Shown here one piece after another: positions 1 through 64,000 of a stretch of 64,000 nucleotides of DNA (position 1 is the stretch's first letter; the number at the start of each line of letters is the position of its first letter). The stretch spans positions 8,505,959 through 8,569,958 of the forward strand of contig NC_092647.1 in assembly GCF_039555335.1 (NCBI RefSeq). The letters are read 5' to 3'. Source of the DNA: Amphiura filiformis (Eukaryota > Echinodermata > Ophiuroidea > Amphilepidida > Amphiuridae). The notes below the pieces were generated by a model that worked only from the letters and a program-made list of their open reading frames with translations, was not told the DNA's origin and did not search any database. The position numbers and the translations under genes are program-made.

Positions 1-49
1 ATAGGTATGCATAACCAACAATTAACAATGAGAGAACCTTCTTAAACCT

Positions 50-325
50 CGTTGACTTGGGGATGATTTGAAATGACCGCCAATTATGACTGTTTGATAT
101 TTATTGCCAGCAATGTGGAAAAAGAGACACACATAGAAACCAAAAAAGCTATAATTTTGTTGAAGGAGCAAAGTTTAACTAACCATAACTCCGCTTCTGG
201 ATATCGTTTGAAGTCAAATGATATACCATTTTTAAGCTTATGATGTTTATTTTTTAAACACAAAATAAAACAAAATTGACCGGGGGAGGAATTTACGGCT
301 CATTCGCCGTGGACGGTCAATTTGT
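50..325 (+). repeat. Dispersed repeat, copy 1 (copy 2 at 40322-40572)
   Basis: The stretch starting CTTGGGGATGATTTGAAATG recurs in the same orientation at about 40327 with scattered substitutions and some indels over about 250 bp, up to the ACGGTCAA/ACGGTCAC end. No coding content was seen. Confidence 0.8.
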
Positions 326-689
326 AATTTATATACTGACAATATATAAATTAACTATATGTATTTGAATGGGACTTCAACATTGTCAATACTTTAGTTT
401 TCTTTGTTTTTTGCCAAATTTTTCATTTCAAAAATACCAAATGACAATTTGAATGACTTATACTTCACTAAAACAGTGATTAGAAATTAAACACTTTTCT
501 AAACACAATTTGCCTTCACTTTGTAAACACGTTTAGAAGCTAAACTACATGTGTCAAAATTCTGAACATTGGTCCGTGATGGTGTTCAATTTCTAAATAT
601 ATGACATCCATATTCTAAACATAACGTTTCTAAACACATTCTTGCCTTCAATTTCTAAAACTATTTTTGCGGTGAGTGTAGAGACTAAA

Positions 690-860
690 CACATAACAGC
701 ACTAGGCAGCCATTCGATGATGTCAATGCCTTTATGCGTTACGTAATTGATACGCCCAGTCAGATGTTTTTCACGCTTGCCAAACACAAGTCACCCAATT
801 TTGAAAACTGCGCGTTGAATGTACACTCTCATGAATATTAATTGGCAACATTTTTGGTCA
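690..860 (+). repeat. Inverted repeat partner of 10755-10925
   Basis: The segment from GGCAGCCATTCGATGATGTC to TTGGCAACATTTT is found as its reverse complement at 10755-10925 with a few differences. The two copies bracket the repeat-rich first 10 kb. Confidence 0.75.
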
Positions 861-918
861 AAATCCTATTGACAACAGGGACATATACTTGTATTGTGAC
901 ACATTGTTCCTTTGTATT

Positions 919-1222
919 CGCCGTAGATGTGACGTAGTTAATCGAATTAACTACCATAGCAATAGATGGATACAATATATCGCCGTTCACTACAACGTTC
1001 ACGCGGTACCGATGCATTGAACCATAGATGTCAAAGAAAGCCTGATCACTCGCACCTGTAAGATTAGTATCTTGAAAAAGAACTGTAATGTATTCAATCT
1101 ATGTTTGCTGACATACACAGGTAATTAGTGCAATCTGCTTGTAGTGCACGGCGATCTATTCGAAAATTGTAATCATCTATTGCTATGGTAGTTAATCCGA
1201 TTATGACGTCACTTCTACGGTG
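919..1222. mobile_element. MITE with about 60-bp TIRs
   Basis: The left end CGCCGTAGATGTGACGTAGT is mirrored by the right end near 1222; both arms contain ATTAACTACCATAGCAATAG. Related ends occur at about 6717-6800 and 12900-12976, so this is a family. Non-autonomous, no transposase. Confidence 0.7.
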
Positions 1223-3424
1223 TATTAATTGATCGATATAATTTTCATTCAGGAAAGTTATCTAAAAAAGAGCACAGTGATTTATAGTGCGTTAGGCACA
1301 AGCACAACGCCTAGACGTTGATCCACAAGCCTCAGCACATTATACAGGTTGTCGCTGACCAATACGGCCCCACATCATTCCATAAGCAACATCTGCCTCC
1401 GCAATTTTTATTATTATTCATATTTTTGGACACTTATTTACTGGTGTAAAAACTGTATTAGTAGGACAGGGGAAAATGGTCGTTATTTGACCCATTGCTA
1501 TGGTAATTAATTATGTTACATCAGTACTTTTACAGCGAATACCTGGACGCCTTAGCACATTGTTACGAGTAATCTGCCAGTCCATTTATTTAAATGATAC
1601 GCCTAAATAAGGTGGGCGGTAAACAATTACTGTACGTCGACGGCTAAAGTGTGCTCAAAAGGTACCACTTTCTCAAGTGGTCGCTTTCATCGTGTGACTT
1701 TCTTTTGATCACTTATTGACAGTAGCCTGCCTTGTAAAGCCTCTTTTGTCTAAAAAATAAGGTATCACTTTTTGAATAGCTTAATTGTCGGCATATCAAA
1801 TCGGCATCAAAGAAACAATGTGTTACGTAATCTATATCTCCATGTTTATTCAACCTCCTTGAATGATGTTTATATCCAATGCATAACTACACGCCACCCA
1901 TCTGCTTTTAGGTGCAATTTTAAATAAACATGAATTTACTCGATATACTTCTCCATCTAAAAAGGATTAGCCTACTTCAAATACGTAAGTAGCAATACTC
2001 TAGAAACATCATTTTGGACTGTTTAGATTCCTATCTCATTTTCACGCATATTCTTTCCGGGATATTCTTCTGCAGCGCACATTGTTAAAGTACAATTTCC
2101 ATTCATACATCATGTACACCATATCTTGATGTCTGACAACGAATATCATGAAGAAATTTTGAAGCCTTAAGACAAAGAAAATTGATTGAACAGTTCCTTC
2201 AGTTTGTTTACAGACAGGGCATGAAAAGTTGATAATACCCCAGGACAAATCCCTAACCATCCTGACATCAATGCATTCTGACGCTGGCGCGCGCAGATAT
2301 TACTTTAAAATTTAAACATAAAGAAACATGCAAGAATTCTTTTTTTTTTTCATTGTGTTGATTTATTCGCACAACTATCTGTAGAAATTTTTTCGTATGA
2401 TTTGTTTTAAACTAAAACATGTTCTCTCTAGAGATATTCTCGCTTATTCTAAATTCACTGAAACTTTTAGCGCTGGAAGTAGGTTTATCATTTTTTCACT
2501 ATAAATTGATCAAATTGAATATCAGTTGCAAATTATACCAATTCATTCCTCGAGCCTATCCATAACAGAAAATTTATGACCCATCACATCAAAACAGACC
2601 ATTCCGTGGCCGAAATAAAAATGGAGATTTAAATATTTGTTTAAATCAGATTTTTGTCAAGCCCAGTGATCGTATAGCAATTTAGCTGCATAGAAATCCG
2701 CGATCTACAGCTGTATTTGAAACAAAATGACCAAGACTTCAACACCATTTTACTACTGAAGATAAAACAGCATTAAGAATTTATGACCAAAAACCTACGC
2801 CCTACAAAACTGTACTTCAAGTACTACCATTTTGCTGCAAGCTTGATAACATTGATCATTGTTGATTGAACTGTATTTCCAATCGAAATAAAACTTGATT
2901 GATTTAACCTCTAAAGGAAAAACTGTTCTTTAAATATTTATTGTCTTTATTAAATTATCAGTAGCGAATTTGCAAAGTTGATGTATGCTTTATTACTTGG
3001 TTAACGCCCGGTGGCGATTCGGTTGAGGATATACATAAATTGAATGTGATAAAGTAGGTGGACCGAACACAAGTGACACAGGTGACACTAAAGGCATAAT
3101 GAAATATCCTTTTAAGGATATTAAAAGTACTATATTAATCAGGCAAATGTTTTAAGGTGACATTCGCGGGTTATACCTCTACTTTAAAATCATCATCATC
3201 ATCATCAAGTACGCTGTTCGTCTGTCGACATGGCGCCCTCAATACCGGGCCTCAATAAATTCATTCCAGCTGGTGCGATTTGTAGCCTTTTCTTTAGCTG
3301 ACATAAGAGTTTTATTAACTTAGCTTTATTTTAGTCTCATTTGGATATTTATTCAGTTTGTTTTAGCCTCATTTTGATATTTATTCCAGTTTTATTAATA
3401 TTGAGAGTATCAACTTGCCGCAGT

Positions 3425-3815
3425 AGCCTGAAGAGCCCCCTCTTTTGAAGTCGACTATACCCGATGACCCCCTTTTTTTAAAAGTCATACCCGACGACCC
3501 CCCTTTTTTTTATTTGCGGCTACTCAATGACCCCCTTTTGGGGGTTGCGGCTACCCAATGACCCCTTTTTTTCTAGAATAGCATCATCAAAATGCCAAAT
3601 TTGAGGAAATTTGGAACAAGAACAAGAATTTTGCTCCATTTTTTTCAAAATTTTCTTCCCGATGACCCCATTTTGAAATGTTATACCCAATGACCCCCTT
3701 TTTCATTTTGCTTATACCAAATGACCCCCTTTTTTAAATAACGTTTTGTACCCGACAGGCCCCTACTTCGCGACGTCGGTAGGCACATACCCGTCAAGTT
3801 GAGTGACCCCCCGGA
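3425..3815 (+). repeat. Degenerate tandem of ACCCAATGACCCCCTTTTT units
   Basis: The word TACCC(A/G)A(T/C)GACCCCC followed by a T run recurs about eight times with irregular spacers (for example 3460, 3488, 3525, 3553, 3659, 3686, 3717). Simple-sequence-like; no function is seen. Confidence 0.75.
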
Positions 3816-5759
3816 AGAGCCCCGTACTCTATTTCAACTTTCTCACATTGCTTGTGATTGTTTTCCTGACAGTACAACGCAGTCGCAATCGATGACTAGT
3901 GACACATGCTGAATATGCCTATCTTCAAAATATGAAATAGAGCCCAACTATTTGCAGAAATTTGCTGTTCAAACGGTTTTATGCTCTTGAATTAACTATC
4001 TATAAGAAAACTTTTACTGTAAATTAAAATGCTGGAATGTGGCTTACAAAAGTGTGTTACCTAGGTGGCATGAAACCGAAATGTGAAATTATTTCTTTTG
4101 TCAAATCAGTGTAGAGTAGGTTATGAACGTGTTTAGGAAACTTATTTTTCATAATGATATTGATTTCATATTGCTTGCAAAATAAAATGTATGAGGAAAA
4201 AATCTGTTAAAATATGTTTTGTTATAAAGAGATAGGGCGGCATATCTGCCGTGTCCTAGCGAGACAACAGTAAATGTGAGAATTTGCTTGAAATGTCATT
4301 TTTTTCTGGATTTCTCATAGTACGTAAAGCCAAAACGAAACATTACGTTTCACTACCTGAAGTGAATTGATCAAAAAATCCACAAATTGAATTCCCTCGT
4401 GAGGTTGTTATCTGTCAATGAGGTGACCACATCACCGGGCTGTCCGACATTATAGGCAGTATATTTTTCATACATGGGTCAATGAGTTACATAAAATGAC
4501 CTTGTGTGGTATTTAGTTGTGGTTAAATGTTGATCCCTCACTACAAGAGATATTACCGTCGACTTGGTTGAAAAAGGAGGTGAGACATGATCAAATCTCT
4601 CCAGGTAACAAAACGTAATGAAGGCGCGCGGCAAAAGCATCTTTTTTTCCTTCCTTTTTTCAATTATACACTTCAGGACATAACAAAACAATGTGTAAAG
4701 ATCGCTAACATGAATCGGCTCTGCCCACCATAAAAATGCACCCGCACGTCCATGTATTTTTTAATTTTAGGGCGCAGCTTTAGGTTTCCAAAATTATTGA
4801 AAATATATGGGAGCAACAGACGCAATGTTGTATATATAGCCTTCAGTGTGAGTGAATGATAATAGGAACATACAACATGATTACAATGACTATACACCTT
4901 TGGGATTTGTGCGTACGTGTTTGCCGACAAACGAGGACACACACAAGATTTTTCACCCTAAACTGTGGACCTACTTCCAACCGAGGACTGTCCTCGGTCT
5001 CAAACTGCTGCAAAAGACCTCAAATGCATGCTAGATGCTTTAAACGCTATTTGCCTGAAACCGAGGACCACACGTGTAAAAACTACCGTCCGCAGGGTGA
5101 TGGCTAAAATTCTGTTTCGTATTATACACAAAAAAAATCCGCCATTTTAGTCCACGGTTAGGCGATGAAAACATCATACACACGTCCTCGGTTAGATAGC
5201 AAAACACAATGTCCACGTTTGGAGGCAAACACAGACAGGGGTGTGTGTGTGTGTGTGTTTTATTAAAATCTTATTTGGTATCAGCAATTAAGTTTTTGAA
5301 AACTCTTATGAGAGTCAAAGTCTCACTCCAATAAGACCAGTCCCTGACATAGCTCCTCCAAGAGTGGTGGTTTGCCAATCTTTATATTTAGAAGAGCATT
5401 ATTAAATTATTTTGTACGAAACGTGGTTACGTATCAGAATTTGTTTTTTGGTTTTCTTTTTCATTTTTAATGATCCGATTGACAGCCTTGTCCACCAAAC
5501 CAAATGTACCTGATCAAAATCGAGATGTTGTCATGTGAAGAGATCTCCTTATTTTTCTCATAACCCAGTAAACATCTAAGCATAATTTTGGATGGTTATA
5601 TAATTAAAAAGTGGTGGTGTACAAAATGTTTTTGTTTCTAATATGCAAATCATTGGAGCGTTTGGAATATGGGATCATATTTTTTAGGGTTAGGCCTTCA
5701 CGTAAAGTGGAAAACTCCACATGGACTGCTTGGATCACAAACATACTAAGTGGATTTTC

Positions 5760-5830
5760 AAATCAGTCACTAAATGTGGTGTGATCAAGCAAATCAGTCA
5801 CTAAATGTGGTGTGATCAAGCAAATCAGTC
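5760..5830 (+). repeat. 31-bp tandem duplication
   Basis: Two identical 31-bp copies (AAATCAGTCACTAAATGTGG and the following GTGATCAAGC region) plus the start of a third. Confidence 0.85.
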
Positions 5831-7555
5831 TGTCGGTCATATTCAATTTTCAGTTTCTTCTTGGATTGTAACAAGCATTTGCAAAGCTACATTTTACAGA
5901 AATTGAAATTGGACAACAAATCCAAACGATATGAACAGTTAAAGAGTTTCCAAAACAATAGGAAACAAAAGGAAATAATATTTCCTTTGTTTGGATGTAT
6001 CTTAAAATTAATATTTCCTACTTCCGACTGATTTTGCATGATCACATCACAAATCACTTGCACAATCGACAACATAGAAATAACGAGGTTACGTTTTCTG
6101 TGCAAAGAAGATGTGAGATGCGATAAATTTTAGGCTTCCCCAGGGCCATAAACAGAAAAATGATCAAAATTAACAAAACTTGTATTAAAGCCGTACGATC
6201 TTACAATATGAAATTGTGGGTTTTTTTTTCAAACCTGATTTTTTGTTATATTTGTAATGTTTACTCATGTCCCAACTTGTACCTAAATGGAATCAGCCAA
6301 TTTTTTTGTGTTTGTAGGTCAACAGGTCAATGTCCTCCCATAGAAATGTGTGTTAAACGGCCAAAATAACCAGCGGGTTGTTTTTTCACTTTACCTTGTT
6401 ATTTCAGCTCAAAATGGACATAAACCTTTCCTGATCTACAGGGAAAGCAGAATTACGCATCGCACACAAGCACAATTAAACGTGAAATTACAGATGGAAA
6501 CATTATTTCCCGATCATTATTAATAGCATTATTTCAGCATTTTGAGTTCATAATAAAAAATTTAAAATTTGAAGGAATTCGTACATTGAGGCTTTAAATT
6601 TCGAGTGAATGTCCGTATTTATTGGTAGAACCGTGAGTCATTCAACACTTCAAAGATGTTGTGAAGGAGTTGACTTCACGGTTTACCTGAGAGACACTGC
6701 AATGGTCATACCTATTCGCTGTCGAAGTGATGATGTTAAAGGATTAATTACCATAGCAATAGATGAATACAAATTTTGAAAAGATCGCCCTGCACTACAA
6801 CACAGGGATCTACACGAAGGGATAAGCATCCTAGAGTGCTGCCCTCATTCGGAATATGTATCCTAGGTCTAGACAATAGGCAGATTAGCGGCTATTTTGT
6901 CTTCGACATGATTTTATTCACGTGTCCTTATACTTTAAGGCCCGGTCACACTATGACGAATAGGGGTGAACGGCAAGCGACGTTAAGCTGCGAATTGCAA
7001 TTTTGAATTTACCGTCACTCATCGTGGGTTGCCGTTATTAGTTGTCGCTGACGAATCCGTTAGTGACCGCAGACGGTCGAAATTATTCGTCGCGTACGTA
7101 GGCAAATTTTCAACATGTTGAAAATTTTGTGACGACAAAAATATTTTGTTGGAGACCGCAACCCTCATTTCTTTGACGTTTCCATACCGTGCGATGCCGT
7201 CTCTAGTCGTTTTGAGGTCGTCACAATTTCGTTGGTAGTCGTTGTAAACGACCATTGACGAAATAACAACGGCAAGTGACGTCACATCTCGAACCCTGAC
7301 GACACGTTGCGGCAAGTAACGAAATTGTAACGATATTGGTGCGACAGTGACATGCGAATTTTGTTCGGAGAGTGACGGATATTGACTGTTGATGGCGGGT
7401 CGTTTGCGAGTACCTGCGGTATTGAAACGGTGGTCTGCGATGGGTTACGATTTTTAAACGATGGTCCACGATTTTAACCTTTTGTGCGATTTTGACATTT
7501 TTTGACGTCAGTTCGATTTCAATAGACTGTCCGGCACGATGCAATTTTGAAGTTC

Positions 7556-8042
7556 ATATAAAAGAAATATCAATAATAATCAAAAATATTAATATTTCTG
7601 ATTATTTTTGATATTGATATTGATGTTAATATTTTGATTATTATTGATACTGATATTAACATTTTGATTATTATTGATATTGATGATAATATTATTGATC
7701 ATTATTGCTATATTAATATTAATATTTTTGATTATTATTGATATTGATATAATAGTTTGGATTATTATTGATATTGATTTTAATATTTTGATTATTATTG
7801 ATATTTTTTATTATTATTATTGATATGTGTAATATTTTTATTATTATTGATATTGATATTAATATCTTTGATTATAATAATTGATATTGATGTTAATATT
7901 TTTGATTATTATTGATATAGATATTAACAGTTTAGATTATTATTGACATTGATTTTACTATTTTTGATTATTATTGATATTTATATTATTTTTTTAATAT
8001 TATTATTGATATGTGTAATATTTTTTATTATTATTGATATTG
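7556..8042 (+). repeat. AT-rich (TTGATTATTATTGATA)-type repeat tract
   Basis: Nearly pure T, A and G sequence built of imperfect GATATTGATATTAATATT and ATTATTATTGATAT units. Similar tracts recur at 8690-8910 and 9550-9760 as part of the larger duplication. Confidence 0.85.
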
Positions 8043-8144
8043 ATTGTGGGATAGGCTTTTACGACGGGAATTCATAACAATTAGTGGGTTTTTATCGGGT
8101 TGCCGTCGGACAAGTTTAGAACTGTCAAGCTTTCATCAGGAGTA

Positions 8145-8678
8145 GCTCTGACTTCTTCAGGACAAAGTACCTAAGAATGAGACATGTAGACCACCCTTGC
8201 CTACTGATGACTTCTGAAAGAGCCGTTCACTGAAGACTGCCCTTGTCAACAGAGAACAAGGAGATCTCGCCTATCTGCTAATATACAGGTTTTGGTGGCC
8301 CCTTGACAAGGGGCAGTCTTCATTGAACGGCTCTTTCCAGAGCCACCAAACCATTAAATTTACCAGATAGGCGAGGTCTGCTTGTTTCTGTAGACAAGGG
8401 ACAGTCTTCAGTGAACGGCTCTTTTCAGAGCCATAAAACCTTTAAAATCAGCAGATAGGCGAGGTCTGCTTGTTTCTGTAGACAAGGGGCAGTCGTCGGT
8501 GAACGGCTCTTTTCAGAGCCATAAAAACATTATATTAGCAGATAGGCGAGATCTGCTTGTTCTCTGTTGACAAGGGGCAGTCTTCAGTGAACGGCTCTTT
8601 TCAGAGTCATCAGTAGGCAAGGGGCGGTCTACATGTCTCATTCTTAGGTACTTTGTCCTGAAGAAGTCAGAGCTACAC
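8145..8678 (+). repeat. Foldback block with 88-bp satellite, copy 1; histone-type stem-loops
   Basis: GGCTCTTTTCAGAGCC, the consensus 3' hairpin of replication-dependent histone mRNAs, occurs exactly at 8417-8432 and 8505-8520, with variants at 8329-8344 and 8593-8608. Starts are exactly 88 bp apart. Each unit also contains CAAGGGGCAGTCTTCAGTGA and AGCAGATAGGCGAG. The block is bounded by inverted arms: GTAGCTCTGACTTCTTCAGG at the left and its complement at the right. No histone reading frame is present. Confidence 0.88.
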
Positions 8679-9012
8679 TAATTGTAATTGATATTGATTT
8701 TACTATTTTTTATTATTATTGATATGTGTAATATTTTTGATTATTATTGATATTGATGTTAATTTTTTTTTTATTATTATTGATATAGATATTAACAGTT
8801 TAGATTATTATTGACATTGATTTTACTATTTTTGATTATTATTGATATTTATATTATTTTTTTTATATTATTATTGATATGTGTAATATTTTTTATTATT
8901 ATTGATATTGATTGTGGGATAGGCTTTTACGACGGGAATTCATAACAATTAGTGGGTTTTTATCGGGTTGCCGTCGGACAAGTTTAGAACTGTCAAGCTT
9001 TCATCAGGAGTA

Positions 9013-9545
9013 GCTCTGACTTCTTCAGGACAAAGTACCTAAGAATGAGACATGTAGACCACCCTTGCCTATTGATGACTCTGAAAGAGCCGTTCACTGA
9101 AGACTGCCCTTGTCAACAGAGAACAAGGAGATCTCGCCTATCTGCTAATATACAGGTTTTGGTGGCCCCTTGACAAGGGGCAGTCTTCATTGAACGGCTC
9201 TTTCCAGAGCCACCAAACCATTAAATTTACCAGATAGGCGAGGTCTGCTTGTTTCTGTAGACAAGGGACAGTCTTCAGTGAACGGCTCTTTTCAGAGCCA
9301 TAAAACCTTTAAAATCAGCAGATAGGCGAGGTCTGCTTGTTTCTGTAGACAAGGGGCAGTCTTCGGTGAACGGCTCTTTTCAGAGCCATAAAACATGTAT
9401 ATTAGCAGATAGGCGAGATCTGCTTGTTCTCTGTTGACAAGGGGCAGTCTTCAGTGAACGGCTCTTTTCAGAGTCATCAGTAGGCAAGGGCGGTCTACAT
9501 GTCTCATTCTTAGGTACTTTGTCCTGAGGAAGTCAGAGCTACACT
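9013..9545 (+). repeat. Foldback block with 88-bp satellite, copy 2; histone-type stem-loops
   Basis: Second copy of the block: exact GGCTCTTTTCAGAGCC at 9284-9299 and 9372-9387, variants at 9196-9211 and 9460-9475, again 88 bp apart. It is offset by 867 bp from copy 1. Confidence 0.88.
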
Positions 9546-10178
9546 AATTGTAATTGATATTGATTTTACTATTTTTTATTATTATTGATATGTGTAATAT
9601 TTTTGATTATTATTGATATTGATGTTAATATTTTTTTTATTATTATTGATATAGATATTAATAGTTTGGATTATTATTTATATTGATTTTAATATTTTTG
9701 ATTATTGTTCATATTGATGTTAATATTTTTGATTATCATTGATATTGATATTTTTGAGTGTATGACAGAACGTTGTGAAGAGTGGGAACGCCAAAGTGGA
9801 CTATACGACCCGCACACACACACACAGGCTTTGATGTCGGCCGCTGAGTCACGTCATCATCGCCGCAATCCACCGTCAGCTGCCGTTCCTTGCCACAAGC
9901 AAATCCGCTGCCAGCCGTCCGACCTCGTTGCTTGTTGTCGGGCTCCATCGAGACATCGTCACTCGCCGCCCAGACAACGTCCGGTTTTGGTCGCAAGTCT
10001 CCGTTTCCTGCCGCAGCCTTTCGTCCCTTGCCGTCGTGTTGTCGCTGAAGGTCGTTCCCACTCGTCAGCGAATCTTGTTTTTCCTCTTTTTGTTGTCGCT
10101 TTGCCGTCAACATTTTGTGATTTTCACGTTCGTCACCTTTCGTTGCTTATCGTCCGTCATAGTGTGACCGGGCCTTTA

Positions 10179-10367
10179 AGGCCCGGTCACACTATGACGG
10201 ACGGATTCGTCAGCGACAACTAACGGCAGCACACGGTGAGTGGCGGTAAATTCAAAATTGCAATTCGCAGCTTAACGTCGCTTGCCGTTCACCCCTATTC
10301 GTCACAGTGTGACCGGGCCTTAACGTCGCTTGCCGTTCACCCCTATTCGTCATAGTGTGACCGGGCC
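10179..10367. mobile_element. Short MITE of the same family plus an extra right end
   Basis: A second element begins GGCCCGGTCACACTATGACG at 10179 and ends AGTGTGACCGGGCC at 10319, abutting the big element tail to tail through TTTAA. A truncated second right end follows (10320-10367). Its internal sequence matches the left end of the big element in reverse complement. Confidence 0.8.
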
Positions 10368-10754
10368 TTTAGTACACAAATATATAAGTTAACAGGTTTG
10401 AATATACAATATATTCTGTAGTAAATCGATTAAACGAAGGTGTTTGTTCAGGTATTATATATGCTTGATAAAATTAAACTGTCTGACCAGCTAGTATTCT
10501 CCTTCGCCGTCAGTGTGATTCCAGACACTCCACGTACCGTGTTGCGAAGGTGGAGGAGACTAAAGCTGTATTGACGAACACGCATGCGTTAAAAATTATG
10601 TAGCCTAAGTCGAACAATAGCGTGACGTAGTTTCCGGCATTGTTCCTATGCACTTTCACCTTCCTTGTACAACATTCACGCGGTACCTATGCATTGAACC
10701 AACGCTCTGCAGGGTCTATTGTTCTATTGTTTCCGATTAGAGCGCTGACATATT

Positions 10755-10925
10755 GGAAAATGTTGCCAATCAATATTCATGAGAGTGTACATTCAACGTC
10801 CAGTTTGCGAAATTGGGTGAGTTGTGTTTGGTAGGTGTGAAATACATCTGACTGGGCGTTTTAATTACGTAACGAATAAAGGCATTGACATCATCGAATG
10901 GCTGCCCAGTGCTGTTATGTGTTTT
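10755..10925 (-). repeat. Inverted repeat partner of 690-860
   Basis: Reverse complement of the segment at 690-860, for example CATGAGAGTGTACATTCAAC and GACATCATCGAATGGCTGCC. Confidence 0.75.
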
Positions 10926-12129
10926 ATTATTATATAGGCCTAATAATTATTATTAAATGTATTCATTATTCGTTTCTTTTCCCTTCTCTGTACTTATTGT
11001 TTCCTAGGCCTACACTTTATCACACCGTCGCTCTCATTGTCCCCTCTCACCCTCCCTCTCTCATTCCCATCATTTTCTATATATCTCTATTTATCTACTT
11101 GTCTTTATTATATCTTTTTATTTCTCCCTTCCTCCAGCCCTCTCTCATTCTCCATATCCCCTCCTCCCCTCTTCCTCCCTCCTCCCCTCCCAAGACTTCT
11201 AACAGAGGTGAATCTGCCCCTCCCCAACCCCCTCTCCCTGGGTACGCCACTATTTCTATACCAATCTCCTTCTTAAAATAAAATTAAATGGAAATTTCTT
11301 AAAAACAACCTTTATAGGCCTATGCTTATACTTACATGTATACTACACCACATTTCGCCATACAACATTTTAGAAACGCTTGCTGTTAGAATAAGAAAAA
11401 TTTTAATGCTAATTTATTGCACATTCTAGGGAAGCGTGGTTACCTTTTTAAAATAACCGAATCAGAGGGTTTTCAAGTAAATATTTTTCCTGTCAAAACT
11501 GAAGCATCCTCTGTATAAAAGAAAATATGAATATTAACTGCACATCATATATAACGATTCGTGATACCCAATTGTGTCACATTTGATGTTGTTTTAGAGG
11601 TAGAGAATTTTATTTCAATTTTATATACGCCAAAATATTTTTTAATTGAGCAAGAATAAGGATAGAAAACACGTTGAAAATTCTATGTGAATATTACATT
11701 AGACACAACCAAAGATTACGGTTTCGTTTTTATGGTAATCTAATCTTTTATTTCCTGAAAAAACATTTGGGGTCTAATGTCGAATATGCACATACTTGAT
11801 CAAAACATCGAACGTGTATACCAGAAAATGGTAGGTTACTCTATAGTATTTTACTGACCATGGAAATGTACTGAGACACGAGCACGTGTCAAAATCGATA
11901 TAATGTATTGTCCATATAGACGCCCATTTATCATGTTTATTGTTGGATTTTTTTTTTGTATAAAACACGCAGTTAACAATAATTGAGGGCTAATAATACA
12001 CATAAATGTTTTTAGGCAAATAAAATTCCAAAATATGGTACGTTTTCTGCCTTTGCTTGTCACGTGGTAGGCCTATGTTCAAATTGCGATCATATCTTTA
12101 AGTAAGTTTCAAATGGATTCCAACAAGAC

Positions 12130-12212
12130 AAGTGGCCGAGTGGTCTAAGGCGCTTGGTTCATAGTGTTTCCAAAGTAGTGTGCCGTGAGTTCGAACCCCG
12201 CCTCCGCCAAAC
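12130..12212 (+). repeat. tRNA-like sequence (SINE head or tRNA pseudogene)
   Basis: It carries an A box (TGGCCGAGTGGTCTAAGGCG) and a B box (GAGTTCGAACCCCGC) about 40 bp apart, as in Leu/Ser-type tRNAs. The acceptor halves do not pair well, the T stem has a mismatch and the anticodon loop is too long, so a working tRNA is unlikely. A TTTTA run follows at about 12234. Confidence 0.55.
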
Positions 12213-13353
12213 TTTAATGAATTAAAATTAAAATTTTACTTTTGAAAAATTTCATATTGGGGAAATGTGACTGGCAGAATTTATGTATGGCGTAGAGTGG
12301 TGTGCATGTATACGTATAGCGATTACCATTATAGTGTAATATATATATATGGACTGGACATGGCAGCCTTCATACATTCTAATGTGTAATCGATCAGCAA
12401 GAGCATTCAATTTATTTAAATGAAACGCCTAACGTCAGGTGGGTGGTAAAGATGATTGCATCGACAGCTAAAGCCTCCTTATAGACTTCAGACCCACACG
12501 AGCACAAATTTGGGATAGGTGAGTACAATGGTACCACTTTACACATGACTGCCCTTACACATGACTGTAGTGTGGTCACTTATTGATACTCGCCTGTTGT
12601 GTAGAGCGTTAATATGATGCCGGATCAGTGACCAATTTAATGGCGGAACCCCTTTATTCGAAACAATGGTACCATTTTTATGAATAGCCTGTCGCAACTT
12701 CTAATCGGCATCAAACGAACAAAAGATTATATAATCTATTGCGACTCTATTTCTATTTAAAAGCTCTTTGCATTGAACCATATGTCAAAGAAATGCTAAT
12801 CACTCGCAGCTGTAAGATTAGTATCATTGAAAAGAGCGGTATTCTATTCAATCTAGAATTGCAGACATACACAGGTGATGAGTGTATCCTGCTTGTAGTG
12901 CAAGGCGATCTATTCAAAAATTGTATTCATCTATTGCTGTGGTAGTTTAGATTATTACATAACTTCGACAGCGAAAAGTGACTGAAGTACTTTAATGTGT
13001 GTACTCTAAAAGCAGCACGTTTAAATTTGTGCAAACTAATAATGCTTTATATTAGTTTCCTCTCGACCATTATTTCATCTCAATCATATAGAAATTTTTA
13101 AAATCGTCATTATTTTAACTTGAATATAATACATATAAATAAATTGACAACTTATGTCTCCCTTTAAGATAGAAGACGAAAGCTGTATCAAAATGATTGG
13201 TACCCATCAGCTTTTCGTCTGATGAAACACCTGCTTTTCATAAGCATCTACGTCATTCTATATTAATACACGATGTTATGAGTATATTTTTGATGTGGCA
13301 TTCTTGACCAATCTTTTTGACACACCCTGTATATATATCACGTTGCACGTTCT

Positions 13354-14090
13354 TTATTTTTTTAACTTCCGTATATTCATATAAATAACTGATTTGTTTT
13401 TCTTCTCTTTGCTAGTATCTGATTGTTTTTCCCCATTGTGTTTAGATACCTCCTTACTATCTGATGCCTTATTATTATTCTTCATGACTTGAATGTTTGA
13501 ATACTTGTGCGATTCTTGAGCTTTTATCGTCGATGGATTTTCTATTTTTGTATCAGGTGGAAATGAATACTGATCTTCATCTGCATCAGATATATCATCA
13601 TGTCTGCCATCACTAATGTTCGATGCGTCGGCTGTTTTATTCATTGTGTATACTTTTGAGTAATACTCATTTTCCGAGTCTTGGCGTTTCGGTGATTTAA
13701 TATTTGAGTCGCTTTTCCTGTCAATTGCATCAATAACATAATCCGACTCATCGGCTCCTTCTTCAACTTGCATATAATAAGGGTTTTCTTTAGGTGTCCG
13801 CTGAGCACCAACTCCGTCATTTTCTACTACTTGTATGTAATAATTATTTTCTGTATCAGATTTTCGGCGCTGTTCGTTCAGGTAGCTTAGTCTTGGACTA
13901 GACTCTTGAACAACTGAGTAATACTCTTCGCCGCCATCTTTTCGTCGAGATTTCGTTTTCGGAGACATGCCTACTCCATGTTGCACAGCAGAAATTCGCA
14001 CTGCTTCGGGACGGACATAGTTGTAGCTGAGACCACTTGGATCACGCCTTGGATTGAGTCCCGGACTATTTGAGTTGCTATCAATGTCAT
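13354..14090 (-). CDS. Receptor A last exon: YYxxV-repeat cytoplasmic tail
   Basis: The acceptor is AATGCCCAG at 14091 and the stop is TAA at 13354-13356. The 244 residues are hydrophilic and rich in Lys, Ser, Asp and Asn. Tyrosines recur as EEYYSVV, NNYYIQVV, NPYYMQV, NEYYSKV, KYSNIQV and IYMNI, with YVRP near the exon start. NPYY fits NPxY; YMNI and YSNI fit the YxN Grb2-SH2 consensus; YVRP fits YxxP (Crk-type). The regular YYxxV spacing suggests internal duplication of a phosphorylation module. An AATAAA hexamer overlaps the stop codon on the minus strand (13353-13358). Confidence 0.88.
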
Positions 14091-14189
14091 CTGGGCATTA
14101 AATAAAACATAGAACAAAGTTCATTTTAATAAAGTATTGAATTAAATAAATCGCTTTAAATAAAATATTACATTAAATGATTTGCTTTG

Positions 14190-14845
14190 TCTTAAGGGAT
14201 CTGAAATGAGCGTTTTGAGCGTTTCGACAGTATTTTTATGGAACATGAGAGCACCTCAGACGTATCGAATTGCATTCTGAATACGAAGCATGTCTTTCTG
14301 ATATCAAATAATTTTCATTTTTGAAAATCACGATATAATACAAATTTTATGACAAATTATAAAAATTTGATATTTTTCAAATTTTGATATATAACAGTCC
14401 TCGAAGTAAATTTTATAAATCTAATGATATATTCTTAAAGTGTATGTAGCTGGGAGGAAAAGCCGACGATCAATTGAAAATTTTGACCTTTCATATTGAA
14501 GATATGGATTTTTTCCCAAAAAGACCTAATTTTTTTGGTGTTTTGGGGAAAAAATCCATATCTTCAATACGAAAGGTCAAAATTTTCAATTGATCGTCGG
14601 CTTTTCATCCCACCTACTTTACACGTTAAGTATAAATCATCAGATTTATAAAGTTTACTTCGAGTACTGTTAAATATCAAAAATATCAATTTTAATGATT
14701 TGCCATAAAATGTGTATTACATTGCGAATTTCAAAAATCAAAATTATTTGATATCAGAATGACATTCTTCGTATTCAGAATGCAATTCGATATGTCTGAT
14801 GTGCTCTAATGTCCCACAATAAATACTCTCCAAACGTTCATACCT
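14190..14845. mobile_element. Long foldback MITE, copy 1 (intron of receptor A)
   Basis: Arms of about 310 bp mirror each other around 14525: for example GACGATCAATTGAAAATTTT at the left and AAAATTTTCAATTGATCGTC at the right. A second nearly full copy lies at 62494-63052, and end fragments at about 49535-49600 and 54725-54856. No transposase. Confidence 0.88.
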
Positions 14846-15611
14846 CTTCCCTTAAACCATTCGTATAGTATATGCCTACTTGATTCGATAAAAGATATTC
14901 ACATATATTTTTGTAAGCTTATAGCAGCACAATATGTTGTTAGTGCGTGACGGTGTTCCCCGTTTAATTTAAAGCCCGATGACCATTTTGTTGTCAAGGA
15001 AGAGGTAACACCACGCAGTAGTGCAGCCAGGTTTTCGCAGGGGGCACAAACAGAATGACTTATGGACAAATGTGCAAAAATTTGCAATGTTAATGCTTAA
15101 ATGTGCCAACATTTGTTTAATTTGTCACTTTGTACAAATAAAAATGGAAACCAGCGACGTAAAGCACAATATTAAATCGATACCCAATTTGATTTGATCC
15201 GAGCTGCTAGAAGCATTTGAAATATGTGACCGTATCGTGCGAAGGTGTTGCGGTGAGACTTTGAAACCTTCTCTGGTCTATCTGAAGTAGGCCCTATCCT
15301 ATACGGTATTATCACAACTATATTTGAAATACTTGATTTTATCAGAATTGCAATCCCGGGTTGCGGTGTCAGATCGAGATAAGCGGTATTATTAAACAAA
15401 CACCAGATTCATCATGTACATTTCAGTGAGCAAATATACAGACTACTATTACCGTTTTACATGTATTTAATATAGAAAACTGTAGTTTTGTTGCTCAGTG
15501 TTATTGGCTGCCACGCCCAATTGGGTCTGTAATAATTAAAAGAGGAATACCGACCGCAGTACAAAAGCTATCGGCCCAAATGTTGGATACTTTATACCAA
15601 AATTAACCCGG

Positions 15612-15651
15612 AAACAGTCGAGTAGCATTTTTAAATGCTACTCGACTGTTT
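15612..15651. repeat. Perfect 19-bp hairpin
   Basis: AAACAGTCGAGTAGCATTT pairs perfectly with AAATGCTACTCGACTGTTT across a two-base loop. It lies in the intron just downstream of the receptor A micro-exon donor on the minus strand. Confidence 0.9.
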
Positions 15652-15673
15652 ATATTAAAATATTGACACTTAC

Positions 15674-15717
15674 CATCAGGCCTTATAGGCACAGGTGGGG
15701 GACTTTCTCTTTCGTCC
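15674..15717 (-). CDS. Receptor A juxtamembrane cytoplasmic exon
   Basis: A 44-bp micro-exon, acceptor AATTTCAG and perfect donor GTAAGT, phases 2 in and 1 out. It encodes DERESPPPVPIRPD. The PPPVPIRP stretch is a proline-rich motif that could bind an SH3 domain; that is inference from composition. A 19-bp perfect hairpin lies about 22 bp downstream of its donor. Confidence 0.78.
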
Positions 15718-16131
15718 CTGAAATTAATATAAGAATGTAAAGCAAAATATCTGCATTAACAATAAAACTTGCAACATCTTTTCGTTGGTAATGGGAAAAA
15801 ATCACACTTTCATGACTTTAAATCACTCATTGCTGCTATATCAGACACAATACTAAGCAGTCAGATGAATACGAATGTATTCTCCCTATCTCCTGATATC
15901 AGATGAATATAAACATGAAAAATAAAAGCCAATGCTGCCATGTATTTGCCCTGCCTCCCCTCATCAAACTTTTGGGGTTTTTTTTTTCTATTTTTTGTTT
16001 TTGCAGACATGCCAATTATTCGCAGCTATTTCGTTGTTAATTCTACTCTTCTCCCTCATTGGAAGGCCAAGGTTGCATGTTGCTAAAATGACATATTATT
16101 TTGCTTGGACAATGATTTGCCTCTAACGTAC

Positions 16132-16291
16132 CTCTCTGCATCTATCCTTTCCATGCGTTTCTGGTACAGGACCAGTGCCAATGCAATGAGGAGCAGTACC
16201 ACGAGTAATGCAGTGAGACCAAGCCCAGCTGCTAATGCTAAGTTAACATTCGATGATGGTCCACCACCCTCAGGAAAAGCCTCTGTGATGT
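16132..16291 (-). CDS. Receptor A transmembrane exon
   Basis: A 160-bp exon, acceptor TTCTTTGCAG and donor GTACGT, phases 1 in and 2 out, as in the membrane exon of receptor B. It encodes a Gly/Pro/Ser lead-in, then a Leu/Ala-rich helix (LALAAGLGLTALLVVLLLIA, continuing to LVLY) and a basic stop-transfer QKRMERIDAE. One clear single-pass helix. Confidence 0.9.
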
Positions 16292-16599
16292 CTGCAAAGA
16301 AACAAGTAATTTAAACAGTATAGTCATTATTTCATTTATCATCTAGACTGCGTGTTTTATCTAGAAAGATAGAAACAATGTAAAATATAATTTCATTTCA
16401 CTTCTTCAAAGCCATTACCATGATTACTGAATTGAAAAGTTTTAAATGTAGATTTAAAATTTGAGATTAAACTTGTCAGGTTCGTCAAGTTTAATTGTAA
16501 ATTAATTGCAAAATTAATCTTCAACAAATCTTACTAAATTCAAATATTTTCCTTTTAACTATTAAAAACGCAAAGCAATGCAATTTTAATCTCGCTCGC

Positions 16600-16690
16600 C
16601 CAACAAGCGAGAGGTCGGGGATTCAAGTTCCCGCACAGGCAGGTATATCCGGAGTTTTTACTCTGGTATATCTGCCTATGCATGTTATAT
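16600..16690 (+). repeat. SINE-like fragment with a tRNA T-arm
   Basis: GGTCGGGGATTCAAGTTCCC contains a B box with a perfectly paired T stem, but no A box or other tRNA arms. It is followed by an inverted pair (GGTATATCCGGAG / CTCTGGTATATCTGCC). Confidence 0.45.
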
Positions 16691-16915
16691 TTCCATTTGT
16701 AAATTCATGTTTAAATGTGCTAGTGTGAGATGCGTAATTCTTCTTTCCCCCGTATATTGATATATTAAGAATAAAGCATCATTAATTTGATCTCGTGCGC
16801 TAGTTTGTAATGTTTCCATGTTCCAGTATATGATGCGTAAGCCTCTTCCTCTGTTTTTATTAATAATACATGATTATTATAAGTGTTATTATTATTATTA
16901 TGATTATTATGATTT

Positions 16916-17099
16916 AGAGAATAAATGATAGATTTTGTCTTTTGCCTATACAATATCGTGTCATAATGGATGGGCTGGCCAATATTTTGAGTAGTGGATG
17001 CCGGCGCAGCCGGTATCCACTACGATAAAAATATTGGCCAGCCCATCCATTATGACACGATATTGATAGGCAAAAGACAAAATCCTATCTTTTATTCTC
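16916..17099. repeat. Near-perfect 184-bp palindrome
   Basis: Arms of about 90 bp mirror around 17008 (GCCGGCGCAGCCGG at the centre), with only a few mismatches. Words such as ATAATGGATGGGCTGGCCAA occur in the left arm and their complement in the right. Intron of receptor A. Confidence 0.92.
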
Positions 17100-17154
17100 A
17101 ATCTTATTCAGTTTTAATGTAATTTTTGCTAGAAAAACTGCCCTTTTTCAGACA

Positions 17155-17410
17155 AAAATAAAGTTACTTTTGAGGACATCCCCGTTGTTTTAAATGAACG
17201 AAACCATCACGAACATCTAAGCCGCCGAATCGCGTTCTTAGTTCTCGCACGTGTATTACGCGAACGCATTATCGCGTGATCACAAGCGTGCCGCCGTTGC
17301 GTGGCGGCGCGCGCCCTGACTAATATCACTATCAACTATTGTGAGATATTATACACCAGAAAACCAATCAAATTACGTGAATTCTTTACAAGACGCACCC
17401 ATTGAATAAG
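17155..17410 (+). repeat. Inverted repeat arm 1 flanking receptor A stalk exon 2
   Basis: Sequence containing GAGGACATCCCCGTTGTTTT and CGCCGTTGCGTGGCGGCGCG is reverse-complemented at 19065-19325 with few differences. The arm is GC-rich compared with its surroundings. Confidence 0.9.
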
Positions 17411-17875
17411 AATTATTATTAAATAATGTTTTATTTAGAAACAATGCATTCAACTTGTAATGATAACAATAAAATTCCCTATAGCTTTTCAACTGCTACA
17501 TGTATGTACAGCAGATCAAAGTTCATATTTGAATAAGTATAAGAATTGTTATAGTTATGTTGCACGAATGTAAAATGACGCTGAAAGATACAATGTAAAT
17601 AGGGTTTATCATATCTGTCATGGCATCTACAATACCATAGTTTCTTTACTTTGAACTTGACATACCGGTACAATATTTACACAACCACCCCCACAAAACT
17701 GTATTTAGAAAAAAACATATTTTTTGACTTTCAAGATATCGTCGCGTATTTATCTAAAAAAAAATTTCAGGACAACATAATGCTAATACAATTGGTAACG
17801 GTTTTACAACATTGTTACAATGTTTCAATGTCACAATGATTGTATGTATAAGTAACGACACAATTGCAGTTATAC

Positions 17876-17961
17876 CTGTAACATAAATACCAGTTGCTGA
17901 TGTAACAGTCCTGTTGATGTTATCTGTTGTATCCATAGTTGATGACTTCAAAATGGCAAAC
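17876..17961 (-). CDS. Receptor A stalk exon 2 (Thr-rich)
   Basis: An 86-bp exon, acceptor TTTTGAAG (AAG, less usual) and donor CAG/GTATAA, phases 2 in and 1 out. The 28 codons include KSSTMDTTDN and the sequon NRT, a Thr/Ser-rich membrane-proximal stalk like exon 4 of receptor B. It lies between two inverted-repeat arms at about 17160-17410 and 19065-19325. Confidence 0.68.
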
Positions 17962-17993
17962 CTTCAAAATAAAAACAACAAGATTAAGATTGT

Positions 17994-18225
17994 TAAGGGT
18001 AGACGAGGTATTGTTGGTCGAAGCAACCTAAAAATCGATTTTCAATATCTAGATCAATATATTATTGAAAATTAATACCTTGATGTTTTGCAAAAGTTCA
18101 TTCTACAAATCGTATACTTTGCAAACTTGCTTAATTTATTGTTGTTAATGAGTTATGTACGTTTTACAAAAAAGTGTTGTTGTTTCAGCCCTCTTTACAA
18201 CGTAACTCAAGAACCGCAGCACCTA
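17994..18225 (+). repeat. Dispersed repeat, inverse copy at 62045-62270
   Basis: AGGGTAGACGAGGTATTGTTGGTCG and following words recur as reverse complement near 62270-62045, including the part GAGTTATGTACGTTTTACAA. Confidence 0.75.
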
Positions 18226-19064
18226 TAAAAGTATATCTGTGATATTTGAATTCTTCTACACACTCGCTATGAATTGAGCAATGCAGCTTTTGCCAAAGTT
18301 CCCTACCATTCGTAAGATGCTGTGAACTACCAAATCACAACAGTTTAAAATAATTAATAACCTTAACAATGTTGTTTTAAGGTGGTAACAGTCCCAGACA
18401 AACGAGAACCTAGACCAATAACTTTGACTCGCGTAGTGAAGCCGACACTGCTTAGCAACGAATTTGACAAGGACGCATACCCGGACGCAAACAAGCAGAC
18501 ATGTTCGCGTCTATGGAACATGTTGCATTTGACGCGGCGAAAACGGCGCAGTAATCACGCAAACACGAGCGCGTCAAACATGTATGCGATATTTCTCCGC
18601 GCCTAGTAACCCCGTCAATCCGTCTATATCACCTTGGATACGGGGCTTCACCTCCCGCTGTGGTAAAGGATGGGCAGTAATAGGTCTAGGTGGTATGTCT
18701 ATGGTAACAGTGACCTGCACTTTACAAATCAACATTGAGATTTTGTCATCTGAAAATTATGATTCGAGGGCTCAGAACCAGAAAGCCGTAACTCAAGTTG
18801 GTTCCTTGCTCTGGTCTTCAAAAATCAATATGTTTCCTATTGAATTTTGTCGTGATTAATTGACTGTATTTTCTATTGTTCGCTGTCGACTTTGTGCTCA
18901 TTTTGCGGGAACAGGTGATTGTGAGTTGAAGCTTTCTGGCTCTCAACCCTCGATTAATGTTTGCATCCATTTATCTCCAAATTCATATAAATATGGAATG
19001 GTATTGTTCAGTAACTTCAGTTTCGTGATTGACCTCCGTGTAAAAGGTAGAAAATATTATGAAT

Positions 19065-19325
19065 TCTTATTCAATGGGTGCGTCTTGTAAAGAATTCACG
19101 TAATTTGATTGGTTTTCTGGTGTATAATATCTCACAATAGTTGATAGTGATATTAGTCAGGGCGCGCGCCGCCACGCAACGGCGGCACGCTTGTCTCCTC
19201 AATGATTGCGCGATAATGCGTTCGCGTAATACACGTGCGAGAACTAAGAACACGATTCGGCGGCTTAGATGTTCGTGATGGTTTCGTTCATTTAAAACAA
19301 CGGGGATGTCCTCACAAAAGTAACT
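19065..19325 (-). repeat. Inverted repeat arm 2 flanking receptor A stalk exon 2
   Basis: Reverse complement of 17155-17410. The 1.65 kb between the arms holds stalk exon 2 and two exon-like stretches (18381-18433 and 18633-18714). Confidence 0.9.
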
Positions 19326-20030
19326 TGTTTTATTAAAATTGTTCAATAGTGTATAATGTAACATAATACAAAATAATGAAGAACCGCTTTTTTATATTGA
19401 AATTCAGGTAAATCAATTTTGATTGTAAGAATTCATCCATGTACTTGGAGACACTTTGGACACTGTATACAGGTTTTCACATTTTTATTATCATATAAAT
19501 GAACCGATGTGTGCATATTTGATACATTTTGCATCTTTTTCCACTGGCATGCTATTTTACATAGGAAAAACTAGTATGTCTGATCTTATTATAATGACAC
19601 CCAAATCATGTGCCTGTTACATGTTTATGTCTTTTGTTCCCCGGTATGGGCCTATACAAAGTGCATTCGGCCGAATAAAAAAGATACATATTTAGCGTCC
19701 AGGATTTGGAAGGAAGAGGTGCTTTTTTTCTCTTTTATTTTCTTTCTGAAAAATTGTGGAAAGCCCTATTTGGTCCGCTTTTGCATACACTATAATACTT
19801 TTTATTTTGTTTTTCTGGTAGGTTAGGCCCCTCTACTGATCACAAAACTTCCTTGAAATGTTTCTAATACATTTTGTAAGGCTATAGAATTTCTCAAGCA
19901 TCTTCATTAGTTATAACTTAAATTAAAAGAAAATTTAAAGAATCTTCAAAAAACGGAAGCGGGAGGGACGCTAAACATGTTTTTTACTCGTTATTTTAGG
20001 TTATACTTCTTGAATCGAATAATTCCATAC

Positions 20031-20094
20031 CTTGTCGACGTAGACAGAGACGGAGATATCTGAGACGGCTGGGGTTTAGGTCCTGGTCGCTGCC
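20031..20094 (-). CDS. Receptor A stalk exon 1 (first exon identified)
   Basis: A 64-bp exon, acceptor ATACCACCAG and donor GTATGG, phases 1 in and 2 out. It encodes QRPGPKPQPSQISPSLSTST, a Pro/Ser-rich linker. It corresponds in phase to the Cys-rich exon 3 of receptor B but has no cysteine. The acceptor is preceded by a T-rich tract (GTTGTTGTTGTTTTC). Confidence 0.6.
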
Positions 20095-20247
20095 CTGGTG
20101 GTATACCGAAAACAACAACAACAGACGATACGAAAATGCATAATTGCATACCACAATGATTCTGCTTAATTCTCAAATTCATAATAACATGAATGACATG
20201 TCTCTTTTGTTATTCATATCACGAACATCACCAACCTTGAAACTAGT

Positions 20248-20379
20248 AGCAATGCAATACGGTACTACAAACCAGGAAGTATGACTCCGAGAAGAAATAG
20301 GTACGTGTTTAGCAGCAATGCAATACGGTACTACAAACCAGGAAGTATGACTCCGAGAAGAAATAGGTGCGTGTTTAGC
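20248..20379. repeat. 66-bp tandem duplication
   Basis: Two 66-bp copies (20248-20313 and 20314-20379) differ at one or two bases. On the minus strand both are open in one frame (22 codons each). No splice sites that match receptor A were found, so coding status is unknown. Confidence 0.9.
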
Positions 20380-23300
20380 CAGTATCACACCCATTAATAT
20401 TTGGCACCAATCGATTCTATCGATATATCCAATATTCTGTATTTCAAATATGACATATCAAGGTAATAGTCCAAACCAGAGAGCGGGAGTTATAGGCTAA
20501 CTTCCTAATGATGGCAGTTCATAGTGTCAGGAAAACTCGGACCGTTCAAGTAGCATTGTTATGTTATTAAATGCAATGGTTGAGTTGGTTTGATAAGAAT
20601 GCATGCAGGTCCCATTACCTCGACTATAATCTTTATTATGCATTGTAAACACGTAATATTTGTCGTGACGTCATACTGTACACTTGTCTGATTTGTACTT
20701 TGTACATGAAATGTACGCATATTAAGTAGTTAAAGAATAGTATATAAATACTACTGATTTTCTTGAACTCAGTAGCCCCGCAAACACATATTTTGCAAAA
20801 TAATTTGCAATCTCCCTTTTTTTACTTGGGTATAAAAGGGTAAAAGGTATATTAACATTCAAAAACATTTTTGTAAACTAGCTGTAACGTTATTATAATG
20901 CTATTTTGTATGCTGAAAAAATATTTCTCAAAAATATTTGCATGCTCGTATAATTTTGAGATTTCATTGAATAGCACCGCAGGCAACTGATATCAAAAGG
21001 CCGCTATTCATTATAATAAACATAACCTAAAATTGTACTTTTTCCATAACTAAATAAAAGCCACTGACACACTAATTAACAAAGTCGGCAGAATGAGTTT
21101 GTTATCAATGGAATGCTGCCCCAATCAAGTAGCACTACTCATGCTACTGGGTATCTTTTATAGCAGGCTACTAAATAGTAATAAAATGTGCTGAGCTGCA
21201 CTAGTATACTACAATCCAATTGTTTAGGGGTTTTGTAACACTTTTTAAACACTGCAAGGTGTTTAATTTTTCATTTACACAGTAAAGGTATAGGACAACT
21301 AAACACCTAAACACCAAAGTAAACCATATTGTTCGGAAAATAAATGTACATGTGTTTACTTCGTTTACTTTCGTTGAATGCAAACATGTTGAATGTTTAG
21401 AATCTAAATATTCTCATGTGTTTACTCTTTGTGTTTATGGGTTTACTTTGTGTTTACTTTGGTGTTTATGTATTTAGGTATCCTATACCTAGTACTGTGT
21501 AGATGGAAAATTAAACACCTTGCAGTGTTTAAAAAGTGTTACAGAAACCCTAAACACTTACAGTGTAGTATTATGACTGCTGTATATTATTTTCTTGAAA
21601 TCAGGTTTTTTTTTGTGTTTTTTTATGTTTATAAATGATGAAGTCATCCCCCAAAACCAGCTGAAAAACTTCTTGCTGTTTTAGTGTTTTGTCTAGAAAG
21701 GGATTGGTCATTGGGTTATTCCAGTTGAAATCCATACACCCCGTATAGAATACATTGGTCTTCTACACAGGTATGAATTTCAAATGGTTACTTGTAACTG
21801 AATGGGTGACTCCATTTGAAATCTACACCCCCTACGTGGGGCGGCATTAAGGTCATGTCTTACATAGGGGTGTATGTATTTCAACTGGACAGATAATTGT
21901 TTAGGGCTTGGTTTACGAGCAAGTCTGGGTTATTAATAAATGTATATTTGTTTTTTTCCATTGTATACGATCATTACAATCATCGAATATCTTCTATGCT
22001 AAAAGCTATATAATATGCGCCTTTCATACTCATCGATTTTATTGATAAAAATATCGAGCAGTAGCCAATGGTATAGCGATATATGGATTTTCAGGGGTTT
22101 TTAAGTGTCGGTGTAAGATGCTCAATCTGTTACGTAAAATTAATCATCAAGCCGGAATTCAATTGAAAATGCACAGAACTTAGGAATCCAGTGAGTAGAA
22201 GAAATCAAGAATAAAAGATTAAAGATGACTGACTTTTGAGTTTAACAAGTTTTCCTCAAATTTTGATTTTATGGAGACCCTATACTATACATCATGTACA
22301 TGTTCATCATAAAATGAGAGCGTGGAGAAATCATTTTGGTATGTGACATGGGTCATACAATAGAATTATTGTCATTTAGTGCCTTAGTACCCCCTGCTGG
22401 GATCACAATTGTAATTATACATTTCGAGGTTGTAATGAAACAATTTAGGCTCTTTTTTCTAACAAGCATCAGAAAGACTTTTGCCACAACACAGTGTTAA
22501 AAACTAACATAAAATAGCCGACACATACCCAAAAACCTTCAAGTGCAAGTTGCATGTACGAAAAAATTATCACGTTTGATCATTTTTTCAAAATATGCTG
22601 TTTTGTCAAAATGAACATCTAGTTCCTGAGACTAGTAAACCAACAATTGGTTTACTACTTGCTGAGACTAGTGAACCAACAATTGGTTTTCTTCATATAA
22701 TTAACATGAACTTAATACTAATATGATATTTCTTTAAAATCTATAAATGAAGTCATGAAATTTCTTTCAAAATATCTTATAAATAAAGTAAATTTCTCAT
22801 ATCCCTGAGATATCATTGGTGCATCCGTAAGTACAAAACAATAAAATTTTGAAATTAAGTTCAGCTTTGGCTTCTATCTGTTCTGGGGCGACCACTATTG
22901 CCAGCATTTGAGAGTTTGGAAAATGAGCTATAACAATCTTTTGGTTTCTGCTTGACTCCATAATTCTTTTGTGTCAGTTCTTTGATGTTTAATGCACGAT
23001 AAGCATATCTACGCGGTTCAAACTTAATATGCGCAAACATGGCAAAAGTGGCCCAACACGTTTTCTGGACAATTTATTTAATCGGACATAACTTTTGAAT
23101 CCAAGCTAGTAAAGAAACCAACTAAATGTCTTCCTTTAGCCAAGATATTACTGATTGTATTGCATATAACATTTGTGCCATAACTCTTTTCGTTTTTTCC
23201 TGAGAAGTTAAAATGCAATTGTATAAATTTTATTTATAGTTGTTTGTTTCAATGTTGCAATATTGGCGCTGATTAAGCTGCTGCCTGCAAATTACATTGT

Positions 23301-23520
23301 GTCTGTTCAGCTCATGTGTGTGTGTGTTTAATGTAAAAATCTAGCAATTTGACCTGCACGTCACCATTAGAGTTTGAAATTTTAAAAACCTTCCTTTTTT
23401 TACATAATAAAGTGATTTTTGAGAGGCTACTGAGCTGAGATCGCCACACTCCTGTTCAAACGTGGCTGAAAAACATGTCTGTTGAATGTGCAATTATGTA
23501 TAGGCATACTTTGAAAACGC
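20380..23520. other. Non-coding spacer with one GTGTTTA-type MITE
   Basis: Apart from the MITE at 21207-21570 and a roughly 45-bp direct duplication near 22625-22690 (GAGACTAGT(A/G)AACCAACAAT), no gene, RNA or repeat is recognised. Confidence 0.5.
21207..21570. mobile_element. MITE with GTGTTTA-rich arms
   Basis: Left TACTACAATCC and right GTGTAGTA ends enclose arms that mirror each other (TAACACTTTTTAAACACTGC and its complement). The interior repeats GTGTTTACTTT words. Confidence 0.78.
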
Positions 23521-24352
23521 AGTGATTTAATAGTGCGCTATGACACACTGACTTTACAAGAATTCCCTGACCACTACGGGCAAGGCACACCATATAAACC
23601 ATTTACCAATAGTCAGGGACTAACAGTGATTTAATAGTGCGCTATGACACACTGACTTTACAGGAATTCCCTGACCACTACGGGCAAGGCACACCATATA
23701 AACCATTTACCAATAGTCAGGGACTAACAGTGATTTAACAGTGCGCTATGACACACTGACTTTACAGGAATTCCCTGACCACTACGGGCAAGACACACCA
23801 TATAAACCATTTACCAATAGTCAGGGACTAACAGTGATTTAATAGTGCGCTATGACACACTGACTTTACAGGAATTCCCTGACCACTACGGGCAAGGCAC
23901 ACCATATAAACCATTTACCAATAGTCAGGGACTAACAGTGATTTAACAGTGCGCTATGACACACTGACTTTACAGGAATTCCCTGACCACTACGGGCAAG
24001 GCACACCATATAAACCATTTACCAATAGTCAGGGACTAATAGTGATTTAACAGTGCGCTATGACACATTGACTTTACAGGAATTCCCTGACCACTACGGG
24101 CAAGGCACACCATATAAACCATTTACCAATAGTCAGGGACTAACAGTGATTTAACAGTGCGCTATGACACATTGACTTTACAGGAATTCCCTGACCACTA
24201 CGGGCAAGGCACACCATATAAACCATTTACCAATAGTCAGGGACTAACAGTGATTTAACAGTGCGCTATGACACACTGACTTGACAAGAATTCCCTGACC
24301 ACTACGGGCAAGGCACACCATATAAACCATTTACCAATAGTCAGGGACTAAC
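23521..24352 (+). repeat. 104-bp satellite, eight tandem units
   Basis: Units start at 23521, 23625, 23729, 23833, 23937, 24041, 24145 and 24249 with AGTGATTTAA(T/C)AGTGCGCTA. The period is exact and the copies differ at only a few sites. Each unit contains TCCCTGACCACTACGGGCAA and, inverted, AGTCAGGGA, so it can fold. The flanking sequence (24353-24470) is related to 30030-30150. Confidence 0.95.
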
Positions 24353-25294
24353 AGTGATTTACAGCTAAGAAACGCATACCTGCACACCCTATTCAAACTA
24401 CAATAAATCATCGTAGCCAGGATCAGCTCCCCGAGTTCTCGTGCATGTAACCGAGACAATTAAGCAGTTATAGTTCCTTGTCCAAGAGTATGTTAATTGT
24501 TAATTTAGCTTAGTTATTCCAAAGGTGTCAAAATTATAGTTTACTATTATGTTTGCCATAAAACGAAGTTTATGCTGACCATATTTTCTGCGCAATATTC
24601 GAGCCCAGAGAGTATGGTGATCTATTCCAACAAATTAACAATTTCAGTATATCACATCAAAAATTCAAAGTCCATACAACAAAATAACTATAATAGGACG
24701 TTCAATAATTAAGTGAATTATAGTAATTGTACATTGTAATTGATTGGTTTCCGCTCGATTCTGTCATCTTGTCATGCTTGTTGTTGATTTGTTTACTTTG
24801 TTCACCAACTGTCACCACTATAATGACACAATACCTGATTACGATGAGTATTGCTCTCGCAGTTTAGTTCAGTACAGTACAGATCAGTTCAGTTTTATTT
24901 TATCAATTTGGGGATTTTACCTACTATTATGTGTATTATAGCGGTAGCTGTTGATAATTGTGTGTTTCTGCATACAGAAAATATACACAATACATATATC
25001 GATTTTGACTTCATGCTGACTTCGGCGCACGTGGTCACCGGCTTGCCAGGTACCATTTTTCTTGTGAAGACACTCTGGATTCTTACAATTTATACAAAAA
25101 CTCCACATAGAACCCCTAAATAACTTTAGATTACCATAAAAAACAGTAATCTTAAACGGGGCTATGTGTAATTTTTACATAGATTTTCACCATCTTTTCA
25201 TTCTTCATTTTCACTCATATTAAAATATGTCTTCTAAACCATATCAAATGTACCGCGATTGAGTATCACGAATCGTTATATGATGTACAGCTAA

Positions 25295-25504
25295 TACCAT
25301 AAAACCCCGTCTACAAGCAATAGTGTGCTTCTGATGAAAGCTACATTAATCCAGTCGCCATTATGGAGTTTGAACAAATAAATTACGGATCCAAGCATAT
25401 ACAAACAAGTATTATTTTAAGACCGATCATTAACGCTTGCTTCGAATTAATTAAGCTTTTATAAAAAAACACTATATATGCTTGTAGACAGGGTTTTACG
25501 GTAT
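25295..25504. mobile_element. Short MITE
   Basis: TACCATAAAACCCCGTCTAC at the left is mirrored by GTAGACAGGGTTTTACGGTA at the right; about 210 bp, no coding. Confidence 0.8.
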
Positions 25505-25917
25505 TCTTTTATACATATAGGATGCTTTAGTTTTTACTGTTATCAGTTACCAATTTAAAGGCGGAAATGGGTCCTAAACAATGGTACCGCTTTTATGAAT
25601 AGCCTGTCGGCAAATCAAATCAGCAGCATAGGCGTTGCGTGATCTCAAGTTCAAGTTCAGAAATATTTTTTTTTCCATCAAGTTATACAATCTTTTGCTT
25701 CTCCATGTTTACATGACCTCTTAGGAGTAAAAAACCTTCTGCCGTCGAGTTCCAATAAAAATATTAAAAAAACCATTGAGTGTCTCAATCTTTTCCATGT
25801 TTGTCGATATACTAATGCTTTAATCTTCCATCCCGAAGTTTTTGCTAAAGTGCACAAGGTTAACACAAAATAAATCAATATACAATTAATTCTGCTATAT
25901 AGAAAACTTATTAATCA

Positions 25918-25943
25918 TGTTAATAATAATAATAATAATAATG

Positions 25944-25978
<35 letters not shown>

Positions 25979-25988
25979 AATAATAAAC

Positions 25989-26068
<80 letters not shown>

Positions 26069-26093
26069 GTACTAATAATAATAATAACATTTG
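25918..26093. repeat. (AAT)n microsatellite
   Basis: Nearly continuous AAT/ATA trinucleotide run of about 175 bp. It yields an artificial poly-Ile frame on the minus strand. Confidence 0.97.
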
Positions 26094-28551
26094 TAATGCG
26101 CCGGTATCCGTCTAGAAGAAGACGCTCAGGCTCATTTGACACAGAGCGTCATGTACACTGCAAACACAATCTTACTAGATATTTTGAGTAAAAGGGAACA
26201 GAGCAACAAATTGACTGCATAATTGAATTGAACTCAAACTGGGTAAAAATTTAATCAATATTGAGTTTCAATGCACTCATTTTGTTGCACTGTTCCCTTT
26301 GAACATTGAGTAATTTGTACTTTTTAGAGTGTATTGTGTAGCTAATGCAAAATATATTATACATTTGAACATAATATATAAAATCAGTTATAAGCAAAAT
26401 AAAAAGTAGTAAAACTAAACATGTTTAAAAACAATGATACAAGTAATGTCATAAAACTACAGTGTATTAGGCCTACAATCATGGTAACTACAGCATTATA
26501 CAATGATCAAAATAATCCACTACCTCTACATAATTTAGTTTCATTCATCCATGTCGTACAAAAGTAAGAAAATACAGAGATATCTACAAGACATTATTGT
26601 CTACATATTTTTACAAATCTATAATTATATTCATATTGACCATATTGTTTACTATATCTTTATAATATATCATACGCACCTTGATATTTGAGAAATATTA
26701 CATTTCCAATATTTTTCGCGTCTTTTATAAAGAGACAGTATTTCGGAATGTCCATTTTGATTACTACTTCCGGATATCAAGGTAAAGCTGCAATCTTGTG
26801 CGAAAATGGTTGGGACAGATCACAGATATTGTTCCAATATCTGTGGACAGATGATGTTTTAAAGATCAAATTCCTGTGAATTGAACATGACGCTGAAATA
26901 CATGATAGGTTTCATAGGTTTCATAGGTCATATTATGTATTTGTTTACTCCTCCCCCCAAACAATGTTGGAGCACAGATTGAGCTCAACCACTATTTTTC
27001 ACCATTCAACATTGAATAAGGGGAGCGGGGATGCATTGAATAAGGGGAGCGGGGATGCGTGAAATAAACAAACTGTCCTAATATTGATAATGTGAATTTG
27101 CATGTATCTTTATATAAAAAATAAAAGGATTGACAAGTTTATAAAACCGTGTATATAAAAAGATGGCAAATTTATTAATCTAGTCATAGCTGAAAGAATG
27201 GTCAAAATCGAACAACGCGTTTAGGAGAGATGGTCATATTTATGATATTAATGTTGTACTTCAACATTGAATAAGGGGAGTGGGGATGAGTGAAATCAAC
27301 AATCTGTCCCAAGCTTTTCGCGCGGGATTGTGGATGCCACACCTATACATCGTCAGATAAACACGCGTGTTGTTTTATCCGATTGACGTATTTGTTCATT
27401 ATACATTGTGATGTGCCCTGAGTAATTTGATTTGTTTACAATTAAAATTTATTTCATGAGACATTTTAGGGAATCCCCTCTCATGCAACAAATTAAGCAA
27501 AAACAAATTGAATCATTTCTAATTTTGGATAGTTGAGAATTCCCCTTTCTCATGTTTCTGGAATGTTCATTGTGTTGCACAATTGAAAAGATTAGAAAGT
27601 GGATATGACATCATAGTGGGAATACCCACAGGAAGTGATGTAATGTGAAAGGTTGATATATATAATTATTCTTGGAAAACCCTAATTACATATGGTGTGA
27701 AGATGTGACTGAAGTAATTGACTATTAATAAAATGTGATTTTACAATGAAGAAAATGGTCATGCAATTCTGCAAAGTATTATAATGTTGTTGTGGAAATT
27801 GCGAACCAGAGACATTTTATGTAGTCAATGCACTACTGTTTAGCCAGTGATATCGGAGAAGACCTAGGATACGTCAAAGTGCGTACCTCTTCCAAGAAAG
27901 GAATATATTCTTCTGTTGACTTGCTGAAGTCTGGTTTATGAAACAACACATCTGTCAATGTAAGTGGAAACAGGGGGACCACTGCAATGCAATGCAAGCC
28001 TGTTTCCATTTGAAATTGTGTGATAGGTAAAAATGCAGATGCAACTGTGCGAGGATTTTATGCAAAAGATATAAAAGTCTTCAGTTGACTTCGCTGAACA
28101 GTGAGCTTCACAGGACAAGTGAATTGTGATATACATCAAGAACATTGAGAAATAGAACTGTACAATCAATGTAAAATTAATAAACACAATGCTTGATTAA
28201 TGCTGATTGTATATGTATTCATGTACACTCACAAGATTATTGTTCAATCATGCTTTATCAAGCATTACTCTTGTTAAAAGACTTAGATATTGTTAACTTA
28301 ATTAAACAGTGTGTTTTGTCGTGTATTCTGAAGTGAACTTCGCCGTGATATTCGCTCTGGATTTTTGATCGCATCAGTTACTAGTAGGCCTACAGGTGTA
28401 TGGTAAGCCTCGTTCCATTTTAGAGTCATATTATTCGGAATACCATTATTACAATACCTGTACGTAAATGTGTACATCGTAGGTGCTACTTTAGGAATGA
28501 TATCCAGGTGCAACAGGTTAAACTAATGATATAATTATTATACCTACAGTT

Positions 28552-28783
28552 TGATCAGCTCGTAATCGGCGGGCCTTATAACATCCGGATTAATATCAAT
28601 ATATTTTCTTTCGAGAATTGGCTTGTGACAATTTGTCAGAAGTATCAGGAATTATTAATTAAAGTCCTATACTTTGCCTAGACCAGACAGGTGAACTATA
28701 TCACTCTTAAATTATGTGGACCTATTTTTTGGCGTAGTGGTAAAAGCCTAACATTTCCCGCCGATTACGAGCTGATCAAAGTA
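28552..28783. mobile_element. MITE with TTTGATCAGCTCGTAATCGG ends
   Basis: The left TTTGATCAGCTCGTAATCGG and its complement near 28783 enclose about 230 bp. It lies about 100 bp beyond the receptor B stop. Confidence 0.85.
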
Positions 28784-28890
28784 TAATACAAGATGGTTGA
28801 TCTGTGATGACAACCTTTACAAGCGGGCACCTTATCTTTGTGTTGATTCCTTGTTATCATAGACACAGCAACAAATCATGTGATCATAGT

Positions 28891-29810
28891 TTAGTTCTCA
28901 GTGCTGTCTCTACACAGTTCGCTGTACATATTATCACTATCAGAGCTTTCAGCAGTATCTCTCTTCTTCCCCTCCCTCACAAGAGTAGAGTATTTACCAT
29001 CTTCTTCCGCCAGTGTTAAGCTACTGGTTGAATGCAGCGCATTGTATGTATTATCCGAGCATGCGCTGTCGATACTAAAGCTACGCCCTTTTGGATCACA
29101 ATGCAATTTTTCGTAGCAAGTGAGACTATTTGTCTTCATCGGGTTGTCTTCAATGATCTTAGGAGCCTGTGTTTCTGAGTCATCACATACAATCTCAGGG
29201 ATTCTTGTCAAAGAGTTAGTTTGACAACCTTCTGCAGAAGTTAGAGATCCGTTGGACTTTTTACGATGCGGAAGCGGCAAAGTAGTAGCCTCAAAATAAT
29301 GCGCGTTGTCACCTTCAAAATCTGATGAAGCCGCGGAGTTTTCTTTGTGTTCATCGACTCCTGAATCAGCAGAAGACAAAGACACACCTGATCTGCTGCC
29401 AGAATCAGTGTCATCGTGCCCAGTCGAAGACCCTATTTCTGAATCGCTCTCATGACTTGATGTTCCGCTGCCGCTACTCAATGCGTGTCCATATTGAAGA
29501 TCTGTATAAACGGCACTGCTGCGTAATTCCGTATAGGGCATCGAATTAGATGTGCCTTGGTTGTTGTCTTCTAATTCGAAATACGCCACAGCTTCGCTAG
29601 GTGGGGTGATGCTGACAGCCTGACTCTTAGGACGGACTTCAGCATACAGATTTTCAAATTGTTCATCGGGGTCTTTGGCGATAACGACGAGACCACGTGT
29701 ATCAGCTTCGGAGTAGACATCACATGCGGCATTATTGGTGAATCGGTTATTGAGGGAGTTTTCCTTGCTTACATTGTATATGGGATTTGCTAGATCTGGG
29801 TTCTTCTTTC
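28891..29810 (-). CDS. Receptor B exon 7: long tyrosine-rich cytoplasmic tail and stop
   Basis: The acceptor is GCTTACAG at 29811; 305 residues run to a stop at 28891. The tail is acidic and Ser/Asp/Glu-rich, with no Cys-rich or enzymatic domain. Tyrosines recur in YxxPhi contexts: YNVS within NPIY, YAEV, YFEL, YTEL, YTDL, YEKL, YNAL, YSTL and YSEL. NPIY is an NPxY (PTB-binding or endocytic) motif, and YxxL/V sites resemble ITIM/ITAM half-sites or AP-2 sorting signals, though most lack the canonical -2 residue of an ITIM. A Ser/Gly/Asp-rich low-complexity linker (about 29370-29470) separates two Tyr clusters. A role in recruiting SH2 or PTB proteins is inference. Confidence 0.88.
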
Positions 29811-30340
29811 CTGTAAGCATGGTAAGAAAAAAGTCCGAAATGTTGTATTAACGACATAATATTGATCAATTGAGAGGATGCATTCCCCGGCCATGGAGCT
29901 CCATGGAGAGCTACATGTGTAGGTATTAACTCGGACGCATGGTTATCAGGTTGAGAGTGTTAGTACTAGACCTGTTCGTCCTTGGACAAAAATTGAACTG
30001 CCACAATCTACTATGGCCCAATATAAGCCATATAAATCATTAAGCAGCAATCAGGGATTTCATAGAAGCGCACACCCTATACATACCACAATAAACCGTC
30101 GAATCCTGTTCTCGCATCGGCCAACCGAGACAAACAAGCAGTTACTATTAAAGTAATAGGGATTTTTTAAGCTAGCTCAAAAATTCAACAGAAAAGCATA
30201 GACTGCGACGGTGACTCAGACTAGCATCGTCAAACACCAATTCACCGGTGTCTAACGCCTAACCGATTGACTAACTTGACTGCTTGACATCAAAACAAGC
30301 CTTGAACTCTACATGGAATAGAAGCAACAGGGTATATTAC

Positions 30341-30426
30341 CTTTGTGGCTTTCTGCAGTGATCGCCACATTAGCGTCAACGTCTACGTAGTAATATGCAT
30401 GTCGCTCCTTGTTATGCATATCATGC
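30341..30426 (-). CDS. Receptor B exon 6: juxtamembrane cytoplasmic exon with YYYVDV
   Basis: This 86-bp exon has acceptor CTTTGCAG and donor GTAATA, phases 2 in and 1 out. It encodes 28 complete codons, including HAYYYVDVDAN, a tyrosine cluster at the start of the tail. It matches in position and phase the 44-bp exon at 15674-15717 of receptor A. Confidence 0.82.
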
Positions 30427-30960
30427 CTGCAAAGGAAAACACCAAAAGAAATATATTTCTGCATGTTTTTGGCGGGATTTTGAATAATAATGAGGTTTTA
30501 TACTAATTACACGGAAACTTTAAATTGTTGTCAGTGGCGATAGAAGCATTGATGTGTTTATAGTGCAAATATCTTGCAACAGGATTCGGTTGAGAAGGAT
30601 ATCGATGTACCGTACATACATACATACACTGCTAGTGTTAACGGGCAAGTATCCGGATAATTTCTGACCGGATAGAAATAATACCGCAATGTACCGCACA
30701 TCTGCTCCCACTATAAACACGCTGTACGTGTAACACGGGTGATGGAATGCAGTTTAAAATCCCCGCCAAGGCAGCATCATTTGGATGGACCCGACCGGAA
30801 CTCACGGAACCCGGCTTTAGCTGCCACTTAGGTGTAGGAATGCGTGGAATAGGATTCCTCTATATCCATTCGTATTTATTACACATTATCATGACAATAA
30901 CAATGTCAAATTTGATTTCGGACGCATTCATTTTACTAGCGGGTTGACGCATATATGTTT

Positions 30961-31376
30961 AAAATAAAAAAATAAAAATAAATTTTTGGATTTATAAAGC
31001 GCCTTTCTCCAGATCTTAGAGGACTCAAAGCGCTGTAATTTCGCTGCAATGGTGACTCATCACAATCAGATCGCATCAACTAGGTTGCTGCCGAACGGCG
31101 CACACCTATCCGCATTTAGATTGTAACATCCACCAATTATCTGTGCAGCTCCCCAAATTCCATTGGGTGAAGGAAGTTTTGATAACCAAACAACTAATCA
31201 CCGATTTTTGCGATACAGGAGGAAACCGGAGATCCCGGAGAAAACCTGCGAGAGCGAGCATGGAATCGGGATAAATCAAGTGCACATGAGTCCTTGGGCC
31301 GCGCCGGGGCTTGAACCCGGGACCTCAGTGGTGCAAAGCGAGGGAATTACCGCTGCGTTAACTCGCCCTCCGAATT
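30961..31376 (-). mobile_element. Deu-domain SINE (intron of receptor B)
   Basis: Reading the minus strand, a tRNA-like head comes first (GCGAGTTAACGCAGCGGTAA, then B box GGGTTCAAGCCCC near 31307-31319). The Deu domain follows (31218-31262; GTTTTCTCCGGGATCTCCGG and GTTTCCTCC), then a LINE-type tail with GCGCTTTGAG and GGCGCTTTATAAAT, ending in a T/A-rich run at 30961. The Deu domain is conserved across SINEs of vertebrates and invertebrate deuterostomes and supports the taxonomic guess. Confidence 0.82.
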
Positions 31377-31394
31377 TCCAACTCCTTTAATGAC

Positions 31395-31740
31395 AATTTT
31401 GTTATAAACATTGCAAAACTTATGGGATTTTTTTTCTCGTGTATGAAATTAAATAAAGTTAATAAATGCGTATCACTTGCTGGTCGAGAAATTGTACCAA
31501 GTAATGCATTTTTTGTACAATTCACTCCCAACATCGCTTGTTGGGAGTGAAATTGTACAAAATTACGCACGCGTACTGAGATGTTGAGTTCCGAAGGGGG
31601 AGTGCATTAGACGCATTAACATCTCAGTACAAGTGCATTATTTTGTACAATTTCTCGAGCAACAAGCGATACGCATTTATTAACCTATTTCATACACGAG
31701 AAAACAATTTACGTGATATTTGCTATTTTTATAACAAACT
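31395..31740. mobile_element. Foldback MITE next to the Deu-SINE
   Basis: Arms of about 100 bp mirror each other: GAGAAATTGTACCAAGTAAT (left) with its counterpart near 31640, and TTAATAAATGCGTATC with GATACGCATTTATTAA. An inner hairpin TCACTCCCAACA / TGTTGGGAGTGA style pair lies at about 31522-31552. Confidence 0.75.
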
Positions 31741-32451
31741 TGTTACTAAACATGTTGGAAAATGCAAGCAAATATAAAATTAATGCATCCACCCGCAAGA
31801 AAAATGAATGCGTCCAAACGCGGAGTGCGCGCCCGTGGAATTATGCAATATTTATGCACGGCTAGTAATTTACTAACGTTTACTCTGATTGGTTCTCACT
31901 AATTAGGAGTGTATGAAATAACCTATATTCATGGAATCGTGCATAATGAGAAATATGGGAAAGTGCACATTTGGCGATATTTTCAAACTTAAGGATGAGC
32001 ATGTTCAATCTTAAACAGTTAAAATTCATGAAGACTTTTGACGTTTTGCAGCCAGTGCATGGCGTAACTATGGTTGGTAGCGCCCGGGGCAAGAAACAAA
32101 ATTGGCGCCCTGAAAATTCTGAGGCAAGTGACACGTGAAAAAATTGAGAACAGATACTTAAATTTAAATTAACTGCATACTACTGATTACTTGCGATGGT
32201 ATTTTTTTTTGTCTGTTATATTTTTGTTTATCATACTTACGTTGCAGATTCCTTCACAATTTGTTACATATTTGATCCGTAAGTGACAAACGTTTTAGCT
32301 ACACATGGGGCGGGTAATAATTGTCATACTTCTAGCATGTCTAGTGCAACTGTCAACATTTGACAACTAATTGTCTAATGTGAACGTCACGAACAATTGG
32401 TTGAAATTGAAAGGAATCTGCTACGTACTGGTATCCGCTTAGCTCACTTAC

Positions 32452-32602
32452 TTAAAGGTGTGGTGCCCCCTTGCGGATCTTTTACACGAACAAGTACATA
32501 CAACTGTTATTATAAACACAAAACAGAGAAGTAGAAGCCCGCCAAAGACGAGAGCTAAAATGCCCACAGATGATAACATGCTCCTAAAGCCAGTGTCGAA
32601 AT
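32452..32602 (-). CDS. Receptor B exon 5: transmembrane helix
   Basis: The exon is 151 bp with acceptor GCTACAG and perfect donor GTAAGT, phases 1 in and 2 out. It codes for a single strongly hydrophobic span (VGILALVFGGLLLLCFVFII, continuing TVV) followed by Cys residues and a basic stop-transfer segment (CSCKRSARG). The juxtamembrane cysteines could be palmitoylated. Topology is type I given the N-terminal signal peptide. Confidence 0.9.
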
Positions 32603-33346
32603 CTGTAGCAGGAAGGTAATTAACAACAAATTGTATTTCGTTAGTGATTAAATGTACGACTATTTTTGTACGACTTATCTGTTGTTTAAAATTGCTCCAA
32701 ATATTACAGAGACAAAATAACTTCATTAATTGGCACTTGTAAAATTCGAGCAAGTCTTTTATGCACGTTATCTGATTTCTGATAGAATTCATGTCCAACG
32801 GAACTCATTAGGAATGAATACCAATTAATTCATGATATTCGTCTCTGTGCTGCAATCAAATCGCACTGCTCTTTCTCATGCAATGTTCATTTGTTACATG
32901 ACCACCTATCCACTAGAGTTACAGGGTGTTCAGATATCAGCTCATAGTAAACGTTATGTGAGTTGATACTTGAACGTCCCTCCTATCGAAGTGGAGCATA
33001 CATGTTGTATCAAATTGATCGGTACCAAACAGTTTGATGATTATTGTAAAGCCTGCTTTATTGCAACATTGGATCCTCGTCATCATTAGAGAATTAATTT
33101 GGAAAAAACCTTCTGATAATTACTAACACTCGCTGAGCAGCAAGACCTTCCCTGTAAGCTTTTAATCCGATAAGTTGATTATCTATTTGTTTTCATGAAT
33201 TGGAAGACATTCTTTGATGTATTACTGAGCTTAATCATCTGAAATTACTGGTGCATGAGCCACCCAGGCTGGTGGCTCAGCATAGTATTTCATTGTCAGA
33301 AGGTTTTCTCCAAATTCATTTCCTAATGATATTCTCATATGAGCTT

Positions 33347-34009
33347 CCCAGCAAACACAAAACGTTTTCGACATCATTCGCAAAAGGTTATAAAAGGTTG
33401 TCAGAAAACGTTTAAATGTCGGGTTATATAAAGGGTATATTGAGAGTATAAAACGTTTTCATGACCTTAAAAAACATTTTTTTGATAATTTACTGCTCAG
33501 CAAACAAAAATGTTTTACAGAAAATGTTTAAATGTCGGGTTATATAAAGGCTATAAAAACGTTTTAATAACATTCCAAAAACATTCTTGAACACCTGACA
33601 CAAAACATTCTAAACAGAATGTTATTTTGCGGTTGAAAAAATATTATGCGAAAAATGTTTGCCCAAAATATTTGCAATAACCCGACATTTAAATGTTATT
33701 AAAATGTTTTGGAAAAAAACATTTTAAGAACATTTCTGTGTTTGCTAGGTTTAAATATTTTAACATAATGTTATTTAAATATTGACAAAATATTTGGCAA
33801 AAATGTTTGCAAAAACAGTTTACAATAACATTTTTTGAAAACATTTAAAAATATTGTTGTCAGTGTGTTTTCATACAAAACGTTTTAAAACGTTATCATG
33901 GCCTTTATATAACCCGACATTTTAATGTTATTAAAACGTTTTTACCTAAGCCAACAGCCAAAATATAACTTACATAAAACGTTTTTAAAACGTTTTTGTG
34001 TTTGCTGGG
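33347..34009. mobile_element. MITE with CCCAGCAAACACAAAACGTT ends, copy 1
   Basis: CCCAGCAAACACAAAACGTT at the left is mirrored by AACGTTTTTGTGTTTGCTGGG-type sequence at the right. The interior repeats AAACGTTTTTA and TTTAAATGTCGGGTTATATA words. It lies in the intron before the receptor B membrane exon. Confidence 0.88.
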
Positions 34010-34091
34010 TTATGACTGTATGATATTAATCAATGCCGATCGTATGTTGCCTTTTGGGGGTCTCCGCTTCAGTCTACAGTGCATTCAGCCC

Positions 34092-34250
34092 GGTTAGGGT
34101 TAGGTTTAGGGTTAGGTAACCGTGTTAGGGTTAGTGTTAGGGTTAGGGTTAGTGTTAGTGTTAGGGTTAGGTTTAAGGTTATGGTTGGGTAACCGTGTTA
34201 GGGGTAGTGTTATAGGGTTAGGAACCTTAACCCGAACCCTAAAAATGCGG
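34092..34250 (+). repeat. Degenerate interstitial telomere-type repeat
   Basis: Runs of GGTTAGGGTTAG with variants (GTGTTAGGG, GGTTTAGGG) over about 150 bp. TTAGGG is the usual animal telomere unit. The array is degenerate and internal to a gene, not a chromosome end. Confidence 0.85.
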
Positions 34251-34849
34251 ACTGACGGTGATTCGGACTGACGGGGTGTACCCGCATTTTGATGGGCAGA
34301 TGGGACAGTCATGTCCATAATAGCTCATAATCACTGGAAACTGATGGGTACCAATCATTTTACCTTATTTAGAGTTTTGGTCTTTGTAAGTTGAAATTTT
34401 CTTTTGGGATGGTTTTAGGGGTGTTACATGTACTTTTCAGGATGTTGAGTTAGCAACCCAAATTAATTGGGTCATCAACCACCTCAAATATAAACTCTAC
34501 AACCCCCCCAAAAAAAAAAAACACGCTGCTGAGGATGTCGGGTTACGGGCTATTGACAAAATTGACTACTACCATGACTACAGGCGATCGAATATAAGTA
34601 TCTGATATCGGAATGATATGTTCCGAGTTCTCTACAAACATGACATCCTGTTTCAGTCTTGGTCGAATTGACCGCGACTGTCCGACATGTATCGGAAAAT
34701 CCATTGTTAATCGGACTAAACTTCCTTTAAAAGGGAAATGTCCCGGGGAAAAGTTGTAGATGAGCCTGAGGTTTCCATACTTAATACTTGAATTAGCATA
34801 AATAATAATAGGTCCCCCATTCTGTTCTTGTTAGGGGCTGTGCAATAAT

Positions 34850-35240
34850 TATGAGCCCTGGGGAGGGTAAGATTGGGGGGCAAGAAATGTTTGACGAGCC
34901 GAAAGGGGGGCAAGCAAGTTTTAGCGAGCCGAGAGGGGGGGCAAGCGATTTTTGGCATACATTCATGCGGCGCCTTTTTAATAAAACGCTCTAAATTGGC
35001 TTAGGAAAACAGTACGGAAACGCTTAAATATGCAAATTTTCCTGCTCGCTGCGCTCGCAACATACATCTAGACCATTTAAGGTTTGCAAATTGGGATCCC
35101 AAAAATGTGGTGCGTTCAAAGGGGGAGGGGCAAAGATTTTTAAGCGGGCCGATGGGGGGGGGCAAGCAATTTTTGGCGGGCCGAGAGGGGGGGCAAGCGA
35201 TTTTTGGCGAGCCGTTTGGAAATATTTTTTTTGGGGGGCC
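34850..35240 (+). repeat. G-rich degenerate tandem (GGGGGGCAAGCGATTTTTGG)
   Basis: About six units of GGGGGGGCAAGC(A/G)A(T/G)TTTTGGCG(A/G)GCCG, split by about 160 bp of other sequence in the middle. Related in style, not sequence, to the tandem at 3425-3815. Confidence 0.8.
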
Positions 35241-35338
35241 TTAACCTGTTTGAATTTACCCGGGAGTCATTCCTTGTTACAAAACAGTTCAAACATAGCC
35301 ACATATTCGATCATGCCTTTAATTGACCGCATTTTCAC

Positions 35339-35607
35339 CTTTTAACTCCGGAGATAAAGATGCTACTGTAGTTCCTTCCTTTAATTGGGTTGTGTTTGTC
35401 ACAGCGCCATCAGACCCATTACCACCCACACTTCCATGCCATGTAGTCATCACGATGGTCTCATCGCTTGGACTCGTTTTGCTTGGTTTTTGTGTACTCG
35501 TTGTTCTAGGTGGCGCTGTTTGTCTGGCTGTCAATTTCACAGTAATTCGTTTTTGCTGTGTTGTCACTGGTGATGTTGTTGGAGCTTGAATTGGAACTGT
35601 TGCTAGT
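35339..35607 (-). CDS. Receptor B exon 4: Thr/Pro-rich stalk
   Basis: This 269-bp exon has acceptor TTTAAACAG and donor GTGAAA (a weak donor), phases 2 in and 1 out. The 89 codons are rich in Thr, Pro, Ser, Lys and Gly, as in PTTSPVTTQQ and RTTSTQKPSKTSPS, and contain an N-glycosylation sequon (NTT). This is typical of an O-glycosylated, extended stalk next to the membrane. Both flanking exons join in frame. Confidence 0.8.
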
Positions 35608-35884
35608 CTGTTTAAAGGAGAAGAATACTACAATTCAAACAAACGCCAATAAAAATGTTTATACAAATCTGATGCGAGCTATATGTAGTTGACCTAATAA
35701 GTGATCCATAAAGAGAAATGTTTTCAAAATTAAGAAAAAGAAGCCGCAACGACACAGGACTTTCAAGAGGTGTTTTTGTGTGCACTGTATTTTTGTCTCT
35801 TTATGTATTCGTTTGCTTGATATTGTTTGCCGGCTTGCTACCATTTAATTTCATGTTTTTGCTCGGGTTTACACCATACTGTAC

Positions 35885-36110
35885 CTGTTCAGTGCTGCAC
35901 AAGCTCTGGTACAATTACAGACATCCATTAATTTCTCGCAGTCAGCCGTATACATGTAACAAATCTGTTGTTCTATTGCGACAGCAGTCTTAGGAAAACA
36001 TACGCCATATTTGCGATTTTGTTTCTTGCAGTCCATCTTTGCTTGGCCTCCATAAAAGAAGCATTGGCTTGGCTGTTCACCAGTGGATCTATCTTTGCAA
36101 TCTATTGGTC
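35885..36110 (-). CDS. Receptor B exon 3: nine-cysteine extracellular domain
   Basis: The exon is 226 bp, acceptor TTTTCAG, donor GTACAG, phases 1 in and 2 out. It encodes about 75 residues with nine cysteines and one sequon (NCT). The segment ICYMYTADC has the C-x6-C spacing with Ala two residues before the second Cys seen in Kazal-type domains, and an upstream VCFPK fits the preceding Kazal Cys, but the usual GxTY core is absent. A Kazal-like or new Cys-rich fold is possible. It is extracellular, between the signal peptide and the stalk. Confidence 0.8.
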
Positions 36111-36222
36111 CTGAAAAGACAAGTTCGCCGTAATATTAAAATAGAAACATTTACACATAAAGAGACGCGAATACTGGTACCGTAACTTGAAGAAATAATT
36201 GAAACAAGTTTACAGGTATTAC

Positions 36223-36591
36223 CCCAGCAAGCACAAAAATGGCATTTAAATGTCGGGTTATTATAAAGGTCATGAAAACGTTTTTAAAACGTTATTGTAA
36301 AACATTAAGGGCAACAATTTCTGACAGGCTAACTTTCAGACCTTTTTGGTCTTCCAGCCTTTTCCTCCATATGTACCGTGTTTATATAATATTATTTTTT
36401 ATGTAATGTCTTTGATTTTTATGGAAAAAAAAATAAATATGAAATATGAAATATGAAATTATCAACACTTAAATAAATATTTTATTTAGAATGTTTCGCA
36501 GCAAGTTTTCACAAATGTTTTTTGAATGTTATGAAAACATTTTTATACCGACATTTAAACGTTTTCTGTAAAATGTTTTGTGTTTGCTGGG
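36223..36591. mobile_element. MITE of the same CCCAGCAAACACAA family, copy 2
   Basis: Shorter copy in the intron between receptor B exons 2 and 3, starting CCCAGCAAGCACAAAAATGG and ending TTTTGTGTTTGCTGGG. An unrelated AT-rich segment interrupts it around 36310-36470. Confidence 0.85.
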
Positions 36592-36726
36592 ACACTGAAC
36601 TCAACCTTCTATAATGGGACCCTCGTTAGGAGCCATGTGAGGTAGTTAGGGACACTATATAGATAACAGTTGTGCGGTGCCTCGATGACCATTATGAAAT
36701 TACCAGTATATCGGAGTGGTACTTAC

Positions 36727-36803
36727 CTCGAACACGAGATGATGGAGGTGTGACAGAACATGTCGGTGTCTGTCCGTTGCAATCACAATACCTGCATTCA
36801 GCC
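36727..36803 (-). CDS. Receptor B exon 2: small Cys-rich exon
   Basis: This 77-bp exon has acceptor CTCCAG and a strong donor GTAAGT, entering in phase 2 and leaving in phase 1. It encodes AECRYCDCNGQTPTC followed by a Ser/Pro/Arg linker. The CxxCxC spacing recalls the core of von Willebrand factor C modules but is too short to assign. With the LCPW end of exon 1 it makes a small extracellular disulfide-rich unit. Confidence 0.75.
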
Positions 36804-38183
36804 CTGGAGATCGGTAAGAAAAAAATAACGGAGTTGAATGAATATTCAAACATTTCATTTGTAAACATTTAATAAAAGGTTTGTATTTATGCAAATATTA
36901 AAATACACAAACCCAATTTATTTGCTCCATTCCCAAGAAAATACTAGTATAGTACCCATTGTCCGAAGCATTTGGGAAAGAATCATCAACTTTACATTTC
37001 GAGAAGAAAGCATACGCTTTAATTAATTCGCTGATACACTCATATTTTGATATTTAATCATGAAGTTTTAATATTGGCGAAAGAATCGCGAACTTTAAGC
37101 TTTATAAATAAGACATGACTAGTGTTTCGATTTTAAATAGTTTCGACTTGTTTCTCTTTTCACATTTGACTTAAAATGACAAATGAATAAAACTTATTTA
37201 AGGAAAGTTTTATGCCTAATATAGAATCAGGATATAGACATACTCTCTTTCCTTTGCATTGCAATACATTTCTTTAAATAATTTACCGATGATTACAAGA
37301 TTTGTCACATTAAATACTTAGTTGCGAATTGAAAGAGTGTTCGTGCATGGGAAAGGAAGTAATTATTTCAAATCGTTGTTACTGATTTATTGATTTCTGA
37401 ATTGAAGTTTGAAATCGCGTGTATCATTTTTTTTCTTGACTGCCTCCTAAGATTTTTATGTTGAAAATCATCATCATCGTCAATATGGTTCATGGAAAAC
37501 GTGATATGATCAAATTAATTGGAGCCAATAGAACAGTATTTTTCACTACAAAATATGACATACAGGCTATATTTTTATTTTCTGAATTTCATACCTTATA
37601 CTTTTGGTATCTTTGGTCCAAATGTCCCCATACCTATCCCCTGACGCTGACACTGATTTTGATTATTGGTGTGTATAAGACGCTTCTTCGAATCACTAAC
37701 GTTGGATTATCATGTCAATTTAAAAACAAAGAAACAATCGTTTCATTTCTTTAAGCTGTACAATCAAACTAACTCGATAACATATTTAAGATTGATAGCA
37801 AATCGAAAATGAAAACACATTGTAAACCTTAAGTCCTTAAAATACAAAATAGAAAACCCTTGAATCCCCCAGTCGTCTCAGTATCGTTTAATGTTAAAAC
37901 TACTGTAACTATTATATACCCCGGCGACGCTTATAAAAAATTTCCGAAAAGAAATTATCGAATCAAGATATATTAGGGAATATCACATACAAGATGCATT
38001 AAAGCTGTCCCACAATTCATTCCTTAGTTCCGAGTATAACGCCGCTCTATCTTGCAAAACGATTTCCAGTTTGAAATAACATGAATAATGTGATATGCCG
38101 CAGTCATCTGCCCCTGGCAGTATTCAACATCTTAATAGTGTCAATGATTCGTCCAGTTGGTAAAACAAAAGTATTATACCAGT

Positions 38184-38585
38184 TTCGTTAATAAGACGTT
38201 TCGTCCGATACCATTGGACATCATCAAGTGACCAATTCATGTCAATTGGTCACTTGAGAAGTTGTGAGAGACGGCGATAAATTCCTTGTCCTACACGTGT
38301 GAGAATTGAAAGCGTAATCCTCCTTTCTAATTCTTGACAAGGAGGAACGCTGGTTTGAAAAGGGTGGGGGTGTGTGTGCAAAGCCGTTTGGGAAGGAGTC
38401 GAAAGCCCGTCGCCCGGGCCCGTCGCAAAACCTGGGCGCATAACAAGAGGGTTACGCTTTAAAATCTCGCATGTGTAGGACCGGTCACTGAAAGGAATTG
38501 ATCGCAGTTTCTCAAGTGACCAATGGGCCTGAATCGGTCACCTGGTAATGTTTGATGGTATCGGACGAAACGTCTTATTAACGAA
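38184..38585. mobile_element. MITE with about 30-bp TIRs
   Basis: TTCGTTAATAAGACGTTTCG at 38184 is mirrored at 38585; both arms continue with TCCGATACCA. The interior has repeated GGTCACTTGAG words and a GC-rich centre. Confidence 0.85.
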
Positions 38586-40321
38586 CTTAGTTCCAGTGTT
38601 TGATTTGTTTATTTGTTTATTGGCACATTCTAAGAACAGCTATTTGAAGTAAAAGAAATGTTCTAGTAAGTATCAGTATATAGAATGTGAGTCTGCTGAC
38701 AAGGGATTCGCACATGTTGTAGTCGCTGTTCATTCAGTAAACCCTGCAGCTTTTCAGCTTTTGCAACGTGTCATTATTTTTTAATGTCAAACTTAAAAGT
38801 TAATACATGTAACTATGATTCAGATATAAGATATTTGCAAAATTGCAAATATCCAATTCACTGCAACTTAATCATGCTATTGTGAATTCTATACATTATT
38901 AAAACAAATGTGACCTGCTCTCACAAAATGAGCACAAATTTGATCAAATAACTTTCCAAGATATTACAGATTTTAAAATCCTTATTTTATACCCTTTAAA
39001 ATCATCCCAAACATGTTATGATGGCTCCTTGCTCTGGTCTTCAAAAATCAATGTTAGATCTCATTATACATACGTCATCATTTTGAACTGCATAAAACAA
39101 TGCATCAAGTTGCACCTCGTTATCATTTTTCATTCTTTATTGTGTGTAATTTGAGGTCGTTCACGAGACGCGTTATAACCAATTACAGTGCGCGATTTTG
39201 AATAATGGGTCGTGGAGGTAATAATAGAATAAGAATACTATTATTGAAGTTTATTTCTTCTTTTCTTCGCTCAGAAATGCGCATATATTTTCATTTTATG
39301 AAGCCAAAAACAAAGATAAGAAACAAAATTAATATATTTTGCTTAAAAACGTCTTTGAAATGTTTTTGTTAAATTCATCACATCAATGATGCATGCTGGG
39401 AAGATATCAATTCAACTTTTGGGTATCACATGGGTGTAACGGATGCTGGGTAATATTTAGGATCAACGTTTGATTGAGCAATATATTCAATTATTGCCAG
39501 GCAAGGCAAGGGGGATTTCTCTCATTGAGGATGCCATTCAATTCAATGTAGGTCAGTGGTGGATCTTTACCGATTGTTCTGAAAATAATACTTCTATAAT
39601 GAAATGTACGTGCGTTCATCGTGTATTAAGAAATTCAAAAAACTGGTTTCTTTGGTTTTGAGACACGGCAAAACATTCTGGTTAAATAGAGATCATGAAA
39701 AAGACAGCTTGTTGGCATTAACTGTAATCATTGAGACTTTACGGACTTTATATATTTAGTAGCTAAGGAATCCACAGAACAAAAGTTTGAATAAGATAGA
39801 ACTTTAAAATAAGTTACAGTTAAAGCAGCGCCCTTTCCTGCCTGTTTGACAAGATACTTGAAGAAACTTCCGAAACTATTTATTATTATTGTAATTTTTT
39901 TGACAGTTGTATACTATAAATAGAGTTAAAGCTGAGCATATCCTATAAACTGTACTTTAGTTCTAAGCATTTTGGCTGAATAAGAGTTGTCAGCTGAATC
40001 TAAATGATATGATATCATGTTATATTGATATTAAATAGCTTTTGTCTCGTGTCTGCCGTGTTTCCTTGTAATATGTGACCGTACACCACGATTAAGCCAG
40101 AAATGTCCTAATTGTATTCTGAGTTAGAGTGTAAAATGTGCATGAAGGTCGTATTCATAGGTACCTCAAACACCTTCTAATCCAATCAATAATCCTATTG
40201 TTGAAGAGGATAATAAGCTTGTACCTTAGATGTCTATAGAATTCTTAATAGCTCTGGTCTTTGTTTGCTTTGGCTAAATCATGTTCAAGTGGTGGGTTAC
40301 AAAGCATTGTATTTTGTCTAG

Positions 40322-40572
40322 GTAAACTTGGGGATGATTTGAAATGACCACCAATTATGACTGTTTGATATTTATTACCAGTAATGTGGAAAAAGAGACA
40401 TGTGTAGAAACGAAAACAAAGTACCATTTTGTTGAAGGAGCAAAGTTCAACAAACCATAACCCCGCTTCTGGATATCGTTTGAAGTCAAATGATATACTA
40501 TTTTAAAGCTTATGATATATATTTTCTAAACACGAAATAAAACAAAATTGACCCATTCGTCGTGAACGGTCA
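40322..40572 (+). repeat. Dispersed repeat, copy 2 of the 50-325 family
   Basis: Same order of words as at 50-325, including TTGAAGGAGCAAAGTT and CGCTTCTGGATATCGTTTGA. It lies inside the putative first intron of receptor B. Confidence 0.8.
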
Positions 40573-41771
40573 CATAATGTGCATGATAGTGCAACGTGAA
40601 AGATAGAGACGATATCATGGGCGAAACAAGATGATTTATGTTGAGGTTTATCAGTACACGGGACATTTACATGTACATTGACATATAAACGACGTTGACC
40701 AAAAAGCGTTGTGAACATGTTTTGTATAGACCACGTGTATATCTAGCATTGGTTCGAATAATGGGCGCATCCAGATATTTTTGGCTCTCCCCCTAAAGAA
40801 GACATGGGAAAATCTTAATCTTTTTTAAGATCTGACCTCGTAAACAATGAGGTCAGATCATAGCCAGTAGTAGTACATAGAGTATCATGCCTACGGATTT
40901 CATCACAGTCTTACCTTAGCACGCTGGTAAGCAGCGTTTGAGATGGTGTTAATCGATAGTCGATAACCGATAATCAATGATCAATCAGCTATGAATATTT
41001 AATTGGATTCTAAAAATAATGATCACAGACTCTCATGTTCAAATGTGTGTGTGGGGGGGGGTGTATACCCCCCTCGCATGTTGGTGCTCGCAATTGCTGA
41101 GGACGGCTTTTTACCCTAAAGAAGACATGGGAAAACTCAAACTTATTGGGAATCCCATGTCTTCTTTAGGGTAGGTGCCGTTAATTTCTGGAATAGCCCA
41201 ATAATAATCAGTCATCAGTTGTTCAATTCGCCACCCAAATGGGATCACACCACAATTGAGTCTCACTACTGGCTCTCATTAATAACACAAGAATATAAAA
41301 AATGCCAATATGAATGAGTTTACCATGTTTACTCTAATATCGAGGGATTAAACCCAAAACCAGTAGCGTAGCCAGCGGGTGGGATGGGGGCAGAGGACAC
41401 TTAACATGGGGACGGGGAAGCGGACTGACCAGAACCACATGTCCATTTCTGTTCTCAATTACATGTTACTTATTTCGGCAACAAATGTACATTTAATTAT
41501 GCTCTCTAAAATAAATGTAAGGGACCTTTGGGTATATGCATGGTCACTTTTAACACTGATCTTAAAAGTATAACTTACACTACATCTTAGGCTACAGTAA
41601 ACTGTACAACTTAATTAAAAATTAAAAACTTAGTTTGGAAACAAATAGGTTTTCAGATTAGATTTAGCGGCCATACTATGTGAAGTACGAAGTTTTACAG
41701 GTAATTTGTTCCTGAGAGCTGGCACAGAATTGCAGAAGGCATTATTCCCATATGTTGTGTGAGTTCTTTTA

Positions 41772-42650
41772 CACAGTAAAAAATATTTTAAACAACTGTT
41801 TAAAATTTTTAAACAACACTGTTTACGCCGGTCACTCTAACAACTTCTGTTCAAAGTTTAAACAACATTGGGTTGTTTAAACTTTAAACATCAATTGTTT
41901 AAAATTTTAAACAATTTTTAAACAACAGTTTTTAAACATCTGGGTTGTTTAACTTTAGTTGTTTAAATGTACACAGTTGTTTAAAGTATTTTAAACAACA
42001 AATGTTTAAAACAAACAGTTGTTTAAAGCTGTTCATGGCTGTTGTTTAAAACAATTGTTTAAAACATACATAGTTGTTTAAACTTGTTGTTTAAAAGTTT
42101 TAAACATTTTTATTTGTTGAAATAAATTTACTTGGGAGAATGGGCAAGAAGAACTGACTGTAACATGCACATCAGCCCCATGCATCTGTGCATGAACAGT
42201 GTGAATTTGATACATTCAGAGGTAAGTGTTTGGTTTAAATATTATTTGATGTGGTTAAGCTTACACTCACACTGTACTTGTCACGGCTGCATACTACTGC
42301 ACAGCTTGCATCATTTAGCATGTACAACACACAACTGTGTGTTCATATAATACTCTATCACATCAAACAATATTTAAATCAAACACTTACCTCTGAATGT
42401 GTTAATTAGGTCTGACATTTCCCACTTTTGGAGCAAGTCAATCACATAGCCATCCGCCATGATGATGAATCTGACCCTGATTTCAAGAAAGGAAACCCCT
42501 CTTTCGATCTTTTTTAAACAACGTTTTGATATTATTCATGAATTAAACACACACTGTTTAAAACTCAAGGACTGTCTTTTAATCAATGTTGTTCAAAATT
42601 TGAACAACATCGTTTTAAACAGCGACATTTTAAACAGTGTTTTTGCTGTG
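41772..42650. mobile_element. TTGTTTAAA-rich MITE inserted in a LINE at TA
   Basis: The ends CACAGTAAAAAA and TTTTTGCTGTG are flanked by TA on both sides. The left 350 bp and right 150 bp are built of TTGTTTAAA / TTTAAACAA words. The middle (42203-42400) has its own inverted pair around CATTCAGAGGTAAGTGTTTG. No transposase; the TA target suggests Tc1/mariner-type mobilisation. Confidence 0.88.
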
Positions 42651-43220
42651 TACATTCAAGCAGACTGCCATCAGCATGTGATCGTAGGAACATACCATTA
42701 GAAAATGTGTGAGATTTTAGGAGATGTTGTATGTACAGTGGTGTTGTTTCATAAGCGAATGTGAGTAGTTTGTAGGTAATACGCTCATTTACTAAAAGCC
42801 AGTGAAGCTCTTTCAGCAGAGGAGTGGTGTGTTCCGTACGGTTTGCCTTGAAAACAAGTCTGGCAGCTCTGTTTTGTATCTTTTGTAGTTTTTGTGTGTT
42901 TTTTACAGTTGTTCCATATAATAAAGAGTTACAATAATCAATTCGAGAAATAACAAGTGAGCGGACAGCATGGTTGCAAGTATCTTTATCAATATAACAG
43001 CGAATGCGTCCTATATCATGTATATTACGAAGATGATAATTTAAAAGAGCGAGAGACAGCAGATATTTGAGATGACATAGACATGGTTGAATCAAAAAGA
43101 ACTCCAAGGTTGCGTACAGAATCAGATGGTTTGATAATTGTTCCACATACGTTAAGAGTTGGTTCATATATATATTTCAAATTATATGCAGAGCTAAGTA
43201 AACAAATATAGTCTGCAAAA
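42651..43220 (-). pseudogene. LINE reverse transcriptase C-terminal fragment
   Basis: Recognisable conserved words are VRNLGVLFDSTMSM, the LRNI.RIRCYIDKD region, SRIDYCNSLLYG, LQKIQNRAARLV and LLKELHWLLV, the usual order downstream of the RT domain in CR1/Rex/Jockey-type elements. A frameshift lies near 43030-43060. The FADD catalytic motif is not preserved. Confidence 0.88.
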
Positions 43221-43582
43221 ATGAAGACTTTAGGTGCTGTAGTTTTGTCAAAATCCGAGATTTTGAATAAGACGTCGGAACCGTCGTGTCGTTTTATTAT
43301 TACGATGGAAATATTAGTCGAATGCGTATGCGATAACAGAGTACGTGACACGGCGTACGGGATGACATACACACACCCACACATCAGAGGGTCGTACCGT
43401 ATTACAACCGCTGGAGTAACTTGTATTGACGCTAGTAGTAAATTCCAATTTTCTTTGCTTTACCTCACTTGTTCGGCTCAAAATTAAACGGGGACATATC
43501 TGACAGTTAAAGCTAACATTTTATGGAAAATAAATACTAATCTATTTTTACAGAAATGTTATAATATGGCTTTAAGTAGAAT
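43205..43582 (+). repeat. Dispersed repeat, inverse copy at 63221-63580
   Basis: GGTGCTGTAGTTTTGTCAAA to GAAATGTTATAATATGGCTT is found as reverse complement near the right end of the window, including the CGGCGGTTGTAATACG-type segment. It adjoins the LINE remnant. Confidence 0.88.
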
Positions 43583-43798
43583 TTGATAATTTGGTCGCGT
43601 GCATCAAAAACAATAATTTACCCCCAATTTGAAAACGAAACAATGATATGTCTTTTATTGTGGATTGGTTAATATAGTATGATCCTTTATGTATTATAAA
43701 TGTTATCTCGATTCGGTCGTGAAAGGAGTCCGCAGAACAAGCTGATCCTAAACATAATCTATCCTGTCTGAAAATAGCCTGTCCATTTATGTCTTATA

Positions 43799-44735
43799 CA
43801 GGGTGTCCCAAAAATTGATCAAATATATTTTGGTATGCAAAGAAACCTTTTATTGTAAGCTTTAATAAACCAAAATAATTATTTCAATCGGGTCACAACT
43901 GTTGAAGATATGCCCTTTTAAAGACAAGTACCCGTTTTTCACTCTGTCCACGGATAGCAAACAGAGTGGTTGGGATGGGTCATGCTGTGGAGTGGCCTGC
44001 AAGATCACCAGACCTCACACCACTTGATTTCTTCATTTGTGGCAAAATCCAAGATATTTGCAAACGTATTACTGCTATATTCGCAAGTATCCGGCGCACA
44101 AGGTTGGTACGCAACGCAATTGATGCAATGAGGACCAGGGCTGAAACCTGTATTCGTCAAGGAGGCAACCAGTAGAGGGCAGAGCAGCACAGTAAACTCA
44201 CTTCAAAAGAACCAAAGACAAACTAAACAGCCCTTTTCAGGGCTACCTTTTATTCCAAAAAGAGAAATGACTGATGTGGTCAATAAAAAGAAAGCAAGAA
44301 ACAATAAAGTAAGAAAGTAAAAAACATAATAAAACAAAAAGGCATAAAATAACCGAGAAAAACATAAGTAATTGCAAGTATAGCAAAAGAAGTCCCATCC
44401 CACATCAATTTCGCCCAAATTAACTTAACAAAATTCATAACCCATAACCCCACCGGTAAAGCCCATTCCCTAAAATAAAGTGGTTATTTTATAAAGTTAT
44501 CATCGAGGAATGTTTTATATTCATGCATGGTATATGCACTTTTCAATCTTTGAAGTAGCCAAACCTCCTCGGATCCGTGGACAGAGTGAAAAAGGATACA
44601 TTTCTTTAAAAGGCATATCTTCAAAAGTTATGAGTCGATTGAAATAATTGTTTCGGTTTATTAAAGCTAACGGCTACAGGCTTCTTTACATACCAACATA
44701 ATTTATACTTGATCAACTTTTCTGAAATAAGAGAA
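43799..44735 (+). mobile_element. mariner-type DNA transposon relic 1
   Basis: The left end CAGGGTGTCCCAAAAATTGA follows TA. Long inverted arms (43799-43956 and about 44571-44735) share CAAAGAAACCTTTTATTG-, CTTTAATAAACC- and TTTTTCACTCTGTCCACGGA-type words. The right tip is eroded. It holds a transposase fragment at 43966-44175. Confidence 0.85.
43966..44175 (+). pseudogene. Transposase C-terminal fragment in mariner relic 1
   Basis: It reads EWPARSPDLTPLDFFICG, the region of the third catalytic acid in mariner-like DDE/D transposases. The N-terminal two thirds, with HTH and the first two acids, are missing, so it is inactive. Confidence 0.85.
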
Positions 44736-46282
44736 AAAGAGGGCGCAACGGGGGGCCTCTTTTTTGTACATCGGTGCTTGGGTTCTGTCTGAGTGTCTAG
44801 TTATCAGTGGTGCATCGGGCAAATGTGCAAAATCGTGCAGCGGACCCGTGCTATTACAAACAAAACAACTTCACTGGGATGAAATGTGTGAGAAGCGCGC
44901 GAAAATGAGCAATTTGAATGCTAAAATGAGCCAAAATAAGGAGAATTACGGCTTAAAATAGGCCAAACGGAAGGCGAACATCACAAATGGGTGAATATGT
45001 CTCGGTATTCGGGGGTCGGTGCACCAGTACTAGTATAGTTATAATAGTTGCAACATTTAAGGGCATCTGTCGGACGGGCTGGTTGAGAAAATAGCACGTC
45101 AGATGACAAAGTAGCCCGGCGCCCGTCTCGGACGTGCGGACGGGTCCGGGTGCTATTTTACATACTGGCTCCATGCTATCCCAATTAATTCACGCTTCCG
45201 ATGATTTGTACAAAGGATTGTTCTTGCTGACCTGAATTATAGCATCAATTGTAATTGTGTCAGTACCGCTATGGGCCTACGTTAAATCGATTTAAGTCGA
45301 ATTGAAACACTTCGCCTAATCATGCTATTTTCAAGCAGCAGACCATTCTTGGGTACGTGTATTGGTCATGTCCCCATTATAGTAAGGTACGGTACTTCGG
45401 CCCATTGGTAAATGATGAAGCTGATAAGCAGACAGCCAAACTACTTGTTCCACTGGCCATGCCAGATTATCTCTAATTATTATTTTCATTTTTATTCATA
45501 CTGTTTAAAATAGCCGCGACATTATTATCATCCCCTGTAATCACGTGTCATACAAAGTTCGAATGATAAGGCCCATCGTAGTCTCATGGCATTATGTCGA
45601 AGTCCAATTATCTCTATTAAATTGAATGATTTGATATTTTCTGGGGACGAATATCACTCTTAGCTCAAAGTTAGGCAAATAAAATATAGGGGACATTATT
45701 ATGTTGAAAGAACTTTGGCATCGGCGATTTGAATATGAAGTATCTTGATCACACTGGTCAACTATAGCAATGCATATTGAATGATAAGAGTTAAATTTAG
45801 ATATCTGAAGCCATTAAATCTTTTATACAGCCGGTTTGGGATACGCCGATATATTTGTTATATTCACATGACTTGTATTCTTGGAAAAGAAAACACGATT
45901 TGACATGGTCATTGCTAAATATAGATTAATATAACAGTCAGTAATTTTGCTGATCTGAAGAATTGCGTTTGTATGATTCTTTCAGATCATTGGCTCTTTC
46001 TTATCTGCGTAGTGTTATAGCCTAGGGCGCACCTTTTGATTTTCAGGGGTATGCATGGGAGTTTGGATCAGGCGGAACTTTTTGTCACTTGTTTTTTCAA
46101 TTTTAATGTACATTGTATAGGCTACCTCACAGAGTTGGAAGGGGATTTTATTTTTTACTCAGGCATTTTTTTTTGTAGAATTTATACATTTGCAATTTCG
46201 GTATGTTTCTTTGAACAATGGTGGTTATTATTATTACTATTATATTATGTCCTAGTTCCTGAGCTTTTACAACCCATTGAAA

Positions 46283-46350
46283 ACGTTAATACAAGATTAA
46301 TGTATAATGTATAGTTTTTAAACTATACATTAATCTTGTATTAACATTTA
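46283..46350. repeat. AT-rich hairpin
   Basis: GTTAATACAAGATTAATGTA is mirrored by TACATTAATCTTGTATTAAC across a TATAGTTTTTAAACTATA centre. Confidence 0.88.
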
Positions 46351-46805
46351 AAAATGTAGACCAAATCCCCCAGATCATTGTTTCGATGAGCACGATGAAA
46401 CTGTCCCCTTTGCAGACTTTGAGTCTTATTAGTAGTTGTGTCAGTACTGCTAATCCAGTCAGTTTCCGTTGCAGCCCAGGCATGCAAGGTTCAAGGGTAG
46501 GCTCATATTGAGTCATATGCTAAGTAACAAAATACAGAAATATCAAGTCTCCCTAGTGTTGTCAACGCTTACAAATCAAACAAACAAAAACTCTTGAAAG
46601 TAATCAAATTTATTTGGATGATTAACCGCACGCTAGAAAAGTTAACGATGCATGACTTTGCGACGATTAATGCTATTATTTATGATATTGTTGGGTTTTT
46701 TTTTAAACTTTTAAACACCTTTATTGATTTTAAAAGCTTGTGTAATTCACAACATCAACAGTATAGATACACAACTTCTAGCTCCACTGATATCAGCTAG
46801 CAGTA

Positions 46806-47816
46806 CAGTGTGGGCCAAAAACAAATTTACCCAATTTAAAAGGTTCATATCTCAAAATTGAAAAGTCTGCTTCAAATTGTTTTCACCTGTTCGTAAAGAA
46901 CATTTTCTTAAGAGTATTTGGTGAAAAAACTATCCAAAAATGTATTAAATTACAAACGTGACGCTAGTTTTAAATGAAAGGGTCAAAATTAACTTTGTCC
47001 ACGCGAAGACCTATACTAGCTGTCGCGTCGCATCATTTGCAATAGCGAGTTCGATAGAGAATGAGAACCACTCAGTATACGCACAAATTTGTTCAGCAGT
47101 TTTATATAACACAATGAAATAAATCAAACATAAGCAATTTAAATGTCAAGCTACGATATTTCGTCATGATATGCAGCTTTCTTGCTGCAAAGATATAAAA
47201 ACAATTCTCTTCAAATATGCGCAAAGCAATTGTACAGACCTCATTTTTGTCATTTTTTGTCAAATGTTATCTACAAGAAAGTTATTGCACTTATTGCGTT
47301 TGTGGTATGCTCGGCAAATTGTTGCGTAGACAACTGACTCTGGGGTAGTGGGGTTAGCTACAAGTTCCCTTTGTACCGCTGCAATATTTGCAGCTGAACG
47401 GCCAGTTCTTGGACGTCCGCTCCGTGCTTTGCATCTATTCATCACACTTCCGAGGTTGTGAAAGTTGTTCGTAAGTAGAGTTATGGTAGGTTTCTTTCAT
47501 GCGTGTAAACAATCATCACTTTTCAAAGACAAGCCAAACGTGTTTACTAATTACATGTATGCCTAACGCATATGTGTGCCTTACTCTTAGCAATCGGACA
47601 AATTCCATTGAATTACGTGTGGACAAAGTGATTTTTAACCCTCGGACGTAAAACTAGCACCATTTTGTTAATTTAGCTCCTTTTGCTTTCATTTCTTCAT
47701 CACATACTTTTAGAAAGATATACATTTAGAATAATGTAACAATATTATGAATAGCTTTTCTACAATTCGAGCAACCACCCTCTGAAATTGGGTAAAGTTG
47801 TTTTTGGACCACGCTG
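46806..47816 (-). mobile_element. mariner-type DNA transposon relic 2
   Basis: TIRs CAGTGTGGGCCAAAAACAAA and, at the right, its near complement ending CCACGCTG are flanked by TA on each side. The 1011-bp body carries a helix-turn-helix fragment on the minus strand and no intact transposase. Confidence 0.85.
47260..47445 (-). pseudogene. Transposase HTH fragment in mariner relic 2
   Basis: The minus strand reads SGRPRTGRSAANIAAVQREL followed by VANPTTP, matching the linker and second HTH of mariner-like transposases. The catalytic part is absent. Confidence 0.7.
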
Positions 47817-48085
47817 TAGATAATAGATGGTTACTCCATTTCATATACTGCACGCCTTAATTTACACACATATCAGCAGTAGATAGCTACACTCACGGGA
47901 CAGGGGATATGCTTCAACCCTACTGTTTGACAAAATGAGCCATGTTTTGTTTTTGTTTTCAGGCACATTTTGGTGGTAATATAGGCAAAATACCCCCTCA
48001 CTCACCCCCCCCCCCCTATTTGTGATATTGTTTCGTTTTGAGTGACCACTTGGCACAAAATCACGTTCAGTTTAAACATGTTGGA

Positions 48086-48298
48086 CATTATTATTATGTT
48101 TTGATGGATCCAAGTTGTGATAATATTGGATCCAAAACATAATAATGATAAAATTGGATGCTTTACGACCAATATTTATTGGTCTCGCTATGAGTTGTAA
48201 AATATTGGACTCGACTACGTCTCGTCCAATATTTTAAAACTCATAGCTCGACCAATAAATATGGGCTCAACCGATCCAATTTTAGCTCAGCGAATAAA
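48086..48298. mobile_element. Palindrome-rich MITE, intact copy
   Basis: It contains TATTATGTTTTGATGGATCC with its mirror, and two nested inverted pairs (AAATATTGGACTCGACTACG / CGTCTCGTCCAATATTTTAA). A shorter copy lies at 51021-51130 and a third, split copy at 55450-55538 plus 58575-58674. Confidence 0.8.
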
Positions 48299-51020
48299 GA
48301 TTGGGAAGGGTCAGTCAAGGAGACCATTTCCCTGCCATCGCGTAGGCCTGGAACACTACCGCGATTTCTACCGACTGCATCGCGCCCGTACTCCGCGTTC
48401 CAGTAATGAAAATTACCCGTAAAATCGCGGCTTGCTGCATCCACGGTTAGACCTTTTCAAGCCTGCTGCAGTGCATTTTTGTTAAATGTTGAACAGCTAT
48501 TTTTAATATTTTAATGGCATTTTTTTATTGATTACATCCAACCGACCAACAATCCCGCTATACTGGCCAAGATCCCGGCCAAGATATACAATAAAAAACT
48601 GTTTAAAACACGAAAATTAACCATGAGTTACACGCCTACACACGTAAGACTTGACAATAGTCTATTTAGATCATCGTTGTCAAGCTCGAGGTGATTGACC
48701 CCCGATGATTGACAGTTGGAAACGCGTAACTGTACGCGTAGCCATGGTAGCGGGGTGCTAACGGACGCGCTCGTTAGCAACCCGGCGCGCTTGCTAGCAC
48801 CCCATGGCGGCCCCCATACGTGTGTCAAATTTTGTGGTTCGCGGCAGCTTCTGTACAGCATACCGTAGCGTGCAAATTTGGTCAAATTTGGAGAATCGGC
48901 GAACCACTGTCAACCCCGTATGCTTCGACTATATTTATAAATACGTATTTATAAATACGCACGTGACCATCTCTGCGCTGCCATAACAGCTTATTGTAGA
49001 CAGATTTCTCGAAGTGACTTTCTACATAGCTGGTGGTCTTTCTGTACACAACACGAAGCTACTGTGCAGCAAAATGATCTATTTTGTTCAACTTTGTGAT
49101 TATATTGTATACGTGTAATGATTTTACTATTCAATTAATATTTAAATTTGATAATATTTGTCTAAAGAGTTCCTATCCATGTCAATGACATGAAGATTTG
49201 GTCACGCTTGCTGGTCTTGGTATGTCGTGCCCATGGGTCACATAGTCGAAGGTAGCTGGTTGTTATATAAATGTCCTTACTACACATATTAATGCTAACC
49301 GTAGTGATAATTTCAGAAACATTTTCCATGAGTCATATTCAAGTAAGATGGCTCATATATCAAAGACATTTGGTAAAACTGAGAATAAGTTACAAAAACA
49401 TTCTAGCTTTAAAGAAAGTTCAGTTTAATATCACATTTATGTGTCATCCATAGCTGACGTTTCCGTGTCAAATAACTTGGATGTTTTATCTCACAGAAAA
49501 TAATCATCGGGTTCGCTCGGATAGCGACGTTTTTATGTATTTTTTGTGGGACCTGAGAGCACATCAGACATATCGAATTGCACGTTCAGCATGTTCATGT
49601 CTTATATGAAAATTCTGAAAGCGTGGAAATAATCCCTCTTTTACCTTAACAATTGACCAAAATGTAAACTATTATTGTGTGCAGTGGCCTCTCTGGTTAG
49701 TCTTATTCCATATGTTTACCTTAAAAACGTGAATAGGTCATTTTCAACAGATTTACCACTTTCGCCTTGCTATAAACATTGAATTGCGTCATCTGTTGAC
49801 CTAATGAAGAGAAAGCGTTTTTAGTGGAAAATGTTAGCTTTCATTCGATATCAATCTTTTCTGATTGGATGAAGGAAACATTGTTTTAACAAAAACCAAT
49901 CACAGATGCTGTATTTTCCACTAGTCACCTAGAAGCTCACACAGCTCTTGTGATACTATGAACTCAACCGTGTAGTGCAAACAAAGAATGTTTAGAGACA
50001 AGGTATTGCTAGGCTAACTTTGATGTGTGCTCAGGTGTATTGAGGTAGAAATTGTGCACAGATGCGCTTATAACTATAGCAGAATCGTTTTGTAGCCAAA
50101 CCTTTCCATATGTTGCTATATGATTGCTATCAACATTGGTACTAAATAATATCACGGATTTTAGTTTGTTTGTCAACATAAAGGGAAAACAAGGATGTCA
50201 TAAAACTGTGCTGGACCCTCTCCATAGAGTTTATATGGCTTCGTGTCCACAACTCCGTGTCCACACCTCCTCCAACCAAGGACTTTGTCAGCTTTTAATC
50301 ATTAAAGTAATTAGCACTTTTAAATAGGCTTTCCTCTGAGGCTTTCCATCGAGACCCAAATAAGTCGTAAACCTATCATCTTCTTTTCTCAAGTAAAATC
50401 TCACAACTCCAACCTATTGGGGTACCCCACATCAGACGCATGGCCATATATCAAGGAAACATGATGAATCATACCCCCTTAAGTATCATTTCACTGTCAT
50501 ACCAGACCATAGACCCTGAGACCCTGCTTTACCTATTCATATGTGGAAATGAGGAATCTCTGGTGATTTTGTCCAGCTCTCAACACACTGAACTTGTATT
50601 AATAGCAACAGATCCCAGGTGAAAAACAACAGCTCACCAAAAATAACTTTCTATTATGGTTCAATGAAGCTCGCAAGTCATTTCAGATGCACTTCATTTC
50701 GTTTGTTTTCATCTGTAAGAAAACAAAGATACACTTTTTGACATTTATGATTTGAATGACTGAAAATAGAGGGAAATGAAAGAACATTGCGAAGCGGCGA
50801 CCGTAATGGTAATTAGAGTTAGCAGTTAAGTTAATAGCAGATCACGAGACTACATCACGAGACTTGAAATACCACGAATTAGGGTTTGTCCCCTCTTGAC
50901 TTGTAATTTGACATTGACTTGTCATGTATGACTTGAAATAGGACTCAAGACTTTCTATTACTTTGTAAATAGTATATAGCCCTAAATACAATAAATTGTA
51001 TGTACTATCTATCATTTAGT

Positions 51021-51130
51021 CATTATTATGTTTTGATGGATCCAAGTGTGTGACAATATTGGATCCAAAACATAATAATGAAAAAACTCATAGCTCGACC
51101 AATAAATATGGGCTCAATTGATCCAATGTT
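51021..51130. mobile_element. Same MITE family, internally deleted copy
   Basis: Shares CATTATTATGTTTTGATGGA and ACTCATAGCTCGACCAATAA with 48086-48298 but lacks the middle about 100 bp. Confidence 0.82.
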
Positions 51131-51791
51131 ATATCAAACTCGGGTAATCTATTTGATTTGTCATTCTTTACAGCTTTCAACAAGTTTAATGTCCTAAGGT
51201 GACATTTTCGGTACAATTTTCCAGATTTAGAAAGTGATTCTGACTATGAGGCCAATAAGGGAAGACGGGTCATTAGTCCTTAGAGAAAAAAATGGCGATA
51301 CGGCTAAGTGCGTGACAAACATGACACTGGAAAATGGCAAACCTTATTATTAATTTGTGTTCTATACGTTTATGTTCCATTCTATCAAGGATCTGTGATT
51401 CTATCTACCTGTTTCATTGAAACAACTTAGCTAGGAAGTGGTCACAAACGGGACATTTTAACCACCAAGTGAACCCACAGGAAGACAAATACCATCAAAA
51501 TTTTGGAATCAATGTTTGGAATCCGTAATTCATATAATCGGCATTGGAAGTTTTTTGCATTTTTGGGACACTTTGCCCACTGACCTACCGTAAACGTTCG
51601 CCTAATGGCGCTATGGAGTTCATGGAAATGAGAGAGCGCCATCCCTGTAAAAGCCGACTATTATCACTGATCATTAAGGGTACGTGTAGTTAAAGGGTGA
51701 AACCTATCGACACATACAATTATGAACAAGATCGAACAAACTTGTTCATGATAATGCGGTAATCATTCACCTGATACGTTGTGGCCCAGTG

Positions 51792-51868
51792 AGCAGAGCA
51801 TTAGACTATAGTGCGAGGATAAAGAGAACTTGTGGAGAAGATTGATGGTTCGAATCTCATGCAGTAAT
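51792..51868 (+). repeat. tRNA-like segment 1
   Basis: GTGGCCCAGTGAGCAGAGCA resembles an A box and GATGGTTCGAATCTCATGC a B box; stems are poor, so a SINE-type or pseudo-tRNA is more likely than a tRNA gene. Confidence 0.5.
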
Positions 51869-52609
51869 TTCTGACAGATTATGATGTATGTCAATGATTT
51901 TTTTTCTGATTTGAGGAAATTTTATTCTCTATTTTCTTGATTTTATCTTTAACATTGTAATTTTATTATTTTATCTTGTATGTGTCTTTTTTCATGATTC
52001 TTTGTTTTTATCGTTTCATTTTAGAGTAACTCAATTCATTCAATCAAATGTTGTAATGAACCTATTTGATTGTATAGGCATTTGTTATGTGTGTGAGACG
52101 AACTGTCGCGTGCGACAAGTCTTTCAATTCGCGCGAGTGTCCTTGCCTATGCATCAGTGGTCATAAGAGGTATATCATTTTATTCGAAAGGGGGGGGGGG
52201 TCCCAAATATACAGGGGTCATAAAGTCTTGGAAAGAATAATAGGAGGGGGTCATAAAATGTTTTATGACCAAAATGTAAGGAGTCACACGATGACCACAG
52301 AAAGTGTGTTATTTTATTCAAAAAGACTGATTTCAATACAATTTTGGGGTTTGGGATCATAAAATTTTTGTTGCCGAAATAGGGGGTGCGCAATTTTATT
52401 GACGCAGACTTTTTGTAAATTTGGGACCCCTTCTGAAAAAAAAAATGATAGCCCTCTAAGAGGATTCAAAAGATAACCTCTGCCCCAATAATCCCTAGCT
52501 ATATTTGTTTGAAACTGTTCCGCGGAGGATGTATCATAATAGCAATAGGCTCAGTCTTCAAATGATATAAATAAAATTTGAATGAGTGAACGAACAAAAT
52601 CATACAACG

Positions 52610-53215
52610 ACCAACTGAATAGAGGCTGTGCATATGACGTATCATCCCGTAAATATGGCGGACTACTCAAATGCATTCAACAAAAGCTTGATTGCATCTA
52701 CCGCGACAGTTCGTCTCACACGCATAACAAAATGCACTACGATCAAATAGGTTGATGACAACATTTGATTGAATGGACTGCACTGCGCCATGATTACGGG
52801 AAGAAACCGGTTCAAATCCTTTGTTTGGAGCCAATCGATAAACGCAAGGCCTCTATAGCTATCATTAAATACTGGCTAGGATTCCACAACACAATGATAA
52901 CATGTTATAAGGCGCTTTGGAAGGCACACAATACCCCAATGGCTTTCCATATAGAGGCCTTGCATTCTTTTATCGATTGGCTCCAAACAAAGGATTTGAA
53001 CCGGTGTCCTTCACCGTAGTTATGGCGGAGTGCAGTCCATTCAATCAAATGTTGTCATCAACCTATTCGATCGTAGTGCAGGGTTATATGAGCGAGACGA
53101 ACTGTCACGGTAGATTGCAATCATGCTTTTGTTGAATGCATTTGAGTAGTCCGCCATATTTACGGGATGATACGTCACATGCAAGGCCTCTATTATGTGC
53201 ACTCAACAACTATTC
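52610..53215. repeat. 600-bp foldback
   Basis: Arms 52610-52905 and 52925-53215 mirror each other with indels: shared words GGCGGACTACTCAAATGCAT, CAGTTCGTCTC and CAAATCCTTTGTTTGGAGCC occur in both orientations. Confidence 0.85.
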
Positions 53216-53769
53216 AGTATCGAAGCCCGGTATCGAAGTTACGTAATGTTACTATGTCAACGGGATCACGCGCTTAAGTAATGAACCACGATCGAAACAA
53301 TCAGTACACAAAAAAGGCATACCAAAATAGCGTGATCGTAATAATCGCCATACAAACAGTGCTTGGTTCCGATACCATCACGGAGTTATGTAACTACTTC
53401 GTGGTCTGATAGTTATATGATCAATGGTCTGATCTACTTGGGTTCGATAGAAAAGAAAAAATAGCTGATCATTTATAATGCATAAATGAATAAAGTAATG
53501 TAGTTACACAATTTGAAACATTGAGGCCGTTCTATTTTTCAAAGGTCATTTAACTGTTAAATGTAGTGGAATATATCACGCATTGATAGGTAGCAGGTGG
53601 AGCAAATTTTGTCAGCGGATTTTGTTGCCGTTTGTTCGCAGTGCCTATTTATCTATAAAAAAAATAAGAAAATTTAAATTAAATTTAAAAAAATTCACAA
53701 TATTCGTTCGTAAAATGGGGACAAAATCCAAAAACATTTCTTGACCCTTCTTCACATAAAAGTGGGGGC

Positions 53770-53846
53770 AGAAATCAAGATTCGAACACGTAGCATTCAC
53801 CATTCAAGGCGCACCCTCTACCGACTGAGCTAACAGGTCGTCAGAC
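53770..53846 (-). repeat. tRNA-like segment 2
   Basis: The minus strand reads TTAGCTCAGTCGGTAGAGGG (A box) then GTGTTCGAATCTTG (B box). D and T stems are imperfect; a pseudo-tRNA or SINE head. Confidence 0.5.
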
Positions 53847-55449
53847 AATAGAAGGGTGTAATTTTGAACTGAAGAATATTAAAAAAATATGAAGAAATTA
53901 CAATGTTATAAAAAGATTTACCAAAATGAGTTAGGTATAACGTTTGAATCGATTTACAAATTAAGTCCAATGGCACTTTGAGAAAGAATACCTGAAGAAA
54001 CCCCAAAACATTTGCTGCTCTAGCAACTAACCTAGTGACCTAAAGTATTGGGTCATGTCACGATATTTTTTCTGAGCCATTATGTCCAGGTTGCTCAATT
54101 TAACATACACGTATCCTTAATGCTGTTGAGATTTTACAAGGATGGCGCTCTCACATTTCTAAGAATCCAAAAGCGCCATTAGGCGAACGTTTACGGTATT
54201 GGGAAATTTCAGAAAAATTGTTTTTTTGTGCATACAAAATATAATGTAAAATGTTTTACAAAAATAAAAGCAAACTCAAAAAACATTTTTATTTCATAAA
54301 TTAATTATTAAAATATTTTTAATGATAACATCATGAAAATAATAAATCAATTCATATTAATTACAGCTATTTTCCCGCTATATCAGAGTCAGGTCAAAAT
54401 GCCTTAAAACAGCTCTCAAAAACCGGAAGTTACAATGCCGATTGGCTTTAATATTGTTGACAAGGCTGTGTAATTGTTGATTGGGTGCCTCATATATTTG
54501 ATCAATAAATGGGTAAATGACCAATAACTGTCATTTATTTGGTTCACGAAGTCATGCTGAAGGAAATTTTGCCTATGAAACTTTCACCTACTTCTAGTAT
54601 TACTGCCGGTGATCATATCCTGTATATTGTAACCAATTGTCAGCAACAGAAAAGAACTCTTGCTCGGACCCTAGTAAATAGGGATTTTTTGTTTTGTTTT
54701 TTCTTTTGGAAGTTTGAAAAATGAATAATTTGCCATACAATGTGTATTATATCACGAATTGAAAAAAAAATCAAAATTATTTGATATCAGAAGGACATTC
54801 CTTGTATTCAGAATGCAATTTGGTGTGTCTGATGTGCTCTCAGGGTGTCACGAAAACAGCTTTCTAATTTAGAACACTGTGTCAACGACAAAAAATTGTT
54901 AAGACAAGGATTTTAACCAAGATCAACTGAAACGCGGTTTCAGGATTCTTTATTCGAATAATGTCTAGTTCCGCTGTGACAAATTCGAGTAACAAACGAT
55001 GTTCATTTATACACTGACAAATGATTGGGAAGTCAGTTATTATTTCATTGAGATGCTCAAAATAAAGCATTTTGCTACATCACAAACAAAAGAAATACCC
55101 TTTTCACCTTGAGCTCAATTCAATTTGATGATAACAAACATGATATGATCATTAAGGTTACCCGTACAAACCACAAATGTGAACCACCGTGAGTTTACAC
55201 ATATTATTAACCTGCTAACCAGGTGACATATTTAGAAGTTTACATGTACGGAATTTTCTTGCAATATTATTTTGCGATAATTTTATGCCACAAATTGGTT
55301 GTGTGCTCCACCGTTGTTAAGTTCCCAGTATAGTTTTTAAAGTTTGGTAATGGGTGTGTGGATATCTTTCTTAATCCTAGTTTCGCTTGTTACGTATACC
55401 TAGCTCTAATATTGTATTGCAGTATGAAGCGAAAGTGTTTTGATATCAA

Positions 55450-55538
55450 ATTAATTGAGCCCGTATTTATTGGCCGAGCTATGAGATAAAATATTGGACG
55501 AGACACAGTCGAGTCCAATATTTTAAAACTCATAGCGA
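55450..55538. mobile_element. Left half of a MITE split by a LINE insertion
   Basis: It matches the reverse complement of 48086-48298 up to ACTCATAGCGA, where the LINE begins. The other half starts at 58575. Confidence 0.82.
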
Positions 55539-56526
55539 AAGGGAGACATTGCTGCAGTGTCGGGGAGCTGAAAATTATCTTTGCCAACACCTGCAACCCC
55601 GGTTGCAAAGAATCAGTGTTTAACGTGCTGTTTCTGGTGTTGGATTTCCCATTGGGTGCTCTCAGGTGCGGGCTGATATTTTACCAGAGTGAGAGAATGA
55701 GCTCCCTCTGCCTCCCTAGCTCAGTTGTTGAACATGCCAGCTTTAGGGCAGAGGAAACCATCAGGTTCAACAGCCAGTATGTCCAAATGTCTTGGCCATT
55801 TGTTTTTGCTACTGTAACGACAGCCAGCGACACAATCATGATGAGATACTGCTCCGTTTTTTCCCCTTCTAGTTACTCATATCTTGGTGTTCATGGCATT
55901 TGTAATAACAGCTTTTAAAGAGCACTTGTGAGTTATGTTCCGTCGGACTTTGTCCTTAAACTGCTAGAGAACAGTGCGGTAAGATCAGGTGCTGTTTTTC
56001 TGGTAGGGCTAGTTTAGTTCCAAGGTCTCTTACTATGAACATCAAGCTCCATCTTCGTTTTCTTTAGTATTCGAAGAGGTCATGGACGGTAGTTTTTCTC
56101 TTCATATTGGAGTAGCCTATTTCAATGGCTCCGAATTTTCATCATAGGCCAAAGAGCGGAAGAAGCAGATTTACTTCTCAACGGTCATTAGGCTGGTGTT
56201 GAACATGTCATCATTGGTCAACCTTCCAACACTGGCCAACATGTTCCAGATCAGGGGCGAACTACTGCATATTGGTATATCTTGGCTGCTGTGTGTCAGA
56301 AATAAACTGAAACAGGGCTGATCACCCGTAAAGCTGCTGGGTCTGGACTAAAATAATTCCCTGCAACTCAATGATTACGAAAACTACAAGCAAATCTCCA
56401 AAACATAAGGAGGGTAGATGATCGGCAGTCTACTATTGACTTCATGACGGACCAGCGGGAACTCGGTACACCATCACGAACTGTTGGTCCTGATTATTGT
56501 CGCCTGTCTACCTTCAAATCTCTTGT

Positions 56527-57270
56527 AATATCTACTTATAATGTCCGTACTATAAATCAAAAAGGGAAAATCCATCAGCTATTTATGGGCTGTGCTGATG
56601 CAGGTATTGACATTGCCGGAATTCAAGAACATCTTCTCATTACACCAAGCCCAACTGATGAACTTTGGTCAGACGATAGGAACTGGGTTTTAGTATTCAG
56701 TTCTGCTGAGTGGGTCTGGCATTGTCCAAGCACGTTCACAGATGTCTTAAGAGTGTTGAAGCTGTTTCTGAGAGGATACTATTTGTAACATGTCATGGTA
56801 ACCCTCAGCTTAGCATCACTGTTGTATATGCACCCACTGAGTGCCGGACTGAGTGCTCTGACAAGGAGGAATTCTATTCATCTCTATCTGATCACTTGGA
56901 TGGTTTGAAAAGGCACAACGTCCATCTCATCCTCGGCGATGTTAATGCCAGAATAGGAACTGATAGTCCCATCCTTGGGTGATTGGTCCATACTGCTACC
57001 ATGATTAAACCAATGACAGTGGTGAGCGTCTGGTCAACATTTGCCAGGAGTACAACCTCTGATCGGCCCAAATGAGATTCCACCAACCCAGGAACCGTCT
57101 CTGGACTTGGACCCATCCAGCTGGATCAACCCATGTACAGTTAGATCACATTCTAATAAACAACAAGTGGGTAAATTCTCTCCGCAACTGTCGAGCATAC
57201 AATTCAGTAGAAGTGGACTCCGATCATCGTATTGTGAGCGCCCGTCTAGCTGCCAGTCTGCGAACAAGCA
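56527..57270 (+). pseudogene. APE-type endonuclease domain of the RTE-like LINE
   Basis: Readable in three frames: STYNVRTINQKGKI and DIAGIQEH, then VVYAPTECRTECSDKEEFYS and GDVNARIG, then LDHILINNKW and DSDHRIVSARL. QEH, GDVNA and SDHRI are the usual metal-binding and catalytic motifs of LINE endonucleases. Confidence 0.88.
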
Positions 57271-57344
57271 AAGGAAAACCTAGCAAGATACCAAAATTCA
57301 ATTCAAGTTGCAAGATCCTGATACAAAGTGGTTCACTTATTTCC

Positions 57345-57840
57345 AGTGCCGCAAAAGTGTACAACAAGATCCTTCTGAACAGGATTCGACCTCACATTGA
57401 TCCTTTATTGAGAAGCAACCAGGCGGGCTTTAGATCAGGTCGAAGCTGCTCAGCAAATACACATTTTGAGGAGGATCATGGAAGGCTTCAAAGAGTACCA
57501 ACTTCCCTTGGCAGTCACTTTTGTGGACTTCAAAAAAGCCTTCGACTCCATCAACAGGTCCGTCGTGTTCTCAGTGCTGCGGCATTATGGAATACCAAAG
57601 GTTGTGGTCCATGCCATCCAGGTACTCTACAAGGACTCCAATAGTGCCGTTATGGTAGATGGAAGTATCTCAGAACCTTTCCAAGTAACAACTGGAGTGC
57701 TTCAGGGTGATGTGTTGGCACCATTCCTGTTCATTATCCTGGTAGACTACCTCCTGAAGAAATCAACTTCTGGAATTGTTACCTACCCATCCTGCTAGGA
57801 TGCTTGAATGACCTGGATTTTGCTGATGATATTGCCCTGT
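57345..57840 (+). pseudogene. Reverse transcriptase domain of the RTE-like LINE
   Basis: Contains NQAGFRSGRS, VDFKKAFDSINRS, a TTGVLQGDVLAPFLFIIL segment and, after a frameshift near 57800, FADDIALLES (about 57818-57845), the YXDD-type catalytic box. Frameshifts and a stop near 57797 make it non-functional. Confidence 0.9.
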
Positions 57841-57959
57841 TGGAATCTTCTATAGCCCGGGCCCAGTCACAACTTACTAGGACTGCAACAGCAGCAGCAT
57901 CAGCGCACCTAAGACAGAATATATGACTGCAACCTGTAACGCCCAGCCAGCACTATGGT

Positions 57960-58565
57960 AGCACCATCAACCATGTCACAGACTTCAAGTACTTGGGTTC
58001 CAAGATGGGCTCTCGTGTTGGAGACCTAAAAAGAAGAAAAGCACTAGCCTGGGCCGCTCTCTGAAAACTGGAACGCCTTTGGAGAAGCTCATCCCTGCCA
58101 ATCGAAACAAAAATCAAGCTGTTTGAGACCACTTGTGTTACTGTTCTTCTGTACGGGTGCGAGTCATGGGTAATCACCAAGGACATGGAAACCCAGATCA
58201 ATGCCTTTGCAACATCTTGCTACAGAGTCATGTTAAACATCAAGCGTGTGGATCGGATTCCAAATGAAACCATCTACAATCTGACCAACACCACTCCACT
58301 AGTTGCCAGAGTCAAGATTCATCAACTCAAATTTCTCGGTCATATTTTGCGTCTTGAAGACGGCGAGCCTGTGAAAGAATATGCCCTTTATATTCCACCA
58401 CATGGGAAGAGGAAACCAGGACGGCCACGCATACTGTACTTACAGTATGTAAAGCACCTGCTGGGAGATACTGAAGGAATGCTGCAGCCAAACAAAATTG
58501 TTTCGCTTGCCCAAGATGGCAATAGTTGGAGAAAGCTTGTAGTCGCCTGCTCCGCAGCCGACTGA
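57960..58565 (+). pseudogene. C-terminal region of the RTE-like LINE
   Basis: FKYLGSKMGSRVGDLKRRKA, then IKLFETTCVTVLLYGCESW, then HGKRKPGRPR and a final WRKLVVACSAAD before TGA. These conserved segments follow RT in such elements. Confidence 0.85.
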
Positions 58566-58574
58566 TGATGATGA

Positions 58575-58674
58575 GCAAGACCAATAAATATTGGGCGTAA
58601 AGCATCCAATTTTATCATTATTATGAGTTGGATCCAATATTTTCACACAACTGGATTCATCAAAACATTATATG
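58575..58674. mobile_element. Right half of the split MITE
   Basis: Continues the MITE from GACCAATAAATATT through AAGCATCCAATTTTATCATT to CATCAAAACATTAT, matching the reverse complement of 48086-48190. Confidence 0.82.
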
Positions 58675-59179
58675 GTAAGATCAGGACGGAAAGCGTGGCA
58701 GTCACTGTTCAACCCTTTCTGGAACCTGTTTCCCGTTGAACTGCAAATAATTCAAATGTCGGTTATTGTCCCCTTGGAACAACCACACTGATTTTACGAA
58801 TGAAGAAGGTGAGCTCGAAGTTCATCAGTTCATTAAGTTAACAAACACTTCTGCACTCTCCTTAACTTAATACAGAAGCTTAACCTGGTGCTTAATATCT
58901 GAAACCTGTGCAAGATAACTATTATAATCCGTACTTCGTTATATATTAACTGTCACTAAATATGAAATTGAATACAACACTGATCCCAAAGCAATGAATC
59001 TAATAAACTACCTAGTCCTGATCATGAGATACCTGTTTACTTGACGGAAGAAGATGAAGGAAAAAGATCATATCCATGATCTGAAAACTATCAAGGATAT
59101 ACGCTTAATATCATCGGACAAAAAATACCCCGAGGGGGACAATTGCGCGAGTGTCTAAAGGTGCATAAACTCGATATAT

Positions 59180-59266
59180 GAGACTCGAAACTCGAGACTC
59201 GAAAATTTGACTCGAGACTCGAAACTCGAGACTCGAAAATTTGACTCGAGACTCGAAACTCGAAGA
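59180..59266 (+). repeat. 34-bp tandem of GAGACTCGAAACTCGAGACT
   Basis: Units start at 59180, 59214 and 59248 (the last partial). Each contains two ACTCGA(G/A)ACTCGA cores and AAAATTTGACTC. Confidence 0.88.
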
Positions 59267-59344
59267 TAAGCAACACACGGTGGAGATAATATATTTACCA
59301 ACGGAATATATTCTTGTTAAGGAATCGGATAGCAACACTTGCAC

Positions 59345-59575
59345 AGTATATTTTGTGGGGCCTGAAAAATTTGACTCATCATATTGTTCGTGGTGGGAAT
59401 CTTAAGAATAAAGTAGCAGCAAAATGAGTGAAAAGAACTCGGTTTTGATTGAATTGTACTCAAATTGACCAACAGTTGAATGTAATCAATATTGAGTTCT
59501 ATTTGACTCATTTTATTGTTCTACTTCCTTTTTACTCGACATTGAGTAACTTTTTTTTTGTTTAAGAGTGCATCC
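59345..59575. mobile_element. MITE-like palindromic repeat related to 26175-26335
   Basis: Mirrored words around CAATATTGAGTT and (A/T)TTTGACTCATTTT; the same centre and arm words occur near 26270. End points are not sharp. Confidence 0.55.
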
Positions 59576-59699
59576 CACTAATAGTGATAAGAAAGTTTAT
59601 TGTCCAAAGATGAGTTTGATTGCTTGTTATTTATCTACAACACTATTATTTAATTAAGAGCCGATGACTCTGAGATTAAAATATGCTGCCCCTTTACTA

Positions 59700-60020
59700 G
59701 AGGTTTGGCGGCTCTGAAAAGAGTTCTTCAAGTGGATTGCCCCTTGTCCACTGAAAGGTCGGTGGCTCTGAAAAGAGTCGTTTATTGTATGCGCTCTGAA
59801 AAGAAACCTTCAAGTTGGCTGTCCCATGTCCATTAAAAGGTTGGTGGCTTTTTTTATTATGTATAAGGCCCCTTTACTAAAGATACGGAGTCTCTAAAAA
59901 GAGCTGTTCAAGCAGACTACCCCTTGGGGATTGGTCGTGGCTCTGAAAAGAGTCGTTTATTATTTAGGTGCCAGGCTCTTTACTGAAGATTCGACGGCTC
60001 TGAAAAGAAGCCGCTCAAAC
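59700..60020 (-). repeat. Diverged stem-loop repeats of the 8-9.5 kb family
   Basis: On the minus strand, histone-hairpin-like words recur: near-complete GACTCTTTTCAGAGCC at 59764-59779 and 59939-59954, weaker forms at 59710, 59793, 59889 and 59999. TGCCCCTTG / CCCCTTG words between them match the 88-bp unit. It lies within 60 bp of the receptor B exon 1 donor, inside intron 1. Confidence 0.75.
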
Positions 60021-60072
60021 AACTAATATAAAGCCTATCGAGGATTATATTTATAATAGCATATATACTCAC

Positions 60073-60293
60073 CATGGGCATAGATCATATAGAATACCCA
60101 GCTCCCGTCTATCCTGTAGCAATTCTTGTAATTCACCGGGCTCCTCTATATCTATGTCCAAATAATCATAATAGTATTCGCTAGGCATATTTCCAATATC
60201 TTCTGTAACTTTGGAACCTTTAGATTCCACATGATGTGTAAAAGGTACAAACATGAATGAAGTCACCATCAAGGCGTGGTATAAGGACTTCAT
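60073..60293 (-). CDS. Receptor B exon 1: signal peptide and acidic tyrosine cluster
   Basis: The ATG at 60293 has A at -3 and opens a 73-codon exon ending in TG before a GTGAGT donor (phase 2). The first 20 or so residues are a short hydrophobic run (ALMVTSFMFVPF) after MKSLYH, which fits a signal peptide cleaved near residues 20-25. It is followed by EYYYDYLDIDIEE, an acidic Tyr cluster of the kind that Golgi tyrosylprotein sulfotransferases modify, and then a charged helical stretch ending LCP. The split codon (TG plus G from exon 2) gives Trp. Alternatively, this is exon 1 of another gene whose later exons were missed. Confidence 0.6.
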
Positions 60294-61356
60294 TTTTGAT
60301 TTCCCGTACCCACAATAATGAAAAAGAAAGGTTGGATGTTGCCAAATACTCCAATGTGTTCTGTATCCAATTATAAAATGATGTCTATTTCAGTAATCGT
60401 CCTGTCCACAATAATACAATTTAAAAGTGCGTCAGGCCATTCATTCCAATTCAACAATACAGTACGTAATTTCAGATGTATGTAATATGTTACAGGTTTA
60501 TACAATAATCTGATTTCCGATGCAATAGTAAAAACGGTCAATTCAGAAGTCAATCGACTAAATATAATTTTCAATTCCAAAAGTCTGCCACTTTTACCAA
60601 CCCTAATGTTTCTGCATCAATAGTACAAATGCAGTCAATTTCACAAATCTACACAATGTTTTGAACTTCCTTCAATTTATTACAAACGAATAATGGCCGT
60701 CAAAAGCTAGCATGTAGTCAGTAGCTTTCAAAATGATTTATCAGCTTGGATGTTGAACTCGATTGGCCTAGTTTTGACAATCCAGAAGGTTCCAAAACAA
60801 GATAAGTCGGTCAAATCAGGAGAACCGGATGAAATAGATAGTTAAATTGCCAGAAAAGTCCCAAGGTCTTTGTCTGCTATGCACTCTGCCTTTACAGCTT
60901 TTCACACCACATTTACCAATCTGAAGCCAAAGCAGCAGCCTGTGTCCCTTTTTCACCAGCTCACTTCAGTCAATGATGCTGGTCAGTCTAATTTTCACCG
61001 AATATATAAAGATAGGATGTAATTCTAATTTACCACGCAACGGCAATGATGTAGTTCTCAAACCGGACACCCTTATTCGTGTGATAAAAACTTATTCAAG
61101 TTGTGACTGTACGCGCCACCCATTTAAACTCACTCCCACTCCAATACACGTAACGCAAACAGTGTTGCCATTTTATTAGCCCAACATTTCACACAGAGAA
61201 GATATCTTACACTTCCCATAATGCATTTCTCCCATTTCAATTTTCTGTGCTGACTTGCTATCTGGTGTAACGTGGGTCGATAGTGACAAAATGTACCTTA
61301 ATGAGGAGAGCATTATCCAGATCGTACAAAATACTTTCTTGACTGTCTATTTCTTG

Positions 61357-61580
61357 ACTCTAAATTACAAGGATTTAAAATAAATCCTTAAGGATTGCAA
61401 TTAGGGACCAATCAATTTTAGATTTAAAATTAACCTTATAGATTTGAGTTTTAAATTTTAAAGATTTAATTTTTAATTTTAAAGATTCAAATTTAAATCT
61501 GTTAATTTTAAATCTAATACTTGATTGGTCCCTAATCACAATCTTTTAGGATTTATTTTAAATCCTTGGAATTTAGAGTG
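61357..61580. mobile_element. MITE with ACTCTAAATT ends
   Basis: ACTCTAAATTACAAGGATTT is mirrored at the right; arms share TTAAAATAAATCCTTAAGGA and ATTAGGGACCAATCAA-type words, and the centre is pure A/T-rich. Confidence 0.88.
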
Positions 61581-62044
61581 TAGTATTGATCCATGTATAA
61601 CCAGTCTATTCTCAAAATGAAAACAAAGGGAAACTGTACAAAGTAACGGGTGTGTCATGTCATTTGTTGAAATGAGGTGATGTAATCATGTTGCAAAGGA
61701 TTCTGGGAAGGGTAAATTATATTCTCTGCATTAACCTGACATGTGGTATAATGTAGCATCTAATTCAGTCTTTTAAAGGTTTTTTTTTTTTTGTCAAAAC
61801 AAATTCTCAGATTAAGTTCAATGTCCAATGATATAGATAATCGCAGTATACGCATTAAAATGTTAGGGGTGAGAATATTTTGTTACTTGATATCTGCGTG
61901 CGAAACGAGCGAACATTTTTAATTTCAGACTATTGTAGCCAAAGATGAATGTGAGATTTGATGGGTCATTACCCGCGATGCACGCAAAATTGTGCAAATT
62001 TACCTATTATGACCCAAAACATGGTGTTTTTAGTCCCAAGAAGC

Positions 62045-62270
62045 TGCTAATCTTTGTAGGTCCTGTGGTTCTTGAGTTATGTTGTAAAGATGGCTGAAAC
62101 AACAACACTTTTGTAAAACGTACATAACTCACTATCAACAATAAATCAAGCAAGATATGATTTGTAGAATGAACATCAAAGTGATATTTTTCAATAATAT
62201 ATTGATTTATGTAATAATAATCGATTTTGTGGCTGCTCCGACCAACAATACCTAGTCTACCCTTAAGGCT
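62045..62270 (-). repeat. Dispersed repeat, inverse copy of 17994-18225
   Basis: Contains TTGTAAAACGTACATAACTC and ends near CCAACAATACCTAGTCTACC, the complement of the start of the other copy. Confidence 0.75.
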
Positions 62271-62493
62271 GCTTTTTTGTGATTTTGATGTTATTTTGTT
62301 TACGTGGTGCTTCCCCACGTGCAGAAACACACTAGAATTTAGGTGGTCCGTCCTTGATTTTCCAGGGAACTTTCTTTTATCTCCAACATATTAATTTGTC
62401 CAAATAGCAGTTTCATGAGTTCATAGAAAATTAAGAAAGCCGGATATACCTGAAAGGTAATCCTCAAGTGAATAACATAAATTAGAACCCTTA

Positions 62494-63052
62494 AGGGATC
62501 TGGAATGAGCGTTTGAGCGTTTCGACAGTATTTTTTGTGGGACGTGAGAGCACATCAGACATATCGAAATTGAAATTCACGATATAATATAAATTTTATG
62601 ACAAATTATTAAGATTTGATATTTTTCACATTTTTGATATATAACAGTCCTCGAAGTAAATTTTATAAATCTAATGATATATTCTTAAAGTGTATGTAGC
62701 TGGGAGGATCAATTGAAAATTTTAACTTTTCATATTGAAGATATGGATTTTTTGTTGGTGTTTGGGGGATCCATATCTTCAATACGAAAGGTCAATATTT
62801 TCAATTGATCGTCGGCTTTTCATCCCACCTACATACACTTTAAGTATAAATCATCAGATTTATAATGTTTACTTCGAGTACTGTTAAATATCAAAAATAT
62901 CCATTTTTAATCATTTCCCATAAAATGTGTATTACATTGCGAATTTATATAAAATATCAGAAGGACATTCTTCGTATTCAGAATGCAATTCGATATGTCT
63001 GATGTGTTCTAATGTCCCACAATAAATACTGTTCATACCCCATCCCTTAAGA
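62494..63052. mobile_element. Long foldback MITE, copy 2
   Basis: Same order as 14190-14845 with small internal deletions; shares GAGCGTTTCGACAGTATTTT and the central mirrored ATCAATTGAAAATTTT words. Confidence 0.85.
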
Positions 63053-63220
63053 AAAAAGAAACCATTATTTCTAAGCAATCACCAGTCCGTTCTTGCTGCA
63101 TGCGCACGGTGTTTTCATTGAATTGAAAAGATAATGATTCACATTCACATTTGATATAAATAGCATATGAAATTTATTACAAACAATAAGTGACACATTA
63201 TTTCGAACATGACTATATTA

Positions 63221-63580
63221 AAGCCATATTATAACATTTCTTTAAAAATAGATTTGTATTTTTTTTCCATAAAATGTTAGCTTTTATTGTCAGATATATC
63301 CCCTTTTAATTTAGAGCCGAATAAGTGAGGTAAAGCAAAGAAAAATGGAATTTACTACTAACGCTATTATATGTTACTCCGGCGGTTGTAATACGCTACG
63401 ATCCTCTGGCGTGTGTGGGGGTGTGTGTGTCGTGTACGTAGTATGTGTTATGAACATCGCATACGCGTTCGACTAATATTTCTATCGTATTTAGTAAAAC
63501 GACGGTTCCGGTGTTTTATTCAATATTTCGGATTTTGACAAAACTACAGCACCTATAAAGTCTTGACTTTTGCAGAGAAT
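63221..63580 (-). repeat. Dispersed repeat, inverse copy of 43205-43582
   Basis: Reverse-complement copy; contains a GT-rich run (63413-63432) and TTTGACAAAACTACAGCACC. Confidence 0.88.
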
Positions 63581-64000
63581 CTTTGTTTACTAAAGAACAT
63601 TACAATCGTGTAAAAACCTGCATTTAAACATTTTTTGAAGGCGTTCTCCTCAGCAAATGTTATAATATGGCTTTAAATGGTCAAAGCAAAGAGTTTCTAT
63701 TCGGTGAATGCAGTAACTTCAATTCTCTTGAATTCAAAGCATCTATTGTAATGATAAAAGTGATTCATCATTTCCGAAATTAATTTAAACTGAATTTAGA
63801 TTGATTTCAAATATCAATAATTCATAGTTATAAATTATTTCTAGTCTTTTTCAGGTCTTTCCTTTGGTGGTGGGTTCATTGTCTAGACATAATGATCTCC
63901 AAATAATGTTCTATTTCAATGAAACTAAGGATGAATTCAACTGAACCAGGACTTTTTGTCATGAATCTATTTTATCATTTCGAGGGTGTGTTCCCGAATA

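What the first reader, a model, noticed from the sequence alone, without database searches (positions are those of the whole stretch)
13354..60293. Two tandem tyrosine-tail receptors with identical exon-phase architecture
Receptor A and receptor B lie head to tail on the minus strand. From the stalk to the stop, exon entry phases are 1,2,1,2,1 in both: linker or Cys exon, Thr-rich stalk, membrane helix, short juxtamembrane exon, single large tail exon. The sequences are otherwise very different, yet both tails are dense in Yxx(V/L/I) sites and have an NPxY motif. This suggests an old duplication of a signalling receptor whose tails diversified, perhaps a lineage-specific, possibly immune-type receptor family. 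Phases and motifs are seen; shared origin and function are inferred.
Basis: partly seen in the sequence, partly recalled or inferred. Interest (0 to 1): 0.82.

Follow-up and report, generated by a model that had tools for sequence, protein, structure and literature searches.

The report
Neighbouring tyrosine-tail membrane receptor genes
Two neighbouring animal genes appear to encode small cell-surface proteins with long tails full of tyrosine docking sites, probably an old duplicated pair of signalling receptors, but their shared origin and any immune role remain unproven.

Summary
The 3' halves of both predicted genes hold up. A scan of both strands for membrane-helix exons in any phase gave two rows on the minus strand: B (32602-32452) and A (16291-16132), both entering in phase 1 and leaving in phase 2 (at its thresholds). 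Each leads into a short juxtamembrane exon (2 to 1) and one large tail exon. Both tails are far richer in Yxx(V/L/I) than shuffles. The five-phase series is only partly secure. For A, three junctions are good, the stalk exon has weak donors, and the "linker" can be either an internal exon or the end of a signal-peptide first exon. The tails show no sequence similarity and use different motifs: (E/N)xYYxxV four times in A, Yx(E/D)(L/V/I) six times in B. No known domain, solved structure or relative was found in what was searched; no animal proteome was available. Best reading: two tandem single-pass receptors that signal through phosphotyrosine docking, possibly old duplicates; 'immune' is a guess. 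New member of a known kind.

The parts
60073..60293 (-). Receptor B exon 1: signal peptide, then acidic tyrosine-rich stretch (possible sulfotyrosine, EYYYDYLDIDIEE); exit phase 2
   Evidence: ATG at 60293, donor 10.0 bits; link to the next exon across 23.3 kb is inferred
36727..36803 (-). Receptor B short Cys exon, phases 2 to 1
   Evidence: acceptor 9.3, donor 11.9 bits
35885..36110 (-). Receptor B Cys-rich exon, phases 1 to 2
   Evidence: acceptor 8.1, donor 6.0 bits; no Pfam or PDB match; AlphaFold2 mean pLDDT 47.7
35339..35607 (-). Receptor B Thr-rich stalk exon, phases 2 to 1
   Evidence: acceptor 8.7, donor 6.5 bits
32452..32602 (-). Receptor B membrane-helix exon, phases 1 to 2, ends in CTCSC (possible palmitoylation)
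   Evidence: acceptor 9.4, donor 6.5 bits; one of two minus-strand rows in the membrane-exon scan; codon score is not coding-like (P 0.885)
30341..30426 (-). Receptor B juxtamembrane exon, phases 2 to 1
   Evidence: acceptor 11.9, donor 6.6 bits, best of four candidates
28891..29810 (-). Receptor B tail exon, enters phase 1, stop included; NPIY, six Yx(E/D)(L/V/I), DSGSRS
   Evidence: acceptor 9.3 bits; 318-codon open frame against a longest Markov ORF of 193 in 30 runs
20031..20182 (-).
   Evidence: donor 8.8 bits, open upstream to TAA at 20212; tentative
17876..17961 (-). Receptor A candidate Thr-rich stalk exon, phases 2 to 1 (alternative donor at 17891; internal ATG at 17936)
   Evidence: acceptor 7.1, donor 4.5 or 3.9 bits; its acceptor is used in 16 of 24 listed chains; codon score P 0.052; tentative
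16132..16291 (-). Receptor A membrane-helix exon, phases 1 to 2
   Evidence: acceptor 9.5, donor 9.6 bits
15674..15717 (-). Receptor A juxtamembrane exon, phases 2 to 1, with SH3-type PPVPIR
   Evidence: acceptor 6.8, donor 10.0 bits
13354..14090 (-). Receptor A tail exon, enters phase 1, stop included; four (E/N)xYYxxV units, one being NPYY
   Evidence: acceptor 5.7 bits; 247-codon open frame

Best explanation
These are two neighbouring genes for single-pass type I membrane proteins whose tails act as phosphotyrosine docking scaffolds. B has a signal peptide, an acidic tyrosine-rich N-terminus, a small Cys-rich domain, a Thr-rich stalk, a membrane helix with membrane-proximal cysteines and a long tail. 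A has the same membrane, juxtamembrane and tail exon plan with, most likely, only a short Pro/Ser/Thr-rich ectodomain. In the proposed mechanism, clustering at the cell surface lets a Src-family kinase phosphorylate the tail. Yxx(L/V/I) sites then bind SH2 proteins, and the NPxY or NxxY sites bind PTB adaptors or drive uptake, as in CED-1. The differing motif sets suggest that A and B recruit different partners. The gene models of the 3' halves are shown by sequence; phosphorylation, partners, ligands and common descent are inferred.
For: In-frame models with fair to good splice sites. Two membrane exons on the minus strand, both phase 1 to 2. Tyrosine motif excess: A 8 against 2.1, B 10 against 2.0. 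(E/N)xYYxxV 4 in A against 0.01 expected; Yx(E/D)(L/V/I) 6 in B against 0.34; 0 of 20000 shuffles each. No kinase or other enzymatic domain by Pfam in the joined B product, in A from its internal ATG, or in the three minus frames of 13-58 kb (the same kind of scan found RVT_1 on the plus strand). CED-1 precedent for NPXY plus SRC-1-phosphorylated YXXL (PMC9388098, passages seen).
Against: No transcript data. A's N-terminus is unresolved. Tails show no sequence similarity. The ITIM pattern is not above chance in either tail (P 0.10 and 0.43), a single NPxY hardly is (P 0.07 and 0.04), and no canonical ITAM is present. The motif patterns were chosen after seeing the tails. Yxx(V/L/I) and NPxY could be endocytic signals only.
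Confidence: 0.6

Rival explanations
1. A and B are unrelated membrane proteins that happen to be neighbours. The shared phases reflect coincidence and the common 'stalk, helix, short exon, big tail exon' plan of type I receptors.
For: No tail similarity; different motif sets; three secure junctions match by chance about 5% of the time (ratio from PMC7259759); no Cys exon was recognised for A.
Against: Same strand, adjacent, same membrane/juxtamembrane/tail plan with exon lengths 151/160, 86/44 and 920/737; the only two minus-strand rows in the membrane-exon scan and the only two minus-strand frames with eight Yxx(V/L/I) (the next has four in 94 codons).
Confidence: 0.35
2. One gene with alternative 3' ends: the B signal peptide, Cys domain and stalk are spliced either to the B or to the A membrane/tail cassette, giving one ectodomain with two signalling tails.
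For: B stalk exits in phase 1 and both membrane exons enter in phase 1; the joined reading frame is open throughout. No convincing ectodomain exons for A were found between the two cassettes.
Against: B has its own stop and possible poly(A) signals from 1437 bases downstream; A has a tentative leader and stalk of its own in matching phase; a phase 1 fit alone is common.
Confidence: 0.12
3. A is a transmembrane adaptor (LAT/LAX/PAG-like in layout) rather than a receptor: short extracellular piece, helix, long tyrosine tail.
For: ATG at 17936 inside the stalk exon with A at -3 and G at +4; codon score in frame from that ATG is coding-like (P 0.015); three YxN sites.
Against: YxN is not above chance (P 0.14); the CxxC palmitoylation motif recalled for several of these adaptors is absent from A's helix and juxtamembrane exons (sequence); the stalk frame also reads open upstream of that ATG to the acceptor.
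Confidence: 0.22
4. The tails are mainly trafficking tails: YxxPhi binds clathrin adaptors and NPxY drives endocytosis.
For: Motif shapes fit; NPxY near the membrane in B.
Against: Eight to ten sites with a recurring local context, Yx(E/D)(L/V/I) or (E/N)xYYxxV, seem more than endocytosis needs (judgement).
Confidence: 0.2

Closest known systems
CED-1 / Draper / MEGF10 engulfment receptors
   Same: NPxY plus YxxL tail sites; CED-1 NPXY binds CED-6 and its YXXL is phosphorylated by SRC-1 and binds NCK-1 (PMC9388098, passages seen)
   Different: No EMI or EGF domain by Pfam (that these define the family is recalled); many more tyrosine sites; no canonical ITAM, as is also said of CED-1
Botryllus fester co-receptors (FcoR)
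   Same: Long tails with a core Y-x-x-I/L/V motif, genes lying next to partner receptor genes (PMC12065747, passages seen)
   Different: FcoRs carry Ig and sushi domains; none found here
CEACAM paired receptors
   Same: Clustered genes sharing exon layout, with tails of different signalling type (PMC2110893, passages seen)
   Different: CEACAM tails span several exons, and a phase 0 intron splits the first YxxL of the ITAM; Ig ectodomains
Transmembrane adaptors (LAT, LAX, PAG; layout recalled)
   Same: A: short ectodomain, helix, tyrosine-rich tail
   Different: A may have a leader peptide and lacks the CxxC motif; no comparison with animal proteomes was possible

Membership tests
ITAM receptors | YxxL/I-x(6-8)-YxxL/I | tested here: not met
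   None in A or B; B has YFEL-x12-YTEL and YTEL-x5-YTDL only
ITIM receptors | (I/L/V/S)xYxx(L/V/I) in the tail | tested here: inconclusive
   Two in A, one in B tail (a further B match lies in the signal peptide); not above shuffles, P 0.10 and 0.43
CED-1/Draper/MEGF10 | NPxY and YxxL sites in the tail | tested here: met
   B: NPIY and several YxxL. A has NPYY but YxxV/I rather than YxxL, so A meets it only in part
CED-1/Draper/MEGF10 | EMI and EGF-like ectodomain (recalled) | tested here: not met
   No Pfam match in B product or Cys region up to E 10 other than EphA2_TM at 0.013, below its cut-off, over the helix
Botryllus FcoR | Ig and sushi domains | tested here: not met
   No Ig or sushi match in B; A gave only Ig_Rha78A_N at E 4.3, far below cut-off and inside the tail; three minus frames of 13-58 kb empty at E 1
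Receptor tyrosine kinase | Kinase domain in the tail | tested here: not met
   No Pfam or PDB kinase match
Transmembrane adaptor (LAT-like) | No signal peptide, very short ectodomain (recalled) | tested here: inconclusive
   A start unresolved
A and B as paralogues | Detectable sequence similarity | tested here: not met
   Score 39 against shuffle mean 45, P 0.8
A and B as paralogues | Matching intron phases | tested here: met
   Three secure junctions match, a fourth tentatively

The most novel reading that the evidence does not exclude
A single locus in which one Cys-rich, possibly tyrosine-sulfated ectodomain is spliced onto two interchangeable membrane/tail cassettes with different phosphotyrosine grammars (YYxxV arrays against Yx(E/D)L arrays), switching the signal without changing the ligand.
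Probability: 0.1. Interest if true: 0.7.

Novelty: new member of a known kind. Interest (0 to 1): 0.42.

Why it matters
If the pair is real, it shows an animal receptor locus whose exon plan stayed fixed while the tails were rewritten with different tyrosine motifs. That would be a test case for how signalling output diverges after duplication. It would also add a receptor type without a recognised ectodomain module to the tyrosine-tail receptors known from invertebrate recognition systems.

Tried and rejected
Whole-genome search: none held for this window, so copies outside the window could not be sought. Inside the window no third tail was seen: the four other stop-to-stop frames with four or more Yxx(V/L/I) are 50 to 130 codons long, and the one with eight (10889-11278, plus strand) reads by eye as low-complexity sequence. 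Pfam scans of all three minus frames from 13 to 58 kb found nothing up to E 1; for 58-64 kb two of three minus frames were scanned; 1-13 kb on the minus strand and most of the plus strand were not scanned except as single ORFs and one frame of 43-58 kb. In one search A was scanned from its internal ATG (328 aa), not with the leader; it gave two weak rows, DUF7269 (E 0.2) and Ig_Rha78A_N (E 4.3), both below cut-off. PDB search of the B juxtamembrane and tail gave 8 rows: six polyubiquitin chains (best 1.9e-7; in the three shown no stretch passes alone) and two RING2 chains (E about 0.03), set aside as chance; the Cys region and A tail gave none. Related loci: none confirmed for the B Cys exon in viral contigs, the B tail in bacterial and archaeal genomes or the A tail in viral contigs; these are not animal genome collections, so this says little. 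AlphaFold2 of the B Cys exon alone gave pLDDT 47.7, too low for a fold search, so none was run. The 250-bp inverted pair around A's stalk exon was considered as one long-terminal-repeat transposon; no target-site duplication was seen by eye. An LRRNT-like reading of CRYCDCNGQTPTC was considered by eye and dropped for lack of a Pfam match. Codon scoring separated exons poorly: of seven trained exons short enough for a P value, four scored above 0.05, B's membrane exon P 0.885. In one search the row for A's stalk from its internal ATG was one base out of frame; it was redone (P 0.015 instead of 0.875), which raised the adaptor rival from 0.20 to 0.22. Splice scores use approximate matrices recalled for animals, not trained on this species. 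One search had exon ends off by one and was redone. Papers: seven searches; four papers seen as passages only. No claim is made that this family is absent from print.
Full report
What was checked. The window is 64 kb of about 36.6% GC, with introns and reverse-transcriptase relics, so it is animal-like; no genome is held for it and the species is unknown to me. I rebuilt both genes from the sequence with approximate splice-site scores.

Entry phases are 0,2,1,2,1,2,1. Donor scores run from 6.0 to 11.9 bits and acceptors from 8.1 to 11.9. Of 3602 GT sites on the strand 65 reach 7 bits and 244 reach 5; four of B's six donors lie between 6.0 and 6.6. The protein has a leader, an acidic tyrosine-rich stretch, 14 cysteines from residue 72 to the stalk, a Thr-rich stalk, a helix ending in CTCSC and a 335-residue juxtamembrane-plus-tail region. 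The first intron is 23.3 kb and carries a LINE relic on the other strand; it rests on phase fit and donor strength.

Receptor A. Helix exon 16291-16132, juxtamembrane exon 15717-15674 and tail exon 14090-13354 are fairly sound. A scan of both strands for exons of 80-260 bases that hold a membrane helix, in any phase, with both splice scores at 5 or more, returned six rows: on the minus strand only the A and B helix exons, both phase 1 to 2; on the plus strand four rows in other phases. Upstream of the helix the evidence thins. The stalk exon 17961-17876 (or -17891) has a fair acceptor and weak donors. If that is right, A is B without its two Cys exons, which together keep the frame. But leader-like ORFs with such donors turn up about twice per 64 kb in Markov sequence (mean 2.1, 20 runs; none on the real plus strand), and a second one at 28009-27887 has the same donor score. 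The stalk could also hold the start of A, at ATG 17936, in good context and with a coding-like codon score (P 0.015).

Tails. Tail ORFs of 318 and 247 codons exceed the longest of 30 Markov strands (193). Yxx(V/L/I) counts are 8 against 2.13 (A) and 10 against 1.99 (B). The two tails use different local grammars: (E/N)xYYxxV four times in A against 0.01 expected, Yx(E/D)(L/V/I) six times in B against 0.34 and none in A; none of 20000 shuffles reached the counts of four and six. These patterns were picked after reading the tails, so the figures overstate. A's best internal repeat pair scores 38 against a maximum of 35 in 30 shuffles; B's best scores 35 against 34. B has one A-like YYxxV in its juxtamembrane exon (552 of 20000 shuffles reach that). 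Neither tail has a canonical ITAM; ITIM matches are at chance level and a single NPxY is near it. A carries an SH3-type PPVPIR; B carries a DSGSRS, which I recall as a beta-TrCP-type degron.

Common origin. Alignment of the juxtamembrane and tail regions scores 39 against a shuffle mean of 45 (P 0.8, 500 shuffles): no similarity. Using a phase ratio of 5:3:2 (PMC7259759, passages seen) three matching junctions have a chance of 5.5%, four 2.1%, five 0.8%, without correction for how the pair was noticed. Adjacency, orientation and layout add weight. I put common descent near 0.6.

Function. No Pfam family reaches its cut-off in either product; B's best is EphA2_TM at E 0.013 over the helix, A's (scanned from its internal ATG) DUF7269 at 0.2. 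The Pfam scan with stops as X found RVT_1 on the plus strand, so it can find domains in such reads. With no enzymatic domain and dense tyrosine sites, docking of SH2 and PTB proteins after phosphorylation is the most likely working mode; CED-1 gives the nearest worked example (PMC9388098, passages seen), and Botryllus fester co-receptors show the same core Y-x-x-I/L/V motif in invertebrate receptors (PMC12065747, passages seen). I file the pair in neither family, because their ectodomain modules were not found. Immune use is a guess.

Verdict.

Noticed in passing
56375-58565, + strand: Degenerate LINE with reverse transcriptase (RVT_1, E 3.9e-11) lying antisense inside B's first intron.
   Followed up: partly
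42586-43459, - strand: Open frames that look like the C-terminal part of a CR1-type reverse transcriptase (by eye and recall); 42586-43176 gave no Pfam match.
   Followed up: partly
23520-24361: 104-bp minisatellite, 8.1 copies, 98% alike, between B's tail and A's leader candidate.
   Followed up: no
7899-9634: Recent tandem duplication with about 868-bp spacing, 99-100% alike in its main blocks.
   Followed up: no
34092-34222: Telomere-like GGTTAG array inside the intron between B's stalk and helix exons.
   Followed up: no
17168-17421 and 19055-19317: Inverted pair of about 250 bp, 95% alike, flanking A's candidate stalk exon; no target-site duplication seen by eye.
   Followed up: partly
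12133-12210, + strand: ARAGORN calls a tRNA-Trp but Rfam at gathering scores gives no match; perhaps a tRNA-derived relic.
   Followed up: partly
28009-27887, - strand: Leader-like ORF with a strong donor (8.8 bits), exit phase 0, just downstream of B's stop; rival first exon for A or chance.
   Followed up: partly
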